Under the pieces are notes generated by a model that saw only the letters and a program-made list of their open reading frames with translations, searched no databases and was not told the DNA's origin. A program made the position numbers and the translations under genes. From Fictibacillus marinisediminis (GTDB lineage: Bacteria; Bacillota; Bacilli; Bacillales; Fictibacillaceae), in the NCBI RefSeq assembly GCF_023149135.1, contig NZ_JAIWJX010000002.1, forward strand, positions 3,720,001-3,784,000: 64,000 nt of DNA, in the 5' to 3' direction. This document shows, one piece after another, positions 1 through 64,000 of the stretch (position 1 is its first letter; each line of letters opens with the position of its first letter).

Positions 1-3000
1 TATCTAATGAAAGTTCTTTCGCTAGTAAACTAGCTAATTGCATGGCTTCATGTTTAACGAAATAGTGATTTCCTCTAGAAATCCTTGAACTCTTAACATT
101 TGTTGCAAAGGCTTTCCAATCCGCAGCACGATTTTCCTGTTTATTTGTTATGACGTCACATTCTCCTAATACACAATGAAGTGGTGTACGTAACTTGATA
201 GATGGTTCTTTATAATTTTTCTCGAAAAACCTTGCATGCTCTAACATGTCATGTCTTACTGCAGCGATAATTTCTTTAGTCTCTCCGTAATTGAGCGCCC
301 CGTCGAATCCACCAATTGACTGAAGATACATCTCCAACTCGTTTTCTGAAGTCGAATTACTGCGTTCTCTAGATCCCACTGGATCAATATCAGGTAAAGC
401 AGCACCTACATACAAAGTGTGAACCTCACGTCCATGCTTTTCCAACAATTGCGTCAGATAAACTGCTATGGTTGATCCTGAACATTGTCCATAAATTGCT
501 ATCGGACCATCAATCTTCTCTATAATTTCACGACAACATTTCTCAGCTATATCTTCCCAAGACATATACGATTCACCACGTCGTCCTGGATCATGTCCTG
601 GTAAAGCAACTGACCACAGTGCTATATGGGATGGAAGTGAATCAGCTAACGACTGATAGACAGTAACATTCCCACCTCCATAAGGAATACACACCAACGA
701 AATGTTATGATCTGACTCAGGTGTTAAACGATAGAGTAACTCAGCTTGAGATGAGACTGAACTTCTTAAATAGTTCGCTATCATACGAACTGTGCGCTGT
801 TTAAATAATTCTACAACAGGTAGTCCCCCTTCAATGCTTCGAGATAACCGAATTGCAGAGAATGAATCGCCACCTATTTCAAAGAAATCATCATCAATTC
901 CTATATCATCAATTCCTAGAATCTGCTTCCACGTATTTAGAATACTTGCTTCCAGTGTGTCTGTTGGCTCTTGTAGAGTCGCTTCGTTTATTTGAGGTGT
1001 AATCTTTTTCAAAGCAAGACGATCCACTTTTCCACTTCGATTTTTTGGAAGACTATCGATTCCTCTAAAGGAAGAAGGTATCATATATATCGGTAAAATT
1101 TGTGTGAGATACTCGCGCAAATTTATCTCTACGACATCTCTATCCATTACGGGCACATAATACGCTATCAATGATGAGCCTCGTTTATCATTGGAATTTA
1201 CAACTACAACAGCTTCTTTGATATCTTTGTAAGAACCTAGTGCAGATTCAATATCACTCAAATCCACACGTAACCCATGAACCTTAGCTTGAAAATCTAT
1301 ACGTCCGATAAGTTCAAGATTGCCATCTTTACGCCAACGCGCAAGATCACCTGTTCTAAAAAGTCTTTCTGGTTGATTTCCCCGTAAGTTATAATTGATA
1401 AAGCGTTTTTGAGTAAGTTCTGGCAGACCAATATATTCACGTGCTAGCCCAACCCCTCCGAGGTATAGCTCGCCTGGAACCCCTACAGGTGTTGGCTGCA
1501 TCCATCGATCAAGAACATAGACATGCTGGTTGGCCATTGGTTTACCGTATGGAATACTGGTCCAATGTTCTTCAATTTTATCAACCGAATAGATTGTTGA
1601 GTGAATTGAGGATTCTGTAGCACCACCAAGAGCAATAACTTTTACATTAGGTGCATACTTACGTAGTCTCTCGGGTATTGATACTGGTATCCAGTCCCCT
1701 CCCAGTAAAACTAAACGTAAATTTGGCAAATATATATCATTAGCCCGTTCAAGTTCTTCAACTAGTAATTCAAGTAAGGCGGGTGCTGAGTTCCAGATTG
1801 TGACTTCATTTTTACGCATCAAATCTAACCAATGTGTAGGTTCTCTCAAGGAATCAGAATCTGGGATCACTAACGTTCCTCCCGCGATTAGCATTCCCAT
1901 CGTTTCATAGACAGACATATCAAAGCTAGGTGATGAAAGAAAAAGTATCCGATCTTCTTTACTCACTGCAAATCTTTGATTTATATCCAGAAGATTATTT
2001 AGAGCACCTTGATGTCTAATTGCAATTGCTTTAGGTTTTCCGGTAGATCCGGAGCTACAAATAACGTATGCAAGCGACTCGCAACTACTAGCATTATTTT
2101 GCTTATTATTTAATTGTGAATTCCCAACTTTTTGATTTAAAGCGAAATTGTTCTGAGTAAAATCATCTACGTATACCATCTGTAAAGATTCGTTATGTAT
2201 TGATTCGGCCTCATTCTTACGTCGACTGATAAGAATCCGAGCGCCAACCTGTTGCATTGTATTAATAAGATGAGTATCAGTGTGATGTGACGGATCAAGG
2301 GGTACATATGCACATCCGGATTTAAGTATGGCAAGAACCGCTATGACAAATTCTGGTGAGCGTTCTATTGAGATTGCAATTACTTCTTCTGGCTTGGTGC
2401 ATACGGTGCGAAGATACGACGATAATCTTTCAGCGGCCCTGTTAAGGTCACCATAACAAAGAGTCTGATTGCCAGATATAATTGCAGTAGCATCGCTCTG
2501 TTTTTCTACTCTATGTCTAAACGTCTCATGTAGCGTTGTATTGGAGGAAAGATCTAAAGCTGTGTCGTTCCATTCTACTAAAATGGTGTCTCTTTCCTTG
2601 GCACTCAATAACGGTAGTTTAGAAAGACATACCATTGAATTCTTAGCAACCTCTTCGAGAACATTCAGATAATGCTCAATTAGGCGCTCAATAGTATCTG
2701 CCTCAAATAAATCCGTACTGTATTGTATATGTCCATACACACCCTCTTCAGTCGGTCGAGCACTCAACAATATATCGAACTTTGTTGTGATAAAACTTGG
2801 ATCCAACCAAGTAGCATCCAATCCATTGAATTCGGCAACTTCCGAAGGTGTCTCGTCTAACATGAACATCACGGAAGCCAAGGGATTACGATCAGCCGAT
2901 CGATGTGGGTTCAGCGCCTGTACAAGTAAGTCGAATGGATATTCCGAATTTGCATATGCCTCTAATGAGTTAGTACGAACTAGTTGTAACAATTCTTGAA

Positions 3001-4033
3001 AACTTGGATCATCATCAAATTGAGTACGTAGAATTATTGTGTTAACAAAAAAACCAATTAAACCTTGGAGTTCTGATCGATCACGTCCAGTAATTGAGCA
3101 CCCAAGCGATATATCAGTCTGACCCGTATAACGTGCTAATACTACTTTAAAAGCAGCGAGCATTACCATATATAGTGATGCTCGCTCCTCCTTAGCTAGT
3201 TCTTGTAAAGCAGTTACTAACTCTTTTCTTAAATTAAAATGTACCTGCGCCCCTTTATGTGATATGGTCGGAGGTCGTGGATGATCTGTTGGAAGATTGA
3301 TAACTTGTAAATTTTCTAATTTATCCTTCCAAAAATTAAGAAGATTTACACCTACAGGACCTTTGAGACGCTCATGCTGCCATAGTGAGTAGTCGGCATA
3401 TTGAATCGGTAACTCTGGTAGAGTGTGACTTTCTTCTCCTAAACCTGCATTATATACAGCAGCGAGTTCACGAAAAAGAATTCCAATTGACCAATGATCA
3501 TTAGCGATATGATGAATGTCTACAATTAAAACATGTTCCTCTGAATTCAGACAAATAAGTATTGATCGCATAATTGGACCTTTGCGAAGATTAAATGGTG
3601 TTGTAGCATCTTGTGCTATCACCTCTTCAATAGCTTTTTGCTGTTCTGAAGATGGTAATTTCGATAAATCATATTGTTTAAGTTCCAAAGGGATATCATC
3701 ATGGATGATTTGAATGGGCACTCCATCATGCATATCATACGTTGTCCTAAGAACCTCATGTCTTCTGACAACTGCATTTAAACTATTAATTAGCGCTTCT
3801 TTGTTTAAACAACCTTTAAGGCGTATTGGCACAGGACACGTGTAAGCAGGATTACCCGGGTCCAGTTCATCAATGAACCATAAGCGCTGTTGCGCATGCG
3901 ACATATAAACATTTTCATCTCTTGGATATTTTGAAATTTGATTTGCGTTTAATTTATTCTTCAATAGTAAAGAATTGAAAAGTGCTTTACGATCTTCAGG
4001 CAATCTTGATATACGCTCTGATATTTCACTCAT
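1..4033 (-). CDS. Nonribosomal peptide synthetase, C-A-PCP-TE (3' end beyond window)
   Basis: Terminal NRPS subunit, at least 1344 residues, open to the left edge so its C-terminus is missing. Domains in order: condensation (about 1-450, HHIAND motif near residue 172, a variant of HHxxxDG), adenylation (about 480-990, SSGSTGKPKA near 656, FDMSVYE, IWNSAPAL, LGGATESSIHS), peptidyl carrier (FFEIGGDS, Ser near 1054) and thioesterase (GQCSG nucleophile motif near 1181). The ten-residue code reads roughly D-M-Y-N-L-G-L-I-H, which I cannot assign to an amino acid. The ATG at 4033 has only a weak upstream GTGGGA. It lies 66 bases downstream of the MFS gene, so probably shares its operon. The TE makes it the likely chain-releasing module, hydrolysing or cyclising the product made by the two upstream synthetases. 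NRPS identity is certain; substrate is not. Confidence 0.95.
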   Translation of the reverse strand, partial: MSEISERISRLPEDRKALFNSLLLKNKLNANQISKYPRDENVYMSHAQQRLWFIDELDPGNPAYTCPVPIRLKGCLNKEALINSLNAVVRRHEVLRTTYDMHDGVPIQIIHDDIPLELKQYDLSKLPSSEQQKAIEEVIAQDATTPFNLRKGPIMRSILICLNSEEHVLIVDIHHIANDHWSIGILFRELAAVYNAGLGEESHTLPELPIQYADYSLWQHERLKGPVGVNLLNFWKDKLENLQVINLPTDHPRPPTISHKGAQVHFNLRKELVTALQELAKEERASLYMVMLAAFKVVLARYTGQTDISLGCSITGRDRSELQGLIGFFVNTIILRTQFDDDPSFQELLQLVRTNSLEAYANSEYPFDLLVQALNPHRSADRNPLASVMFMLDETPSEVAEFNGLDATWLDPSFITTKFDILLSARPTEEGVYGHIQYSTDLFEADTIERLIEHYLNVLEEVAKNSMVCLSKLPLLSAKERDTILVEWNDTALDLSSNTTLHETFRHRVEKQSDATAIISGNQTLCYGDLNRAAERLSSYLRTVCTKPEEVIAISIERSPEFVIAVLAILKSGCAYVPLDPSHHTDTHLINTMQQVGARILISRRKNEAESIHNESLQMVYVDDFTQNNFALNQKVGNSQLNNKQNNASSCESLAYVICSSGSTGKPKAIAIRHQGALNNLLDINQRFAVSKEDRILFLSSPSFDMSVYETMGMLIAGGTLVIPDSDSLREPTHWLDLMRKNEVTIWNSAPALLELLVEELERANDIYLPNLRLVLLGGDWIPVSIPERLRKYAPNVKVIALGGATESSIHSTIYSVDKIEEHWTSIPYGKPMANQHVYVLDRWMQPTPVGVPGELYLGGVGLAREYIGLPELTQKRFINYNLRGNQPERLFRTGDLARWRKDGNLELIGRIDFQAKVHGLRVDLSDIESALGSYKDIKEAVVVVNSNDKRGSSLIAYYVPVMDRDVVEINLREYLTQILPIYMIPSSFRGIDSLPKNRSGKVDRLALKKITPQINEATLQEPTDTLEASILNTWKQILGIDDIGIDDDFFEIGGDSFSAIRLSRSIEGGLPVVELFKQRTVRMIANYLRSSVSSQAELLYRLTPESDHNISLVCIPYGGGNVTVYQSLADSLPSHIALWSVALPGHDPGRRGESYMSWEDIAEKCCREIIEKIDGPIAIYGQCSGSTIAVYLTQLLEKHGREVHTLYVGAALPDIDPVGSRERSNSTSENELEMYLQSIGGFDGALNYGETKEIIAAVRHDMLEHARFFEKNYKEPSIKLRTPLHCVLGECDVITNKQENRAADWKAFATNVKSSRISRGNHYFVKHEAMQLASLLAKELSLD

Positions 4034-4099
4034 AAACCGTTCCCACTTTCAAAGAGAAATATATATAATCTTCCAATTTAAGCTACATTTTCAGATGTC

Positions 4100-5365
4100 T
4101 TACGCAATAGACTCTGCATTTTCAGATGCCTTACGCGATCGACTTAGATGACGATTAACGACTGCAATACATATAACCGATAAAAGTGCACAAATAAAGA
4201 ACACCATACCCAATCGCATATCGCTATGAGGCAGTACACCCACCTGTTTTGCCATTAATCCTAAGACACTAGTAGCAAACGCAGGTCCAATTACGACCAT
4301 TAACGTACGCACAGACATTAAAGAACCTATGGTCATTCCTTGTTCTGTCGGCTTCGTTGCTTTTGACACTATCGCTAACAATGCCGGACCTGTTAAATAT
4401 AATGGAATCGTTAATACAATAATCGGGAACATCATCCATCCCTGTGGAACAAGACCATACAATGCGAATCCAACAGCACCCGTGAATAGACCAATAAGAA
4501 CTGTACGTTCCTCACCAAATTTATCCACAAACACTTTCATTAAACCACCCTGGGCAATAGCCGTGGCTACTCCAACACATCCCAGCGCGATACCGTTCAT
4601 GTTCGCATCCCAGCCAAAACGGAAGTTTGTGTATAGTACCCAAGATTCAATCATCATTGCAAATGCTAACTGAAATAGAACCCATACAACAATTAAAAGA
4701 CCAATATCACGTCGACGAACCAATACCACAAAAGCGGATACTGGGTTTGCGCGTCGCAGTGAGAATGAAGCGCGTTTTTCCTTCGGAAGTGACTCTGGTA
4801 GCATGAAAAGACCATAAAGCCCATTGACAAGTGCTAATACTCCGACCACATAGAATGGTAAATTGATATTGATATCTCCTAACCAACCACCTAATAATGG
4901 ACCTAGGATGAAACCCATTCCAAACGCTATACCGAATTGACCAAATACCTTAGCTCGATCCTCAGGTTTTGTTATATCAGCAGCATAGGCATTGGAAACA
5001 GCATCAGTCGATTGTGTGGCACCAGCTATGATACGAGCGAACAACAACATTCCTAACGACGAAACAGTTCCAATCATAAAGTTACTAGCCGCAAGACCAA
5101 ACATCGACAACACAAGAATTGGTCTACGTCCAAATTTATCACTGAGTGCTCCCAACAAAGGCCCTAGGAAGAACTCCATCATTCCATAACTTACAGCTAG
5201 AGCACCATACCAAAGGGCTTGAGTTTGAGGATCTGTTGTATGTGAGCCGATTAGAATTGGCAACACTGGAATAATGATTCCCAAACAAAACATGTCAATA
5301 AAGACTAAAGATAGGATAAATGGCATTCCAGGTTTTCTCTTTGAAGAACTGTTAGTTGAACTCAT
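4100..5365 (-). CDS. MFS transporter, TetA-like exporter
   Basis: A 421-residue integral membrane protein of the major facilitator superfamily with about 12 predicted membrane segments. The signature GALSDKFGRRPIL between helices 2 and 3 and the 'IIPVLPILIG' first helix match the DHA1 drug:proton antiporters such as TetA. It has a good GGAGATAT ribosome-binding site before ATG. It lies between the SHMT-like gene (about 55 bases upstream) and the terminal synthetase, which suggests that it exports the peptide or gives self-resistance. That role is inferred from position only; no substrate can be read from the sequence. Confidence 0.9.
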   Translation of the reverse strand: MSSTNSSSKRKPGMPFILSLVFIDMFCLGIIIPVLPILIGSHTTDPQTQALWYGALAVSYGMMEFFLGPLLGALSDKFGRRPILVLSMFGLAASNFMIGTVSSLGMLLFARIIAGATQSTDAVSNAYAADITKPEDRAKVFGQFGIAFGMGFILGPLLGGWLGDININLPFYVVGVLALVNGLYGLFMLPESLPKEKRASFSLRRANPVSAFVVLVRRRDIGLLIVVWVLFQLAFAMMIESWVLYTNFRFGWDANMNGIALGCVGVATAIAQGGLMKVFVDKFGEERTVLIGLFTGAVGFALYGLVPQGWMMFPIIVLTIPLYLTGPALLAIVSKATKPTEQGMTIGSLMSVRTLMVVIGPAFATSVLGLMAKQVGVLPHSDMRLGMVFFICALLSVICIAVVNRHLSRSRKASENAESIA

Positions 5366-5420
5366 ATCTAATATCTCCTTAGTTTTTATAATGGTTTAGT
5401 TTAAAATATTAATAATGATT

Positions 5421-6791
5421 TCATAACAAAACTTGTTGCTTCTCATAATGAGGTAATGGATAGCGTCTGCATAAATCTATGACACTATTCTTTACTTCAT
5501 CTACTACATAAGACTCGATTCTATAGTCTGTGTCATTAATTGGCTCAACTCTAGAAAGTACTTTGTCGATAAGTGTCGCGCAATCTTTCATGGCTGCATC
5601 CATGCCTCGTATGGCTAGTGAGTTGGTTCCAAACCGAATTCCACTTGTTACTAACGGTCCTCTTTTGTCACCTGGTATTTTGTTTTTATTAACAATAATT
5701 CCACTCTCTTCAAGTACATTTTCAGCAATTTTTCCTGATAAACCGCGTTTGCCGATATCAACTAATACCATATGATTATCAGTACCACCAGTTAGTACAC
5801 AATAGCCTAAGTCTGACATCACTTCCCCAAATTCACGAGCCATGCTCACAATATTTTGTGCAAGTGTTCGAAATTGAGTAGTATTAACAATTGCTAAAGC
5901 GCGTGCTTTAGCTGCAATACCGCTTAGTGTCGGTGTACCTTGCATTTTTGGAAATACCCCACTATGAATAACTTCGGCTAGTGTTTTTGATCCTGATATT
6001 TGAGTATCCCAGTCTCTTCCACTCATAATCAGTCCACCACGAGGGCCATACAATTGTTTATAAGTACTAGTTGTAGTGAAATGTGCATGATCAATTGGAC
6101 TTGGGTGAACGCCGCTGGCAACTAAGCCAGCAATGTGGGATATATCTGCAAGTAGGAATGCTCCAATCTCGTCAGCAACTTTTCTAAAACGTTCAAAGTC
6201 AATTACCCGAGTATAGGCACTCGCACCACAAATAATTAAATGAGGTCGATGACGTTTTGCTAAATCAAGTACTTGATCATAATCAATGCGTCCCGTTTCG
6301 TCGAGTCCATATGCGAATGATTCAAAAACCTGGCCAGAAAAAGAGGCACGCGATCCATGAGTAAGATGCCCACCACTATCTAAGTCGAGACCAAGAACAC
6401 GATCACCTGGACGAAGAATGCTGAACATGACAATTTGATTAGCACTCGATCCGGAGTGTGGCTGAACATTCACATAGCGAGCACCAAAGGCTAACTTTGC
6501 TCGTTCGACTGCTATTTTCTCTACTTCATCGATATATTTGCAACCACCGTGAAAACGTCGCCCTGGATAACCCTCTGTCGTGACATTGGTCAATATTGAT
6601 CCTTCACATGCCAGAACTGAGGGATCTGCGACGCTGGATGAAGCAACCATGGACAATGTGTTCACTTGTCGTTGATGCTCTAAATCTAGTAAAGCAAATA
6701 GCTCTGGATCCTCATTTGCTAATCGAATAACTCCGTCACTTGCGAATTCCTCCATAAAACTTTCTCTAATTCTGTAATCCTCCAAATGCAT
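5421..6791 (-). CDS. Serine hydroxymethyltransferase-like PLP enzyme with altered active site
   Basis: About 456 residues, fold type I PLP enzyme aligning end to end with bacterial GlyA. Retained: the QPHSGSSAN phosphate loop, GGHLTHG, DISHIAGLV (PLP-ring Asp), the Schiff-base Lys in TTSTYKQLYGPRGG (near 243) and SGIRFGT (substrate carboxylate Arg). Changed against housekeeping SHMT: ASEN is ASSS, KYAEGYPG is VTTEGYPG, the RRYYGG tyrosines are F-H, and the residue before the Schiff-base Lys is Tyr instead of His. These positions line the folate/aldol pocket, so this is probably a specialised paralog acting on an unusual amino acid for the NRPS. The start is ambiguous: GTG (6794), ATG (6791) and TTG (6785) are consecutive in frame, and AAAGGAG is best spaced for the TTG. 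It sits after two terminators and needs its own promoter or read-through. Confidence 0.88.
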   Translation of the reverse strand: MHLEDYRIRESFMEEFASDGVIRLANEDPELFALLDLEHQRQVNTLSMVASSSVADPSVLACEGSILTNVTTEGYPGRRFHGGCKYIDEVEKIAVERAKLAFGARYVNVQPHSGSSANQIVMFSILRPGDRVLGLDLDSGGHLTHGSRASFSGQVFESFAYGLDETGRIDYDQVLDLAKRHRPHLIICGASAYTRVIDFERFRKVADEIGAFLLADISHIAGLVASGVHPSPIDHAHFTTTSTYKQLYGPRGGLIMSGRDWDTQISGSKTLAEVIHSGVFPKMQGTPTLSGIAAKARALAIVNTTQFRTLAQNIVSMAREFGEVMSDLGYCVLTGGTDNHMVLVDIGKRGLSGKIAENVLEESGIIVNKNKIPGDKRGPLVTSGIRFGTNSLAIRGMDAAMKDCATLIDKVLSRVEPINDTDYRIESYVVDEVKNSVIDLCRRYPLPHYEKQQVLL

Positions 6792-7111
6792 CACTCCTTT
6801 CTTTAATAGAAACTAAACTAATGCTCACAAAAATTAATTTGCAAACATCGCTTTACTAAGAAATATCACTACTTTTCATTGTTCCGTTTTAGTATAAAGA
6901 TAAAAAATTCTTTAATCCGTTACTTTAAATATTTGTTTTCTGTACTATCAGGTGATTAAAAGTTACTTTTTGTACATCTAAGGTATTGGGTCAATTATCT
7001 GTGTTTTGTATTCATCTAAAATTGCTAGATAAAATATGAAGACTTCAATTTAAAACTGAATATCTTTCGGAAAGCATCGGGCATCATGTAATAATATCTG
7101 AAATAGAAAAA

Positions 7112-7132
7112 AGACAGCCTATTCAGCTGTCT
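7112..7132 (-). terminator. Rho-independent terminator
   Basis: Perfect 7-bp stem AGACAGC/GCTGTCT with a 7-base loop, followed on the minus strand by six T residues. It is the second terminator after the hydrolase gene and lies upstream of the SHMT-like gene, so it helps divide the cluster into two transcription units. Confidence 0.75.
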
Positions 7133-7252
7133 ATATAATGCGTATTATCCTATTGCTTTACTCTATGATGTTCCATCTCGTCCGATTTCTCTTTAGGCAT
7201 ATTAAATACTACGGGCGTTAGATGTTTTCAATTGAACTATATCAAAAAAAAC

Positions 7253-7295
7253 GATGCTAATTAACGAAAGCTTTTCACTTTCGACAACCAGCATC
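7253..7295 (-). terminator. Rho-independent terminator after the hydrolase gene
   Basis: On the minus strand GATGCT pairs with AGCATC around an inner CGAAAG/CTTTCG stem, and eight T residues follow. It begins about 20 bases past the stop codon at 7316, so it ends the upstream NRPS transcription unit. Confidence 0.75.
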
Positions 7296-7315
7296 TCTAA
7301 ACGGACCTAAAGTTC

Positions 7316-7807
7316 TTAACTCACCAAGTCATCCAAACAAATGATTTCGCTTCCTTTACTTTCATAATACTCTATCATACCGTCAATTTTTTTCTTATCA
7401 TAACTGGTAATGCAATCTGATAGTACACTAACTCCATAGTTGGATTTACGCAAGTTATAGCAAGTTGACTTAACACAAGCAATAGCATCTGCTCCAGTAA
7501 TGTAGAAATCTTCTATTTCATTTTTACTAATAAAGTCTGCAAATTCTTCACTTGTTAATGCGTTTCCTTTATATTTTGTAAAAACATTTTCTGATACAAT
7601 TTTTAAATCTGGAACTAATTCGGCACCTCGTGTACCTGTTTTGAAAGTTCTCGTACCGGCTGACAAATTCTCATGTCTTATATAAACAACATGAATCTTA
7701 TTTTCAACCGCCCAATCAATTGATTTATTGATATTGTCAATGATGTCTTTGTAATTCTTTGTTATATCATTTTGAATATCAATTACTACTAAAGCTTTGT
7801 TCTGCAT
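7316..7807 (-). CDS. Isochorismatase-fold cysteine hydrolase
   Basis: 163 residues, normal for the nicotinamidase/isochorismatase-like superfamily. The catalytic triad can be seen: Asp in VIDIQND (near 10), Lys in FTKYKGNAL and the nucleophilic Cys in GADAIACVKST. A strong AGGAGGAAG site precedes the ATG. It is the last gene of the AT-rich block and is followed by a terminator. In an NRPS cluster it might hydrolyse an amide or make a precursor acid, but the family covers nicotinamidases, carbamoylases and isochorismatases and the substrate cannot be read. No 2,3-dihydroxybenzoate genes are present, so an isochorismatase role is unsupported. Confidence 0.85.
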   Translation of the reverse strand: MQNKALVVIDIQNDITKNYKDIIDNINKSIDWAVENKIHVVYIRHENLSAGTRTFKTGTRGAELVPDLKIVSENVFTKYKGNALTSEEFADFISKNEIEDFYITGADAIACVKSTCYNLRKSNYGVSVLSDCITSYDKKKIDGMIEYYESKGSEIICLDDLVS

Positions 7808-7951
7808 AATACTTCCTCCTAATAAATGCTTTATTATTTAACTTGAAATCAACAGTGTGATAACAAGATAAAATATGTACAGTTAAATATTAACAGTTAT
7901 ATTTTTACAAGAAAAGAGACTTTAGTTTTAAATAATCTATTATATTGCACT

Positions 7952-8800
7952 TTAAACCTCAAGTTGGATCGGATACATTGGAACAAGTTCGCCATAACCA
8001 TGTAAATTCATCCTATCAATACATATGCGGCTGCGTGTGGGGAAAAATTCAATTCCGCTTGTTTTATCGTAAAGTTCAAAAAAATTAATATACAATATCC
8101 GTTCTAAAAAGAAACAGATTAATGATTCCTCTTGTTTTAGTATATGTGTAGATGATGTATTGATAGATTCAAATTCAATGTTAGGGATTATGAATTTTGA
8201 AGCAAATACAAGCGGGCCAATTTCAATCTTGCTCTGAGTCACATTTAAGAACAGAATACGTTCACTCTTTTGCACCCACAGCTTATCTTTCTCATAATCT
8301 CTTCCTTTTGTAATTACAATGTCATATTTATCTTTCTTTATATCGTCATTCTCTTCAGTAACGTTCAGAAAAGGTATTTCGGAAAGTAATTTTGACAGAT
8401 GTGGCAAAGAGTTGCCCAGAGATAAATACACATCAAAAATTTTTTTATCTATAATGATCTCTTCAACTCGATTTATATACTCTTCAAACAAATCTCTGGA
8501 GATCATTACTGGTAAGAAAAACTCAGTATACTGCCTTATAAATTTAAACAGTGATTTCATTCTATTATCGGAACAAGAAGTAAAACCAAATGGAAATGAG
8601 TTAATTAGTTTATCCATCTCTAATGACTCTAAAGATCCATCTGTTTCATCACTCTGCCCGTAATACATGATTTGTTTAAACTTATCCAAATCAATTCCGT
8701 TATCCTTAAATGTAACTAATGCACTATTTGATATACTGTTTTTTATAATGATAATATTTGCTTCTTTCACTATTTGAAATTTATGATTTAAAAAGTTCAT
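7952..8800 (-). CDS. Unknown protein, possibly a degenerate ThiF/E1-like partner of the azoline oxidase
   Basis: 282 residues, very AT-rich, not confidently recognised. It starts seven bases after the oxidase gene ends, so the two are probably translated together. The stretch DIVITKGRD...ERILFLNVTQSKIEIGPLVF (about 160-205) resembles the segment of TOMM ThiF-like (E1-like) proteins in which a hydrophobic strand leads to an 'IGPLV' motif. The usual ATP-binding GxGxxG and the CxxC zinc pairs are absent, so if related it is a pseudoenzyme or scaffold. No signal peptide or membrane segment. A scaffold that docks the oxidase on the synthetase is conceivable but is inference. Confidence 0.6.
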   Translation of the reverse strand: MNFLNHKFQIVKEANIIIIKNSISNSALVTFKDNGIDLDKFKQIMYYGQSDETDGSLESLEMDKLINSFPFGFTSCSDNRMKSLFKFIRQYTEFFLPVMISRDLFEEYINRVEEIIIDKKIFDVYLSLGNSLPHLSKLLSEIPFLNVTEENDDIKKDKYDIVITKGRDYEKDKLWVQKSERILFLNVTQSKIEIGPLVFASKFIIPNIEFESINTSSTHILKQEESLICFFLERILYINFFELYDKTSGIEFFPTRSRICIDRMNLHGYGELVPMYPIQLEV

Positions 8801-8807
8801 TTGACAC

Positions 8808-9545
8808 CTACCCTAATAAAAATGCATAAAGTACAGTTTGTTTTTCATTTATAGTATTGTTTAACGCAGTATCATAAAAACTTCCCAATGGGACACTTTG
8901 TATTCCCATATATTGAGATACCAATTGTATATTTTGTCCAATGTGACCGGCTTCTTGCTGAACTAATTTATAGGAAATATCATGATATTTTTTTGAAATG
9001 GAGTTTAAATCAACAGTAAGAACTATAGAAAACTGTGCTGTATCAGCTAAATATTTCTGTATAAAAGCAGTATTAATTTTTTCCCACGGTTCATATTTCT
9101 TTATCATTAAATTGCCAGTATCACAATTCACTTCCCCGATGTTTCCGAATACGATCATTTCTGAATCTACGTTTTTTTCATTCAATAAAATGTGAATTCT
9201 AATATTGTATTCAGATCCTCCTGATGGATAATTGCGTTTACGTCTTTTTCCATCACCACCAATGAAAGCCAAATTACAAAATTTTGAAATCAATTGTTTA
9301 TTAATTTTCTGGTTATTCTTAAAGTGACTAACACATGTTTTTCTTTCATATAGTGTTTTTTCAAATGAGTTATCCATATCCAGTGAATATTCTAACTTGA
9401 TTAAAGGATAATTATCATTTGTCATAGGTTTTCTATTTTGATGCCTATAAATTTGTGAAAAAGAAAACTCCGGTTCATTAATGGAGCTCATATGATAGTC
9501 CAAAAATGTCTCCTCTATATTTGGTGAGAAATTCCATTTCAACAT
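8808..9545 (-). CDS. SagB/McbC-like FMN-dependent azoline dehydrogenase
   Basis: 245 residues with marks of the nitroreductase-fold SagB-type dehydrogenases: the ERKTCVSHF region (the 'R-S-x-R-x-F' site), KRRKRNYPSGGSEYNIRIHI (the usual 'RR.PSAGA.YP' block, about 100-122) and EAGHIGQNIQLVS (about 196-208) followed by PLGSFYD. This family oxidises thiazolines and oxazolines to thiazoles and oxazoles with FMN; BmdC of the bacillamide pathway is a free-standing NRPS example. It lies directly after the Cy-A(Cys) synthetase, so it most likely aromatises the thiazoline made there. GGGGAG precedes ATG. The length is near that of stand-alone oxidases. Confidence 0.85.
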   Translation of the reverse strand: MLKWNFSPNIEETFLDYHMSSINEPEFSFSQIYRHQNRKPMTNDNYPLIKLEYSLDMDNSFEKTLYERKTCVSHFKNNQKINKQLISKFCNLAFIGGDGKRRKRNYPSGGSEYNIRIHILLNEKNVDSEMIVFGNIGEVNCDTGNLMIKKYEPWEKINTAFIQKYLADTAQFSIVLTVDLNSISKKYHDISYKLVQQEAGHIGQNIQLVSQYMGIQSVPLGSFYDTALNNTINEKQTVLYAFLLG

Positions 9546-9622
9546 TTAATCTTCTCCCCTAATCACTTGTTTTCAAGGAAATACTTATGTGAATAAACTC
9601 TTATTTCTAATCAAATTTGAAT

Positions 9623-12358
9623 TTATAACATGCTGCAAAGAGATTTTATATCAACTTTACCATTTTTCGTCAGAGGTATTTCTGGAATCGAAATAATACG
9701 ATTAGGTATCATATATAAAGGCAATTTCTTTGATAATTCAGAACGTATTTGTCTCTTAATATCTGGATTATCCTTACAAACTATAGCGCTTATTAATCGT
9801 GTACGACCAGTTTGCATCTTTTCGATAAAAGCAACTGAGTTTGAGACATCAGCTTGCCTATTAATATATTTTTCTATTTCTCGTAAATCTATTCTATAAC
9901 CATTATGCTTAATTTCACTTGTAACTCTTCCTACTATATAAATGAGATTGTCCGTTCCCAAGTAACCTAAATCTCCTGTTTTGTATATTATTTCCTTCAG
10001 TTCCTCGTTCCAAACAAACGAATCATTCGTTTGTTTTTCACTAAGGTAACCCTTTGCAAGCCCTTTTCCTGCTATACAGATTTCTCCTAAAACCCGAAAA
10101 TCACACAAGTCCCCTTTTGAATCGATAATATATAGCTCTTGGTTAGCAAGCGGCACACCATATGGTATAGTAGAAACATTTTGATAAGAAGAACAATCAT
10201 AGTAATTTGACCAGATGGAAGCTTCTGTTGCTCCCCCTAAAGCATATAATTGGATACGATCATAACTACAAAATAACTCTTCAACTGTTTTCTTCGGTAC
10301 GAAATCCCCGCTAACTAATATCCCTCTCAAATTTTCAAATTTATACTTTAGTAAAAATTCTTTCGCTAAAGCAGGTGTTGAATTCCAAATGCTGATTTTA
10401 TTGTGATAGTCATTTTCAAAAAACCAAGTACTATCGTAGGCTTCCACAAAAACAACCGACATTCCACAAATTATCGATCCGAAAATGTCAAAAATGGAAA
10501 GATCAAAATACAAATTTGAAATATTCATTACTGTATCTTTTTGAGTGATATTAAACTTTTCAAGAATATCATAAACCGTATTTAGAGCTGCTTTTTCTGT
10601 AATTATTATTCCTTTAGGTTGTCCTGTTGTTCCCGATGTGTGTATTACATATGCTTCTTCTTTATCGATGTGAACATTTATATCAGATATCTTGGTTAAT
10701 TCACCATTTTTAAAATAGATGTAGTTTTGTATACTTGAAAGAATTTCTTCGGTTTTTTCATCTCCAAAACTCTCATTGACCACACAAAAAGAATCATTAG
10801 TTAATATGCAGGCAAAAATGCAAACAATAGAATGAATATTTTTTTTTCCATTGAATGCAATACGTACTTTATTTTTTTTATGCTCTTTTTTTATTCTCCG
10901 AATTTCCTCGGCTTTATTTTGGGCCAAATCAAATATTTGGTTGAAGGTATATTCAGTGTTATTAATAGTTGCAAATACTTTTTCTGGATATTTGTTTGCT
11001 GTTTTTTCTAAGTGTTGCTTTAATGTATTGAATTTAAAATCGATCTTACTTGTTTGAGAATTGTATTTCTCGTATTTTGAAATTAATTCGGACTTCTTTG
11101 AAAGAGTATAATTGCTAATAACGTCTTCAGTTGAGTTTAAAAATCCAAAAATTAATGAGCAGTATTCAGAAAACATTGTATCAATTATAGTTGTGTCAAA
11201 CATATCACTTCGATAGTTCCAAGAAATATTCAATTCTTCTCCTATGTTTTTTACCTGAAAATCTAGATACGTCTCTAGATTCGGTGAAAAACAATAATCT
11301 TCCTTTAATACATTATCAAACAAATCAGCTTCTTCATTAAATAACAATGATGTAAAAGATACAGGAGTAATTGCAGAAAGGGACTTTTTTTTCATCTCAC
11401 GTATTACTTCCGTTGTTTCAAAATACTTATATCTTGAAGCCTGATCAAGACTTAACTTAAGTCTTTGAATATTCTCTTTGAAGGATTTATCGAAATCAAA
11501 ACTTGTCTGCAATAAAAATGAAGATGTGAAATTACCGATTATTTTATGATATTCTTTCCCTTCTGGACGATTAGAATAATATAAATTAATTGAGAAATTT
11601 TGCTCTTTGGACCATTTAGAGAGAATTAGTGAATATGAAGTGAGGAGGATACTCGTCACAGAAGTGGATAGCTCATCTGCCTTTTTTTTAAGTAGTTCAT
11701 AAAGATCCTTCTTAATACTGCATTCTTGACGTAAAAAATCTATAGCCATCGTTTGTTCCGTCTGATAATTAATTTGAGGAGCTGGATAGATATTTTCAAT
11801 GTTATTTATGTAGTAATCTTTTGACTCTATATATCTTTCACAACTTCTTGTTTCTTGATAAAAGTTTTGTATATGCAACAATTCATTTGAATAATCATTA
11901 CCTGACATAATTGGATTAGATAAGAACATCTTTAACTGTTGTATAAGCTCGGAAACGCCTAGTCCATCTGTAATAAGAAGATCTATACTTAAAAAAATTC
12001 TAAGGCCTTCTTTCTCTTCAATCGCTTCTATTGTAAAGAGAGGGTAATCTTTCATTCCATATTTCTTTTGAGATAATTCTTTTCTCTTCAGTTCTACTAA
12101 TGAAGAATCAAAGTGCTGATTCTCATGAACTGGAATTTTATATTTTAAAACTTCTTCGATAATAAAATTCTCATTATCAAAAATCCTCGCATTTAGCATA
12201 GGTTGAGATTCAATTAACTTTTCAAAAGCCTGTTCAAAATCTCTAATGTGACCATTATATATAAATTCTATGTAATGGTTCGTACCTACTCCTTCTCGAG
12301 AGTCATTATCTTTAAACATTAGATATTCTTTTTGTAGTTCTGTCATTTTAATATGCAT
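9623..12358 (-). CDS. Nonribosomal peptide synthetase, Cy-A (cysteine-type), no carrier domain
   Basis: 911 residues. The N-terminal heterocyclisation domain (about 1-430) has DLLITD near 125, the FTS threonine of PVSFTS near 332 and the LDFQV aspartate near 362, so the Thr-Asp pair known from Cy domains is kept. The Ser of D-x4-D-x2-S is Gly here. The adenylation domain (about 450-911) has TSGTTGQPKG, YFDLSIFDIFG, IWNSTPAL, VSGDF, LGGATEASIW and the A10 lysine in KNGKVD. The specificity code reads D-L-F-N-L-S-L-I-W, one step from the cysteine code DLYNLSLIW. The protein stops right after A10 with no PCP, so it must load the separate carrier protein encoded just upstream. AAGGAGAAGG precedes ATG. 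Confidence 0.93.
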   Translation of the reverse strand: MHIKMTELQKEYLMFKDNDSREGVGTNHYIEFIYNGHIRDFEQAFEKLIESQPMLNARIFDNENFIIEEVLKYKIPVHENQHFDSSLVELKRKELSQKKYGMKDYPLFTIEAIEEKEGLRIFLSIDLLITDGLGVSELIQQLKMFLSNPIMSGNDYSNELLHIQNFYQETRSCERYIESKDYYINNIENIYPAPQINYQTEQTMAIDFLRQECSIKKDLYELLKKKADELSTSVTSILLTSYSLILSKWSKEQNFSINLYYSNRPEGKEYHKIIGNFTSSFLLQTSFDFDKSFKENIQRLKLSLDQASRYKYFETTEVIREMKKKSLSAITPVSFTSLLFNEEADLFDNVLKEDYCFSPNLETYLDFQVKNIGEELNISWNYRSDMFDTTIIDTMFSEYCSLIFGFLNSTEDVISNYTLSKKSELISKYEKYNSQTSKIDFKFNTLKQHLEKTANKYPEKVFATINNTEYTFNQIFDLAQNKAEEIRRIKKEHKKNKVRIAFNGKKNIHSIVCIFACILTNDSFCVVNESFGDEKTEEILSSIQNYIYFKNGELTKISDINVHIDKEEAYVIHTSGTTGQPKGIIITEKAALNTVYDILEKFNITQKDTVMNISNLYFDLSIFDIFGSIICGMSVVFVEAYDSTWFFENDYHNKISIWNSTPALAKEFLLKYKFENLRGILVSGDFVPKKTVEELFCSYDRIQLYALGGATEASIWSNYYDCSSYQNVSTIPYGVPLANQELYIIDSKGDLCDFRVLGEICIAGKGLAKGYLSEKQTNDSFVWNEELKEIIYKTGDLGYLGTDNLIYIVGRVTSEIKHNGYRIDLREIEKYINRQADVSNSVAFIEKMQTGRTRLISAIVCKDNPDIKRQIRSELSKKLPLYMIPNRIISIPEIPLTKNGKVDIKSLCSML

Positions 12359-12551
12359 GTTGTATCCTTCTCCTTATTAGAAAGTTCACTTGTTTAACCT
12401 CAAAAAGAAGGTATTTGTTTAAAGAGTAAACAAAGTTACATTCCGTGTTTAGTAGAAAATACATTAAAAAATAGGTGAATAGAATACAAGATCACAAAAG
12501 AGATAAGAAACATTTATTCCTCCAATGTGATCTCATATTTCAAAAAATATT

Positions 12552-12806
12552 CTAGCTTACGACTAATACTCTTTCTGCCAGATCATCAGCGAACTCACCA
12601 ATTGTCTCAGTCAACATAATGCTTTCAATAGATACTTTTATCGATAACTGCTCTTCTAGTTCATTTTTGATTTTCATTGCAGTTAAAGAGTCACCACCTA
12701 AATCATAAAAATTGTCTTCCGGTAGAACTCCTGGTTGGTTAAGTTGTTCAGAAAACACAAGTACTACCCTTTTTAAAATGCCTTCGTTATTGTTTAATTC
12801 GTTCAT
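12552..12806 (-). CDS. Free-standing peptidyl carrier protein
   Basis: 84 residues from the ATG at 12806, preceded by GGGAGGATATATTT; an in-frame upstream TTG at 12824 is less likely because it overlaps that site. The motif NFYDLGGDSLTAMKI holds the phosphopantetheinyl serine (near residue 40), and the size and four-helix pattern fit a PCP. It lies between a synthetase ending in a Cy domain and one made of Cy-A without a carrier, so it most likely carries the cysteinyl group. A separate carrier at this point would need docking contacts with both partners. Confidence 0.92.
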   Translation of the reverse strand: MNELNNNEGILKRVVLVFSEQLNQPGVLPEDNFYDLGGDSLTAMKIKNELEEQLSIKVSIESIMLTETIGEFADDLAERVLVVS

Positions 12807-12911
12807 AAATATATCCTCCCTCAATCTTTTTAAGTTGATCTATCAACGTTCCCGAATTGCGGGAACATGCGACATACTTCGAAAAATACTGGTCAAACCC
12901 TATACCTTGAA

Positions 12912-15900
12912 TCAAACATCGAGTAAGCTTTGGTTCCAAATTCCAGGCTCATCGGCAAGTTGGTTTAGCAAGTCACAGAAAGAACTAAACATTTCCTCGA
13001 TTACATCAGGCCGAATAACTCCTACGATGTAGTCCCATTTAAAATGCAGCGTTCCCTTTGACTCTCGAACTTGAACATCAAGAGTTACCTGTGGAGTCTG
13101 TGACGTACCAAATACCTCTCGCCCTAATAAAGAGACATCATGACGACCTTGATGTCCAAGAAGGCTGGTCAACACTACTGGCATCAACGGCTTAGGACCT
13201 GTACGTTTAAGTCGGGATAGTTCGCGTAAAACTTCAACTCCTGTAAAAAGTCGATGATCAAGCGCCTGCCAAATTGCCTCCTGTAAAAGCTGTCCACGTG
13301 TTTGAAGTGTGTCATCAGCAGCAACTTCGTAGGGTACAAGTAGCGGATTAGTGAAATCTCCAACTACAAAATTAATGTCGTCATTGATTGACATTCGATC
13401 TGAGATGGGAAGATTCAAAGTAAATTGATCTTTTTCGCTCCAGCTGCTTAATGCTTCACAAAATACTAGGGCCACAACACCAGAAGGAGAGATTTTCCGT
13501 TCTTGTCCTTGGCTTTTGAGTAGTTCCCATTTCTCTTTTTCAAGTGTACCTTCAAATCTTTCAAACCTCACTGGAGCACCAGTTTCAATTTGTTCAAGTT
13601 GAGGTAACTTTGGGGCATCAGGCAACTTATGGATTTTTTCTAACCAGTATTCACGATGAGAATGATATTGTGCACTATGTTTTACTTTGTTCCGGTATGC
13701 CACATAATCTTGAAATGTGGTGTGAATAGGTGGTAATTCTGTTTCTTCTTTACTGTATAGATCAATTATGTCCGGGATAATTACTTGAAAGATCGACCAT
13801 GCATCTGCGATTAATAAGTCAATATTGAAATGAATTCTGCTTATCTGTGGACTGATTTGGCTCACAACGAATCGAAATAGAGGCCATTCTGCTATTCCAA
13901 TTTCCTGATTTGCCATGCGTTTACGCATCTTGTTAATCTCATTTTCAATCTCATTTGGTGAAAGATCACTTATATCTATGAACTCGACTGCTTGGCTCGC
14001 ATCAACTGTTCCGATTCTTTGACATCCTGAATCATCAATTGTCGCTCTTAGCATTGGGTGACGCTCGACCAGCATGACTACCGCACGAGCAAATCGATCT
14101 CGATTCAAGTCTTCAACTTCCCACTCAAAGTACCCTTGACAACCTATATCTCCATAATTGAAATCAGAGCCACGACCTATCCATAAAGCTTGTTGATATT
14201 CAGTGAGATTGAAGGGCTCTAATTGCTGATCAATAGGCAGATTCTCAAATTTTGGCATGTCAATTGTCTGAGAGATAGTTGATAGATGTAATAGGTTCGA
14301 GAATACTGGATTTTCAAGAAAGGGGCTCATTTCGATGTTGATTCCATACTTGTAAGTCAAATCCCCTAGCATCCGCATAGCTCGCAAAGAATCTCCGCCT
14401 TCTTGAAAGAAATTAGATTCAAGAGTGATCTCATCACATCTAGTCCATGCCAACCAACATTCACGCAAAGCAGTCTCATTTTTCGTAGACGGGTAAAAAG
14501 CTGTGTGTACTTTATCTCGCTCCACTAGATTGGAACGTAATGCAGCATAATCAACCTTATCATTGTATCCTAGAGGCAACTTTGTTGTTCTAATCTGACT
14601 AGGTTGTGCAGCAGGATGTAACTTTTTACTAAGATATTGCCTAACCTCATTTTTGACGTTCTCAGCATTTGGAGCCGTCTCAATAAATAGTTCAAGTATT
14701 TCTCCAGCGCTATCATTGAAGCAAAGAGCAGCAGCTTTTGCCACACCTGAAACTTCAAGTGCAGTTATTTCAATTTCTGCTAAGTCCACTCTATGCCCTC
14801 TTATCTTCACAAGTGCATTTGAACGTCCGAAAATTTCGACAGTTCCATCCAAACTCATACGTGCTCGATCTCCGGAACTATATTGCAGTTTCGAAGTTGT
14901 ATCCAATTCATTTGGGCGAAATGATTTTTGAGTTTCTTTATAATCTATATAACCCTTGGACAGTGTTTCACCAGTAATAATCAATTCACCAATACAGCAC
15001 GCTGGCAACTCTCTTCCATCATCATCAACCACATACATGTTTACACCAGGTACTGCGCGTCCAACACTAGGTAACAATGTACGACGCGACGCTTCAGATA
15101 AATCCTCTATAGATACAACAGCAGCTTCTGCAGATCCATAGACGTTAAGTACACGATATTCTGTCTTCGGCCACTGCTTACAACGTTCACCTGCAACTAG
15201 CATTGTCTGTAAACCACTATGAAAACCGTTAGCCCAGAGAGCTTCTGCAATTGATGTCATAACTAGCGTGTTTGTGATATTGGTTTTAGTGAACCAGTGT
15301 GCCAGCAACTTAATATCTTTCAAAACATCAGATGATGGGATGCATACAGTTCCGCCGGCACAAAGCACTGGAAGCGGATCTACTTCGATCATTCCATATC
15401 CAGGCGACGATAGCCATGATCCTCTAGAATTTGTGCCTAGCTCAGCAGTGTCAATGATAGTATCAATTGTAGCTGCCATCCCGCTGTAAGATAAACAAGC
15501 TGCCTTAGGTCGTCCAGTAGTTCCCGAAGTACCTGCAATGAAACACACATCATTGTCAGTTTTGATCCATTCATCGTTTTCTTGTTTAAGCTGTGTGTGC
15601 TCATATATTCCTTTATCAAAATCTAGTACAGGATAGCTTGTTAGACTACGTGCTCTGTCTATTACATTGACAGCAGAAATTATAGCGTCAGGACTACATT
15701 CATTCAGAAAGTCTCGTATCCGATCATCAGGATTTGTCAAATCTATAAGTACACAGGTTCCACCCATACGTTGGGTTGCGATCACAGAGATTAAGTGTTT
15801 CCAACTCCGTTCAATGAATATGGCAATTCTGGGATATGCCTCCTGAGTGTTTATTTGTTCACGCACCTGCTGTATAACTGATTCTGATGCTTTCCAAAGT

Positions 15901-16601
15901 TCGTCATAGGTTAATATTTTCCCACTCACATCATCTAAAATTGCCATACTTAATGGATTTTTCTGCTTGTGATTGTAGATGTGTTCAATCATGGACTTGT
16001 GCTGACGCTGTATGTATTTAGGGCGGGTAGGTAAACTATCGACTGCAGGTATAACCTTTTTATCTTTAAGAGCTTTCTCAAATGCAAAAGTCGTAATTTT
16101 ACACAAATGCGCAAACATATTGGAGTCAATACAATCACCCTTGATGGAAAGTGTACAACGCCCATTTTGGGCTAGCAGCCATATTGATGATTCTTCTGAC
16201 AAGTTACTCTTAATATTCGACACCTCAATGTCCAGAGTTATACCATTAAGTCTTGGTATTTCACTGTTATAACGTAGATTATGTATGAAAGCATGGACAT
16301 CGTTGATATCATGTAGTTTAGTCGTGTCAATTTCGATATAAGTTGGAGATTCATCGGTAGTTATACCCACGTTTACTCGACCTTCAGAACTGAGTAACGA
16401 ACCAAGAATTGCTGCAGTCACAATAGTATTATCAAGGGTTGCAGTATGTCCCTCAGGCAAAATAATCTCCTCTTCAATTCGCTCAATCCTTGTTAATCTG
16501 CTGGTTGCATAAGATTTGAATGCATCTAAAACTGTCCGATTAATACTCGAATCTACATCCATGATCATCCTAGCAGGTTTTTGTTTATTAATTGTGTACA
16601 T
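12912..16601 (-). CDS. Nonribosomal peptide synthetase, A-PCP-Cy (initiating subunit)
   Basis: 1229 residues. Residues 1-195 are unassigned but look like the C-terminal half of a condensation-type domain without HHxxxD. The adenylation domain (about 200-700) has TSGTTGRPKA near 355, NVYGSAEAA near 484, GRSNALVKIRGHRVD and the A10 lysine in NDKVD. The A4 site reads PGYGMIEVD where FDxS is usual, so the Asp that binds the alpha-amino group is missing. This suggests a starter without a standard amine. PCP follows (FFQEGGDSLRAM, Ser near 737), then a full Cy domain (about 830-1229) with DLLIADAWS near 931, PVVLTS and TLDVQV. GGAGGCATTCGC precedes ATG. It is the first gene of the biosynthetic operon. 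Confidence 0.93.
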   Translation of the reverse strand: MYTINKQKPARMIMDVDSSINRTVLDAFKSYATSRLTRIERIEEEIILPEGHTATLDNTIVTAAILGSLLSSEGRVNVGITTDESPTYIEIDTTKLHDINDVHAFIHNLRYNSEIPRLNGITLDIEVSNIKSNLSEESSIWLLAQNGRCTLSIKGDCIDSNMFAHLCKITTFAFEKALKDKKVIPAVDSLPTRPKYIQRQHKSMIEHIYNHKQKNPLSMAILDDVSGKILTYDELWKASESVIQQVREQINTQEAYPRIAIFIERSWKHLISVIATQRMGGTCVLIDLTNPDDRIRDFLNECSPDAIISAVNVIDRARSLTSYPVLDFDKGIYEHTQLKQENDEWIKTDNDVCFIAGTSGTTGRPKAACLSYSGMAATIDTIIDTAELGTNSRGSWLSSPGYGMIEVDPLPVLCAGGTVCIPSSDVLKDIKLLAHWFTKTNITNTLVMTSIAEALWANGFHSGLQTMLVAGERCKQWPKTEYRVLNVYGSAEAAVVSIEDLSEASRRTLLPSVGRAVPGVNMYVVDDDGRELPACCIGELIITGETLSKGYIDYKETQKSFRPNELDTTSKLQYSSGDRARMSLDGTVEIFGRSNALVKIRGHRVDLAEIEITALEVSGVAKAAALCFNDSAGEILELFIETAPNAENVKNEVRQYLSKKLHPAAQPSQIRTTKLPLGYNDKVDYAALRSNLVERDKVHTAFYPSTKNETALRECWLAWTRCDEITLESNFFQEGGDSLRAMRMLGDLTYKYGINIEMSPFLENPVFSNLLHLSTISQTIDMPKFENLPIDQQLEPFNLTEYQQALWIGRGSDFNYGDIGCQGYFEWEVEDLNRDRFARAVVMLVERHPMLRATIDDSGCQRIGTVDASQAVEFIDISDLSPNEIENEINKMRKRMANQEIGIAEWPLFRFVVSQISPQISRIHFNIDLLIADAWSIFQVIIPDIIDLYSKEETELPPIHTTFQDYVAYRNKVKHSAQYHSHREYWLEKIHKLPDAPKLPQLEQIETGAPVRFERFEGTLEKEKWELLKSQGQERKISPSGVVALVFCEALSSWSEKDQFTLNLPISDRMSINDDINFVVGDFTNPLLVPYEVAADDTLQTRGQLLQEAIWQALDHRLFTGVEVLRELSRLKRTGPKPLMPVVLTSLLGHQGRHDVSLLGREVFGTSQTPQVTLDVQVRESKGTLHFKWDYIVGVIRPDVIEEMFSSFCDLLNQLADEPGIWNQSLLDV

Positions 16602-16874
16602 GCGAATGCCTCCATTAGATAAATAGATACATATTACTATTTTTTTATTGATAGAAATTTTTATTATTAGCCTAGAAGAGTATTATTTAGTGCTCTTGGC
16701 TGAGTAATTTGTCTATATTTTTACACAAAACAATTATGAAGCAGCCTTTAAAAACTCTGCTTAGTGATTTTTAATCTCAATTTTAAATACATGTGGCAAG
16801 GTACAGCCTTAGAGTTTTACGCATAATATAACAATAGCTTTAAACCATCACGTATTGACTTTCCTTTTTAAATC

Positions 16875-16902
16875 TAGACAAACTTTTTAATGATACTATA
16901 GT
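16875..16902 (+). promoter_or_regulatory. Sigma-A-type promoter of the Spo0A-like regulator
   Basis: TAGACA (16875-16880), a 16-base spacer and TATAGT (16897-16902), about 90 bases upstream of the regulator start. The -10 hexamer overlaps the inverted repeat at 16899-16917. Assigned by eye from the hexamers only. Confidence 0.45.
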
Positions 16903-16917
16903 TGCGTTTTGCAACTA
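16899..16917. promoter_or_regulatory. Inverted repeat overlapping the -10 region, possible operator
   Basis: TAGTTGC and GCAACTA form a perfect 7-bp inverted repeat around GTTTT. It overlaps the -10 hexamer and start region of the regulator promoter, a normal position for a repressor or autoregulator site. There is no T-run after it, so it is unlikely to be a terminator. Confidence 0.45.
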
Positions 16918-16927
16918 CTACGTTTAC

Positions 16928-16934
16928 ATCGACA
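16928..16934 (-). promoter_or_regulatory. Candidate Spo0A-type box
   Basis: The minus strand reads TGTCGAT, one base off the Spo0A consensus TGTCGAA. It lies between the regulator promoter and its start codon. A 7-mer with one mismatch is weak on its own; it is noted because the adjacent gene encodes a Spo0A-like DNA-binding domain. Confidence 0.25.
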
Positions 16935-16989
16935 TTTGTTTATAATAAAATTTACTTTATTATCAGTTTTTATCAATTTTTAGGAAAGA

Positions 16990-17793
16990 GTGAAAAATTT
17001 GGAAAATAATTTAACTATTCTATTGGTTGAAGATGATGAAGCTGAATGTCAAGCAATGAGTAACTACATAGAAAGCACTACTGATGTAAAATTAGTGGGA
17101 ATTACTAAAGACAGTATGCAAGCACTTGAATATTTCTCTTCTTATCAGCCTGATGTCATTGTGTTGGATTTAGAATTGCATAATGGTAAAGGAGACGGTT
17201 TATCATTTTTAGAAAATATGGCTCAACAAAAGATTGATCATAAACCTTTTATTCTCGTTACTACTAATAACAATAGTCAGATTATTCATAATCAAGCTCG
17301 TAAATTTGGAGCGGATTTTATAATACCTAAATACAAAGAAAATTACAGTGCACAAAATAGCGTTCAGTTTTTAAGAGCACTTAAACAATCAATCCAACGC
17401 TCCAACAAGAGTAATTCCGTCCGCTCAGTCTCGTATAACACTCCTCATACTCCACAGAAGCCTCAAGAAAAAATGGAAAAAAGGCTTTTTAGCGAGTTTA
17501 ATCACATTGGCATCAGTCCTAAAATGAAAGGACGTAAATATCTTACAAATGCAGTACAAATACTACTAGAGGATCCAACCTCCAAAGTGTGTTTCATAAT
17601 AGCCAATAAATATAGCAAAACCGAAGCCAGCGTATCGCGTGCAATGCAAAATGCAATTAATAATGCTTGGAGTAGTTGTAATATGGACAATCTGACCAAG
17701 TATTACACAGCACACATTCGTTCCGATAAGTGTGTTCCAACATACATGGAATTTATCCATTATTATGCTGATAAAATTAAAACTGATTTGTAA
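16990..17793 (+). CDS. Orphan response regulator with Spo0A-like DNA-binding domain
   Basis: 267 residues. The N-terminal receiver (about 8-130) has the acidic pair E14-D15-D16, the predicted phospho-acceptor Asp60 in VIVLDLEL, a switch Thr in LVTTNN and the Lys in IIPKYK. A linker of about 30 polar residues leads to a C-terminal domain (about 165-267) that aligns with the Spo0A effector domain: IGISPKMKGRKYL, then a recognition-helix region ASVSRAMQNAINNAWS, matching the Spo0A pattern (S/A)xVxRAIxxAIxxAWS, and CVPTYMEFIHYYADKI. It starts at a GTG behind AGGAAAGA and is divergent from the NRPS operon. No kinase is adjacent. It probably links the cluster to a developmental or phosphorelay signal; it is not the housekeeping Spo0A, whose DNA-binding sequence differs. 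Confidence 0.85.
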   Translation: MKNLENNLTILLVEDDEAECQAMSNYIESTTDVKLVGITKDSMQALEYFSSYQPDVIVLDLELHNGKGDGLSFLENMAQQKIDHKPFILVTTNNNSQIIHNQARKFGADFIIPKYKENYSAQNSVQFLRALKQSIQRSNKSNSVRSVSYNTPHTPQKPQEKMEKRLFSEFNHIGISPKMKGRKYLTNAVQILLEDPTSKVCFIIANKYSKTEASVSRAMQNAINNAWSSCNMDNLTKYYTAHIRSDKCVPTYMEFIHYYADKIKTDL

Positions 17794-18436
17794 GATGAAT
17801 ACATAGATTCTTTCCTTACTTTGTAAACATTGATACTATAGATTTCCATATACTCTGTACGTAGTCGTCATTTTTCTCACTATTTTTTTCATTTGTTATC
17901 TAAAAGAATAGCGAATAAAAAAAATTTCTTCGCTTACTTTTTGTCCTTGCTTTATTTACTTCCTAGTGGTTTATCATTGTTTTTTGTGTAATTATGGTAT
18001 TAGAGAAACTTATAGTGTTTTTGTTTAATTTAAAATACCAATAAGAGTATTTTGCTTTTTTCATAGCTTTGATTTTATGTCACAAAGAAACTTTTGGTTA
18101 GAATTATGGTAAGAAGCAACCATACCTCGGCTTTCTTTAGATATGTTTTAAACTGCTTCCCCACAAAAAAAGGATTGTGATTATTTCGAAGGGAAAATCG
18201 AAGGAGTTCTTGAGTCTTGGGGCATTCCACAACAAAAGGAGATTCAATGAGACAAGAAGCTGGCTCAGCATTACACCATATGCACTGATATTTAGGCATA
18301 AACAGACTTGTCATTTTTAAATAATTTCCCCTAAACCAATTTCCTATAATACAAATAAAGCATCTCTTAGTTTTAGCTCTTTTATCTAATAAAATACATT
18401 TAGTAACTGTGCCGTGGAATTAATGCAAAACATAAA
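17794..18436. other. AT-rich region between regulator and type II thioesterase
   Basis: About 640 bases holding only one doubtful short reading frame on the minus strand (18075-18314). No terminator with a clean stem and T-run was found right after the regulator. No RNA gene was recognised. Confidence 0.4.
18075..18314 (-). CDS. Doubtful small protein with a CxxC pair
   Basis: A 79-codon frame with CIWC near the start and two more cysteines, then a hydrophobic C-terminal part. It starts at ATG, but the only purine-rich site (AGGGGA) lies about 12 bases upstream, which is far. No family is recognised and the C-terminus has no clear logic. It may be a real small gene, a decayed gene or chance; it is kept because it is the only frame in a 640-base gap. 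Confidence 0.25.
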   Translation of the reverse strand: MTSLFMPKYQCIWCNAEPASCLIESPFVVECPKTQELLRFSLRNNHNPFFVGKQFKTYLKKAEVWLLLTIILTKSFFVT

Positions 18437-19129
18437 CTAATCTTTGAAAATTTCAATTAACAAAAAATCGTAATTTATACCTTGCTTAAATAGAAAAAAG
18501 TGATTTCCCTCAATTTCTATAAATGTAGGTTTTTGAGTGGAATGATCCGACCAGCCATCCACTTTTTCACCTCTTATTTCATCTTGACTTCCGGTTAAAA
18601 TAATTGTTGGCACTATAATTTTTTGTGAAACTCTAAAAGTATACTCTTCGATTAGACGAAGATCATTTTTTATGATTGGTAAAAAAATTTCTTTAAATTC
18701 AGGGATGTATAGTAATTCAGTAGTAATAGCTCCTAGTTTAGATAACTGATATACTAATCTACTATCATTTCCCAAATCATACTTTATCGTATTCAATTTA
18801 TCAGGAGGATATTGGCCTGAAAAGAATATCTTCTTTGGCAATTTACATCCTATTTTCACCAGTTGCTGATAACACTCAAAGGCAACTATGCTTCCCATAC
18901 TATGACCCAGAAGCATATAATCTTCCTCAATATCAATGTTATTCATAATAAATTCTGAAGCTTCAAGTCCTACTTCAAATAATGATGAATAAAATCCCTC
19001 ATCAACTCTACTGCCTCTTCCCTTATACATATAAGGTAGTAAATCAACACCGTATTTTGAGAATTTATTTTTCATTCTATAATAAACATGTCCATCCCCA
19101 CCAGCATATGCAAACGTAATTAGTTTCAA
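18437..19129 (-). CDS. Type II (editing) thioesterase
   Basis: 230 residues, typical for free-standing alpha/beta-hydrolase thioesterases of NRPS and PKS clusters. It begins with the family pattern LITFAYAGGDGHVYYR, has GRGSR (compare the usual 'PGR' element) and the nucleophile motif GHSMGS with Ser77; the late Asp in GSQDE and His in GNHFFLF complete the triad. Translation starts at TTG behind AGGAGG. Such enzymes remove wrongly loaded groups from carrier proteins and keep the assembly line running. It points the same way as the synthetases but is separated from them by the regulator, so it has its own transcript. Confidence 0.88.
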   Translation of the reverse strand: MKLITFAYAGGDGHVYYRMKNKFSKYGVDLLPYMYKGRGSRVDEGFYSSLFEVGLEASEFIMNNIDIEEDYMLLGHSMGSIVAFECYQQLVKIGCKLPKKIFFSGQYPPDKLNTIKYDLGNDSRLVYQLSKLGAITTELLYIPEFKEIFLPIIKNDLRLIEEYTFRVSQKIIVPTIILTGSQDEIRGEKVDGWSDHSTQKPTFIEIEGNHFFLFKQGINYDFLLIEIFKD

Positions 19130-19366
19130 AGCTTAATGTCCTCCTATGATTTTATCTATGAGATAATTTTATTTAGACCTTGTCTTCAATTTGGAATAAC
19201 TGGTTAAAAGTTTTTTTAATGTTGTTCTTACCATCTAGACATCTAGAAAGACCCTAACTTTACTATAAATGCTACAACTACATTATCTATTGCATTTACG
19301 ACGGAACAGTACTCCTCTGAAAACAGATAAAGTACCAACTAACGAAACGGTAAGTATGTGATACGG

Positions 19367-19507
19367 CTATGTCTTCTTGTGAGTAACATACCTTTTAATG
19401 CCATTAACATCGTACAAGGAATGGTACAACTCCCCATTATTCTGAAGGATGGCTTTCGTACAGCCTTTAATAAAATCATGCTCTCCTTTTGAATACCGCT
19501 TTTTCAT
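19367..19507 (-). CDS. Small protein of unknown function
   Basis: 46 residues, basic and soluble, starting at the ATG at 19507 with a near-perfect GGAGGTGG at 19515-19522 eight bases upstream; a longer frame to 19561 exists but ignores that site. The sequence begins MKKRYSKGEHDFIKG and ends in VTHKKT. No family is recognised. It diverges from the gene at 19681 and its promoter region may include the LexA-like box at 19606, so the pair could be co-regulated. Confidence 0.5.
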   Translation of the reverse strand: MKKRYSKGEHDFIKGCTKAILQNNGELYHSLYDVNGIKRYVTHKKT

Positions 19508-19605
19508 CCATAATCCACCTCCACATTCGAATAAAAGAAAAAATTCGACTTGAAAAGACATAATCCTTCATCATCGACCCATTAAATGTAAATATTTTTT
19601 ATATC

Positions 19606-19627
19606 GGAACGTGAGTTCGTATATAAT
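19606..19627 (+). promoter_or_regulatory. LexA/DinR-like SOS box with adjoining TATAAT promoter
   Basis: GGAACGTGAGTTCG at 19606-19619 has the core GAAC-N4-GTTC. Its reverse complement CGAACTCACGTTCC differs at one position from the Bacillus DinR/LexA consensus CGAACRNRYGTTYC. A perfect TATAAT follows at 19622-19627, so a bound repressor would cover the promoter spacer, as at known Bacillus SOS promoters. Confidence 0.65.
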
Positions 19628-19680
19628 AGATTGAGGAAGGTGAACAAGAAATTCAACAACGTCAATTAAAAGGGGGGAAA

Positions 19681-20154
19681 ATTTACATAGATTCTGATTT
19701 TGTAGACCGCTCTCTTTCTGGTAAAAGCGAATGGTTTAAAAAGAGAGCAAAACGCCTAAATCGTACATTCCGTCGTCTAAGGGTTAAGTATGAATGCATT
19801 TCAAGTAAAGAAAACCTTGCACATTATATTGCTAGAGGTAATCATGAAAAGCAGCAAACCTTAAAAATTGAAATACCGTTATATGATTTGAGCGATGCAG
19901 CATTCATTGGATATCAAAAGGAGACTAATAACAAAAACACTTCGAAATCAATTGCTCAACGTAAGCTAACGCGTAATATTTTCCTACGCATAAAAGGTAA
20001 TGAGGAAAATGGGGTTATTAAGTACCGTTATGGTAACCTGAGCATCTATGTGGAGGAAGATACTATTATAAGGGTGGAGCAGGGTGCTATTACACCTGGG
20101 TTTCGAAGAAATAAAGAGGAGTATGAACGCTTAAACAAGTTATTTTATCTATAA
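19681..20154 (+). CDS. Unknown protein, probably SOS-regulated, with a non-canonical start
   Basis: The frame is open from 19630 to the stop at 20154 and reads as a normal basic protein (FVDRSLSGKSEWFKKRAKRL..., then LYDLSDAAFIGYQKE, ending ERLNKLFYL). No ATG, GTG or TTG occurs in it before the TTG at 19888. The ribosome-binding site AAAAGGGGGG (19668-19677) points to ATT at 19681 or ATA at 19687 as the start, giving about 155 residues. The TATAAT at 19622 places the transcript start near 19634, so an upstream start is unlikely. A strong terminator follows the stop. No family is recognised. Alternatives: a decayed gene that lost its 5' end, or a short 88-residue protein from the TTG. Confidence 0.5.
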   Translation: MYIDSDFVDRSLSGKSEWFKKRAKRLNRTFRRLRVKYECISSKENLAHYIARGNHEKQQTLKIEIPLYDLSDAAFIGYQKETNNKNTSKSIAQRKLTRNIFLRIKGNEENGVIKYRYGNLSIYVEEDTIIRVEQGAITPGFRRNKEEYERLNKLFYL

Positions 20155-20159
20155 GCAAT

Positions 20160-20194
20160 AAGAGTCCTGCTAGCTAGCTGCCAGGACTCTTTTT
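20160..20194 (+). terminator. Rho-independent terminator
   Basis: AGAGTCCTG pairs with CAGGACTCT around a 12-base loop rich in TAGC, followed by a run of T. It begins six bases after the stop at 20154, which supports real transcription of that frame. Confidence 0.85.
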
Positions 20195-20412
20195 AATGCG
20201 TAATTTGGGGGCTGAATGTATTAAGACATATTACATCTTATTTAACATGTAATAACCTGTAAAACACCCCCCAGTGTGTTTATAACGTACGTAGTAATAT
20301 TACATCTTATATATTGAATACCAATTATGGCTTATTTCTATAAACCGCGAGTAAAATGTTTGTTCGGACTGCCTTATACCTAGAACTATAAAAGCAAAAT
20401 AACAAACAAAGA

Positions 20413-20447
20413 AAAAACCACAAAGACATAATGTCTCTGTGGTTTTT
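20413..20447 (-). terminator. Rho-independent terminator of the S-layer gene
   Basis: Long stem AAAAACCACAAAGACAT / ATGTCTCTGTGGTTTTT with one mismatch, followed by T residues on the minus strand. It lies about 60 bases past the S-layer stop codon. Confidence 0.85.
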
Positions 20448-20506
20448 CCAGGAAAGGGGTGCCGTATTAAGATTGTTTCCAATCCTTAATCCAGCACAAT
20501 CAAAAC

Positions 20507-23176
20507 TTATTTATTTACAGTTAAACCAACTTTTTGTAAATTTCCTGCAAGGTCTAGAATTTCCGCAGAATCTTTAGTTTCCACTGTTGTTAATTTTGTT
20601 ACAACGGAAGAATCAGCCACTGTAAGAACAAGTTTTCCTTCAGCAGAAACTGTTGCATCTTCAATTGCCACAGAAGCACCTTTGCTGTCATAAAGATTTA
20701 CTTCATCTGTAACATCAGAACCTAACACAATTGCTTTAAGTGCTTCTGAATAAGTTACAGTAATTTCATCAAGGTCAGTTGCTACAAATGATTTTGCTTC
20801 TGGAGCAGCGTTGTCTTCAACATCAATAGTTTTAATGAAAGGATTGCTAACTTTGTTGTCTAATGTTTGTACTCCAGTAACACGGAATACAGCTTTAGTA
20901 TCACTAGTTTTTACAAATCCTTCAGGAAGAGTAATTACAACTTGAGATTGAACTACTGCACCGTTGTTATCTTTAGCAAATTCAATTTTTGTATCTGAAG
21001 GTAAAGTGACTCCATTAACTTGGTAAGATGCTGGATTTAATGCAGAACCAGTTCCAGTTGCTTTTACTTTAGCTCCGAAATCAACAGTAACAACATTGTC
21101 AGTTTCAGTTACATCTGCAATAGTAAACGTTGTTTCAACTGGCTTCCCAGCTTCAGTAACATCAACCATAAATGAATACTTAGTGTTTTTGTTAGCGGCA
21201 AGGGACTTATCAGTTACGAATCCTTCTGCTAAATCGAAGCTGTATTTATCTGCCGTTAAACCATTTACTAGAGTAAACACAACTTTTTTGTTATCGTCAA
21301 CATTTACTAATGGAGTAGCTACATTAGCTAGGGACATGATTTCACCCTTAGAATTCACTACATAAACTTTAGAAGCGTCTAAGGATGTTACTTCTTCGTT
21401 AAATGTTAATTCAAATGCAGTTACTTTACCATTAACTACTGTAGTTGCTACGTTTGATACGGCAGGAGTAGTTGTATCTTTAGCAAGGGTAACAGACTTT
21501 GTAATTTCAGTTGCATTAGAATTGCCTAAAGAATCTTGAAGCGCATCTTTAGCTACTGTTAATGTTACTGTGTCAGTGCTTCCATTTTTGAATAGGTAGC
21601 TGCTGTTCAATGTAACAGTGTACTCTTTTTTATTTTCAGGATTAACTACTGCGCTTGAGAAGATATCAGTAGTAAACGTTCCAACTTTAGCAGATAAAAC
21701 TAGTGAATCATTTTTTAATTCTTTATCTAATGTTACTTTAACTTTATTTTCACCTGCTGGTACTACACTTGTGATAGATGGTGCAACATTGTCAACAGAA
21801 ACTGTAACAGGAGCTGATTGAACATCTTTCATGTTACCAGCTGCATCAGTAGCATTTACAACTGTTAAATCGTACGCTTTAGTTGCATCAAGGTCTACAT
21901 TAATTGTAGCTGTGTTCCCAACAATTACAGGTGTGTAGTTTTGGTTACCAATTTTCACAGTGTCAATAGAAGAAACATCTTCGTTAAAAGTTAAGGTAAC
22001 AGATTTAATTCCATCTTTTGTGTCCTTAACTGTAGCTTTAGCAGAAGAAAGAACTGGTGCAGTAGTGTCACTAACTGTAACCTTTTGGTTTACTGGGCTA
22101 ACAAATTGACCACTTACAGCTTTTACAATTTCAAAAGGAACTTTTACTGTATACTCACCTTTAAAGAACTTTTGAGCTTTAAGAGTAAGAGTTTTGCCGT
22201 CAGCACTAAGTTCTTGAGTGATTGTACCAGCGTCAAGAGCACCTTCTCCAGCAGCTACAGTAATTACGTCAGCTGCATTGCTATCTTTTAAAGTTTTAGC
22301 ATCAAGAGCTTTGCTGAATGTTACAGTAACTGTTTTAGCGTTAATCGCACTTACAGATTCAACTTTAGGAACAGCAAGTTCTGCTTTTTTGTCAGCAATT
22401 GCTTTTTCAGCATTTGCGATTCTTGTAGTAAGATCTTCTTTAACTGCTTTAGTTTCAACTTTAGCTAGGTCAGCTTTAGCTGGAGCTACAAGGTCTTCAG
22501 CAGTTTTTACAGAAGCCTCATCTTTAAGAGCTTTGACAGCTAATTCAAGAGCTTCAACAGATGCAGTTGCTACTTTAACGTCGTTTAGTTCAGCTTCAAC
22601 AGCTTTGATTTTTTTGTCTACTGCAGTTGCAGCAGTTTTAGCTGGAGTAAGGTATTTAGCAGTGAATTGTGCACGCGGGCTTTCACCGTATACAGTACCT
22701 TTTACTACATGCTTAGAGAAGTTAGCTGTAGCTGTTTTAAGAGCAGCTTGATCTTTTTTAGCTCCAGCAAGATCGAAGTCAGCTTTTTTAAGCTCGTCGT
22801 TAACGTTCTTAGTAGCTGTTGCAAGAGCAGCACCAAGGTCAAGAGCTTTGTTGTAGTTAGCAGCATATGTGTGAATGCCTTTAACTGCTTTAAGTTTGCT
22901 TTCTAGAGCAGACTTAGTTTTGCCTTTGCTAAGCTTTTTAACTTCAGCAACAGCTTTGTTATAAGAGCTTACAGCAGCTTTAGTGTCAATTTTTTTGAAT
23001 GCAAGTTTCTTTGCATTGTATTGATCTTTTACTTTCTTAGCATCTGCCTCTGCTTTTGTTACTGCCTTGCTTGCTGCAGATGTAGAAGCAGCGAATGTAG
23101 CTGGTGCAACAGAAACGAATGCGCTTGCTGCAACAGTCGTTGCTGTCGCGATCTTAAGTGCTTTCTTTTTGTCCAT
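20507..23176 (-). CDS. S-layer protein, SbsC-like
   Basis: 889 residues, secreted. A basic start MDKKKALKIATATTVAASAFV is a Sec signal peptide with cleavage probably after ATFA-A near residue 30. Residues 30-265 are Lys/Ala-rich with heptad character, as in the wall-polymer-binding N-terminal helices of SbsC of Geobacillus. The rest is a chain of Ig-like/SbsA-type beta domains (repeated 'TVTFSKALD', 'LTFNEDV', 'VTLDKEL' openings, each of 90-110 residues). There are no SLH domains. The composition is Thr/Val/Ala/Lys-rich with no Cys, typical of S-layers. It is monocistronic with its own strong promoter and terminator. The neighbours are wall-acting enzymes. Confidence 0.87.
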   Translation of the reverse strand: MDKKKALKIATATTVAASAFVSVAPATFAASTSAASKAVTKAEADAKKVKDQYNAKKLAFKKIDTKAAVSSYNKAVAEVKKLSKGKTKSALESKLKAVKGIHTYAANYNKALDLGAALATATKNVNDELKKADFDLAGAKKDQAALKTATANFSKHVVKGTVYGESPRAQFTAKYLTPAKTAATAVDKKIKAVEAELNDVKVATASVEALELAVKALKDEASVKTAEDLVAPAKADLAKVETKAVKEDLTTRIANAEKAIADKKAELAVPKVESVSAINAKTVTVTFSKALDAKTLKDSNAADVITVAAGEGALDAGTITQELSADGKTLTLKAQKFFKGEYTVKVPFEIVKAVSGQFVSPVNQKVTVSDTTAPVLSSAKATVKDTKDGIKSVTLTFNEDVSSIDTVKIGNQNYTPVIVGNTATINVDLDATKAYDLTVVNATDAAGNMKDVQSAPVTVSVDNVAPSITSVVPAGENKVKVTLDKELKNDSLVLSAKVGTFTTDIFSSAVVNPENKKEYTVTLNSSYLFKNGSTDTVTLTVAKDALQDSLGNSNATEITKSVTLAKDTTTPAVSNVATTVVNGKVTAFELTFNEEVTSLDASKVYVVNSKGEIMSLANVATPLVNVDDNKKVVFTLVNGLTADKYSFDLAEGFVTDKSLAANKNTKYSFMVDVTEAGKPVETTFTIADVTETDNVVTVDFGAKVKATGTGSALNPASYQVNGVTLPSDTKIEFAKDNNGAVVQSQVVITLPEGFVKTSDTKAVFRVTGVQTLDNKVSNPFIKTIDVEDNAAPEAKSFVATDLDEITVTYSEALKAIVLGSDVTDEVNLYDSKGASVAIEDATVSAEGKLVLTVADSSVVTKLTTVETKDSAEILDLAGNLQKVGLTVNK

Positions 23177-23337
23177 TACGTAAAATTCCCCTTCCTAAAT
23201 CACAATTATTTTATAAAAACTAATCAGAGAGCAAAATCTTCCGGACAAGGAAGCTATGTAACTATGTAACTATTGCAGCTCCAACTAATTTTTAAAACCA
23301 AAAGCCTTTGTCGGACCAGATCACCTATTAGGTATTT

Positions 23338-23366
23338 AGTATATTAAAATAGGGATAATCTTCCAA
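23338..23366 (-). promoter_or_regulatory. Sigma-A promoter of the S-layer gene
   Basis: On the minus strand TTGGAA, exactly 17 bases, then TATACT. The predicted start lies near 23331, about 155 bases upstream of the ATG at 23176. Read by eye; other promoters may also be present farther upstream. Confidence 0.6.
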
Positions 23367-23602
23367 CTGTGTAATACATTTCATATGATATAACAAATTA
23401 CGATAAAAAGCTAGTATTTTTTGTAAACTTAATGTTATTTTTTTACTATCTATTAACATAAATTACAATATTAATAGTACATTAAGTACAAGTCTATTTT
23501 CTTATCTTCACTTGCCACAAAAGTATTATCGACAGTTTTTGTCAGATATTAATAGTTTTCTTAAAAAATAATATTCTTTTTTTTCCATTTGTCGAAAAAA
23601 AG

Positions 23603-23634
23603 AAATAAGGACTGCCAAATGGCAGTCCTTATTT
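23603..23634 (-). terminator. Rho-independent terminator of the first M14 gene
   Basis: Perfect 14-bp stem AAATAAGGACTGCC / GGCAGTCCTTATTT with a 4-base loop and a T-run on the minus strand, starting about 10 bases past the stop at 23645. Confidence 0.9.
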
Positions 23635-23644
23635 AGTCCTAATA

Positions 23645-25252
23645 CTATTGATTCTGTTGTATCCAGCCCTTGCCTTCTGTTCCTTCTACATAAAGCCAGT
23701 TGCTCCATTTTTTCGTAGCTTTCACTGTTTGCGGCTTAAGGGTGGTTGTCGTTTTCTTTGCTTCGATCGGCAGGGAATACAGCGGTGTATCCGCTTTTAG
23801 CTCAACTTGCTGGTTCACGACTGTCGGATTGAAGTCTACTGTATTGCTGTCCTTCTTGATCCAGAGGTCATAATTGAACTTCGTCTTGACCGCGTAATAG
23901 CTGCCATATGATTTAATGGCTTGAACTTCACCTGCATAAAGTTTGCTTGTTGTTTTCTTGGATGCAATTGGAGAATAGTAAAGCGGTGTTGCTTCTTTTA
24001 CAAGGAATGTTTTTGGCTTCGTATGAAAATCAGTGACAGTGCCTGTTACATAGTTATCTTTTAGAATCCACTTTTTTCCGTAATCTTTTGTGCTGATTCT
24101 AAAATAGCTGCCCTTTGTACCGATCGCCGTCAGCTTTTGCGCTTTTAGCTTTGTGTTTGTTTTGTAAGTGGAACTTGGACGGTCGTACAGGTTAAATGGC
24201 GCGAACGTTGTGATCGTTGTGTTCGTTTTTGTAAACTTCTTCTCCCACAACTTCTTTCCTTCATTTGCTACATAAAGAGCTGCTTTACGGTTTCGGTTCC
24301 ACTCCTCATTGATCACGGATACCGGAGGATTGGTCTCACCAACATGATAGCTCAGTTCCGGTGTTAAGCCAGGACGGCCGAATTGCGTGATGAACCAGTC
24401 TTTGTAGCCTCCACCCTTTTCATCGTTGTTCGCTTTAACGAGCTTGTATTTGGTCATGGCCGCGAATTCCTTGGCCATCGCGTAATCACGGTTATAGTTT
24501 GCTTTTTTATTTAGATAGTGCCAGTAAAGGATGCGTCCGGATGTATGATAAGAAATGGTCGCTTCCGGGTTAACATAGGACGTGAAGTTATAGAGAAGCT
24601 TTACTTCAGGTGCCTCAAGCGGCTTTGTTCCTTTGTACATTTGATAGGAAGGCTTCGGTGCTTCGCTTCGCGGAATCTGGGACCAGCCGGAAGGATACTG
24701 GCGATTGAGGTCAATACCCTGCGCGTTGGCTTTCCAGCGCTTGAAGTTTTTGCTTCCTTTGTTCATTTTGATGAGGCCGGCATGTGCAGACTTTGGAAAT
24801 TCTTTTAATCCTGATTGCTGAAGGGTAACCCCGTCTGGATTAACCATCGGTACGATCCAGATCGATACATCATTTAATAGATTGCGAACGTTGTAGCCTT
24901 GGTAGGTTGTATTTTTCTTGTAAGCATCACTGTAAGCATCCACCATTTCCATGGCGATGTTCGTTGTGATCCATTCGCGTGCGTGGTGAGAGGCATTGTA
25001 GAATACCGTGGCGTCCCCTTTTCCCAGCTTAATCGCATAGACGGTTCGGCCGTACTTTGTTTTGCCGAGTGCACGGTATTGAACAAGGTCCGGATAAGCT
25101 TTTGCAAGCTGCTTCATATCCGTTGTCATTTCTGAGTATGTATAGGTCTGAATCGGGTTAACATAGCTGGCTGCCGCAGCCGATGGCGTAAAGCTGAAGC
25201 CAGACAGGCCGACAAGAACAGCCAGTACTAGAGCGAATAATGTTTTTTTCAT
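23645..25252 (-). CDS. Secreted zinc carboxypeptidase, M14 family, with SH3-like repeats
   Basis: 535 residues. Signal peptide 1-28 (MKKTLFALVLAVLVGLSGF...AAA-A). Catalytic domain about 30-330: zinc ligands in NASHHAREW (His and Glu) and SYHTSGRILYWHY (His), substrate Arg in GIDLNRQYP, and the general-base Glu in TPELSYHVGE. The C-terminal 200 residues hold three repeats of about 65 residues (LYDRPSSTYKT, LYYSPIASKKT, LYSLPIEAKKT openings) that look like bacterial SH3 wall-binding units. It probably trims wall peptides or proteins outside the cell. It is a tandem paralog of the next gene, with about 175 bases and one palindromic repeat between them. Confidence 0.9.
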   Translation of the reverse strand: MKKTLFALVLAVLVGLSGFSFTPSAAAASYVNPIQTYTYSEMTTDMKQLAKAYPDLVQYRALGKTKYGRTVYAIKLGKGDATVFYNASHHAREWITTNIAMEMVDAYSDAYKKNTTYQGYNVRNLLNDVSIWIVPMVNPDGVTLQQSGLKEFPKSAHAGLIKMNKGSKNFKRWKANAQGIDLNRQYPSGWSQIPRSEAPKPSYQMYKGTKPLEAPEVKLLYNFTSYVNPEATISYHTSGRILYWHYLNKKANYNRDYAMAKEFAAMTKYKLVKANNDEKGGGYKDWFITQFGRPGLTPELSYHVGETNPPVSVINEEWNRNRKAALYVANEGKKLWEKKFTKTNTTITTFAPFNLYDRPSSTYKTNTKLKAQKLTAIGTKGSYFRISTKDYGKKWILKDNYVTGTVTDFHTKPKTFLVKEATPLYYSPIASKKTTSKLYAGEVQAIKSYGSYYAVKTKFNYDLWIKKDSNTVDFNPTVVNQQVELKADTPLYSLPIEAKKTTTTLKPQTVKATKKWSNWLYVEGTEGKGWIQQNQ

Positions 25253-25365
25253 CCTTTTCCCCCTGTGTTTTATGGAGTTTTTGTTTTTTCCCTAACTCTC
25301 TAATTATACTAGAAAAGGAATAATTCAGAACATAAGGATAATTACGTATCTTTTTGTCAAATAAA

Positions 25366-25415
25366 GGTGCCAGGCACTGCAATTACATACTTATGTAATC
25401 GCGGTGCCTGGCACC
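25366..25415. repeat. Nested palindromic repeat, copy 1
   Basis: Arms GGTGCCAGGCACT and GGTGCCTGGCACC flank a central TTACATACTTATGTAA palindrome. Both the whole element and each arm are self-complementary. It lies between the two M14 genes, just after the stop of the second. Confidence 0.9.
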
Positions 25416-25427
25416 AAAGCGCTCAAA

Positions 25428-27020
25428 TTATTTTTTAATCCAGCCTTTATAGGCCGGGGAGCTTACATATTGCCAGCTGTTCCATTCTTTTGTGATGGAA
25501 ATCGCTGTTTCTTTAGGAATAGTAACAGTTGAGTTGTTTGAATCCAATGGTAAGATATACACTGCAGTGTCAGCTTCTGTTGTTTTTTCCAAGGATACGG
25601 TCTTTGGGTTAAAGTCCGCTGTTTTGCTTTTTGGAATCCACTTTAAGCCGTATTTCGTTTGTACGCCGTACCAGTTTCCGGCTTCTTTAATTGCTTTTGC
25701 TTCACCTGCCGGAAGAGTTTTTGCGTATTTCTTGCTGGTGGCTGGCAGACTGTACAGCTGGGTCTTTTCTTTTAATAGAAGAGACTTTGGTTTTTTTACA
25801 AGATCAATGACGTTATAGGACCCTTTTAAGTAGTGATCCTGAGGGATCCACTTTTTACCCGATGCTGTGTTCAGCCTGAAATAGTTTCCTTTCACGGCAA
25901 TCACCGTTACCTTTTGCGGCTTGAATACTGCTATTGTTTTATAGGCTGCTCCTGGGCGGTCATACAAATTGATCGAATCAAAGGTTGTGATCGGCATGTT
26001 TACTTTCTTAATTTTCTTTTCCCACAGCTTTCGTCCTTCATTTGCAACGTATAGACCCACCTTTTTGTTTCGGCGCCATTCTTCGGATATCATGCTAACC
26101 GGCACATTGGTTTCCCCGACGTGATAGCTGAGTTCAGGTGTAAACCCCGGGCGGCCGAATGATGACACAAACCAGTCTTTATAGCCCCCTCCGCTGGCCG
26201 AATTGCTAGGAGCTACAAGGCGGTAGCCGGTCATCGAACCAATCGCTTTTGCCATCGTATAATCGCGGCTGTAGTTTTCTTTTTTCGTACGATAATGCCA
26301 GTACAGTATTCTTCCCGATGTATGATAGGAAATGGTAGCTTCCGGATCGACAAAATAGGTAAAGTCATACATGAGCTTTGTTTCAATCGTTTCAAGCGGC
26401 TTCTTTCCATTGTAATTTTGGGAAGCTGGCCCGCTGATGCGCTTGGAAAGAAGGTTCCATCCTGCAGGATATTGGCGGTTTAGATCAATGCCCTGGCCGT
26501 TCGCTTTCCAGTGCTTAAAGTTTCTGCTTCCTTTATTCATTTTGATCAGCTTGCTTTGTACGGATTTCGGAAAAGCAGAGACTCCCTGCTGCTGAAGAGT
26601 AACTCCGTCGGGATTCACCATAGGCACAAACCAGATGGAAACATCATTTAATAGAGCTCGAACATCATAGCCATCAAACTTTTTCTTGCTGGCATACGAG
26701 CTGCTGTATTGGTCGATCATTTCCATAACAATGTTGGTGCCGAGCCATTCCCTGGCATGGTGGGAAGCATTGTAGAAAACAGTGGCATCTCCCTTTCCAA
26801 GTTTAACGGCCCAGATTTCCCGGCCGTACGGACTTTTGCCAAGAGAACGGTATTGAATCAGATCTGGATATTTTTTGGCAAGAGCTTTTATGTCCCTCGT
26901 CATTTCTGTGTATGTATACGTTTGAATCGGATTCACCATGCTTGCTGCTGAAGCCTCTGGCGCAATGCCGGATAGGAAAATAAGCATAGCCAGCATGAAA
27001 ATCACTAGGTTCTTTTTCAT
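25428..27020 (-). CDS. Secreted zinc carboxypeptidase, M14 family (paralog)
   Basis: 530 residues, closely similar over its full length to the neighbouring M14 protein: signal peptide MKKNLVIFMLAMLIFLSGI, the same NASHHAREW, GIDLNRQYP, SYHTSGRILYWHY and TPELSYHVGE motifs, and three C-terminal SH3-like repeats. Both copies keep all catalytic residues, so both should be active. The pattern is an old tandem duplication: the catalytic halves are well conserved and the repeat halves have diverged more. TAGGAGG before ATG is strong. It diverges from the L,D-transpeptidase gene across 76 bases. Confidence 0.9.
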   Translation of the reverse strand: MKKNLVIFMLAMLIFLSGIAPEASAASMVNPIQTYTYTEMTRDIKALAKKYPDLIQYRSLGKSPYGREIWAVKLGKGDATVFYNASHHAREWLGTNIVMEMIDQYSSSYASKKKFDGYDVRALLNDVSIWFVPMVNPDGVTLQQQGVSAFPKSVQSKLIKMNKGSRNFKHWKANGQGIDLNRQYPAGWNLLSKRISGPASQNYNGKKPLETIETKLMYDFTYFVDPEATISYHTSGRILYWHYRTKKENYSRDYTMAKAIGSMTGYRLVAPSNSASGGGYKDWFVSSFGRPGFTPELSYHVGETNVPVSMISEEWRRNKKVGLYVANEGRKLWEKKIKKVNMPITTFDSINLYDRPGAAYKTIAVFKPQKVTVIAVKGNYFRLNTASGKKWIPQDHYLKGSYNVIDLVKKPKSLLLKEKTQLYSLPATSKKYAKTLPAGEAKAIKEAGNWYGVQTKYGLKWIPKSKTADFNPKTVSLEKTTEADTAVYILPLDSNNSTVTIPKETAISITKEWNSWQYVSSPAYKGWIKK

Positions 27021-27096
27021 AATTACCTCCTAAACACTTTTATGCCATAGCAAAGATTGTATAATAAAAGAAAAACGGTAAAGAAAGGAAAGAATA

Positions 27097-27807
27097 ATGA
27101 AGAAGTTTCTGAGTTTACTAGTTTTAGGAATCTTTGCGTTTTGTTCGTTCACTCCTTCGTATGCAGTTTCCATGCCTTCTCATCAAAAAGACTTGCTTAA
27201 AAAAGTGTATAAAGAGAAGAAGGCAAAACAGGCAGTATTTGTGACAGCGGACAAGGCAGACAAATTCACGGCCAAAATCACGGCATATGAGTATGTAAAG
27301 GGAAAATGGGTGAAGAAATACTCCATGCCCGCTGTAATCGGGAAAAACGGCATCAGTCCGAAGAAAAAAGAAGGTGATGGAAAGTCCCCCGCTGGCATCT
27401 TTTATATCGGCCAAAGCTTTGGAACAGTTAAGAAACCTTCCGGCGTGGATCTTCCTTACACAAAAACTGATCAGTACGACTACTGGGTCGACGATGTGAC
27501 ATCCAGGGATTACAACAAATGGATCGTGTACAAAGGGGATCCAGAAAAGCGCTGGAAGTCCTTTGAACGCATGAAGCTTGAGCCGCTTTATCATTACGGT
27601 GCAGTCATCGAGTACAATACACATCCGATTGTTAAAGGAGCTGGAAGTGCGATCTTCTTCCATGTTTGGAGAGCGTCGGACAAACCGACAGCCGGCTGTA
27701 CGGCAGTGTCGCAAGAGAATGTGGTGAAGCTGCTTAAATGGATGGATCCAGCCAAGAAACCAGTGTTCATTCAAGGGACAGTGAAACAGATGAAGGATAT
27801 GTATTAA
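27097..27807 (+). CDS. Secreted L,D-transpeptidase (YkuD family)
   Basis: 236 residues with a signal peptide (MKKFLSLLVLGIFAFCSFTPSYA). The catalytic signature of the YkuD fold is near the C-terminus: His in FFHVW, then KPTAGCTAVS with the nucleophilic Cys. The preceding part has the usual GK(S)PAGIFYIG element of this group. The family makes 3-3 peptide cross-links in peptidoglycan or modifies wall peptides. A good AAAGGAAAG site precedes ATG and a TATAAT lies at 27060. It diverges from the M14 gene, so this block edits the wall next to the S-layer gene. Confidence 0.85.
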   Translation: MKKFLSLLVLGIFAFCSFTPSYAVSMPSHQKDLLKKVYKEKKAKQAVFVTADKADKFTAKITAYEYVKGKWVKKYSMPAVIGKNGISPKKKEGDGKSPAGIFYIGQSFGTVKKPSGVDLPYTKTDQYDYWVDDVTSRDYNKWIVYKGDPEKRWKSFERMKLEPLYHYGAVIEYNTHPIVKGAGSAIFFHVWRASDKPTAGCTAVSQENVVKLLKWMDPAKKPVFIQGTVKQMKDMY

Positions 27808-27823
27808 AGTTTTTGGGTGTTTT

Positions 27824-27874
27824 GGTGCCAGGCACCGGGATTACACAAGTATGTAAGAGCCGGTGCCTGGCACC
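27824..27874. repeat. Nested palindromic repeat, copy 2
   Basis: GGTGCCAGGCACC and GGTGCCTGGCACC arms around a central TTACACAAGTATGTAA. It starts about 17 bases after the L,D-transpeptidase stop and could act as its terminator hairpin. Confidence 0.9.
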
Positions 27875-27910
27875 ATTTATGAAAAAAACAAAAACACGGG
27901 GGCTTTTTCG

Positions 27911-28339
27911 ATGATGAAATGGGTTGTGGTGTTTGTATTGCTGATTGGCGGTATTGGCTACTTTGCTTACAACGCTATTGTCAATTTTAGCGCTAACAAG
28001 CTGGTAGATCAGGTAGCCACTCAGATCGTGGACAGCAAGGACGTTGACAAACTGATGGATGACCCTGAAGTTGCACAATATGCAAAGAAAAGCGGAGACC
28101 TCGATGCCCTGGCTGCAAAGAGAAACCTCCCTTTTCATACGAAAGAAGATGCTCTGAAGACCGTCATTAAAAAAGTAGGCATGGATGACCTGAAAGACAT
28201 GAAGAACAAAGCCCTTGATGGGGTCTCTCCCCAAGAGCGGCGAGAGATCGAAGCCACATTGAATGAAAAGCTTACCCCAAAAGAAATGGAAGCCTTAAAA
28301 CTGGTGGCACTGAAGGAAATCAAGAAGCGCCAGGAATAG
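27911..28339 (+). CDS. Membrane-anchored protein of unknown function
   Basis: 142 residues from the ATG at 27911; a longer frame from 27863 begins inside a repeat and is unlikely. One N-terminal membrane helix (WVVVFVLLIGGIGYFAYNAIV, about 3-23) is followed by a charged, helical domain with KLMDDPEVAQYAKKSGDLDAL and a Glu/Lys-rich end (LTPKEMEALKLVALKEIKKRQE). No family is recognised. It lies between two palindromic repeats and downstream of the L,D-transpeptidase in the same direction. Confidence 0.7.
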   Translation: MMKWVVVFVLLIGGIGYFAYNAIVNFSANKLVDQVATQIVDSKDVDKLMDDPEVAQYAKKSGDLDALAAKRNLPFHTKEDALKTVIKKVGMDDLKDMKNKALDGVSPQERREIEATLNEKLTPKEMEALKLVALKEIKKRQE

Positions 28340-28353
28340 GAGAAATATGAAAA

Positions 28354-28403
28354 GGTGCCAGGCACCGGAATTACACACTTGTGTAACTGCGGTGCCTGGC
28401 ACC
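28354..28403. repeat. Nested palindromic repeat, copy 3
   Basis: Full-length copy with GGTGCCAGGCACC/GGTGCCTGGCACC arms and TTACACACTTGTGTAA centre, starting 15 bases after the stop of the preceding gene and ending 16 bases before the stop of a convergent small gene. Confidence 0.9.
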
Positions 28404-28418
28404 TTAAATCTTAAATCC

Positions 28419-28559
28419 TTACATCTCGTTATTTTTATCTTCATTCTCTCGATAATGCCTCTCACTTGTTTCATCCGCTCGTTTTGACACAAACATCAAG
28501 CTCATGATAAAGACAGTAAGAATAGATCCCACGAAACAGCCTATGATGAACATCAGCAT
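28419..28559 (-). CDS. Small single-pass membrane protein
   Basis: 46 residues: an N-terminal membrane helix (MLMFIIGCFVGSILTVFIMSLMFV) and a short charged tail (SKRADETSERHYRENEDKNNEM). The ATG has a strong GGAGGG seven bases upstream. The shape resembles DUF3789-type small membrane proteins, which have no known function. It is too short for usual gene callers but the start site and hydrophobic profile are convincing. Confidence 0.65.
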   Translation of the reverse strand: MLMFIIGCFVGSILTVFIMSLMFVSKRADETSERHYRENEDKNNEM

Positions 28560-28669
28560 GATTGACCCTCCAGTACTTCTTTCGTTGTCTACTTCTTTAT
28601 ATCGGCTTTTCTGGACAAACCATCAGCAGCTAGAACTATTTTAAACAGTTGTTTAAAAAACCTTTATCA

Positions 28670-29161
28670 CTAATACGCTTTCCTTCTAAAATGCCTCCAG
28701 TAAATCAGCACCGCAATCATGATGCCCACTAATCCGCCGGTTGCATCAATCATAACATCTTCCACATGCGGTGAACGCCCCGCGGTAAAATGCTGGTGGA
28801 TTTCATCCGATGCCGCATAGGCTACTGTCAGGACCCACGACAGGATGAACGTCTTTCCTCTATTAAAATAAAAGCGCAGCACTCTGAACAAAAGAAAGGC
28901 TAACAAAAGATAAACTGAGAAATGAGCCAATTTCCGGATGAGGAACTCTACAAATCCAGCCGGGCCGAGTGCCTGGACACTGACTTCTTCACCGGAATAT
29001 TGAAACACGGCGGACGAGAAGAAATTTGCGATCATTTTATGGTCCAAATAATGCGAGAGCGTTGGCCGCATGTCCTGTTTTTCATAAGGCGTGGCTGAAG
29101 AGTAAAAAATACCGCCGGCTACTAAAAGGACCGGCAGCCAATAAAATAAAAAGCGTTTCAT
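28670..29161 (-). CDS. VanZ-like membrane protein
   Basis: 163 residues with four predicted membrane helices and the VanZ-family signature: KLAHFSVYLLLAFLLF in the middle, then the acidic-histidine motif SDEIHQHFTAGRSPHVEDVMIDATGG. VanZ-like proteins are widespread in Firmicutes; one in vancomycin clusters gives low-level teicoplanin resistance, but most have no known role. It stands alone between convergent and divergent neighbours. Confidence 0.85.
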   Translation of the reverse strand: MKRFLFYWLPVLLVAGGIFYSSATPYEKQDMRPTLSHYLDHKMIANFFSSAVFQYSGEEVSVQALGPAGFVEFLIRKLAHFSVYLLLAFLLFRVLRFYFNRGKTFILSWVLTVAYAASDEIHQHFTAGRSPHVEDVMIDATGGLVGIMIAVLIYWRHFRRKAY

Positions 29162-29292
29162 GAGTACACCTGGCTTTCCCCTGACTTACGTTCACATATC
29201 TATAAGCCAATATACTATGGAAAGCGTGCAATTTCTAGAGGCATCGATTGAATGAATCTGCCTATATTGAGCAAAACTGTGAAGGAAACGGC

Positions 29293-30525
29293 ATGATTAT
29301 AAACCTATGGAGGTTATCCTTTACGATGTACGCACTGATCATAACAGTACTCATTCTCATTCTAATCGTATTTTTACTATGGCTAAGCTATTACCTCGGA
29401 TATAAAAAACACCTGAACCTGCATGGCATAAAGCAATATCCAAAACGCAGCGGCGAACTAACTCTCTTTATTGACGGCAGGGAGCTGTATACCCGCTATT
29501 TTGCCGACATTCGGAATGCAAAAAAGTCGTTGGAGATTCAGTTTTATACCGTGTGCGACGACAAGATCTGCAATGAATTTCTAAATATCCTGCGCCAGAA
29601 GGCAAAAGAAGGCCTTACCGTACGGCTGCTGCTCGACTATTATGGTTCAAAGAACGTGAAGAAAGCAGGGATCAAGCTCTGCCGGGATGAAGGAGTGAAA
29701 GTGGCTTTTTCCAATAAGCCTCGTCTTCCTTACCTGCTTTTCACGTCCCTCACCCACAACCATCGGAAAATCAGTGTGATCGATGGGACGATTGGCTATA
29801 TCGGCGGGTTTAACTTGGGCGAAGAATATCTCGGAAACAATCCGAAGCTTGGCTATTGGAGAGATTATCATCTGAAGGTTCAGGGGAAAAGTGTGGATGA
29901 CCTGCGGAATCAGTTTTACAGAGATTGGAACGTTGCCACACAAGAGAAGCAAACCTATCTGCCGCAGGAGAACGTCACTTTAACCGGTGGAATCGAGCAT
30001 CATTTTGAAGGCACGAACGGTGCACATTTGCAGGATATCTTCCTTGCCCTTGTGAAACATGCAAAAAAGGAGCTGTATATCTGCACCCCTTATTTTATTC
30101 CTGGAAAGGAACTGACCGATGAGCTCATTAAAGCTATAAAAAGAGGAGTAAATGTTAAAATCCTCGTGCCGTTTCAGGCCGATTACCCGCTCGTAAAGGA
30201 AGCTGCTTTCAGGTACTATGGCCTGCTTTTGCCGCATGGCTGCAAGATTTATCGCTTCTACCAAGGGTTCTACCATTCCAAGGTCATTGTCGTGGATGAT
30301 GAGCTGTGTAATATCGGTTCAGGGAACTTTAACAAGAGAAGCTTCTATTTAAATGATGAAATGAACGGGTTCTTCTATACCCCTTCTTTTATAAACATGG
30401 TAAAAGAGTCGATTGAAGAGGACATCCGGCGTTCCGAGCTTCTTACCTATGAAAGCTACCAAAAGAGACCTCTGCTTCAAAAAGGAAGGGAACAAGTTGC
30501 CAACCTGCTCTCCCGGTTCTTATAA
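29293..30525 (+). CDS. cls: Cardiolipin synthase (phospholipase D family)
   Basis: About 410 residues. One or two N-terminal membrane helices (about 8-35) anchor a domain with two HKD motifs: HNHRKISVIDG...GGFN and YHSKVIVVDD...GSGNFNKRS, each with His, Lys and Asp/Glu in place. This is the structure of bacterial cardiolipin synthases, which join two phosphatidylglycerols at the membrane. The start at 29293 has AAGGAAACGGC upstream; a 15-codon longer frame from 29248 lacks one. The protein is slightly shorter than B. subtilis ClsA (about 480-500) and is more like the minor paralogs. Confidence 0.85.
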   Translation: MIINLWRLSFTMYALIITVLILILIVFLLWLSYYLGYKKHLNLHGIKQYPKRSGELTLFIDGRELYTRYFADIRNAKKSLEIQFYTVCDDKICNEFLNILRQKAKEGLTVRLLLDYYGSKNVKKAGIKLCRDEGVKVAFSNKPRLPYLLFTSLTHNHRKISVIDGTIGYIGGFNLGEEYLGNNPKLGYWRDYHLKVQGKSVDDLRNQFYRDWNVATQEKQTYLPQENVTLTGGIEHHFEGTNGAHLQDIFLALVKHAKKELYICTPYFIPGKELTDELIKAIKRGVNVKILVPFQADYPLVKEAAFRYYGLLLPHGCKIYRFYQGFYHSKVIVVDDELCNIGSGNFNKRSFYLNDEMNGFFYTPSFINMVKESIEEDIRRSELLTYESYQKRPLLQKGREQVANLLSRFL

Positions 30526-30527
30526 AA

Positions 30528-30556
30528 TAGACGGTGAAATAGGCCGTCTTTTTTTT
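30528..30556 (+). terminator. Rho-independent terminator of the cardiolipin synthase gene
   Basis: GACGG/CCGTC stem with flanking AT pairs and eight T residues, directly after the stop codon. Confidence 0.8.
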
Positions 30557-30757
30557 AGTTCTTTAAAAAACTTCACCATCGAAAGCGCTTACTTTCACAT
30601 ATCGTGTTTCACTGCTTCTATTTAAGGTAAAACATAATGCGACACCGTGTGACAATTTTGCTAGAAAAGAAATAGGCACAGAGCAACAAGAAAAGATTGC
30701 CGTGCTGTGTTACACTGTCACGAATAAGAGAACAATGCTTAAGGAGGTCCAACACAC

Positions 30758-31273
30758 ATGTGGCAACCCCTCATTATTTTTCTATTGCAGCTATCTCTAC
30801 TTCCGATTGTGACCGTCCGTACCATTTTGCTTGTTAAAGGGGAAACACGAAAAGCGAGTGTCATCGGAGTGGTTGAAGCAGCCATCAACGTCTTGTCCCT
30901 GGGTATCGTGTTTCAGGATATGTCGAACATTTGGAATATCATTGCCTACGCTCTTGGTTTCGGAGTAGGACTCCTGCTGGGCGGGGTACTCGAAAATAAA
31001 TTGGCCATCGGCTACGTGACCCACCAGATCAACCTCCTGGATCGGTCAGAAAAGTTGGTGAACCGCCTTCGCGAAGAAGGATTCGGCGTAACGGTGTATC
31101 AAGGCGAAGGGCGTGAAGAAAATGCCCGGTTTCGTCTGGACGTACTGGCGAAGAGAAGCCGTGAAAAAGAACTCCTCCGCATCGTTGACGAGATCGCCCC
31201 AAAAGCCTTCCTCGTATCATTTGAGATCCGAAGCTTCAAAGGCGGCTATCTCACCAAAAGCATGAAGAAGTAA
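30758..31273 (+). CDS. UPF0316 / DUF2179-type membrane protein
   Basis: 171 residues. Three N-terminal membrane helices (about 3-80, including the pattern [25 protein letters not shown]) are followed by a cytosolic alpha/beta domain (about 95-165; [18 protein letters not shown]...[38 protein letters not shown]) typical of the DUF2179 ligand-binding fold. It matches the UPF0316 family, represented by B. subtilis YebE. Function unknown; related DUF2179 domains bind nucleotides. AAGGAGG precedes ATG. Confidence 0.85.
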
Positions 31274-31297
31274 AATAAAAAAAGAAATAAAAGAAAT

Positions 31298-31347
31298 GGT
31301 GCCAGGCACCCGCATTACACACTTGTGTAATTGCGGTGCCTGGCACC
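31298..31347. repeat. Nested palindromic repeat, copy 4
   Basis: Full-length copy between the convergent UPF0316 and TcaA-like genes, ending 18 bases before the latter's stop. Confidence 0.9.
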
Positions 31348-31364
31348 GATTTTTGTGTTTAAAT

Positions 31365-32780
31365 TTATTTTACTTCTTTGGTTTCGAGCAGCTTGTTAAT
31401 ATAGTAGCCTCCATCATAAGGGGCATACACGGCGTAACGTGATTTGAACTTTTTCCTCTTGGTTTCACCATCAGCATAATGAATATCGTATGTCTCATTC
31501 GCTGTTACATGAACCATTTCTTCTTCGAATGGTTCAATTTTGAGCACTTCATAATCAATCAAGTCCTCTGTGATTCCTTTTTTATTAACATAGTCGATGT
31601 ATTCGCTAGATTCTTTGTAAGCATCTCCGCTTTCATCGATATAATCGGAAATAAGCGAGAAATTATGGGTATTCATAGCTTCTACGGAGGATTTTACGTA
31701 CTCCATCATAAAACTTTTCAGATCATCTTCATATGTTTCTGTATCACTATCCATGGGTTCATCTTGTGCTGCCATCGCCGTTTCATCATAGTCAATGTCG
31801 AGGCTTACATCTTCATCGTTGTTGATCACAACCGATTCACTTTTCATTTTTCCGACGTCAAAGTTTTTTTCGGCATGAAGCGTAATGGAACCGTCTGTAG
31901 CCACTGGCCCGAATTCATCGATGTCGTCAATTGTTTTGCCAGTGTCCTTGCCGTTGACAAACAGGTTGGCATCACCATAATTGGAATTGATGTAAACGTA
32001 TTTGCCTTCAAGCGGAACCTCCACCTCAAGGAGATTTTTTTCCGCTTCTGACACATCAACGTCCACGTTATCAGAGAGTGTCGCATATTCTCCTTTGTAC
32101 TCCACTTTTACATTATGGCTTCCCGGCAGGATTTCCCCTGCTTTTACAATGCCGTCCTCTTTATCCAGAATCCCTTTTTTCTTGCCGTCCAGGTAAACGG
32201 ATGAATCTTCAAAGTTAGAAGTCACTTTAACAGTTACCGGTTTGACCTCTACCACATAGTGATCAAAGAACAGCCATTGTTTGCCGTCTCTTTTCAATTG
32301 AAGCCATTCATTGTCATGATCGTCGGTAATCGGACGGGCCAGTTCCCCGCCGTCCATCCCGTTCGCCTGTTTTTCAAGAGAATCGATTGCCGATGAAAAC
32401 GCGTTGTTTTTACTAGCGTATTCAATAAAGTGTTTCGCAGTCTTGTCATCAGCTTCAATTTCAGACTGCCCTTCGTTAATAAAGCCTTTTACCGCTTCAG
32501 TGTCTTTGTTTTCAATGGCTTGTTTAAAATTCTTCACGGTGGCAGTTGGTCCGGTTTTGCCCTCTATCACCTTATATGCTGTAAATCCGGCAATGAGAAG
32601 AAGCACCAAGGCAGCCACTAGAATAATCAACGGCTTGTTGGGGCGCTTGCTTTTTTCTGAAGAACGGGTCCCTGCCGGCTCAGCTGGAGCTGGTTCCTGT
32701 CCTTTGTACGGAGTTCCGCAGTTTTTGCAGAAGCCGCTGCCCGCAGGCAGCTGGTTTCCGCATTCCTTGCAAAAATTCAT
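31365..32780 (-). CDS. Zinc-ribbon membrane protein, TcaA/YvbJ-like
   Basis: 471 residues. An N-terminal zinc ribbon (CKECG...CKNCG, about 4-23), a Pro/Ala-rich linker, one membrane helix (PLIILVAALVLLLIAGFTAY, about 50-70) and a large extracellular part made of TcaA-like domains: a helical pair, repeated beta domains ('VYLDGKKKGILD', 'LFVNGKDTGKTID') and a C-terminal NTF2-like domain. The order matches S. aureus TcaA and B. subtilis YvbJ. TcaA affects glycopeptide susceptibility; the general role is thought to be wall-stress sensing. It is the third of three adjacent zinc-ribbon genes. Confidence 0.85.
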   Translation of the reverse strand: MNFCKECGNQLPAGSGFCKNCGTPYKGQEPAPAEPAGTRSSEKSKRPNKPLIILVAALVLLLIAGFTAYKVIEGKTGPTATVKNFKQAIENKDTEAVKGFINEGQSEIEADDKTAKHFIEYASKNNAFSSAIDSLEKQANGMDGGELARPITDDHDNEWLQLKRDGKQWLFFDHYVVEVKPVTVKVTSNFEDSSVYLDGKKKGILDKEDGIVKAGEILPGSHNVKVEYKGEYATLSDNVDVDVSEAEKNLLEVEVPLEGKYVYINSNYGDANLFVNGKDTGKTIDDIDEFGPVATDGSITLHAEKNFDVGKMKSESVVINNDEDVSLDIDYDETAMAAQDEPMDSDTETYEDDLKSFMMEYVKSSVEAMNTHNFSLISDYIDESGDAYKESSEYIDYVNKKGITEDLIDYEVLKIEPFEEEMVHVTANETYDIHYADGETKRKKFKSRYAVYAPYDGGYYINKLLETKEVK

Positions 32781-32813
32781 GGTTTCCCCTCTTTCTTTTC
32801 TATCGAACTCTTT

Positions 32814-34451
32814 TTAATGTTGTCTTAAACGTGCAATATAGCTTCCCGCATAGGCGAGCAGAGCGGAGAAGATCAGACTGGCAAACAACGTGCCGAAGAA
32901 GGAGAACCCGAGAGAAAAATGAATGCCTCCCATATCGTCCATATTCATTTGGTTCATCAAGTCACCTGATACCGTAATCGCTAAACGTGTTGCCGTAATA
33001 ATAAACGTGAGCAGCACACTGTATACCGCACTGAAAATGAATAAATCTTTGTTGAAATTCTGCGATCTTAAATAAATGCGGTAGCCGGCATAGAGAAACA
33101 GTACGACCGGAATGAGCAGCCCAAGGTACATGTAAGCATCAAGGTTCAGTGTTTCTTCGATCGCATAGCGAAAACCGGATACAATAGAGTTATCTGTAGC
33201 TGTACCGCCCGCTCCTGAGAACAGAGACAAATGCAAGGACCCGGAATCACCGTCAGCTGTACCCTGGAACTTGAAGGTCGAGAAGTTAAGAATGTTCCAA
33301 ACATACAAACCCAGCTGCGTTACGAATACGAAAACGGCCGTCCAAGGTACATCTTCAGAAGAAGCTGCCTGATCGTTAATCTTGATTATACTGACGATAA
33401 AGAGCACCAAGGTTGTTAAAATCACACCGCGTACAAGTGTGCTTGCCGCCTGATGGATCGGCTCTCCATAGGAAAGGCGTGAAGATAGATGCCCTGTCGT
33501 TTTGAAAGCACCGAGCTGGAGCAAAGTCCCAAGGAAGCTGAACAATGTTCCGATGACAAAGCCATTGAACAATGAGCCCCAGAATGAATAATCCGTATCG
33601 ATGGAAAGATGCATTTTCATAAATTCTTCATTAACAGAAAGGTCATAGGAGAATCCTGCAAAAAAGGACAGGATGGCAAGGACCAGTGCATATACAGCAC
33701 CAATAATTAAAGCGGCGCTAAAGCGGTTTGCCAATGCTTCACTTTTGTTTTTCGCAGCATAAAAATATCCCCCAGCCACAAGGCCGATGAACGGAATGAG
33801 AAGCAGAATAAGCACACCGGACTTTGTTTCAAAATCAGCGCTGCTTGAATGCGTTTCTTCTCCTGCACTTCCCTTGATCCCTGCGTGAATGGTCGAATCC
33901 ACCATATGCGAAGCAAGAATCCAGTCTGTCACACCTACCAGCGAATCAGGCTCGGGGGCATCGACACCGTCTCCAAGGGAGCCCATCTCTGACAGAATGG
34001 AAGCTACATTAAATTCACTAATTTCATCATTTTCTAAAAGCGTTTCTACCTTTTTGTTCAAAATCCCGTTAATTGCAAATGAAAGAATAAGTACAACTAA
34101 AAAAGAAATCAATGCTCCGCCAAGGGCGAATTTTACTTTTTTTGAATTCAAAACGGTTTGTTTCACGTTTTGCAGGGTTTGGCTGTTCACCGTGTTTTTC
34201 AGCGTATCACGCGCTGCCCCTGTAATGGCTGTTAAATCCTCTTTACCTTTGGTTAATGCAAACAAGCTCGCTGAACATGACCGGCAATAGTTTTGCTGCC
34301 TGTCATTTTCTGTTCCGCAGGATGAGCAGAACCTGGAGTCCCGGCTTGTGAAAAGGCCGTTCGGTTTTTTGGGAAGGTTAAGTGCCGCACCGTCTTTGGC
34401 GCAATAATTCATGTTCGGATCATTTAAATGTCCACAACTGCTGCAATACAC
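32814..34451 (-). CDS. Zinc-ribbon polytopic membrane protein
   Basis: 545 residues. Two N-terminal zinc-ribbon knuckle pairs (MYCSSCG...CAKDG and FCSSCGTEN...CRSC, residues 1-62), then a helix near 115-133, an extracellular stretch and about seven membrane helices to the end. No catalytic motif is visible. Adjacent to the TcaA-like gene (34 bases) and to another zinc-ribbon gene (13 bases upstream), so all three should be co-transcribed. Function unknown. Confidence 0.75.
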   Translation of the reverse strand: MYCSSCGHLNDPNMNYCAKDGAALNLPKKPNGLFTSRDSRFCSSCGTENDRQQNYCRSCSASLFALTKGKEDLTAITGAARDTLKNTVNSQTLQNVKQTVLNSKKVKFALGGALISFLVVLILSFAINGILNKKVETLLENDEISEFNVASILSEMGSLGDGVDAPEPDSLVGVTDWILASHMVDSTIHAGIKGSAGEETHSSSADFETKSGVLILLLIPFIGLVAGGYFYAAKNKSEALANRFSAALIIGAVYALVLAILSFFAGFSYDLSVNEEFMKMHLSIDTDYSFWGSLFNGFVIGTLFSFLGTLLQLGAFKTTGHLSSRLSYGEPIHQAASTLVRGVILTTLVLFIVSIIKINDQAASSEDVPWTAVFVFVTQLGLYVWNILNFSTFKFQGTADGDSGSLHLSLFSGAGGTATDNSIVSGFRYAIEETLNLDAYMYLGLLIPVVLFLYAGYRIYLRSQNFNKDLFIFSAVYSVLLTFIITATRLAITVSGDLMNQMNMDDMGGIHFSLGFSFFGTLFASLIFSALLAYAGSYIARLRQH

Positions 34452-34463
34452 GTAAGTCCCCCC

Positions 34464-34952
34464 TTAAGCCGTTTTATTTCCGCAGCATCCGCAATACTCG
34501 GATCCGCTTGGAATCATTTCACTGCATGTACGGCATTGAAGCGTATATTGCTCGTTATTCTGCTTTGGAATCACAACTGGTTTTCCGCAGCTGCCGCAAA
34601 ATTTGTCAGCGGAACTGACAGGTGCTCCGCATGAGCATGAATATCCGCCGTCCGTATTTTTACGGTTCAGCTCTTCAATGGTTCTGTTCACCTGGAAAAT
34701 CGCTGTATCCTGTACTTGAATCTCTTCAGCCATACGTGATAAATGAGCAGGAACAAACTCCCCTTTGCGGATCAAAGAATAGACTTCTTCCCCTAATCCC
34801 ACGATAAGCTCGAGCCGTTTAGCCGATGCTTCTGCTCCCGTTTTCCTGAGCTGTCCCACTTCTTGGGCAGTATGCAGCTTCTGCTTCCCCTGCTGGAGGC
34901 TGCCCTGAATTTTGGTAAGTCCATCCCCTAACTTAGCCTGCAAATCTGACAT
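34464..34952 (-). CDS. Cytosolic zinc-ribbon protein with coiled coil
   Basis: 162 residues. Residues 1-95 are helical with heptads (LQAKLGDGLTKIQGSLQQGKQKLHTAQEV). The C-terminal 65 residues hold two zinc ribbons (CSCG...CGSCG and CRTC...CGCCG). First gene of the zinc-ribbon trio, with AAAGGGGAG before ATG. It resembles small zinc-ribbon proteins that accompany membrane partners in Bacillus; function unknown. Confidence 0.75.
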   Translation of the reverse strand: MSDLQAKLGDGLTKIQGSLQQGKQKLHTAQEVGQLRKTGAEASAKRLELIVGLGEEVYSLIRKGEFVPAHLSRMAEEIQVQDTAIFQVNRTIEELNRKNTDGGYSCSCGAPVSSADKFCGSCGKPVVIPKQNNEQYTLQCRTCSEMIPSGSEYCGCCGNKTA

Positions 34953-35124
34953 AAAATTTTTCTCCCCTTTTTCACCTTTAAAATATATAGAATAGCGTCC
35001 TAAGGACGATGTTCCCTTATGTATCGGCCCAAAGCCTTCCTTTTTTACTACTTTTTTATTATACCGATATATGACTAAAAGACTACCTTTTATTTACTAT
35101 ATTTCTCATTTTTTTCAAAAACAA

Positions 35125-35173
35125 GTGCCAGGCACCCGCATTACACAAGTGTGTAATCGCGGTGCCTGGCACC
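35125..35173. repeat. Nested palindromic repeat, copy 5
   Basis: Copy with AGTGCCAGGCACC left arm (first G changed to A) and GGTGCCTGGCACC right arm around TTACACAAGTGTGTAA, ending eight bases before the stop of the secreted protein gene. Confidence 0.9.
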
Positions 35174-35180
35174 GATCATT

Positions 35181-36746
35181 TTATTCCCACTTCATCAGCT
35201 GGGCGAGTGTGAGGAAGTCGTTTGCGGTTGTCGGTGTATAGTTGCGGAATTGGCCGGCGGTGACTCCTGAGATGCTGGGATCGAACTCAGCCAGTTCTAT
35301 CCAGTTTAACAGAGTCTTCGTATAGATAAAGCCAACCGGTGTGTTTCTGCCGCTTACATAATTAGCCACTTGATATGGTTTTACTGAAGGATCGACCATG
35401 AGCTTTGAAAAGGTATTGGCAAACCGCCGCATGTCCTCTTTCGTATAAAGCAATCCTTGCCTGTGCATCTCCAGAACGGAGGCGATATCGATCTGTCCGT
35501 GGCTCGTGTCTTCCAGTCCGTTGTTATCTGGTCTGTACCTCCAAATATACGCATTGCTTTTCGGCACATACTCCAGTTTGGTTTTAAATTGGAGGTGAAT
35601 GCTCATAGCCCGGTTTAAATATTGCTGATCCTTTGTGATGCTGTAGACATCGGCAAGCAGCTGGGCATAAGCAAGCGACATGTTGTAGGGCAGCACGGCT
35701 CCCGGCTTGCTCGACAGCTTTTCATAGGATGGGAAGTTGGGAGAATCCCGATACAGACCTAAGACAGGATCCCATGTGTTGCCAATAAAATAACTTTTCT
35801 CCCATTTAGGAATCATGTCACCTGTCAAAAACGCAAGATACTTATCCGCTTTTTGCTTGTACGCAGTTTGCAGCTCCGGCCTCTCACCTACTAATCTGAC
35901 AAACTCGGCCATCGGGATACCAACCATCGCATCATGTGCCAAATACGGCAGACTTGCGTTTAGCCTTATCTCATCCACATAAAGAAGCGCTTTATTGATG
36001 TTGTACTTTTCATGGCCAAGCCAGATTTCGAGGTCATGTCCGGCATCCGGCATCGTTACAAATTGCCGGTAATAGGTCCATTCCTTATTGTTGATGGTGA
36101 TTTTTGAAAGAATTCTTCTATCCGTTTTATCATAGATATACGCTTCCCCGTTCACTGCCCCGTTCGTCTTGCCGAAGAAATTGAAAAAGTATTTTGTGTT
36201 AGGCGCGTAATTTCCGATTTTCTGATATAGCTTTTGCCATGACTTGCCGTTGGACTTCAGCACCACACCGTATCGGCCATAAACCTTTCCATTGTATATA
36301 GCAGGGCTTTTATTTTTAAACGCAGTCATGCTGTTGGACTGGTACCTTCTCCAATTATTGGAGTCCGCCTGCTTCTGTTCGAGATCCATTTCAAACCCGC
36401 CGTTGCCGATAATGTTTGGCGAGTACACATGAGTCGTCCACCCCAGATAACCGTCCTGATCATCATCTCTACTGTTGGACAGCATAGTATCGAGATGGTT
36501 TGTAAACTTATCCAGCCACTTTGTTTCACCCGATTTCTTATACACTTCAATATAACTTCGCAGCAGATAGCTCTCCCCCCATCCAAGAGTTGAACTATCA
36601 GGAGAACGAAAATAAGCATTCCCTTTTTCATTCTCAAAAGCCGTATATTTTTCATACCATTCTCCTCGAAAAGCTTTCACTCTATCAGGAAACAAGAGAA
36701 AAAATATACATAAACACACCATTCCTATTGCCTGTTTTCTTACCAT
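35181..36746 (-). CDS. Secreted alpha-barrel-like protein with inserted carbohydrate-binding domain
   Basis: 521 residues from ATG 36746, which gives a clean signal peptide (MVRKQAIGMVCLCIFFLLF...VKA); a GTG at 36806 would add 20 residues before it and has no ribosome-binding site. Residues 30-110 and 290-end are helical repeats with aromatic and acidic residues as in (alpha/alpha)n-barrel glycoside hydrolases, lyases and epimerases (LGWGESYLLRSY, DTSHGQIDIASVLEMHRQG). Residues 130-270 form a beta-sandwich insert like a carbohydrate-binding module (NIIGNGGFEMD...LYVDEIRLN). It lies just downstream of the exopolysaccharide operon and points the same way, so it may cut or modify that polymer. 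No exact family assigned. Confidence 0.65.
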   Translation of the reverse strand: MVRKQAIGMVCLCIFFLLFPDRVKAFRGEWYEKYTAFENEKGNAYFRSPDSSTLGWGESYLLRSYIEVYKKSGETKWLDKFTNHLDTMLSNSRDDDQDGYLGWTTHVYSPNIIGNGGFEMDLEQKQADSNNWRRYQSNSMTAFKNKSPAIYNGKVYGRYGVVLKSNGKSWQKLYQKIGNYAPNTKYFFNFFGKTNGAVNGEAYIYDKTDRRILSKITINNKEWTYYRQFVTMPDAGHDLEIWLGHEKYNINKALLYVDEIRLNASLPYLAHDAMVGIPMAEFVRLVGERPELQTAYKQKADKYLAFLTGDMIPKWEKSYFIGNTWDPVLGLYRDSPNFPSYEKLSSKPGAVLPYNMSLAYAQLLADVYSITKDQQYLNRAMSIHLQFKTKLEYVPKSNAYIWRYRPDNNGLEDTSHGQIDIASVLEMHRQGLLYTKEDMRRFANTFSKLMVDPSVKPYQVANYVSGRNTPVGFIYTKTLLNWIELAEFDPSISGVTAGQFRNYTPTTANDFLTLAQLMKWE

Positions 36747-36835
36747 CCCAAAAAATCCCCTTTTGTTTCTGTGAAGTTGATGACTGTTATATCGGTCAAA
36801 TTTCACAAATCAAAAGGAGAAAAATTTTTATACTA

Positions 36836-36875
36836 AAAAAGCAGTCGGAAACGGCATCGTCTCCTCCTGCTTTTT
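36836..36875 (-). terminator. Probable terminator of the exopolysaccharide operon
   Basis: AAAAAGCAG / CTGCTTTTT stem with a loop of about 22 bases, followed by T residues on the minus strand, 12 bases after the aminotransferase stop. The large loop makes this only moderately certain. Confidence 0.5.
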
Positions 36876-36887
36876 GCATACTGCATT

Positions 36888-38036
36888 TTATACCGGCTGC
36901 TTCACCAGTTTACTGAAGGTATTCAATATTATTTCCTGCTGCTCTAATGTTAAATTCGAACCGGACGGCAAACAAAGCCCGTTTAAGAACAGCTCATCCG
37001 ATACGCTTACCTGTTCTTCGTGAGGATAATATTTGTTTCTTTTGAACAGCGGCTGAAGGTGAAGCGGTTTCCATACCGGACGGCTTTCAATGTTTTCATT
37101 TGCCAGTGCACTGATCACTTCTGCTGATGAAACACCCGTCTGATCGGGGTTGAGGGTTAAGGTCGTCAGCCACCTCGTATGTAATCCATAATCTGCTTCC
37201 GGCATGAAATCTATCCCATCGAAACGGTGCAAGGCCTCGTAATAACATTGAAACCTTTCCCGCCTGGCATTGACTCTGTCGGATAGCAGTTCAAGCTGGG
37301 CGCGGCCGACCCCTGCCAGAATATTGCTTAACCGGTAGTTGAAACCCAAAACACTGTGCTCATAATGAACAGCCTGATCTCTCGCCTGCGTCGCAAGAAA
37401 CTTCGCACGCTCAATCCTCTCAGGATCGTTGGAAACAAGCATACCCCCGCCGGATGAGGTGATGATTTTATTGCCGTTAAACGAGAAGATACCAAACGTC
37501 CCCAATGTCCCGCTCTTTTTATGTTTATAATGCGCACCAAGAGACTCAGCAGCATCCTCAATAACAGGGACGTTATAATGGCTGCAGATTTCAAGGATGG
37601 GATCATAGTCCGCACTCTGTCCGTAGAGATTGACGACGATGACGGCTTTAGGCAGCTTCCTTTCGCGAATGGCATCTTGAAACGCACGTTGAAGCGCCAG
37701 CGGAGACATGTTCCATGAATCAGGTTCAGAATCAATAAAAACAGGCTCTGCTTTTTCATAAAGTACCGGATTAGCACTGGCAATGAACGTCAAGGAGGAG
37801 CAAAAAACCGTGTCCCCCTGCTGGATGTTTAACAGTTTAAGGGCAAGGTGAATGGCTGCTGTTCCTGAGCTGGTCGCCAGTGCAGCCCCGGCACCAGTTA
37901 CTCCGCACATTTCTTTTTCAAAAGCATCGACATTCGGTCCTAGCGGAGCGATCCAATTCGTCTCAAAGGCCTCATTAATATACGTCTGTTCATTGCCGCT
38001 CATATGCGGAGGTGAAAGGAATATACGTTGTTTCAT
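36888..38036 (-). CDS. UDP-4-keto sugar aminotransferase (PglE/EpsN-like)
   Basis: 382 residues, DegT/DnrJ/EryC1 family. The PLP lysine lies in FGIFSFNGNKIITSSGGG (near 180), with IEDAAESLGA upstream and GFNYRLSNI downstream, all usual in sugar aminotransferases. It should aminate UDP-4-keto-6-deoxy-GlcNAc made by the dehydratase of the same operon. The ATG at 38036 is preferred over an in-frame GTG three codons upstream because all homologs begin near the (K)RIFLSPPH segment. Last gene of the operon; 17 bases from the acetyltransferase. Confidence 0.88.
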   Translation of the reverse strand: MKQRIFLSPPHMSGNEQTYINEAFETNWIAPLGPNVDAFEKEMCGVTGAGAALATSSGTAAIHLALKLLNIQQGDTVFCSSLTFIASANPVLYEKAEPVFIDSEPDSWNMSPLALQRAFQDAIRERKLPKAVIVVNLYGQSADYDPILEICSHYNVPVIEDAAESLGAHYKHKKSGTLGTFGIFSFNGNKIITSSGGGMLVSNDPERIERAKFLATQARDQAVHYEHSVLGFNYRLSNILAGVGRAQLELLSDRVNARRERFQCYYEALHRFDGIDFMPEADYGLHTRWLTTLTLNPDQTGVSSAEVISALANENIESRPVWKPLHLQPLFKRNKYYPHEEQVSVSDELFLNGLCLPSGSNLTLEQQEIILNTFSKLVKQPV

Positions 38037-38052
38037 AAGAGTCACCAGCTTT

Positions 38053-38697
38053 CTAAAGGGATTTGATGTGTTTCATGGGTGATGCCGGAACACCTATGGC
38101 TGTACAGCAGGGAGGAATATCCCTGATTACGACGGCTCCTGCTCCTACCGTTGACCACTCTCCTGCCGATACAGACGGGATCATCTTTGCCCCAATGCCA
38201 ATACTGGCTCCTTCTAACACCGTGACATTTCCCGCAAGGATGGCTCCAGGGGAAAGATGCACATAAGAGTAAAGGATACAATCATGTTCCACCACAGCAT
38301 TCGTGTTAATGATGCAGTGCGTGTGTATGGAGGCAGACGAATTTACAATCGCCCCAGGCATGACAACCGTTCCGGGCAAAAGATTTACATTTGAGCCAAT
38401 AATTGCAGAGGGATGAACGAGAACAGCATACTTCACATCATAGATCCCCAGCTGTTCAGCGACCGCCTTCCTTATCCGGTTGGAACCAATCGCAATCACA
38501 AAATAGACCTGGCTGCCGAAACGCTCCAAGATTCTGTCGACCGTGTGGATAGGTCCTGAAAATCTCTCATCCTTCTCTATGAAAGAAGCGTACTTATCAT
38601 CCAGTGTCCCAATCCATTCATACTCATTGCCTGCAAGGACAATATCCCTGACTACCTTGCTGTGGCCGCCGTCTCCGATTACAACGAGCTTTTTCAT
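38053..38697 (-). CDS. Sugar O/N-acetyltransferase (PglD/EpsM-like)
   Basis: 214 residues. N-terminal Rossmann-like part ([18 protein letters not shown], about 1-80) followed by a left-handed beta-helix of hexapeptide repeats ([34 protein letters not shown]...), with the catalytic His in VEHDC. This is the PglD architecture, which N-acetylates the C4 amine of UDP-4-amino sugars with acetyl-CoA. Its start overlaps the sugar transferase stop by four bases. Confidence 0.88.
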
Positions 38698-39284
38698 AGC
38701 GATCCCCTGAACTTCTGAACGGTAGCCTGGCCTTGCTGGCTGATTCCCTCAGACTTCACAACCTTTGCAAAGGTAAGAAAGATGATCTTCAAATCAAGCC
38801 AGAACGAGCGATGATCAACATACCAGACGTCCAAGATAAATTTCTCCTCCCACGAAATGGCATTCCTTCCGTTCACTTGCGCCCAGCCCGTAATTCCCGG
38901 CTTTACGTTCTGCCTTCTTGCCTGTTCAGCTGTATACAACGGCAAATATTCCATTAATAACGGCCTCGGCCCCACCAGACTGATATCCCCTTTTAACACG
39001 TTAAACAGCTGAGGAATCTCGTCGATGCTCAGTGCTCTCAGTCTTTTTCCAAAAGAGGTCAGGCGGACAGCGTCCGGCAGCAATTCACCGTATTCGTCCC
39101 GATCATCGGACATGGTTCGGAATTTATACAGAGTAAAAGGCTTTCCGTGCAGTCCTGGCCTTTCTTGTTTAAAAAACACGGGAGAGCCAAGCATTTTCCG
39201 AATCCATACATAAAAGATTCCGATAAAAGGAAGAAGAACAAGAAGAGCAACGAAGGATACAGCCACATCAAACAGCCTCTTCAT
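38694..39284 (-). CDS. Priming sugar transferase (PglC/EpsL-like)
   Basis: 196 residues, the short monotopic type of bacterial phosphoglycosyl transferase. An N-terminal re-entrant helix ([25 protein letters not shown]), then [20 protein letters not shown] with the catalytic Asp-Glu region, [23 protein letters not shown] and [11 protein letters not shown]. It moves the phospho-sugar, probably diacetylbacillosamine phosphate, from UDP onto undecaprenyl phosphate to start each repeat unit. It overlaps its neighbours at both ends (17 and 4 bases). Confidence 0.9.
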
Positions 39285-40467
39285 TTACCAAACCCTCCTT
39301 TACCACATCTTCAAAAACGCCGAGCAGCTCGTTTGCGAGTTTTTTAGAATCAAAGGAATGAACAGCGAGCTGCTTCGCCCGTTCGCCATATTTTTTTTGC
39401 ATCGTTTCATTGCTTTGCATCACTTTAATAAACTGAAAGCTCTCTTCATAGCTTCCGTACGGAAATCCCTTTCCTGCTCCATGCTGCTCCAGAAGCCTTT
39501 TCTGCCAGCCTTCATAGTTGAGCAGGATCGGTTTTCCTGCAGCCAGAAAATCAAAAAACTTATTGGCGCTGTTGTCTTCCAGTATTTTAAAGCCCGTCAC
39601 GGTCATAATGCCCAAACCGCTGTACTTCACGAGCTTTAGCACATCTTCTTTCGGCATGTTATCCCAGATAAGCACATTGTCCAAGTGAAGCGTTTCTTTT
39701 ACCGACTTCAGCTTCTCTTTCTCTTTGCCTTCCCCGATCAGTACATACAGGATGTCGGGATCGGGAAATCGAAGAGCCAGTTCCAGAATGAAGTCGAGGC
39801 CGTTTACGAATCCCATCGTGCCAGGGTGGATGCAGAGAAACTTCCCTGTTAATTCGGGATACTTTGCTTCCATCTCTTTACGGTCCGCCACGATCCTGTC
39901 TGTCAGCTGATTGTTTGCGAGATTGGTAATCACTTTCAGCTTTTCTTCGGGTACTCCTTTTCCCAGCAGGTTCTCTTTCATTCCCGTTGAGAGGACAATA
40001 ATAAAATCCGCGTGCTTGTAGATGACATGTTCAAGCCGCTTTAACAGCAGGATCACAGGTTTGGATTTAATAAATCCGAGCTGGATCGGGATATCAGGCC
40101 AAACGTCCCTGACTTCAAAAACAAATTTTTGCCGTTTGACCTTCGCAATAAAAAGTCCGGTGACCCCCACCGTCAGCGGGGTGGATGTGGCAAAAACAAT
40201 ATCGGAGTCCTTCTCCCGCAAACCGATCCAGATGCTTTTCAGCATGAAATGCAAAAAAGCCATGATGCGCTGTACGAAACTGAAGCTGTTCTTATACTTT
40301 GTTTTTGTCGACTTGACGGTAAAGCCGCAGCCATGGTCTGCCTCGGCATCGGTTCCCGTCACGATCGTCACCTCATGCCCCTTTTCTGACAGGTGTTTCG
40401 CAAATTCATACGACCTGGTGCCTCCGGAATGGACAGAAAAATATTGATGGATATAGGTGATCTTCAA
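39268..40467 (-). CDS. Glycosyltransferase family 4
   Basis: 399 residues. GT-B fold with an N-terminal acceptor domain starting [27 protein letters not shown] and a C-terminal domain with [17 protein letters not shown] and the nucleotide-sugar-binding E-x7-E-like segment near [19 protein letters not shown]. Resembles WbuB/EpsD-type fucosaminyl or GlcNAc transferases. It adds one sugar to the lipid-linked unit at the inner face of the membrane. Donor unknown. Its start directly adjoins the stop of the preceding glycosyltransferase gene. Confidence 0.88.
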
Positions 40468-41613
40468 TCAGACCACCTCTTCTTCTAGCACTGGTACGGC
40501 CCTGCTCCCCAACTGCTCATACAAAGCGATCAGCTTTCGGCTTTCCTTTTCCCAGTTAAACTGCTGTTCAACAGCCTTCCTTCCGTTTCGGCCCATCGCT
40601 AGCGCTTCATCAGGATTAGAAAGCATCCAGGCAATGGCGTTCTTGACATCATTCACATCCAGCGGATTCACGCACAGGCCGCATCTGCTCGTGTAGACGA
40701 TGTCTTCCCATAGTTCAAAATCCGAGACGATGACCGGCAGGCCGGCTGACATGTATTCAAAAAGCTTCACAGGATAGGCCACTTTATACCGCGGTTCGGG
40801 ATGGATCAGGACCATGCCAAGACTGGATTTTGCAAGGGTATCCTTCACCTGTTCCCGCTGCAGCACGCCCATATAATTCGTATGCTTCCAGCCCGGCAGT
40901 TTCCTCATCTCGTGCAGCAGGGTTTCCGGAAAAAATTTGCCGCCAAGCTCCAGCGTTACCCGCTGTTCCTTGTTAACCTCATTTATGGCCTCGATCATTT
41001 CTTTAATCCCCCTGGCAGCTGTAATCGAACCGACATAGACGATCGAATGATCAGAATCTGTTTTTCGCTCTCCTCGTTCAGCCAGTTCGTTCATGATCGG
41101 AAAGTTTTGAACAGTGACCGTATTCTCGTTATAGGTTTTGAATCGATCCGTAATCGCAGGCGTGGCTGTGATCACGGCATCAAACCGCTTGGAACAAAAC
41201 TTTTCCACAGCTTTCACCATAAAATGAAGCGGCCTTTTTATGGGCTTCGGGATCCAATGCTTCGATAAGATCTGCTCTGGTACATCCTCATGTACATCAT
41301 AGATCACCGCTTTGCCGGCCCCTTTCAGGAGAAGGCCGGACAGCAGAAGCTCCGGATCATGAAAGTGGTAGACATCCGAATCGAGCGCCTTGCATTTCTT
41401 GTAAACCTGATACGTCGTGGACAGCATGCGGAGCAGCCGGTTCTTTGCTTTTGCATTGATACCGATGACGTTTACCCCATTTTTTTGATAGCTTTCTGCA
41501 GAAGGAACCACATAGGAAACCTCATAATGCTCCGCGAGCGAGCTGCATTCCTTTATAAAAATTCTTGTGTCATTCTCAGGATGAACCGAGGTAAAATGGG
41601 TCACTTTCATCAT
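40468..41613 (-). CDS. Glycosyltransferase family 4
   Basis: 381 residues from ATG 41613, chosen because GGAGGGTGATC precedes it; an in-frame GTG/ATG at 41634 would start upstream of that site. GT-B fold: N-terminal VTHFTSVHPENDTRIFIKECSSLA (the usual 'D.RIf.Ke..sL' pattern) and a C-terminal VYVGSITAARGIKEMIEAI and YPVKLFEYMSAGLPVIVSDF donor site. One of only two elongating transferases in the operon. Donor unknown. Confidence 0.88.
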   Translation of the reverse strand: MMKVTHFTSVHPENDTRIFIKECSSLAEHYEVSYVVPSAESYQKNGVNVIGINAKAKNRLLRMLSTTYQVYKKCKALDSDVYHFHDPELLLSGLLLKGAGKAVIYDVHEDVPEQILSKHWIPKPIKRPLHFMVKAVEKFCSKRFDAVITATPAITDRFKTYNENTVTVQNFPIMNELAERGERKTDSDHSIVYVGSITAARGIKEMIEAINEVNKEQRVTLELGGKFFPETLLHEMRKLPGWKHTNYMGVLQREQVKDTLAKSSLGMVLIHPEPRYKVAYPVKLFEYMSAGLPVIVSDFELWEDIVYTSRCGLCVNPLDVNDVKNAIAWMLSNPDEALAMGRNGRKAVEQQFNWEKESRKLIALYEQLGSRAVPVLEEEVV

Positions 41614-41645
41614 GTTGATCACCCTCCGTTTCATAATTCATGTTC

Positions 41646-42974
41646 TTACGCAGATTTATCCCATTGCCTGTTCTCCAGGGGGCCGGCAGACAAAATGGTC
41701 TCTGTTTCTCTTTTTCCAGGAATAAGGTAGGCGATCACCAAAGCCAAGCCCAATCCGTGCGTTAATAAACCGGTCAGCAGCGCCGTATTGGTCAATGAAA
41801 AAGCCGGGATCCCAATCAGCAGGCATGCCACCCGCAGATCCTTATGCTCGGAAACACTGTCATACAGCAGCAGGATGAACCCAAGCAATAAGGGGAAAAT
41901 GAACAGTCCCCAAAACCCGAAGTTCGCGAAGCCGTCTGCCCAGATGTTAGCGTTCGCCGACATCTCCTGGCTGTGAAAATAGTAAGAGCCGATCAGATAT
42001 GGCGGGTTCAGGCTGTATGGATAATCGATAAACGATTTAAAGATGCTGTGCGCCAGATGCACCTGCTCATGGGAAGAAAAGAAATCATAATACAGACCGG
42101 TCAGAAATCCAGGAGTGATCAAAATTCGACGGACAAAAAGTGAAGAAAAAATGAGAGAGCCGAAACCGGCTTTCGCGATCCAGCCGATGATGATCAGCCC
42201 CATTGCCCCTGCCATCGTAAAGTACCCAAACCGCTTGCCATGCTTGTACATGGCCATCAGGATGGCAATGATGAGGGCGCCCGAAAAGAACACACTTTTA
42301 TAGCCAGTGATGGAAAAGATGGCTCCCTGTCCCAATAGTGCGGCAGCGGTCATCCACAGCTTCTTCTTTTTCAGTCCATACCCGAGAATTAACGGATTGA
42401 GCACGTTGGCCTGCCAGGAGATCAGATAGGCGGCCAGCCCCGAGCTTTGCTGAGCTGCTTCCTTGTAATCCGAACGCACATCATAAACGTTCAAGAGTGA
42501 AACAAAGCTCAAGGACATGCCAAACGCTTTAAAAATGAATACATAGGAGATGAGACTCAGCGAGAAAATGAATCCCCAGAAGCAGGCTGCCGGCATTTTT
42601 ACAGATGAAATGGACAGCAAAGGCACCTTATAAATGAGGCCAAGCATGCCGAACGATAGGAAAAGGCTGGCGTGAAACCATAAAATTTGCTCAAGAGGCA
42701 AAGGCAGGGTATGAACCGTTACGAGAATGGCAGGTACATATACCATCACAAACAGCAGCCAGTAAACGACCTGCGATGGCCTCGTGATTTTGACAGGCAT
42801 CCAAAGTGCTGGGACGACCGCAAACGTGTAGGCAAATAGCAGCTGCGTCATGCTGACCGGCAGATACACATAGCCCATGTACGAAAAATTGACCGAGATG
42901 ACATGGCTGTAGATTAACTGTAGCACCACACCGTAAAGCAGTGTCAGCGTGAGGATATTCAGCTTTTTCATCAT
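41646..42974 (-). CDS. Polysaccharide polymerase (Wzy/EpsG-like)
   Basis: 442 residues with about 12 predicted membrane helices and a large outer loop with GFLTGLYYDFFSSHEQVHLAHS and NPPYLIGSYYFHS. Such proteins are poorly conserved; the assignment rests on the topology and its place between the flippase and the glycosyltransferases. It would join lipid-linked repeat units into the polymer. Starts six bases after the flippase stop. Confidence 0.75.
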   Translation of the reverse strand: MMKKLNILTLTLLYGVVLQLIYSHVISVNFSYMGYVYLPVSMTQLLFAYTFAVVPALWMPVKITRPSQVVYWLLFVMVYVPAILVTVHTLPLPLEQILWFHASLFLSFGMLGLIYKVPLLSISSVKMPAACFWGFIFSLSLISYVFIFKAFGMSLSFVSLLNVYDVRSDYKEAAQQSSGLAAYLISWQANVLNPLILGYGLKKKKLWMTAAALLGQGAIFSITGYKSVFFSGALIIAILMAMYKHGKRFGYFTMAGAMGLIIIGWIAKAGFGSLIFSSLFVRRILITPGFLTGLYYDFFSSHEQVHLAHSIFKSFIDYPYSLNPPYLIGSYYFHSQEMSANANIWADGFANFGFWGLFIFPLLLGFILLLYDSVSEHKDLRVACLLIGIPAFSLTNTALLTGLLTHGLGLALVIAYLIPGKRETETILSAGPLENRQWDKSA

Positions 42975-42979
42975 ATTGA

Positions 42980-44290
42980 TCAGCTCCCTGCTCTATCCAT
43001 TTGCTTAATCGCGGCGACCGTTAGCAGATAATGCGCCGCATACATCGCAAACATGAACATTCCATAGATCATGACTGCCGTCCCTGCTGACATCCCCATA
43101 TCTTTGACGACCATAAAAATAGCCAGAATAATGACGACTCTCCCCAGGTCCCAATAAAACTGCCAGCTTTGTTTCTCGATGATATACAGTGTCTGGGACA
43201 AGGGAACGACGACAAAGTGCCCCAGAAACATGAGAGACAGCGATTGAACATAGAGCCCCGCTTCTCTCCACTCAGTGCCAAAAAACAGGCTGAACAAATA
43301 GGGCGAACCGACAAACAGAACAGCGATTGGCAGCACTCCGATAAGAAATAACTTAACCGCTGTTTTTTGGTACAGGTCCATTATCCCCTCATTCTTCTTC
43401 AGACGGTCGGAGGCTTCACCAAAATACACCTGTGAAACCGATTTTCCGATCAGCAGCATTGGCATTCCGATCACTCTCTGGCCAAGCGCAAACCAGCCTC
43501 CCGCCGCCGCTCCAAAAAAGGAAATGATCAAAAGCGGCGCCAACTGCTGTCCGATCCCGTTCAATAAAGCCGACCAGCTTGAAATGAGAGGAAACGATCT
43601 GTATCGTTTGGCTGACTCTATGATGCTTTTAACCGTAATCTCCTTTAGAACCTTTGAATCTTCCTTCAATAAAGACAGACTCAGCCTGCCGCTGCCCATC
43701 ACTCTTCCGGCCGCATCCCCAAGCAGAAGACCGGACGGCCGAAACATGAGAAGACCGAAAACAACCTGTATAGCAATCTGTCCGAAGCTTTGCGTCACTT
43801 TTGTTCTCGCAATATCTTTAAAGGCGCCTTTACGCACCGCCCAATAATTCAGCGACTGGTAGATGCCGACTCCCAAAAAGCTGAGCAGCAGAAGCCACAA
43901 ATAATCGATAAGACTTTGGAATGTTTGAAATTTCTCAAGCTCATGTTGAAATAGAAAGAAGATGACTGCCATGACACCTCCCATAAAGAAGGTGATCATC
44001 ATCGATAAAACGAGCAGACTGGCTGCGGTACGGTCGCTTTTGGGCAAAGGGATCGTCATCTCATATCTCCAAGAAGCAATAACAGCGGCTATGGAAAGTA
44101 CAGAAACGTAGGTTTGAAGCAGTCCAAAATCCGCTGGTGTATACAGTCTTGTCAGGACCGGGGAACAAAGAGCAAGCAGCCCTTGAGCAAAGGCGGTCCC
44201 TCCCGCCAAAACAAGAATGTTTTTTAAGAACCGGCTTTTTACATTTGTGTTTCCAAGTTTTTTTAATGGTTGTACTACCTTCGCGATCAA
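42980..44290 (-). CDS. Repeat-unit flippase (Wzx/EpsK-like, MOP superfamily)
   Basis: 436 residues with about 12-14 membrane helices. The N-terminal pattern FLKNILVLAGGTAFAQGLLALCSPVLTRLYTPADFGLLQTY is characteristic of polysaccharide-type Wzx transporters. It moves undecaprenyl-linked repeat units across the membrane. Downstream of the dehydratase by 14 bases in the same operon. Confidence 0.88.
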   Translation of the reverse strand: MIAKVVQPLKKLGNTNVKSRFLKNILVLAGGTAFAQGLLALCSPVLTRLYTPADFGLLQTYVSVLSIAAVIASWRYEMTIPLPKSDRTAASLLVLSMMITFFMGGVMAVIFFLFQHELEKFQTFQSLIDYLWLLLLSFLGVGIYQSLNYWAVRKGAFKDIARTKVTQSFGQIAIQVVFGLLMFRPSGLLLGDAAGRVMGSGRLSLSLLKEDSKVLKEITVKSIIESAKRYRSFPLISSWSALLNGIGQQLAPLLIISFFGAAAGGWFALGQRVIGMPMLLIGKSVSQVYFGEASDRLKKNEGIMDLYQKTAVKLFLIGVLPIAVLFVGSPYLFSLFFGTEWREAGLYVQSLSLMFLGHFVVVPLSQTLYIIEKQSWQFYWDLGRVVIILAIFMVVKDMGMSAGTAVMIYGMFMFAMYAAHYLLTVAAIKQMDRAGS

Positions 44291-44303
44291 AGCAGGCCCC
44301 CTT

Positions 44304-46130
44304 TTAGACGTATTCTACTTCTTTGGATTCATAGCTTTGTTCGTTCGTCATGAACAGAAGCATTTTCTTCAGCTCTGCATCGCTGATGTCCATGGACCGG
44401 TTGATCAGCCTTTTGATCTGCGCCAGTTCGGCCTTCACCGATTTCCCGACGTAAATTTTCGGATAGATCTGTTCCGGATGTACTTCATTCTCATTGAGCA
44501 ATTCCTCGTACAGCTTTTCTCCTGGACGGATACCGGAATATTCAATGCCGATCTCTTCATTTTCAAAACCGGAATAGCGGATTAGATTTTTTGCCAGATC
44601 CACAATCTTTACCGGTTCCCCCATATCCAGTACAAAGATTTCACCTCCATTTGCCAGTGCACTTGCTTGGATCACAAGACGGGAAGCTTCCGGGATCGTC
44701 ATAAAATATCGCACCATCTCAGGGTGAGTTACGGTAACTGGGCCGCCGTTCTTAATCTGTTCTTTAAACAGAGGGATCACGCTTCCCCTGCTGCCTAATA
44801 CGTTTCCAAATCTCACCGCGACAAACCGGGTGGAGCTGATGGTATCCATATGCTGGACGATCTGCTCAGCGATTCGTTTGGTCGCTCCCATCACACTTGT
44901 AGGATTAACGGCTTTGTCCGTGGAAATCATGACAAACGTTTTCACATGGGCGGCCGAGGCAGCTTCGGCCACGTTTTTTGTCCCGATAATGTTATTCTTC
45001 ACAGCCGCTTCAGGATTCCGCTCCATGAGAGGGACATGCTTATGGGCCGCAGCATGGTAGACGACTTCCGGCTGAAATTGTTCCATGACCTCCACCATTT
45101 TTCCATAGTCCTGAATGTCTGCAATCACGGTTGGAAAATCGATATGTTTAAACCGCTGTTTAAGTTCCCGCTCGATCTTATAGATGCTGTACTCTCCATG
45201 ACCGAGCAATACAATCTGTGATGGATTGAACTGTGCAGCCTGGCGGCAAATCTCAGAGCCTATGGATCCGCCCGCACCTGTCACGAGCACTGTTCTCCCA
45301 TTGATTTTGTCAGCGATGGCATTCACATCAAGCTCGACCTCTTCCCTGCCGAGCAGGTCCTCGACGGAGACATCTTTTATGGAGCTGATGGATAGTTTCC
45401 CGAGCACCAGGTCTTCAATTTTAGGAAGAATCTGTACGTTTTCACATACAAGCTTTGCCTGTGTAATCACTTCCTTGGTCCTTTTGGGACAAGCAGATGG
45501 CATGGCGATAATGATATGTTCGATTTTGTTTTCCTTCACGATCGAGGATAGATCATCGACTGTTCCTTTCACATCGATTCCCGAGATCGCAAGGTTTTTT
45601 AGCTGAAGGTTATCGTCAGCAAACGCTACAGGGATCAGATCTGTCTGCTCTGTCGCTTTTAATTGCCGTGCCAGTATTCGTCCAGAATCCCCAGCGCCTA
45701 TGATCAGTGTCCTTTTTCCGGGAGTCCGCAGTTTGTTGTTCATCCTTTTCAGGCCTAAGGTAAAACGGCAGGCGAACCTGACACCGCCAAGAAAAAGAAT
45801 ATGCAGCATCCACGCAATGATTAAGGCGCGCTCGTAGACCGTGTGAAAAAATACAAGCTGGGTCATGACAGTCAGCAGGACGGAAGACGTGACGATAGTA
45901 AAGATACCTGCTAATTCTTCCATACTGGTATATCTCCAGGCACTCCGATAGATTCTGAAAACGTACGAAAATAAATGATGGCTTCCCAACAGAACTAAAG
46001 AACTTACAGCAATGATTAAATTGACCTTTGCGGCATAGGGATTGAGGAAAAAGTGAGATAAATAAATGGAAAGGAGAACGATAAGCGAGTCAATAGTAAT
46101 CAAGAAAGTGAATCGGCTTTTATAACTCAT
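44304..46130 (-). CDS. UDP-GlcNAc 4,6-dehydratase, membrane-bound (PglF/EpsC/CapD-like)
   Basis: 608 residues. Four N-terminal membrane helices (about 8-125), a first Rossmann domain (TLIIGAGDSGRILARQL, about 140) and the catalytic SDR domain from about 280: VTGAGGSIGSEICRQ (NAD binding), AAAHKHVPLMERNP, ISTDKAVNPTSVMGATKR with the Thr-Asp-Lys and Met/Lys pattern of inverting/retaining dehydratases, and VRFGNVLGSRGSVIPLF. It makes UDP-4-keto-6-deoxy-GlcNAc, first step of diacetylbacillosamine synthesis, continued by the PglE- and PglD-like enzymes here. Confidence 0.92.
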   Translation of the reverse strand: MSYKSRFTFLITIDSLIVLLSIYLSHFFLNPYAAKVNLIIAVSSLVLLGSHHLFSYVFRIYRSAWRYTSMEELAGIFTIVTSSVLLTVMTQLVFFHTVYERALIIAWMLHILFLGGVRFACRFTLGLKRMNNKLRTPGKRTLIIGAGDSGRILARQLKATEQTDLIPVAFADDNLQLKNLAISGIDVKGTVDDLSSIVKENKIEHIIIAMPSACPKRTKEVITQAKLVCENVQILPKIEDLVLGKLSISSIKDVSVEDLLGREEVELDVNAIADKINGRTVLVTGAGGSIGSEICRQAAQFNPSQIVLLGHGEYSIYKIERELKQRFKHIDFPTVIADIQDYGKMVEVMEQFQPEVVYHAAAHKHVPLMERNPEAAVKNNIIGTKNVAEAASAAHVKTFVMISTDKAVNPTSVMGATKRIAEQIVQHMDTISSTRFVAVRFGNVLGSRGSVIPLFKEQIKNGGPVTVTHPEMVRYFMTIPEASRLVIQASALANGGEIFVLDMGEPVKIVDLAKNLIRYSGFENEEIGIEYSGIRPGEKLYEELLNENEVHPEQIYPKIYVGKSVKAELAQIKRLINRSMDISDAELKKMLLFMTNEQSYESKEVEYV

Positions 46131-46179
46131 TTCAATTTCCCCTGTTATTAAATTTTTTCTTCCTTAAAATTTATATTGT

Positions 46180-46941
46180 TTAAAAAATACCCATAAGCCT
46201 TCTCTTCCTGATCGGAACAGGCAACTCGGAATAGATCGCACTGCCTTCCGTTAATGAATAGGCATTCTCCTGGAAATACAGGGCTTTGCTGCTGCCAAAC
46301 TGCCTGGATATTTCATCGTACGCCTCTCTTAGGCAAAACCTTCTCGAAGAAATGTTATGGGCATCAGAGGCAATGAAATGTGTAAGGTCGTGACTGATCA
46401 GTTCCTGCGTGTACGATTTGGTCTTTTTACCGAAATCTCCCAACAAACTTCCGGCAGTAACCTGAGTCAATGCCCCTTGTTCCACAAACTCATAAAGCAA
46501 TTCGGGATTTTCCAGCAGTTCTGTGTTCCGCTCTGGATGAACGATGACAGGTACATAACCTTTGACCAGCATTTCATGGAACAGCTCGTGCGTATAGTTA
46601 GGCACCCTTGTGAAAGAAAACTCGATGAACAGATATCGCCCTGTTTGATTTAAAGACAGAAGCTGCTCCAAATCCTGTACCATGCTGCGATAGATTCTGA
46701 TCTCCTGGCCCGGCAGGACAGTTAATGGGAGTCCTTCCTCTGTTAAACGAGTGTTTAAGCGGTACACCTGTTCCAATATGGAAGATTTTTCGTTTTCAAA
46801 GGTCCCGTTTCGGTGATGAGGTGTGGCGATCACATGTGTGATGCCCTGGTCCAAAGCGTCTCGGGCCATATCGAGACTTGCTTCAATATCAGGTGCTCCG
46901 TCATCAATTCCCGGCAGTATGTGTGAATGGATATCAATCAT
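46180..46941 (-). CDS. Protein-tyrosine phosphatase, PHP type (CpsB/YwqE-like)
   Basis: 253 residues from ATG 46941, which has GAGGAGG five bases upstream; a longer frame to 47022 overlaps the kinase gene and adds no conserved sequence. Metal-binding PHP motifs: MIDIHSHILPGIDDG, ATPHHRNG, FEFS region with Glu, VHPERN and SDAHN. CpsB enzymes use manganese to dephosphorylate the tyrosine cluster of the partner kinase and so set polymer length and output. Lies just after the kinase gene, as in cps and ywq operons. Confidence 0.9.
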   Translation of the reverse strand: MIDIHSHILPGIDDGAPDIEASLDMARDALDQGITHVIATPHHRNGTFENEKSSILEQVYRLNTRLTEEGLPLTVLPGQEIRIYRSMVQDLEQLLSLNQTGRYLFIEFSFTRVPNYTHELFHEMLVKGYVPVIVHPERNTELLENPELLYEFVEQGALTQVTAGSLLGDFGKKTKSYTQELISHDLTHFIASDAHNISSRRFCLREAYDEISRQFGSSKALYFQENAYSLTEGSAIYSELPVPIRKRRLMGIF

Positions 46942-46963
46942 GGTGCCCTCCTCTAGCTGCAGT

Positions 46964-47662
46964 TTATCCTCCGTAATAATACAGCTGTTCTTTTCTTTGC
47001 TGACCATTGAGCACGGCGCCAAGCATTCTGGATTTGGCTTTTTTCAGCTGCTCGTTGGCTTTTGCGGCTGCCTCTTTTTCAGTGATACCGCTGGCCACCA
47101 CCAGAAGGCAGCCATCACATTTACTCGCAAGAATCTGTGCATCTGTCACTAAGAGAACAGGGGGTGTGTCGAAAATAATGTAGTCAAAGCTTTCTTTTAC
47201 GTCGGCAATCAAAGACTCCATCGCGAGAGATGCCAGCAATTCAGACGGATTGGGCGGAATCGGTCCGCATGTCAGCACTGAAAGTCCGGGAATGGCCGAT
47301 TCCTGAAATGCGCGTTCTAAGGCTATTTCCTTCGTTAGGACGGTGGTTAGTCCATGGAGGTTAGAAAGCTGAAAGGTATAATGGACTGTTGGCTTTCTGA
47401 GATCAGTGTCAACAAGCAATACTTTTTTTCCTTGCTGTGCAAGCACCACTGCTAAATTAGCTGCAGTTGTCGACTTCCCTTCTTCCTTTCCAGGAGAAGT
47501 AAGCATGATCGTCTGGCACTTCTGATCGATAGACGAAAACTGAATGTTGCTTCGGATTGTCCGATATTGTTCAGAAACAGGGGATTTCGGGTTTTGCTGC
47601 GTGATCAGGCTGCGTGACAGGTTCTTTAGGCTGCTCTTCAGTTTACGACTCAACCGTCTCAC
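46964..47662 (-). CDS. Bacterial tyrosine kinase (BY-kinase, CpsD/EpsB/PtkA-like)
   Basis: 232 residues. Walker A in SPGKEEGKSTTAANLA (about 57), Walker A' VLLVDTDLRKP (about 85), Walker B region YIIFDTPPVL, and a C-terminal tyrosine cluster LYYYGG as the autophosphorylation site. This cytosolic half needs the membrane modulator encoded upstream for activity; the two genes overlap by 20 bases. It controls exopolysaccharide assembly by reversible phosphorylation. Confidence 0.92.
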   Translation of the reverse strand: MRRLSRKLKSSLKNLSRSLITQQNPKSPVSEQYRTIRSNIQFSSIDQKCQTIMLTSPGKEEGKSTTAANLAVVLAQQGKKVLLVDTDLRKPTVHYTFQLSNLHGLTTVLTKEIALERAFQESAIPGLSVLTCGPIPPNPSELLASLAMESLIADVKESFDYIIFDTPPVLLVTDAQILASKCDGCLLVVASGITEKEAAAKANEQLKKAKSRMLGAVLNGQQRKEQLYYYGG

Positions 47663-48380
47663 TCCTTACTCCGTTTGGCGTGACTGGTGCTGAAGCCTTC
47701 GTTTCTTTGACGGTATCCATCTTCGGTATGGCTCCAAGCACCGGCAGTCCCGTTACGATTTGAACATCCTCTTCCGTTTTGATGGTGTTGTCCAGATATT
47801 CAAGAAGGAATGCCAAGCCTGCTCCGATCATTAACCCGATGACTAAGCCAATCGCAATGTTCAAAATTGGACGGGGAGCGACAGGCACTGGATTTTCATC
47901 AGCTTTGGATAAGATACTGACATTATCAACATTCATGATATGCGGTATTTCTTTTTGGAAGATACCGGCGATCGTATTGGAAATTTTAGCTGCCTCTGCA
48001 GGATCACTGTCTTTAACTGTAATTGAAAACACTTGAGAATTTTCCTGGCTGTTCACACTGACTTTGTTGTTCAGCTCATTGATGCCTCCGTCAATGTTCA
48101 GCTCATCCGCTGCTTTTTCAAGGATCGCCGGACTTTTAATAATGACGCTGTACGTATTGATCATTTCAACATTGGTGCGTACGGCGTTAACATCAAACGG
48201 CTTGGCATCCTGCTTCTCTTCATTCACTAAAATTTGTGCAGATGACTGATAGGTTGGATCCATCACATAATATGAAACAGCCCCTGCAATTCCGGCAAGA
48301 ACCAGTGCAGACAAAATAATAAGCATATACCTTCTTTTCAAGATAAGCATGATATCTCGTAAACTGATTGTCTCTTCCAT
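47643..48380 (-). CDS. Polysaccharide co-polymerase / kinase modulator (Wzz, TkmA/EpsA-like)
   Basis: 245 residues with two membrane helices (about 17-38 and 172-194) around an extracellular Wzz domain (PTYQSSAQILVNEEKQ...), and a cytosolic C-terminal tail that activates the kinase. The Pro-rich PVPVAPRPILN before helix 2 is the usual PCP2 motif. First gene of the operon, with AGGAGG before ATG; the operon promoter should lie in 48381-48540. Confidence 0.9.
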   Translation of the reverse strand: MEETISLRDIMLILKRRYMLIILSALVLAGIAGAVSYYVMDPTYQSSAQILVNEEKQDAKPFDVNAVRTNVEMINTYSVIIKSPAILEKAADELNIDGGINELNNKVSVNSQENSQVFSITVKDSDPAEAAKISNTIAGIFQKEIPHIMNVDNVSILSKADENPVPVAPRPILNIAIGLVIGLMIGAGLAFLLEYLDNTIKTEEDVQIVTGLPVLGAIPKMDTVKETKASAPVTPNGVRSETVES

Positions 48381-48856
48381 CTAGACCTCCTATTTTTCAA
48401 TCGTTGAAAATTTCAAATTGAGTATAGCAGGAAAAGATGTCGATAAAACGGGACTATAGTTGAACTCTGGCGAACATTTACAATTATTTAATAACATGAC
48501 ATTTTATGCACTTTTATTCCGTTAACTTCCATTTCAGTTCAGTGTATATAGGATGTTTTTATGTGAGGAGGTTTGGATAGATTTGAGGTTGTCTTTGATT
48601 AAATGCAGTAAGGGAAAAAGGGATTTCAAGAGGAGGGTCATAGGAGCAAAACGCACAGCTTTGTTTAAGGAAACAACAACCATTCCCTGCATTTTGAAGT
48701 AAACCCTCTTAATGTATACTTTACAAATTTTACATAAACCGGTTCTAACTGCCTGTATCTTTTTAACTAAAACTTTTTTATTTCGTGTTGAATCGTGGAA
48801 TAAAAGAGAAAAAAAAGTGGTGCCAGGCACCCGCAATTTGCGGTGCCTGGCACCAT
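48381..48856. other. Upstream region of the exopolysaccharide operon
   Basis: About 475 bases. On the minus strand two -10-like hexamers occur (TATAGT near 48455 and TATACT near 48424) but neither has a good -35 at 17 bases. A TGTCGAT sequence at 48438-48444, one base off a Spo0A box, lies here. The far end carries repeat copy 6. No gene is supported. Confidence 0.4.
48819..48854. repeat. Nested palindromic repeat, copy 6 (short form)
   Basis: Arms GGTGCCAGGCACC and GGTGCCTGGCACC are intact, but the central 14-base ACTTGTGT-type palindrome is missing, leaving CGCAATTTGC between the arms. It looks like a natural internal deletion of the family. Confidence 0.9.
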
Positions 48857-49621
48857 TTATAAAAACATATACCCCAAAATCTCCGGCAGGCGTTTTCTCC
48901 AATCGGCTTCGTTATGTATGCCGCCTTCGACTACGTCATAGCGGCAGTCACTCACCTTATCCTTCATGATCTCGTACACCCGGTCGCTTGAATCGATATA
49001 CATCTGGTTATTTACATTTCCGGAGTCTTCCTTTGTACCAACGTCCATGTAGAATTTTTTCACGCTGGAAAGGTCGCTGTCCCGGATCAGCTCTTCAATC
49101 TCCTGCTGGTTGAACCAATAGGCAGACGAAACAGAAGCTACCCGAGTGAAAATGAGCGGATAGGCGCAGGCTGCGTATGTCGAGATCAGACCGCCCATCG
49201 AGCTTCCCGCCATCAGCGTGTCATTGCGCTGGGTACGGTATTTTTGATCGATCAGGGGCTTGAGTTCATGTACGATATAATCGATGTATTTTTCACCCCC
49301 GCCGCCGTAAGCATTTTTATCCAGGTTCAGCTTGTCTGCAATGCCGGCATTCTCCCATGGACCGTACTCATCCAGACGGTCAGTTCCATCCGCACAATCA
49401 ATACCGACGACAATCAGCTCAAGACCGCTTTCTTCTATATAATCCTTTACACCCCAGGATGTGCCGAAGCTCGCATCCTCATCACGGTACAGGTTCTGTC
49501 CGTCATGCATATACAGGACTGGATATGTTTTTCCGCTAGTTTCATAACCATTCGGCAGGCAGACCCTTACCTTCCGTTTCCTCTGAAATGGCGTGATGAC
49601 AACTTCGAACGTATCGATCAT
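48857..49621 (-). CDS. Alpha/beta-hydrolase esterase (Fes/IroE/YbbA-like)
   Basis: 254 residues from ATG 49621, which has GGGAGAG eight bases upstream; an ATG at 49636 overlaps that site. Esterase D/siderophore-esterase fold: PVLYMHDGQNLYRDEDASFG, the nucleophile in AGSSMGGLIS, Asp and the final His in VEGGIHNEADW. Related proteins include S-formylglutathione hydrolases and the Bacillus YbbA trilactone hydrolase. No siderophore genes are nearby in this window, so the substrate is open. No signal peptide. Confidence 0.85.
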   Translation of the reverse strand: MIDTFEVVITPFQRKRKVRVCLPNGYETSGKTYPVLYMHDGQNLYRDEDASFGTSWGVKDYIEESGLELIVVGIDCADGTDRLDEYGPWENAGIADKLNLDKNAYGGGGEKYIDYIVHELKPLIDQKYRTQRNDTLMAGSSMGGLISTYAACAYPLIFTRVASVSSAYWFNQQEIEELIRDSDLSSVKKFYMDVGTKEDSGNVNNQMYIDSSDRVYEIMKDKVSDCRYDVVEGGIHNEADWRKRLPEILGYMFL

Positions 49622-49690
49622 TTTCCACTCTCCCATTCTATCGGTTTTCTTACATCATGACGGAATGAGAGCGGAAATTGCAAACCTTTT

Positions 49691-50902
49691 TTAGTGGGCT
49701 GGTTTCTTTTTGTTTTGATAAGGAAACGCAGCAACTGTGTTTTTGTGAAGAGGTGTTAAAGGCTTATCTTTATCCAAAGCATCTTCATGAACCGGGTTTC
49801 GCTTCATGTTCACAAACGCGGAAACGTTCGTCAGAATCCCCATTGAGAACATGATGACCAGAAGTGATGACCCGCCATAGCTTAGAAAAGGCAGTGGAAC
49901 ACCGGTAACTGGCAGGAGCCCTGTGGCAGCGCCAAGATTAATGAACGATTGGATCCCGATCATACTGGCCACTCCGAACGCCAGCAGCCGGCCGAATGTA
50001 TCTTTACAGCGCAGGCCAATGATAAATCCTCTGATCACGATGTAAAATAATCCTGTAATTGAGGCCAGAGCACCAGCAAATCCAAACTCCTCCGAGACGT
50101 TGGCGATGATGAAATCTGTCTGTCCCTCTGGCAGGTATCCATACTTTGTACGCCCGTTCCCGAGCCCTACCCCTTCCATTCCTCCAGCAGAAATGGCGAC
50201 ATAGGAATTGATAAGCTGATAGCCCTCTTTCTGGTGTTCAAATGGTGAGTAGGCTCCCTTAAAACGGGAAAGCTGTTCATCACTCGCCACAAACATGAAG
50301 AAAACAATCATCAGTACTGCCGACGATACCGAAAGAATCGCAACATGGCGAAAGCGTATCTTCGCACAAACCAGGATACATGCCGCAATGGAAACCAGGA
50401 TGAGCATCGAACCGAAGTCAGGCTGCATGAGAATAAGGAAGGCAATAAGCCCAACGACAACTAACGGTGGTGCAATGGCCTTGTTAAAGTCGGAAATGTA
50501 GGATTGTTTCTTCGATAAAATCGATGCCAAGTAGATGATGATCGCGATTTTTGCCGCTTCAGCCGGCTGGAGATTAAACCCTCCCAGACTGATCCACGAT
50601 TGCGCATTATTAACGACCTTTCCCAAAACAAAAACAAGAATTAATAGAAAGACCGTCACCGTAATTAATAGTTTTGTTAGTTTCATATACGCTTTGTATG
50701 GAAAGATAGAGGAGAGACAAAAAACCACAAAACCTCCGAGTACAAAAATGAGCTGCCGATTAAAGAAGAAATCAGCTTCTCTACCATAATTAAATGCGAC
50801 CCAATAGCTGCTGCTATAGATCATGACTAAACCAAATATACATAAGCCGGCAGTGGCCACTACTAAACTATAATCCATATTCTTTATTAATTTTTTCAGC
50901 AT
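49691..50902 (-). CDS. ftsW: FtsW-family lipid II polymerase / SEDS protein
   Basis: 403 residues from ATG 50902 (a GTG at 50917 is in frame but overlaps the ribosome-binding site). Ten membrane helices. It begins MLKKLIKNMDYSLVVATAGLCIFGLVMIYSSS, as in Bacillus FtsW, and contains GGFNLQPAEAAKI, the catalytic-Asp loop GYGNGRTKYGYLPEGQTDFI-type segment (here GLGNGRTKYGYLPEGQTDFI) and LPVTGVPLPFLSYGGSSLL. SEDS proteins polymerise glycan strands with a class B PBP. The lone setting, without division genes, suggests a second copy rather than the main cell-division FtsW. The C-terminal tail is polar and cytosolic. Confidence 0.88.
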   Translation of the reverse strand: MLKKLIKNMDYSLVVATAGLCIFGLVMIYSSSYWVAFNYGREADFFFNRQLIFVLGGFVVFCLSSIFPYKAYMKLTKLLITVTVFLLILVFVLGKVVNNAQSWISLGGFNLQPAEAAKIAIIIYLASILSKKQSYISDFNKAIAPPLVVVGLIAFLILMQPDFGSMLILVSIAACILVCAKIRFRHVAILSVSSAVLMIVFFMFVASDEQLSRFKGAYSPFEHQKEGYQLINSYVAISAGGMEGVGLGNGRTKYGYLPEGQTDFIIANVSEEFGFAGALASITGLFYIVIRGFIIGLRCKDTFGRLLAFGVASMIGIQSFINLGAATGLLPVTGVPLPFLSYGGSSLLVIMFSMGILTNVSAFVNMKRNPVHEDALDKDKPLTPLHKNTVAAFPYQNKKKPAH

Positions 50903-50995
50903 AATTTGATCACCCACTCTTATTCTACTCTATATTGGAACATCTTGGATGATAAATTATGCGACAAAATCGCGACATTATCCTCCGAACCGGAC

Positions 50996-51028
50996 AAAAA
51001 CAGACAGCGTTCACTGCTGCCTGTTTTT
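50996..51028. terminator. Bidirectional Rho-independent terminator
   Basis: AAAAACAG-A-CAGC pairs with GCTG-C-CTGTTTTT around GTTCACT, with T-runs on both strands. It insulates the ftsW-type gene on the minus strand from the small gene on the plus strand. Confidence 0.7.
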
Positions 51029-51164
51029 TTTTAACTATCCATTTAATAGAAGCTATTTTACAACTCCTCTATTAATTTTACTTTTTTGTAACAGCCCCTC
51101 CACAGGCAGGACTCTCAATACTATTGCAGAAAATAATAACCATAAAGCTATGGGGGTGCGATTC

Positions 51165-51365
51165 TTGAACAAAGACACGTTTGATCTCTTTTTAGTAGAA
51201 GCTTCAACAGACCAAAAACGGCAGCGGGCGGTTTACACGGTCTCCTCTGTCCAGGAAGCCTATGATAAATTCATGGGAGAACTCAAAGCCAACCCAGAGA
51301 TAAACCAAAAATTAAAATCACTCACCATCAAAAGCGGAACGGTCTCGTATGATATTTTCAAGTAA
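51165..51365 (+). CDS. Small cytosolic protein of unknown function
   Basis: 66 residues starting at TTG 51165 behind GGGGGTG; longer starts ignore that site and cross the terminator at 50996. The sequence NKDTFDLFLVEASTDQKRQRAVYTVSSVQEAYDKFMGELK is well-behaved and soluble. No family recognised. It ends in front of a strong terminator. Confidence 0.6.
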   Translation: MNKDTFDLFLVEASTDQKRQRAVYTVSSVQEAYDKFMGELKANPEINQKLKSLTIKSGTVSYDIFK

Positions 51366-51376
51366 TAGATTTAAAT

Positions 51377-51413
51377 TAAGAATCCCTCTCCTTTTATAGG
51401 AGGGGGATTCTTA
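51377..51413 (+). terminator. Rho-independent terminator
   Basis: 15-bp stem TAAGAATCCCTCTCC / GGAGGGGGATTCTTA with one mismatch, 12 bases after the stop of the small gene, running directly into repeat copy 7. Confidence 0.75.
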
Positions 51414-51417
51414 ATTT

Positions 51418-51467
51418 GGTGCCAGGCACCGCGATTACACACTTGTGTAATTGAGGTGCCTGGCACC
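51418..51467. repeat. Nested palindromic repeat, copy 7
   Basis: Full-length copy (GGTGCCAGGCACC and GGTGCCTGGCACC arms, TTACACACTTGTGTAA centre). It overlaps the 3' end of the next minus-strand gene and provides its stop codon. Confidence 0.9.
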
Positions 51468-51803
51468 CTTAAAAGAATGGCACTTCATTTTCTTTTGTTC
51501 TAACCCATCTAATCCCTGCCATGATCCAGTCAGTGTTATGCGGCCATCCGGAAGCCATTCCGGCACCAGCCTTCCTACACCTCCCCGCAGTTCGTTGTGC
51601 TTGTTCACATGATGGTATTTAAAATGAAGCTCTCCTTCATTATCAACCATGCCGACCAATCTCCCGCATTGAATGCCATCTCCGGTATAAGTGGCACGAA
51701 CGATCAAACCTTCCTGAATGCAGGTAAAGTAAATAGGTGAACGTTCATGTTGAACATCTTGTTCCGGCACAGACACAAATACTTGATTGTGATAGGTAGC
51801 CAT
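51435..51803 (-). CDS. Conserved small protein, often labelled n-acetylglutamate synthase-like
   Basis: 122 residues, all-beta pattern: YHNQVFVSVPE, YFTCIQEGLIVRATYTGDGIQCGRLVGMVDNEGELHFKYHHVN, RLVPEWLPDGRITLTGSWQGLDG. This matches a common Firmicutes family that databases label as n-acetylglutamate synthase without good reason; the true role is unknown. The last 11 residues (KGARHLNYTSV) are encoded by repeat copy 7, so the original C-terminus was probably replaced. Start ATG is clear, with AAAGGAGAGG upstream. Confidence 0.75.
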   Translation of the reverse strand: MATYHNQVFVSVPEQDVQHERSPIYFTCIQEGLIVRATYTGDGIQCGRLVGMVDNEGELHFKYHHVNKHNELRGGVGRLVPEWLPDGRITLTGSWQGLDGLEQKKMKCHSFKGARHLNYTSV

Positions 51804-52107
51804 TGGTTTACACGCCTCTCCTTTTTATTTACAACAGGCTTGTAGTACATATCTTTATGCAACTATACGGAAAAATGGCTATAGAAAATAGAAATTCGTA
51901 ATATTTTCTAACAGGGAATTTTTCATGGGTTCCTTTTAGGTTTAGATTAGTCTATTTTTGTTAAAAAACATGTCGCAGATGGTTGCAATCTATGTCTACA
52001 TTTATTTTTCCATCGCCTACATTTATGTTTATCCGCCAAACGTTGAATCTAAACGACAGATCACCTCATATTTCCCGGAAAATAATCGACACCATCAATC
52101 TTTCTTC

Positions 52108-52209
52108 TTAACGTGAACAGCCTGAGCAACCTTTACCACCAAACGTAATAACGGTTATCGGTTTACGCAATTCCTGCTGTTTTCGCGCATCGCTGCATCT
52201 AATTCGCAA
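52108..52209 (-). CDS. Candidate 33-residue peptide with terminal CxxC
   Basis: Frame starting at TTG (52209) behind GGGGGTGAT, reading MRIRCSDARKQQELRKPI then TVITFGGKGCSGCSR. A doubled TTG and in-frame GTG/ATG lie upstream, but only the TTG pair is properly spaced from the purine-rich site. It is basic, with a hydrophobic middle and the end GGKGCSGCSR. No family is recognised and no processing enzymes are adjacent, so a RiPP precursor is not supported. It may be a small metal-binding or membrane-adjacent peptide, or chance. Confidence 0.4.
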   Translation of the reverse strand: MRIRCSDARKQQELRKPITVITFGGKGCSGCSR

Positions 52210-52319
52210 CAAATTTATCACCCCCATGTAAACTATGATGATTTCAAAGGAATGCCTGTACTTGAGGCTTATTTTTCTTTATAAAAGGCTGTTGTCGTAA
52301 CCTTTGTTGCTCTTGAGTG

Positions 52320-52436
52320 GTTGATTTCCGCTTCAGGAGGCTCGCTTTCCGCGGGGCGTGCGCTGAGCCCCTCGGCGCAAGCGCCTACGTGTCTCACCTG
52401 TCCCGCTGGAGTCTCGCACCTTGCACTCCAATCAAC
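52320..52436. repeat. MITE-like repeat with GTTGATT/AATCAAC ends
   Basis: 117 bases, much more GC-rich than its surroundings, starting GTTGATTTCCGCTTCAGG and ending CACTCCAATCAAC. The ends are inverted repeats and the inside can fold (CCTCGGCGCAAGCGCC). It resembles a repeat common in Bacillus, Geobacillus and Oceanobacillus genomes with TTTCCGCGGG cores. No coding sequence. Confidence 0.6.
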
Positions 52437-52584
52437 TTGTCAATGAAGACTTTTTATAAAAAATCTTCTCCATGCAACAATTTGTTAGAATAGAGCTTTA
52501 TAAAAATTTAACTGTTCAGCCCTCCATGATGATGGTATTCTAATTAATGGTATTTATTGAATATAAAGGGGAAGTGGTGAGGAT

Positions 52585-54126
52585 ATGGCTCAAGACAAAA
52601 GAATGGGATTTGTTGTTTTGGCGATGGCATTGGGGCTATTCATGTCTTCGTTGGATAACACCATTGTTTCAGCCAGCATTAGTCAAGTTATCAAAGACAT
52701 TGGCGGCTTTGACAAAATGAGCTGGATTTTCACAGCTTATATGCTGGCAGCGACCAGTACAATGCTCGTTTTCGGAAAAATGAGTGATTTGTTTGGACGC
52801 AAGTTGTTTTATTTGATTGGGATCAGCCTGTTTCTGATTGGATCCGCGCTCTGCGGAACGGCTCAGAACATTGACCAGCTGATTTTTTACCGTGTCATCC
52901 AGGGTGTCGGATCAGGAGCGATATTTCCTATTTCCTTTACTATTATCTACTCCGTCTCAACCGATCCGAAGCAAGCAGCTAAGATGTCGGGAATTTTCGC
53001 AGGAATCTTTGGAATCTCCTCTGTTCTCGGGCCGCAGATCGGCACATGGATTTCCGAGTCTTCCTTATTAGGCTGGAGATGGTGCTTTTACGTGAACGTT
53101 CCTTTTGGTTTGCTATCGATTGTTACGCTGGCCATCGCTCTAAAAGAATCCAAATCTGACTTTAAACCTAAGGTTGATTACTTAGGAACATTGCTGCTCG
53201 TTTCCTCTACCGTCCTGCTTCTGCTTGGACTGGAGTGGGGAGGAAAAGATTATGCATGGGATTCAGCACAGATCATCGGACTGTTTTCCGGAGCCGCAGT
53301 ATCCATTGCGCTATTCCTATTGGTAGAACGAAAAGCGCAGGAACCGATCCTTCCGCTTTCCATCTTTAAAAATAAAATGGTCCTCGGAACAAGCATCGTC
53401 GTGTTTTGCCAAGGTGCGATCATGTTCTCGGCCATCACCTACTTGCCTATTCTTTCTGTGGCGGTCATCGGGAACGAAAACTCGAACAGCGTACTGACGC
53501 CGATGATGTTTCCGATCATGGTTGGGGCTATTACAGCCGGTTTCCTTTGTACCAAATTACGATTCCGCACGATCATGGCTTTTTCGATGGGTGTCGGAGT
53601 GATCGAAGCATACTTGCTCGGCACCATTACCCATGATACGGCCAACTGGGTCGTAACAGGTGTGATGATCGCACTCGGCCTTCTCGTTCTTGGGCCTCTT
53701 ATGAGTACTTCACAAAATGCGGTTGCTCAGTCTGTAGATAGTAAATACATTGGGATCGCCTCTTCGGTCGTCGGCTTCTGGCGAAGCATCGGAGGTGTTA
53801 TGGGAGCAGCCATTACCGCTACGATCGTTAATAACGATTTAAAAGACAAAATGAAGGAATTTGCAGCGTCCTCTCACCTCCCAGCAGATAAAGCGGAGCA
53901 AATGGCTAAACCGGAAATTTTGATGCAAAAAAACATTCAGCTGCCTCCTCAAGTCGTCACCTTTTTGAGAGATGCTGTTGAAAAAGCTCTGCATCACGGA
54001 TTTTATCTCGCATTAACCGCTTGTGCCATTGGGTTCATCGTCGCCCTGTTCGTCGGCGGCGACCGGTATGTGATGGGCAACCGCGCACAGAAAACGGAAG
54101 CGAAAGAAGAAGTCACCGCAAGTTGA
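52585..54126 (+). CDS. MFS drug exporter, EmrB/QacA (DHA2, 14-TM) family
   Basis: 513 residues with 14 predicted membrane helices. Family motifs: MSSLDNTIVSASISQVIKDI (DHA2 motif D1, LDxTIVNVALP variant), FGKMSDLFGRKLFY (motif A) and VIQGVGSGAIFPIS (motif B with Arg-x-x-Gln-Gly). An amphipathic segment follows helix 13. It should export drugs or other amphiphiles using the proton gradient. Stands alone with its own terminator; no adjacent TetR/MarR regulator. Confidence 0.9.
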   Translation: MAQDKRMGFVVLAMALGLFMSSLDNTIVSASISQVIKDIGGFDKMSWIFTAYMLAATSTMLVFGKMSDLFGRKLFYLIGISLFLIGSALCGTAQNIDQLIFYRVIQGVGSGAIFPISFTIIYSVSTDPKQAAKMSGIFAGIFGISSVLGPQIGTWISESSLLGWRWCFYVNVPFGLLSIVTLAIALKESKSDFKPKVDYLGTLLLVSSTVLLLLGLEWGGKDYAWDSAQIIGLFSGAAVSIALFLLVERKAQEPILPLSIFKNKMVLGTSIVVFCQGAIMFSAITYLPILSVAVIGNENSNSVLTPMMFPIMVGAITAGFLCTKLRFRTIMAFSMGVGVIEAYLLGTITHDTANWVVTGVMIALGLLVLGPLMSTSQNAVAQSVDSKYIGIASSVVGFWRSIGGVMGAAITATIVNNDLKDKMKEFAASSHLPADKAEQMAKPEILMQKNIQLPPQVVTFLRDAVEKALHHGFYLALTACAIGFIVALFVGGDRYVMGNRAQKTEAKEEVTAS

Positions 54127-54133
54127 TAGATTT

Positions 54134-54170
54134 AAAGAAACGGACTCCTTTTACAGGGAGTCCGTTTCTT
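54134..54170 (+). terminator. Rho-independent terminator of the DHA2 exporter
   Basis: Stem AAAGAAACGGACTCC / GGAGTCCGTTTCTT with an 8-base loop and following T residues, just after the stop codon. Confidence 0.85.
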
Positions 54171-54269
54171 TATTGGAGGACGATTGTTTTTGCCTGCTGC
54201 CCGATTCCGCCTGCTCCAAACCTACGAAAAAAACCAGGCTCAACACCAGCCTAGGTACTATACTCTCTC

Positions 54270-55646
54270 TTACAGCTCTATTTTCGCGACATCTTCCCAG
54301 TAATGGCACAGAACGCGCATCCCTTTATCAAAATTCTCAAGGTGGAAGTGCTCATTTGGTGCGTGGAAGTTTTCATTCGGCAGGCCGAATCCCATCAATA
54401 CGATCGGCAGGTTAAACAACTGTTTAAAGGTTGCGATGATCGGAATGGAACCGCCGCTTCTTATATAGGAAGTCTTCACATCATACACTTTTTCATAAGC
54501 CTCACCTGCTGCCTGAACATAAGGATGATCGATCGGCGTCAAGTAAGGATGGCCTTGATCAAAACGAGACATTTCTACTTCAACTCCAGCTGGGAGGTGC
54601 TTCGTGATATGCTGTTTGAGCTGTTCAACAATCTTATCAGGATCCTGATTCGGTACAAGGCGGCACGAAATTTTCGCATGGGCTTCTGACGGCAGTACGG
54701 TTTTCAAACCTCCGCCCTGATAGCCGCCATAGATCCCGTTCACCTCAAGAGTCGGACGGGTCCATGTGCGCTCAAGGTAAGAGTAGCCTTCTTCACCGTA
54801 TAACTCATTCACACCTAATTCCTTCTTCACTTCCTCCTCATTAAACTGAAGGGAAGCAAACTCTTCCTTCTCCTGCTGAGTCACAGTCAAAACATCATCA
54901 TAGAAACCATCCACCAAAATATGTCCGTCCTTACTATGGAAGGAGTCAACGATTTTAACGAGTGCATGAATCGGATTCTGAATCGCCCCGCCATAAAGTC
55001 CGGAGTGAACGTCCCCGCTCGGTCCCTTCAAGTCAATCTGTAGGCCGCACAATCCTCTAAGTCCGTAAGTGATGGCCGGCTTTCCTTTTTCGATCATGCC
55101 TGTATCCGAAACCACGATCAGGTCAGCAGCAAACAATTCCTTGTGTTCCTCCGCAAAAGCAGGCAGGTTGGGGCTTCCCATCTCTTCCTCGCCTTCAATA
55201 CAGAACTTGAAGTTCAACGGCAAGGTACCTGTTGTTTCTAAAAAAGCTTCCAGCGCTTTCAAGTGCATAAAGGTCTGGCCTTTATCATCACTCGCCCCAC
55301 GGGCATAGAGCTTTTCCTCACGAATCTCCGCTGAGAACGGCGGGCTGTTCCATAGCTCGACCGGGTCGACAGGCTGGACATCATAATGGCCATAGATGAG
55401 GGCAGTCGGCTTTCCTTCTGCCTTAAGCCATTCCCCATACACGACCGGGTGTCCTTTTGTCTCATATACCTTTACATTATCCATGCCCAGCTGGCGCAAG
55501 GATTCTGCGGTCCATTCCGCTGCTTTTTCCATATCTCCCTTGTGCTCTGTCTGCGTCGAGATGCTCGGAATGGCAAGAAAATCTTTCAGCTGGCTCAAAT
55601 GGGTATCCCTGTTGCTTGCAAGGTACACTTCTATTTTTTCGTTCAT
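54270..55646 (-). CDS. M20 family dipeptidase
   Basis: 458 residues, the usual size for M20F/PepV-like CNDP dipeptidases. Metal and catalytic residues visible: YGHYDVQP (His and catalytic Asp), ARGASDDKG (bridging Asp), FCIEGEEEMGSP (general-base Glu and metal Glu) and VVSDTGM (Asp); the C-terminal GFGLPNENFHAPNEHF gives the last His ligand. A lid domain lies between, with GPSGDVHSGLYGG. Zinc or manganese dipeptidase acting in the cytosol on small peptides. Confidence 0.92.
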   Translation of the reverse strand: MNEKIEVYLASNRDTHLSQLKDFLAIPSISTQTEHKGDMEKAAEWTAESLRQLGMDNVKVYETKGHPVVYGEWLKAEGKPTALIYGHYDVQPVDPVELWNSPPFSAEIREEKLYARGASDDKGQTFMHLKALEAFLETTGTLPLNFKFCIEGEEEMGSPNLPAFAEEHKELFAADLIVVSDTGMIEKGKPAITYGLRGLCGLQIDLKGPSGDVHSGLYGGAIQNPIHALVKIVDSFHSKDGHILVDGFYDDVLTVTQQEKEEFASLQFNEEEVKKELGVNELYGEEGYSYLERTWTRPTLEVNGIYGGYQGGGLKTVLPSEAHAKISCRLVPNQDPDKIVEQLKQHITKHLPAGVEVEMSRFDQGHPYLTPIDHPYVQAAGEAYEKVYDVKTSYIRSGGSIPIIATFKQLFNLPIVLMGFGLPNENFHAPNEHFHLENFDKGMRVLCHYWEDVAKIEL

Positions 55647-55672
55647 GGTATGTACTTCCTTCCCTCTTCGAA

Positions 55673-56056
55673 TTATTGGTTTTTTTCCAGCAATTTTACC
55701 AACCGCTTAGGCGCCGTCCGCTGATAGGCTTCAAGAATCAGGCTATGAATCTCTTTCCAGTTCATTCCGCCTGAATGGTAGATCGAGGTCCAGCCGTGCT
55801 GGCCGATGTATGCGGGTCTGAAAAACCGCTCCTCTTGAAGAAGTATTTCCTGTGTTTCCGGCAGTGTTTTTATCGCCAATGAAGTGCCCTGTTCATTCTC
55901 TCCCATGATGACGAAGGGCTTGTCCTTCACACGGAACGACGTATGGCCAAAACCGTCGACATGCTCCGTGACTTCCGGAAAACCTATACAAATTCCCCGG
56001 ACCTGCTGAAGCATCTGCTTGCCTGTCTCTGAAACGATTTCTTTATGGCTTGCCAC
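55673..56056 (-). CDS. MmcQ/YjbR family protein
   Basis: 127 residues starting at GTG directly after the ArsR-type gene's stop codon. The YjbR fold is recognisable: the FGHTSFRVKDKPFVIMGE and LSIKTLPETQEILLQ-type stretch, then RFFRPAYIGQHGWTSI. The family resembles DNA-binding or pilus-like CyaY-type folds and has no clear biochemical role. Co-transcribed with the regulator. Confidence 0.85.
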   Translation of the reverse strand: MASHKEIVSETGKQMLQQVRGICIGFPEVTEHVDGFGHTSFRVKDKPFVIMGENEQGTSLAIKTLPETQEILLQEERFFRPAYIGQHGWTSIYHSGGMNWKEIHSLILEAYQRTAPKRLVKLLEKNQ

Positions 56057-56755
56057 TCACGTACCCTCCTTTAAAAGGTCCATTCCGAACGTTTCCTTCA
56101 GTCCTTTTTTCCCCTCTTCCGTAATCTTTACCGCACGGATTTGTGGTACGCGCTGTATCCAGCCCAGCTCAAGCAGCCGTTCCAGCAGCGCTTGGCCAAG
56201 CGCACCAGCCAGATGATGGCGCCGTTCGCTCCAGTCCAAACACCGATGAGAGAAGGAGCGGCGTTTTTTGCTAACCCTTTCAAGGGAAATGCCCAACTCA
56301 CTGAAAAATCCCTCTCCCTTTTCAGTAACACTGAAGTTCTCGTGATCCTCACGCAGAACACCGGCATCCAGCAATGCATCGGTCAGCTGAACTCCGACGC
56401 TGCCCGCCAGATGGTCATAGCACGTTCTCGCAAACCTCATCGCCTTGTCCTGTAAGGACTGTTTCAGTGATTTGATTTTGACAGGAGGGGCAATCAAAAG
56501 AAAAGACTCCATTACTTTCGCGACCTCTTGGTTATGAATGCCATAATAGCGGTGCCTTCCTTGTTTTTCCTGTGCGATCACACCGGCCTCCTGCATTTTT
56601 GACAGGTGAAAGCTTGCTGTCTGCGGTTTGATGCCGGCCATGCAGGCCAGTTCGCTCGCCGTATGAAATCGGCCGTCCATCAAGACCGTTAATATGGCCG
56701 CGCGTGAAGATTCGCTTACGATAGAAGCAATTTCAGCCACATTCGATTGTACCAT
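56057..56755 (-). CDS. ArsR-type winged-helix transcriptional regulator
   Basis: 232 residues. N-terminal winged helix (about 5-85): ESSRAAILTVLMDGRFHTASELACMAGIKPQTASFHLSKMQEAGVIAQEKQGRHRYYGI, the classic ArsR helix-turn-helix and wing. A longer C-terminal region (about 100-232) with two more winged-helix-like blocks (FSVTEKGEGFFSELGI, VKITEEGKKGLKE) is typical of this subgroup. No metal-binding ELCVCDL is present, so it does not sense arsenic. Divergent from a flavin reductase gene with a perfect palindrome between them. GGAGG is close upstream; an ATG at 56764 is also possible. Confidence 0.88.
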   Translation of the reverse strand: MVQSNVAEIASIVSESSRAAILTVLMDGRFHTASELACMAGIKPQTASFHLSKMQEAGVIAQEKQGRHRYYGIHNQEVAKVMESFLLIAPPVKIKSLKQSLQDKAMRFARTCYDHLAGSVGVQLTDALLDAGVLREDHENFSVTEKGEGFFSELGISLERVSKKRRSFSHRCLDWSERRHHLAGALGQALLERLLELGWIQRVPQIRAVKITEEGKKGLKETFGMDLLKEGT

Positions 56756-56784
56756 CAATCTCATCGCCTCCTTTTACATCCATA

Positions 56785-56802
56785 CTTCGATGAACATCGA
56801 AG
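56785..56802. promoter_or_regulatory. Palindromic operator for the ArsR-type regulator
   Basis: CTTCGATG-AA-CATCGAAG, a perfect 8-bp inverted repeat with 2-base spacer. It covers the -35 of the flavin reductase promoter (TGAACA 56791, 17 bases, TATACT 56814-56819) and lies 30 bases from the regulator start. Confidence 0.75.
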
Positions 56803-56849
56803 AATTCCTCCTTTATACTGGATCCGAATCCAACAAAAGGAGAATACAA

Positions 56850-57461
56850 ATGAAGACTCTGCCAAACACCTCAAGCATCACACCGAAAATTTTATACTAC
56901 GGTACACCTGTCGTTCTGCTGACCACATTAAATGAGGATCGCACGGTCAACATCAGCCCCATATCGTCCTCCTGGGCACTCGGCAACTGTATCCTATTAG
57001 GCATCGGACTCGGCGGAAAAGCCATAGAAAATCTGGAGAGAACACCGGAATGTGTGCTGAATATACCGGACGCCTCGCTTTGGGAACAAGTTGAAAGACT
57101 TGCTCCTTATACAGGAAAAGATCCGGTTCCACCATACAAACAAGAGCTTGGCTTCACCTACAAAAAAGATAAGTTTGAAGCAGCAGGTTTCACTTCCACT
57201 TCATCCACTTCAGTCCAGCCAGATAGAATCGCAGAATGCCCTCTGCAGATTGAAGCCGAAGTAAAGCAGATCCGGATTCCCGAGTACTCACCGTTCTTTG
57301 CGATTGTGGAGACCCAGGCTGTCAGCGTTCATGCCCACACCGGCATCATCAAGGGGGAAAATCACATCGATCCTGCTAAATGGAATCCTTTAATCTATAA
57401 TTTCCGCCACTACTTCAGTCTTGGGGAAGAGCTTGGAAAAACATATCGTTCGGAGACGTAA
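56850..57461 (+). CDS. Flavin reductase-like FMN-binding protein
   Basis: 203 residues from ATG 56850 behind AAAAGGAG; a longer frame from 56694 crosses the operator and is not used. Split-barrel fold of the flavin reductase/DIM6 group: PVVLLTTLNEDRTVNISPISSSWALGNCILLGIG (flavin loop), ENLERTPECVLNIPD. Such proteins reduce FMN or a substrate with NAD(P)H. Probably repressed by the adjacent ArsR-type protein. Confidence 0.85.
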   Translation: MKTLPNTSSITPKILYYGTPVVLLTTLNEDRTVNISPISSSWALGNCILLGIGLGGKAIENLERTPECVLNIPDASLWEQVERLAPYTGKDPVPPYKQELGFTYKKDKFEAAGFTSTSSTSVQPDRIAECPLQIEAEVKQIRIPEYSPFFAIVETQAVSVHAHTGIIKGENHIDPAKWNPLIYNFRHYFSLGEELGKTYRSET

Positions 57462-57462
57462 A

Positions 57463-57813
57463 CTACCGCAGATTCAATAGGGCCCCTGAAAGAAGGAATT
57501 TTTGAAGGACCAAACACAACCCCCATCCGCCGATTCCGAGTACAATCGACAGAAAAAAAGGCATGGAATGCTTAAGTGAAAAAGCGACAACAAAAATCAA
57601 GACGATGGTGCTCGGCAGCCCGTACAGAACACCATATAAAAACTGGCTCAGGTGATCGGTCCGCTCTCCTTGTGTATAGAGCCAAAACAGACTTAACAAG
57701 CTGACCAGCGGAAGAGCCGCGATAATTCCTCCATAACGGGGGGAATGTTTGGCAAGGGCGGTAATCATACCGATCACCAGCGCCGAAATTGTAATTTTAA
57801 CGACTGTATACAT
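57463..57813 (-). CDS. DUF3147-type membrane protein
   Basis: 116 residues with four membrane helices (VKITISALVIGMITALA, YGGIIAALPLVSLLSLFWLY, FLYGVLYGLPSTIVLIFVVA, FLSIVLGIGGWGLCLVLQ). The YGGIIAALPLVSLLSLFWLY stretch fits the DUF3147 family. Function unknown. Overlaps the end of the MarR gene by 17 bases, so it is its likely target or partner. Confidence 0.8.
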   Translation of the reverse strand: MYTVVKITISALVIGMITALAKHSPRYGGIIAALPLVSLLSLFWLYTQGERTDHLSQFLYGVLYGLPSTIVLIFVVAFSLKHSMPFFLSIVLGIGGWGLCLVLQKFLLSGALLNLR

Positions 57814-58213
57814 GCTTTGCCTCCGTTCTTAGCTTCTCAAACGCGTCCAAAATCTCTTGTTGCTCTTTTTTGCTCAAACGGCCCAGAACGTTCTGCAGTT
57901 TTTCTTCGTCCAGTTCGGTGTTCCGTTTGAGTACTTCCTCTCCTAACCCGGTCAGCTTCACATATACCGCTCTCTTATCCGTCGCTGATCGTTCTTTTTG
58001 AGCATAGCCTTTATCGATCAGCCGCTTCACATGTTCGGATGCGGAATGATGCGTAATCTGCAGGACATCTGCCAAAAAGGCAACCGTGGCATCCTTATTC
58101 TTTTTCACCGCCTGCATGCATCTCACATTTTGGTGGGTCAACCGTTCTTCGTGTTTGTAATGCAATAAATAGTACAGATCGGTCCATATCTCATTTATGA
58201 ATTGAACATTCAT
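57797..58213 (-). CDS. MarR-family transcriptional regulator
   Basis: 138 residues from ATG 58213, behind AGAGGTG; a GTG at 58222 is in frame upstream. Winged helix about 50-105: KNKDATVAFLADVLQITHHSASEHVKRLIDKGYAQKERSATDKRAVYVKLTGLGEEVL, with the DxRAxxxxLT wing signature (here DKRAVYVKLTGLG). Probably controls itself and the downstream DUF3147 gene, or the nearby MFS gene. Confidence 0.9.
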   Translation of the reverse strand: MNVQFINEIWTDLYYLLHYKHEERLTHQNVRCMQAVKKNKDATVAFLADVLQITHHSASEHVKRLIDKGYAQKERSATDKRAVYVKLTGLGEEVLKRNTELDEEKLQNVLGRLSKKEQQEILDAFEKLRTEAKHVYSR

Positions 58214-58259
58214 CCTCTTCACCTCTTTTTATATCGTACAATACGATACATATTTTATC

Positions 58260-58292
58260 AAGAAGGAGGCGCACATTAAACGCCTCCTTCTT
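58260..58292 (-). terminator. Hairpin terminator after the MFS gene
   Basis: 12-bp stem AAGAAGGAGGCG / CGCCTCCTTCTT with a 9-base loop directly at the MFS stop codon. The T-run on the minus strand is short, so termination strength is uncertain. Confidence 0.55.
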
Positions 58293-59558
58293 TTATATTG
58301 CTGCCACTTTTTTCGTTTCCTTTTTAACCGCCTTGTTCAGCGGCCCCGTTACTTTTGTAAAACAGTAGATTCCGAGCATTCCGGACAAGAGATAGGATAA
58401 TGCCATGCCCCAGGAAGGAACGAAGGAACCGATCGTGATTCCCGCAGCTCCCAGGATTTTTGCCATCTGAAAGGTTAAGCCATGCACAGCCATATAGGAA
58501 CTCCGTGCATCGTCATTTACGATATCAGCCATCATGGACTGTTTGACCGGAACGTACATGAGCTCTCCCATTGTTGCGATAAAGATGGAAACGAGCAGCA
58601 ATCCCGCTGAATTGCTGTAGCCCAGTACCGCATAGCCTGCAGCATACATCCAGAAGCCAGTATAGATGACTTTCTGGTCCGAATACCGGCTCATCCAGCG
58701 TGTGACAAGAACCGTTCCTGCAACCACAAGCACCGTATTGAACGTCCGGATCCAGCTGATCATCCGCAGACCGTCAAGATGGTAGGAAAACAGATCGCCG
58801 AATGTTACAAGCCGGGACGTGAATTCTTCCTCAAGACGTACGGAAATATAATTCCCTGTTTGAAATTCAATACTCACGATCAGTGTGGATGCTAAACAGA
58901 ACCATAAAAACATTTTATCTTTCATGACCGTTTAGTAGTTGCCTGCCATATCCTTGAACACATTCACTTTTTGCGGAACAGCCGTCTGGGTGTAGGATTC
59001 TTTCATCACATACGCCACCAGATAAAGCGTGAAGATGCTGACAAGAGTTATGGCAATGAACAGCTCAAACCGGTGAGACTTAAACAGGAATCCTCCGACA
59101 ATGGAACCGAGCGCAATCGACAGGTTCACGGCCCAATAGTTGATGCTGTACATGAACTTCCGGTTTTCCTTCGTACTGACGTCGATCAGCATCGCCTCAG
59201 CTGCCGGATTCATCAGCCCCGAGCTGATGCTTTGTATGAGCATCATGAACGAAGTGAGACAAGCTGAATCGTACCACGGGGAATTGGCTGCTGTCATGAA
59301 CACGAACGCCACGACCGTAATCAGCTGGCCAACGACCATCACCTTTTTCCGCCCGACCCGGTCCGACACATAGCCTCCGTAAAATCCGACCAGGATGGAT
59401 ACGAACACGTTGATCAGCAGGATGATTCCCGCAAGCGCCTGCCCGAGCTTGGCAGACAAGTAGATCGCCATAAACGGAAAAATCATCGTTCCGACCACAC
59501 GTGTCATAAATGATGTAATAATCCTTATCTTTATATTAGGATGCAAATCCCGAAACAT
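58293..59558 (-). pseudogene. MFS transporter split by an in-frame stop codon
   Basis: Two halves in one frame: 208 residues (59558-58932) with six membrane helices and GFYGGYVSDRVGRKKVMVVGQ, then 210 residues (58925-58293) with six more. They meet as KDMAGNY-stop-TVMKDKMFLW: the TAA at 58932-58934 occupies a position where a CAA glutamine would give an unbroken 421-codon MdtH/YttB-like transporter. No shift of frame is involved. AAAGGAGGG precedes the first ATG; the second ATG (58925) has no good site. It may be a pseudogene, a stop suppressed by read-through, a split transporter, or a sequencing error. Confidence 0.8.
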
Positions 59559-59673
59559 AGATTCTCCCTCCTTTTACCATTTCTTCTATCTGCTGTTTAT
59601 TTTCCTCTAGTAAAAGGGGAAGAAAAAGTGTAAAATCCAGAAAAGAATTTCACCTTTTATGGAGGAAACCGGA

Positions 59674-61440
59674 ATGGAAATCCTTGATTACTACATCACC
59701 CTGCATCTGCAGCATCCCGAAAAGATCGACGAAACCCCGGCAGAAGTCACCGTCAGCCAGCTGGAAACCTTATTCTACTGTACAAAACGAAACGTCAACC
59801 TTCTCTTAAAACGGATGGGCGAGGAAAAATGGCTCACGTGGATTCCTGGAAAAGGCCGCGGCAACCGTTCAAAGGTCCTTTTTCATTACAGCCTGGAAGA
59901 AGCGGTTGAGGCTCACTTTGCAAAACTGCTGGCGAAGAACCAAATTACAGAAGCCGCAGAATTTCTGAACCGGCCGCTTCTGCCTGAACACTTGGCGAAA
60001 AAGCTTCAAGCCCGAATTCAGGACAACTTCGGCCTTCAGGTTAAACAGACCATCTCAAGCTCAGTCGACCTGCTGAAGATTCCGATGAGGCGCCCGCTTG
60101 CCGCCCTTGATCCCGCTCATTCCTATACAGCAGCAGAAGCACATTTTGTACGGCAGATCTTTGATACGCTCGTGAACTACAACTCAGTGACCGGGAAGTT
60201 CGAGCCGCACCTTGCCCACCATTGGGACGTCAATCCTGATAAAACGGAATGGACCTTTTATTTACGGAAAAGCGTGCGGTTTCATCACGGCAGGATCCTT
60301 ACTGCCCAAGATGTAAAATATACGCTGGACCGGCTGCAGGATCCCTCGGTGCAATCACCTTACCGCCACCTGTTTTCCGAGATCCAATCCATCCAAACAT
60401 TCAATGATTACGCAGTGAGGATTATTTTAAAACGGCCGAATGTGTTCTTTTTGCATTACCTCAGCTCCTACCACGCGCCGATTGTGCCGCATGATGTTCC
60501 GATCATTACGGGCAAAGAACTCATCGGGACCGGGCCGTTCAAAGTGATACAGTATAGCGATAAGGTGTTTATTCTGGAAGCATTTGATGAGCACTTCAAC
60601 GGACGGGCACTGCTCGACCGAGTGGAGCTGTGGTTCGTGGAACTGAACGCTGACCGGATTGTCCACTATGAGCTGCCTGGCAGTGAGGCGACAGAAAACC
60701 GCCACATGAAGGTGAACAACAACGGCTCTCACTATTTAGTCTTTAATTTTCAAAAGGAAGGCCCTCACCATGATCTCTACTTCCGTCTAGCGGTCGATGA
60801 GCTCATCGACCGGAACCGAATGATTGCCGAGCTTGGCGGACGGCGGAACAGCCCGGCCAGCAGCCTTTGGCCCAAGCGCAGCCAGCTCTCACCGTATCCA
60901 TCAACATCATTGGATCGCGCCATTGCATTGTTAAGCAAAAGCTCCTATCAGGGAGAGGCCCTTACCTTTAAGTATTTGGATTATACGAGCGAGGGATTGA
61001 GGGAAGCGGAATGGCTGCAGAAAAGATTCTCGGAAGCAGGTATTTCTGTGGAGCTGTCGCCTTATTCTCTGCTGGATCCGCAGCCCCTTGACGCAGAGAT
61101 CCTCTCCAAAGGCGAAGTGCTTGAGAGGGATACCCAATACGGCTTCCTTTCCTTTATAAAAAGTGAAAGAAGCATGCGCACCCTGCTGTCTGAAGAACAA
61201 ATTAAGATACTGGATGAATACTTAGCCCGGTTCACGGGGGAAGAAAGCTATGAGAAACGGGATCTGATATTAGAGGAAATCGAAAAATATGTGGAGGACG
61301 AAAAGATCCTTCTCCACATGTACCATATTGCCAAAGAGTGGAACTATCCTGTATTGCTGAAGGGTGTTCGGCTGAATGACTTTGGATGGGCGGATTTTCG
61401 GAAGCTGTGGGTGAAGCCTGAGGTCGGGAGCACTAAATAG
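59674..61440 (+). CDS. SgrR-family transcriptional regulator (HTH plus solute-binding domain)
   Basis: 588 residues from ATG 59674, with GGAGG eight bases upstream; the ATG at 59659 overlaps that site. The N-terminal 115 residues form a SgrR-type helix-turn-helix (VTVSQLETLFYCTKRNVNLLLKRMGEEKWLTWIPGKGRGNRSKV). The rest is an SBP family 5 domain (LDPAHSYTAAEAHFVRQIFDTLVNYNSVTGKFEPHLAHHWDVN...), used for ligand sensing. SgrR of E. coli controls sugar-phosphate stress and a sugar exporter; here the divergent neighbour is an MFS gene, the same pairing. Cytosolic, no signal peptide. Confidence 0.88.
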   Translation: MEILDYYITLHLQHPEKIDETPAEVTVSQLETLFYCTKRNVNLLLKRMGEEKWLTWIPGKGRGNRSKVLFHYSLEEAVEAHFAKLLAKNQITEAAEFLNRPLLPEHLAKKLQARIQDNFGLQVKQTISSSVDLLKIPMRRPLAALDPAHSYTAAEAHFVRQIFDTLVNYNSVTGKFEPHLAHHWDVNPDKTEWTFYLRKSVRFHHGRILTAQDVKYTLDRLQDPSVQSPYRHLFSEIQSIQTFNDYAVRIILKRPNVFFLHYLSSYHAPIVPHDVPIITGKELIGTGPFKVIQYSDKVFILEAFDEHFNGRALLDRVELWFVELNADRIVHYELPGSEATENRHMKVNNNGSHYLVFNFQKEGPHHDLYFRLAVDELIDRNRMIAELGGRRNSPASSLWPKRSQLSPYPSTSLDRAIALLSKSSYQGEALTFKYLDYTSEGLREAEWLQKRFSEAGISVELSPYSLLDPQPLDAEILSKGEVLERDTQYGFLSFIKSERSMRTLLSEEQIKILDEYLARFTGEESYEKRDLILEEIEKYVEDEKILLHMYHIAKEWNYPVLLKGVRLNDFGWADFRKLWVKPEVGSTK

Positions 61441-61442
61441 CA

Positions 61443-61467
61443 AAAAACCACGGATTCCGTGGTTTTT
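61443..61467 (+). terminator. Rho-independent terminator of the SgrR-type gene
   Basis: AAAAACCACGGA / TCCGTGGTTTTT 12-bp stem immediately after the stop codon. Confidence 0.85.
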
Positions 61468-61575
61468 CTATTTCTCATTTATTTTTTCTTTATTTTAGCC
61501 AATACCCATCACTGTCTGTAACTTCTACCAGTAATGAAGGAGAAGGTGGAAAGAGTAAAATTACTTCTGTTATGG

Positions 61576-62148
61576 CTAAATCTTTCTGAACAATTTGATG
61601 CGGATGTCTTCAGGTGAAGAAATTTCGGCAAGCGGGAAATCCTGGCCGGTTGCACTCAGCAGTCCCCAGTATCTTTTTTTGTATTTGTCTAATGGTGCAC
61701 TCGTCCATTTTCCGTTTTCTTCGTTTATATTGAACTCGTTTTCCAAATAAAAAGGATTATGATATAGCCAGTGATCCGAAATGGAAGGAAGACGGTTCCA
61801 GTAAGTAAAATCATAACTGTACTCATTAAGTGATATGATAGGATATCCAATTTCAGGCTGAAGCTCAACTTCAATGCCATATAAGGTCCCTTCTCGCACT
61901 TCATCCAATTGCGGCAAAGGAGAGTCTGTTTCTTTTTGATAAAGCTTAATAAAATTGGTAGTAAGCCAGCCCTCTGGATAAGCATCCGACTTCCAGCGCA
62001 AAAACCTCGGCGTTAAACTGACAAACCCTTCTTCCTTCCCTACCCTGTCCAGTTCAGCAAACAATAGGTCCAAACTTTTATAAGTTTCCTGCAGAACCTG
62101 AACGGCATTCGTTATATTTTCCCCTTTTGTTTTAAGCGTTGAAGACAT
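61576..62148 (-). CDS. Unknown protein paired with a nuclease-like gene
   Basis: 190 residues, soluble, acidic in the middle and aromatic-rich (ISLNEYSYDFTYWNRLPSISDHWLYHNPFYLENEF). N-terminal helix about 8-45. No family recognised. GGAGG stands before ATG, and its first 17 bases overlap the end of the nuclease-like gene, so translation is coupled. Possibly the partner of a two-gene defence or processing module. Confidence 0.65.
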   Translation of the reverse strand: MSSTLKTKGENITNAVQVLQETYKSLDLLFAELDRVGKEEGFVSLTPRFLRWKSDAYPEGWLTTNFIKLYQKETDSPLPQLDEVREGTLYGIEVELQPEIGYPIISLNEYSYDFTYWNRLPSISDHWLYHNPFYLENEFNINEENGKWTSAPLDKYKKRYWGLLSATGQDFPLAEISSPEDIRIKLFRKI

Positions 62149-62923
62149 AGTGCTCTTCCTCCTTTAGGGTTTGTGTGTTCCAACTCCAGCTCACCGTGCT
62201 ATTAAGTGATTCCGGCGAAAACTGATAATGTTCATCTGACACTTCTTGCGCCAATAAATTTTGGGTGAACCCCGTAAAGCGTTCAAATCCTTTCCTCCGC
62301 AAAAGCTCCTGCATGTCTTGAACGATTTGCTTCCTCCCCAAATCAAGATCACCAGGTGACAACTCATTAAGCGTCTCCAGCACATCTTCCCACGATAAAA
62401 AACCAAGGTGAACACCCGGTTCAATAATAGAGCGGCTCCGAATGGCTTCTTGTACATTCTTCATCGTGACGAACGGTGCCAGAAAAATAAGGTAAGCCGT
62501 TTTTCCTTCGCTTATTTCAGCCAGCATTCTCGCATAACGGGCAAGCTGGTTTCTGCTTTCTTTGTAATCAATCTGCAAATCCACGGCATCTCCATCGTCC
62601 TCAGACGACAACCCGCTCAAGTATTTTACTTCAATCCCTGCAAAGGTCCCGCCCAGCCGGAGCCGAAGATCAATTTCTCCCTCGTGATGTTTTGGCCAGA
62701 ACTCAAACACCGCGTCAAAACCTCTCTCTTTTTCAATAAGGTTGCTCCACTGCACATGTTCATCGTCCTGTTCAAATCTTGCCTTTTTCAGGATATGACC
62801 CAGAGCGGCTTCAAACGGCAAATAGCGGATGGTGCCAAAGAAATTACCTGTCAATAAATCTTCCAAACGGTCAGATAAATTGCTTCCGGTCGTCGATAAT
62901 TTGTTATGTATATCAGCTAACAA
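62132..62923 (-). CDS. PD-(D/E)XK nuclease-like protein
   Basis: 263 residues starting at TTG behind AAAGGAGGG. Residues 64-105 have the nuclease core arrangement: a beta-hairpin with Asp85 (GEIDLRLRL) followed by Glu98-Val-Lys100 (AGIEVKYLS). An upstream helix (GFDAVFEFWPKHH) and a downstream helix (SRNQLARYARMLAEI, with the conserved 'QL.rY' seen in many such proteins) complete the fold. The function could be restriction, defence or repair; the family is broad. No methyltransferase or helicase is adjacent. Confidence 0.7.
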   Translation of the reverse strand: MLADIHNKLSTTGSNLSDRLEDLLTGNFFGTIRYLPFEAALGHILKKARFEQDDEHVQWSNLIEKERGFDAVFEFWPKHHEGEIDLRLRLGGTFAGIEVKYLSGLSSEDDGDAVDLQIDYKESRNQLARYARMLAEISEGKTAYLIFLAPFVTMKNVQEAIRSRSIIEPGVHLGFLSWEDVLETLNELSPGDLDLGRKQIVQDMQELLRRKGFERFTGFTQNLLAQEVSDEHYQFSPESLNSTVSWSWNTQTLKEEEHYVFNA

Positions 62924-62994
62924 AACGAACCCTCCTTTCCTTTTAATGTAGCAAACTTTTTCCGTCTTTTATAGAATTATTTTCCAAATCAAAA

Positions 62995-63021
62995 AGACCA
63001 ACCTGCTAAGCAGATTGGTCT
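62995..63021 (-). terminator. Rho-independent terminator of the permease gene
   Basis: AGACCAACCTGCT / AGCAGATTGGTCT stem with one mismatch and a T-run on the minus strand, about 20 bases past the permease stop. Confidence 0.8.
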
Positions 63022-63040
63022 AATTTTTTTTTTATATATT

Positions 63041-64000
63041 TTAATTCTCCACCGAAACCGAGGATACATCGCTTTTTCGACGCTGCTTATTTATCAACGG
63101 ATAGATGATAAAGCCGGCAAGGAACAAGCCGATTCCGAGGCCAAACGTCTTAAGATCAGCTGTCCCCGTTTTGATCACCCATATGGAGTAAATAAGTGCT
63201 AATACCGCAATGATGACATCCTTGACTCGCGAGCCTTTTGATCCTTCCATGGCTTCCCCTTTTAAGGTGAGCTTCAGGAAAAAGGCTGCTGAAACAAGAT
63301 AAGGAATCAGATAAGCAAGCGTAGCTGCTGTCGTCAGGAACGTATACGCCTGACTGATGGTTCCTGAAATCGTAGAGAAAATTAAAATCTGTGACATCAC
63401 ATTTGTAACAGTAAGAGATCTTGTTGGGCTTCCTTTTTTGTTCACTTTTGCAAAATACGCAGGAAAAGTTCCCGATTTTGCTGCTTGATAAGGAACCTCT
63501 GCGCTTAAAAGGATCCAGCCGATCGTTGCCCCAAATAAGGAAACGAGTGCGAGAATAGCCATGACATTTGCACCTGCACTGCCGATTATGGCAGAAAGGG
63601 CATCAACGAAAGGCTTGTCAGAAGCTTTTAAGACTTCCTGAGGCAAGATTCCCATCGTCAGAAGCGTAATCGCCATGTAAATCACAAGAGCAACAATGAG
63701 TCCGAAGATCGTAGCGCGGCTCACATCCCGCTGTGATTTCGCACGTCCTGATAAGATAACGGCCGATTCAATACCGATGAACGCCCATAGCGTAGAGATC
63801 GCCGCCATTTGCACCTGGCTGAACAGTCCATGTGGCGTCCCGCCTTCATCAGCGACAGGTGTATAGAATTCACCGAAATTGGATGACTGGAATGCAAAAA
63901 GTGCTGCGACAATAAAGAGTGCAAAACCGGCCACCTTTGATGCTGTTGCAATAAAATTCAATTTTCCAGCTCTGTTCATGCTGCTCACCAAAATAAAGTG
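63041..64000 (-). CDS. APC-superfamily amino-acid permease (5' end beyond window)
   Basis: The C-terminal 320 residues of a permease, open to the right edge (no start seen; the in-frame GTG at 63991 is internal). About eight membrane helices remain. The stretch TLWAFIGIESAVILSGRAKSQRDVSRATIFG is the APA-group signature (helix 6 'GxExA' and following loop), and GWILLSAEVPYQAAKSGTFPAYFAKVN is the usual loop 8-9 segment. The closest type is the basic amino acid/polyamine antiporters such as arginine:ornithine exchangers; direction and substrate cannot be shown here. Confidence 0.88.
   Translation of the reverse strand, partial: HFILVSSMNRAGKLNFIATASKVAGFALFIVAALFAFQSSNFGEFYTPVADEGGTPHGLFSQVQMAAISTLWAFIGIESAVILSGRAKSQRDVSRATIFGLIVALVIYMAITLLTMGILPQEVLKASDKPFVDALSAIIGSAGANVMAILALVSLFGATIGWILLSAEVPYQAAKSGTFPAYFAKVNKKGSPTRSLTVTNVMSQILIFSTISGTISQAYTFLTTAATLAYLIPYLVSAAFFLKLTLKGEAMEGSKGSRVKDVIIAVLALIYSIWVIKTGTADLKTFGLGIGLFLAGFIIYPLINKQRRKSDVSSVSVEN

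Follow-up and report, generated by a model that had tools for sequence, protein, structure and literature searches.

What does an NRPS cluster assemble when it combines a thiazole-type module with a SagB-type oxidase, a second SHMT, and a Spo0A-like regulator? This question is raised by the first part of the window, that is, the whole stretch of 64,000 nucleotides that was analyzed (C2:3,720,001-3,784,000 of the 4.57-Mb host genome, G000), for which the original prediction had proposed a small R-CO-thiazole (or thiazoline)-amino acid product. The window holds the upstream part of the sole cluster with Condensation-family domains in this genome, and this cluster is probably a thiazole plus methyloxazoline NRPS system that also includes an AlkZ-like gene and an oxidase pair of the RiPP type.

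Extent and gene content of the cluster

All six Condensation-family matches of the host genome (E <= 0.001) fall into one cluster (C2:3,709,981-3,734,207), which comprises 24 genes in 37.4 kb and has its left limit at about C2:3,701,706. Every gene that the original prediction had named within the window is present in its place, although the coordinates were incomplete, since the C-A-PCP-TE gene runs beyond the window's left end. The sequence to the left, which had been thought worth checking, continues the cluster with 13 more genes beyond C-A-PCP-TE. A cluster complete within positions 1 to 19129 is ruled out, as the Condensation-family matches extend left of the window.

Domain families were taken from Pfam and NCBIfam, each of the 24 cluster proteins being scanned in at least one of them. 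The best Pfam matches of the window proteins (the 282-aa partner of SagB excepted) range from an E value of 1.5e-11 (SagB) to 4e-132 (SHMT), beyond chance. The genes lie on the minus strand, the regulator of the window excepted, and are listed in order of transcription, first those of the window and then those outside it, whose coordinates are given on two loci to its left (L008 and L007).

18437..19129, minus strand: type II thioesterase (TE), first of two (PF00975, 76 bits; 30.7% GC)
16990..17793, plus strand: Spo0A-like response regulator, transcribed divergently to the synthetase genes (PF08769, 72 bits; PF00072, 55 bits)
12912..16601, minus strand: A-PCP-Cy (Pfam; Cy motif DLLIAD intact)
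12552..12824, minus strand: free PCP (PF00550, 51 bits)
9623..12358, minus strand: Cy-A (Pfam; pocket DLFNLSLIW; 30.3% GC)
8808..9545, minus strand: SagB-type FMN oxidase (PF00881, 45 bits; 29.4% GC)
7952..8800, minus strand: partner of the SagB oxidase, 282 aa (30.5% GC)
7316..7807, minus strand: isochorismatase-fold cysteine hydrolase (PF00857, 99 bits)
7112..7132, minus strand: terminator-like stem-loop downstream of the cysteine hydrolase gene (stem of 8 pairs, T run)
5421..6794, minus strand: second, diverged SHMT (PF00464, 441 bits)
4100..5365, minus strand: putative MFS exporter (PF07690, 164 bits)
1..4033 plus 71 nt beyond the window's left end, minus strand: C-A-PCP-TE (Pfam; pocket DMYNLGLIH)
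L008:13871-15838, minus strand: C-PCP (domain scan)
L008:13158-13874, minus strand: second type II TE (domain scan)
L008:12516-13100, minus strand: 194-aa PCP protein (front resembles a C-terminal A-domain remnant, by eye)
L008:9165-12440, minus strand: Cy-A-PCP (domain scan)
L008:7986-9101, minus strand: AlkZ-like glycosylase (PF06224, 203 bits)
L008:6719-7945, minus strand: class-V PLP enzyme (domain scan)
L008:4352-6706, minus strand: protein combining half a C domain with a complete A domain, (C*)A (domain scan)
L008:2839-4155, minus strand: PaaK-like ligase (domain scan)
L008:1432-2832, minus strand: TrpE-like protein (domain scan)
L008:814-1416, minus strand: TrpG-like protein (domain scan)
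L007:13917-14693, minus strand: SDR (domain scan)
L007:12503-13585, minus strand: DAHP synthase-chorismate mutase (domain scan)
L007:11706-12419, minus strand: PPTase (domain scan)

Terminator-like sites numbered 12 against 9.4 expected in shuffles, which makes the evidence for the stem-loop at 7112..7132 weak.

Since 20 of the 24 genes have a counterpart in Paenibacillus sp. GSMTC-2017 (L011, L024-L026), the two hosts carry one cluster family. The 20 gene pairs compared are all 53 to 78% identical (cysteine hydrolase, 75%; MFS, 70%), with the lowest values (53 to 63%) for PaaK, TrpE, TrpG, and SDR; four of the five A pockets are identical at the nine positions, and the fifth differs at one. 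Gene order differs, while the blocks Cy-A-PCP/AlkZ-like/PLP/A and PaaK/TrpE/TrpG/SDR stay together. Among the Paenibacillus ORFs listed, there was no counterpart of the first TE, the regulator, the DAHP synthase, or the PPTase, and the upstream region there holds LuxR-type and NusG-type regulator genes instead. The Spo0A-type regulator noticed earlier is present, with receiver and Spo0A_C domains, but scores 124 bits on TIGR02875 against an equivalog cutoff of 200; by this measure it is a relative of Spo0A and not a Spo0A equivalog. Because none was seen in the Paenibacillus stretches with ORFs listed, it is probably not a feature of the cluster family.

The precursor genes recall the chorismate/DHHA pathway of limazepine, tilimycin, and benzoxazole biosynthesis, which likewise employs a DAHP synthase, a TrpE-type synthase, an SDR, and an isochorismatase-fold protein. 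However, TrpE and TrpG are separate here, and the hydrolase is short and retains the triad of Asp, Lys, and Cys (by reading). Among solved structures it matched only 3OQP and gave no PhzD match, so that 3-hydroxyanthranilate is kept only as a possible precursor. The DAHP synthase of the cluster shares 73% identity with the second copy in the host, and in the remaining genomes of the genus no copy exceeds 74%.

Two cyclization modules and their predicted substrates

The first A domain, A1 of A-PCP-Cy, probably activates a non-amino acid, e.g., an aryl acid, since its pocket lacks Asp235. The pocket of the Cy-A protein, DLFNLSLIW, is of the Cys type. Cy, a Cys-type A domain, and a SagB oxidase together point to a thiazole, which supports what had been proposed earlier from Cy and the oxidase.

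The free PCP aligns to residues 1416-1499 of a 1524-aa Paenibacillus protein, in which it is fused behind a partial A domain: the Paenibacillus A-PCP-Cy is followed in the same protein by the C-terminal portion of an A domain (motifs A6-A10 only, by reading) and then a PCP. In the window, the remnant between Cy and PCP is missing and the PCP is free-standing. The simplest story is that the in-line A domain decayed and was replaced by the trans-acting Cy-A with its Cys-type pocket. Two Cy domains with the DxxxxD motif therefore adjoin one PCP.

Outside the window, the Cy-A-PCP protein matches 6LTA best among solved structures (844 bits), ahead of LgrA (712 bits, in two stretches), BmdB (631 bits), and dihydroaeruginoate synthetase (515 bits). 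We take 6LTA to be FmoA3, the methyloxazoline module of JBIR-34/35. Its pocket, DAYNVSSCW as read by eye from the alignment, compares with the related DAFNISAVW in the cluster module, for which a specificity for α-methylserine may be inferred. Structures of FmoA3 for 4-methyloxazoline formation are cited in PMC9547227, and tambromycin A contains α-methylserine (PMC8466323).

G000 and G415 each have two SHMT matches, of which one lies in the cluster, and the host's other copy scores 599 bits on PF00464 versus 441 bits for the cluster copy. The altered SHMT of the original prediction is hence a diverged second copy, now read as a likely supplier of α-methylserine. Compared with the other genome copy, TTTTHK has become TTSTYK near the PLP lysine, the YYGGCE stretch FHGGCK, and QGGPLMH is altered. 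These changes, common to both hosts, are divergence at the level of sequence and do not tell which use the enzyme serves. The role as α-methylserine supplier is the best explanation because of the neighboring gene set and of FmoH, presumably the α-methylserine-making SHMT counterpart in fmo, a cluster that we take to have a dedicated SHMT as well.

Alternatively, both Cy modules could use Cys and yield a bis-thiazole or thiazole-thiazoline, with the SHMT feeding glycine or one-carbon units or acting as a threonine aldolase or transaldolase on a beta-hydroxy residue. We consider this unlikely, even though the Cy-A-PCP pocket keeps Asn278 and Trp331 like the Cys pocket of the cluster, and SHMT-family enzymes can be transaldolases. 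The two pockets differ at four of nine positions (236, 299, 322, and 330), the best solved relative is 6LTA and not BmdB, and the enzyme scores 465 bits on the NCBIfam SHMT subfamily versus 91 bits on fluorothreonine transaldolase.

The AlkZ-like glycosylase and the proposed product

Methyloxazoline formation from α-methylserine remains our preferred reading, and the gene located between those of Cy-A-PCP and the class-V PLP enzyme fits into the same comparison. Its product has AlkZ (5UUJ; E 5e-24) as its only solved match at E <= 0.001, matches the HTH_42/AlkZ-like family, and carries QAQ as its catalytic motif in both hosts; (Q/H)-aliphatic-Q is the motif that defines AlkZ-like glycosylases (AZL) in PMC9040887. 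By family and motif, it belongs to the AZL class with the cluster-associated motif QΦQ. That paper places Streptomyces AZL genes mostly in or near biosynthetic clusters, as opposed to YcaQ-like genes, of which 0 of 442 lie within 20 kb of one. According to the same paper, the clusters for tambromycin and JBIR-34/35, compounds whose function is unknown, likewise carry AZL genes, and it suggests genotoxicity or a role outside DNA repair; why these clusters carry the gene was left open (Bradley et al., PMC9040887). Since the gene occurs in fmo, tambromycin, and the present cluster, the set of SHMT, FmoA3-like module, and AZL recurs in Firmicutes, and a Bacillus-type host with this set makes the question testable in a tractable group.

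The two Streptomyces clusters, fmo and tambromycin (BGC0001368), thus resemble ours in the Cy-A-PCP nearest to 6LTA and in the AZL gene. They differ in that the present cluster lacks indole or halogenase genes, no indole-starter or halogenase family having been matched among its 24 proteins (Pfam or NCBIfam). The thiazole cassette (Cys-type Cy-A, SagB, and E1-like partner), shikimate-type precursor genes, a class-V PLP enzyme, and a Firmicute host are found only here. Literature searches, limited to open-license papers, gave no description of such a product or cluster. In azinomycin self-resistance, an AlkZ-like glycosylase with a Q-aliphatic-Q motif likewise lies in the biosynthetic cluster, but the product chemistry is unrelated. 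The glycosylase may confer self-resistance, guarding the producer's DNA.

If the AZL gene were a bystander, the product could instead be an aryl-capped thiazoline/oxazoline siderophore, aryl acid and Cy chemistry being typical of the pyochelin and yersiniabactin types. SagB does occur in nocobactin clusters (PMC7413640, in the section dealing with them). Such a product is nonetheless quite improbable, as export would be by MFS, no gene for siderophore uptake, a ferric reductase, or an N-hydroxylase was noticed among the ORFs read, and AZL is kept in both hosts (72% identity) at the same place between Cy-A-PCP and PLP.

An aryl/thiazole/4-methyloxazoline peptide is the likeliest product. The compound first proposed is too small, because the half beyond the window adds a second Cy module, C-PCP, a stand-alone A protein, the PaaK-like ligase, and shikimate-derived precursor genes. 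We infer the substrates, their order, the product, and its DNA reactivity as follows. DAHP synthase, TrpE/TrpG, and SDR would supply an aminobenzoate-type acid, with loading by the acid-type A1, the PaaK-like ligase, or both. The trans-acting Cy-A would provide Cys, to be placed on the free PCP and cyclized, and SagB with its E1-like partner would oxidize the carrier-bound thiazoline to a thiazole. The SHMT would make α-methylserine, which the FmoA3-like Cy-A-PCP would incorporate as 4-methyloxazoline. C-PCP, which (C*)A would load in trans with a monomer connected with the class-V PLP enzyme, would add a residue, and C-A-PCP-TE, our proposed last module, would add the second of two (Thr-like, by its pocket DMYNLGLIH) and then release the product. 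The MFS pump would export it, and the AlkZ-type glycosylase would guard or repair the producer's DNA. As a whole, the explanation of a horizontally acquired NRPS cluster, seen in the window by its upstream half and working by these steps, has in our judgment slightly more for it than against it.

The oxidase pair, relatives, and origin of the cluster

SagB scores 63 bits on TIGR03605 (E 2e-17; family cutoff, 78.4), as does the SagB-like protein of a YcaO RiPP locus (L039), to which it is 48% identical over the full length. The pair of SagB and partner is also present in that locus. The partner, noted earlier as a small protein, matched no Pfam or NCBIfam family; its top fold matches are E1-like proteins, McbB included, and it resembles the E1-like proteins found in RiPP azole synthetases. 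There is no YcaO in the cluster, and the sole YcaO of the host genome lies 3.3 Mb away at C2:420773.

In McbBCD (microcin B17) and thiopeptide/TOMM systems, an E1-like subunit stands beside a SagB/McbC-type oxidase, as here; they differ from the present cluster, which lacks YcaO and in which the substrate would be carrier bound. The bacillamide synthetase (bmd) also pairs Cy heterocyclization with a subsequent SagB-type oxidase. The same sequence, with SagB oxidizing an NRPS azoline, has a precedent in nocobactin clusters, for which the relevant section of PMC7413640 does not mention a SagB partner, whereas an E1-like one is paired here. The SagB/E1-like pair would be an example of RiPP-type enzymes being recruited to a carrier-protein substrate.

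A bolder reading, which we regard as doubtful, is that an NRPS captured the half of a RiPP azole synthetase that carries out oxidation, the E1-like protein presenting the carrier-bound thiazoline to SagB and the decayed A domain being replaced by the trans Cy-A of the same low-GC cassette; the product would be a DNA-reactive methyloxazoline peptide, and the AlkZ-like gene, common to this cluster and those of tambromycin and JBIR-34, would mark methyloxazoline peptides as a hidden genotoxin class in actinobacteria and Firmicutes. In RiPP enzymes, an E1-like protein of this kind grips the leader peptide.

It is highly improbable that the pair belongs to a RiPP pathway encoded elsewhere in the genome and is present here by chance: one YcaO occurs elsewhere in both genomes and the low GC of the pair marks a separate origin, but a nitroreductase-family protein is already encoded in the YcaO locus of G000, both hosts retain the pair within the NRPS cluster (69 to 78% identity), and the Cys-type Cy-A of the same low GC accompanies it.

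SagB, partner, Cy-A, and cysteine hydrolase have 28 to 32% GC in both hosts, compared with 34 to 43% for the other measured cluster genes of the window host, except the first TE (31%), and 42 to 51% for those of Paenibacillus, except an azoreductase-like gene (35%) and with C-A-PCP-TE left out. These values suggest a mosaic origin of the low-GC thiazole part. Since host-to-host identity is similar for the thiazole cassette (69 to 78%) and the other synthetase and tailoring genes (68 to 78%), the low-GC cassette would have joined the core before the copies of the two hosts parted.

The cluster was probably acquired horizontally. G023, another genome of this species, does not contain the partner, and the best DAHP synthase match there is 74%. 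Long flank matches of G023 end at C2:3,742,396 and resume at C2:3,695,202, so that they are 7.5 kb apart in G023 and 47 kb apart in G000. With an additional 101-bp match (87%) at C2:3,740,400, the distances become 4.9 and 45 kb. The stretch left of the cluster at C2:3,700,144-3,701,330 has a 98% match on another G023 contig, so that this was not one clean insertion.

The cluster family is rare among the sampled species: the partner was found in 1 of 34 genomes of the family and, as an alignment, in 2 of 398 of the class, and the PLP enzyme in 1 of 397 of the order. A single PLP sequence found no relative in a scan of genome contigs; a scan with alignment A1 gave 13 loci, of which L011 and L012 were used. 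Homologues carry the source labels Bacillus halotolerans (PLP, 96%), B. atrophaeus (AZL, 91%), Paenibacillus, and, for the partner, Mammaliicoccus (58%) and Staphylococcus aureus (57%), all labels being unchecked.

Among the 120 AZL homologues listed of 814, 13 reach 60% identity, followed by a drop to 43%. Longest contigs of identical length recur (203,084 with AZL, PLP, and partner; 23,527 and 23,460 with PLP and AZL; 37,559 with partner and AZL), which suggests shared contigs in several cases by an argument from coincidence only. In an Acidobacterium genome with a 42% PLP gene, the AZL search yielded nothing beyond a 29% fragment interrupted by a stop codon, which argues against a general PLP-AZL link.

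The contigs of P0050 and P0109 are of equal size (18,006), which would favor such a link.

Neither the partner nor the PLP enzyme gave a match in plasmid searches; AZL matched 32 and Cy-A-PCP 333 plasmid records. Four regions were viewed, two of which (L032 and L033) are unannotated at that place; one (L031) has an AlkZ-like gene with no annotated NRPS gene nearby, and another (L034) has an NRPS gene in a different neighborhood.

An unusual-monomer lead and cluster regulators

L012:9899-11143, gene for a class-V PLP enzyme in an Acidobacterium MAG, lying within a large NRPS locus
L024:11298-11945, NusG-family regulator gene upstream of the counterpart cluster in Paenibacillus sp. GSMTC-2017
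L024:9380-10210, LuxR-type regulator gene, likewise upstream of that cluster

The Acidobacterium class-V PLP gene adjoins a synthetase gene, whose A-domain pocket is nearly the same as that of the stand-alone A domain of the Fictibacillus marinisediminis cluster, and this neighborhood offers a lead towards an unusual monomer. With respect to regulation in Paenibacillus, we take the NusG-family regulator to be possibly of the LoaP type; no Spo0A-like regulator was seen among the ORFs listed at this cluster.

RiPP loci

G000:C2:419,047-424,479 (L043:3047-8479), RiPP-like locus of F. marinisediminis, separate from the NRPS cluster
Within L039 (G550:C7:305001-325000), RiPP locus of a genome from the same class

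The F. marinisediminis locus, probably a linear azole peptide locus, encodes a nitroreductase-family protein (521 aa) and the sole YcaO protein of this genome (646 aa), as well as a 635-aa protein for which a Pfam scan returned no match. The L039 locus unites YcaO, thiopeptide-type and lantibiotic-dehydratase-type proteins with a SagB-like protein and its partner, which looks E1-like.

Gene copies within the genus

A second DAHP synthase-chorismate mutase copy (59-61% identity) is present in four of the six other genus genomes (G020, G021, G023, and G025), while F. marinisediminis G000 showed no counterpart of it in addition to its own 73% copy and the cluster copy.

Window:23645-27020, two adjoining genes with repeat tails, M14 carboxypeptidase-like as judged by eye

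These two genes share 61% identity in the genome search, and the pair is also present in G023, the second genome of this species.
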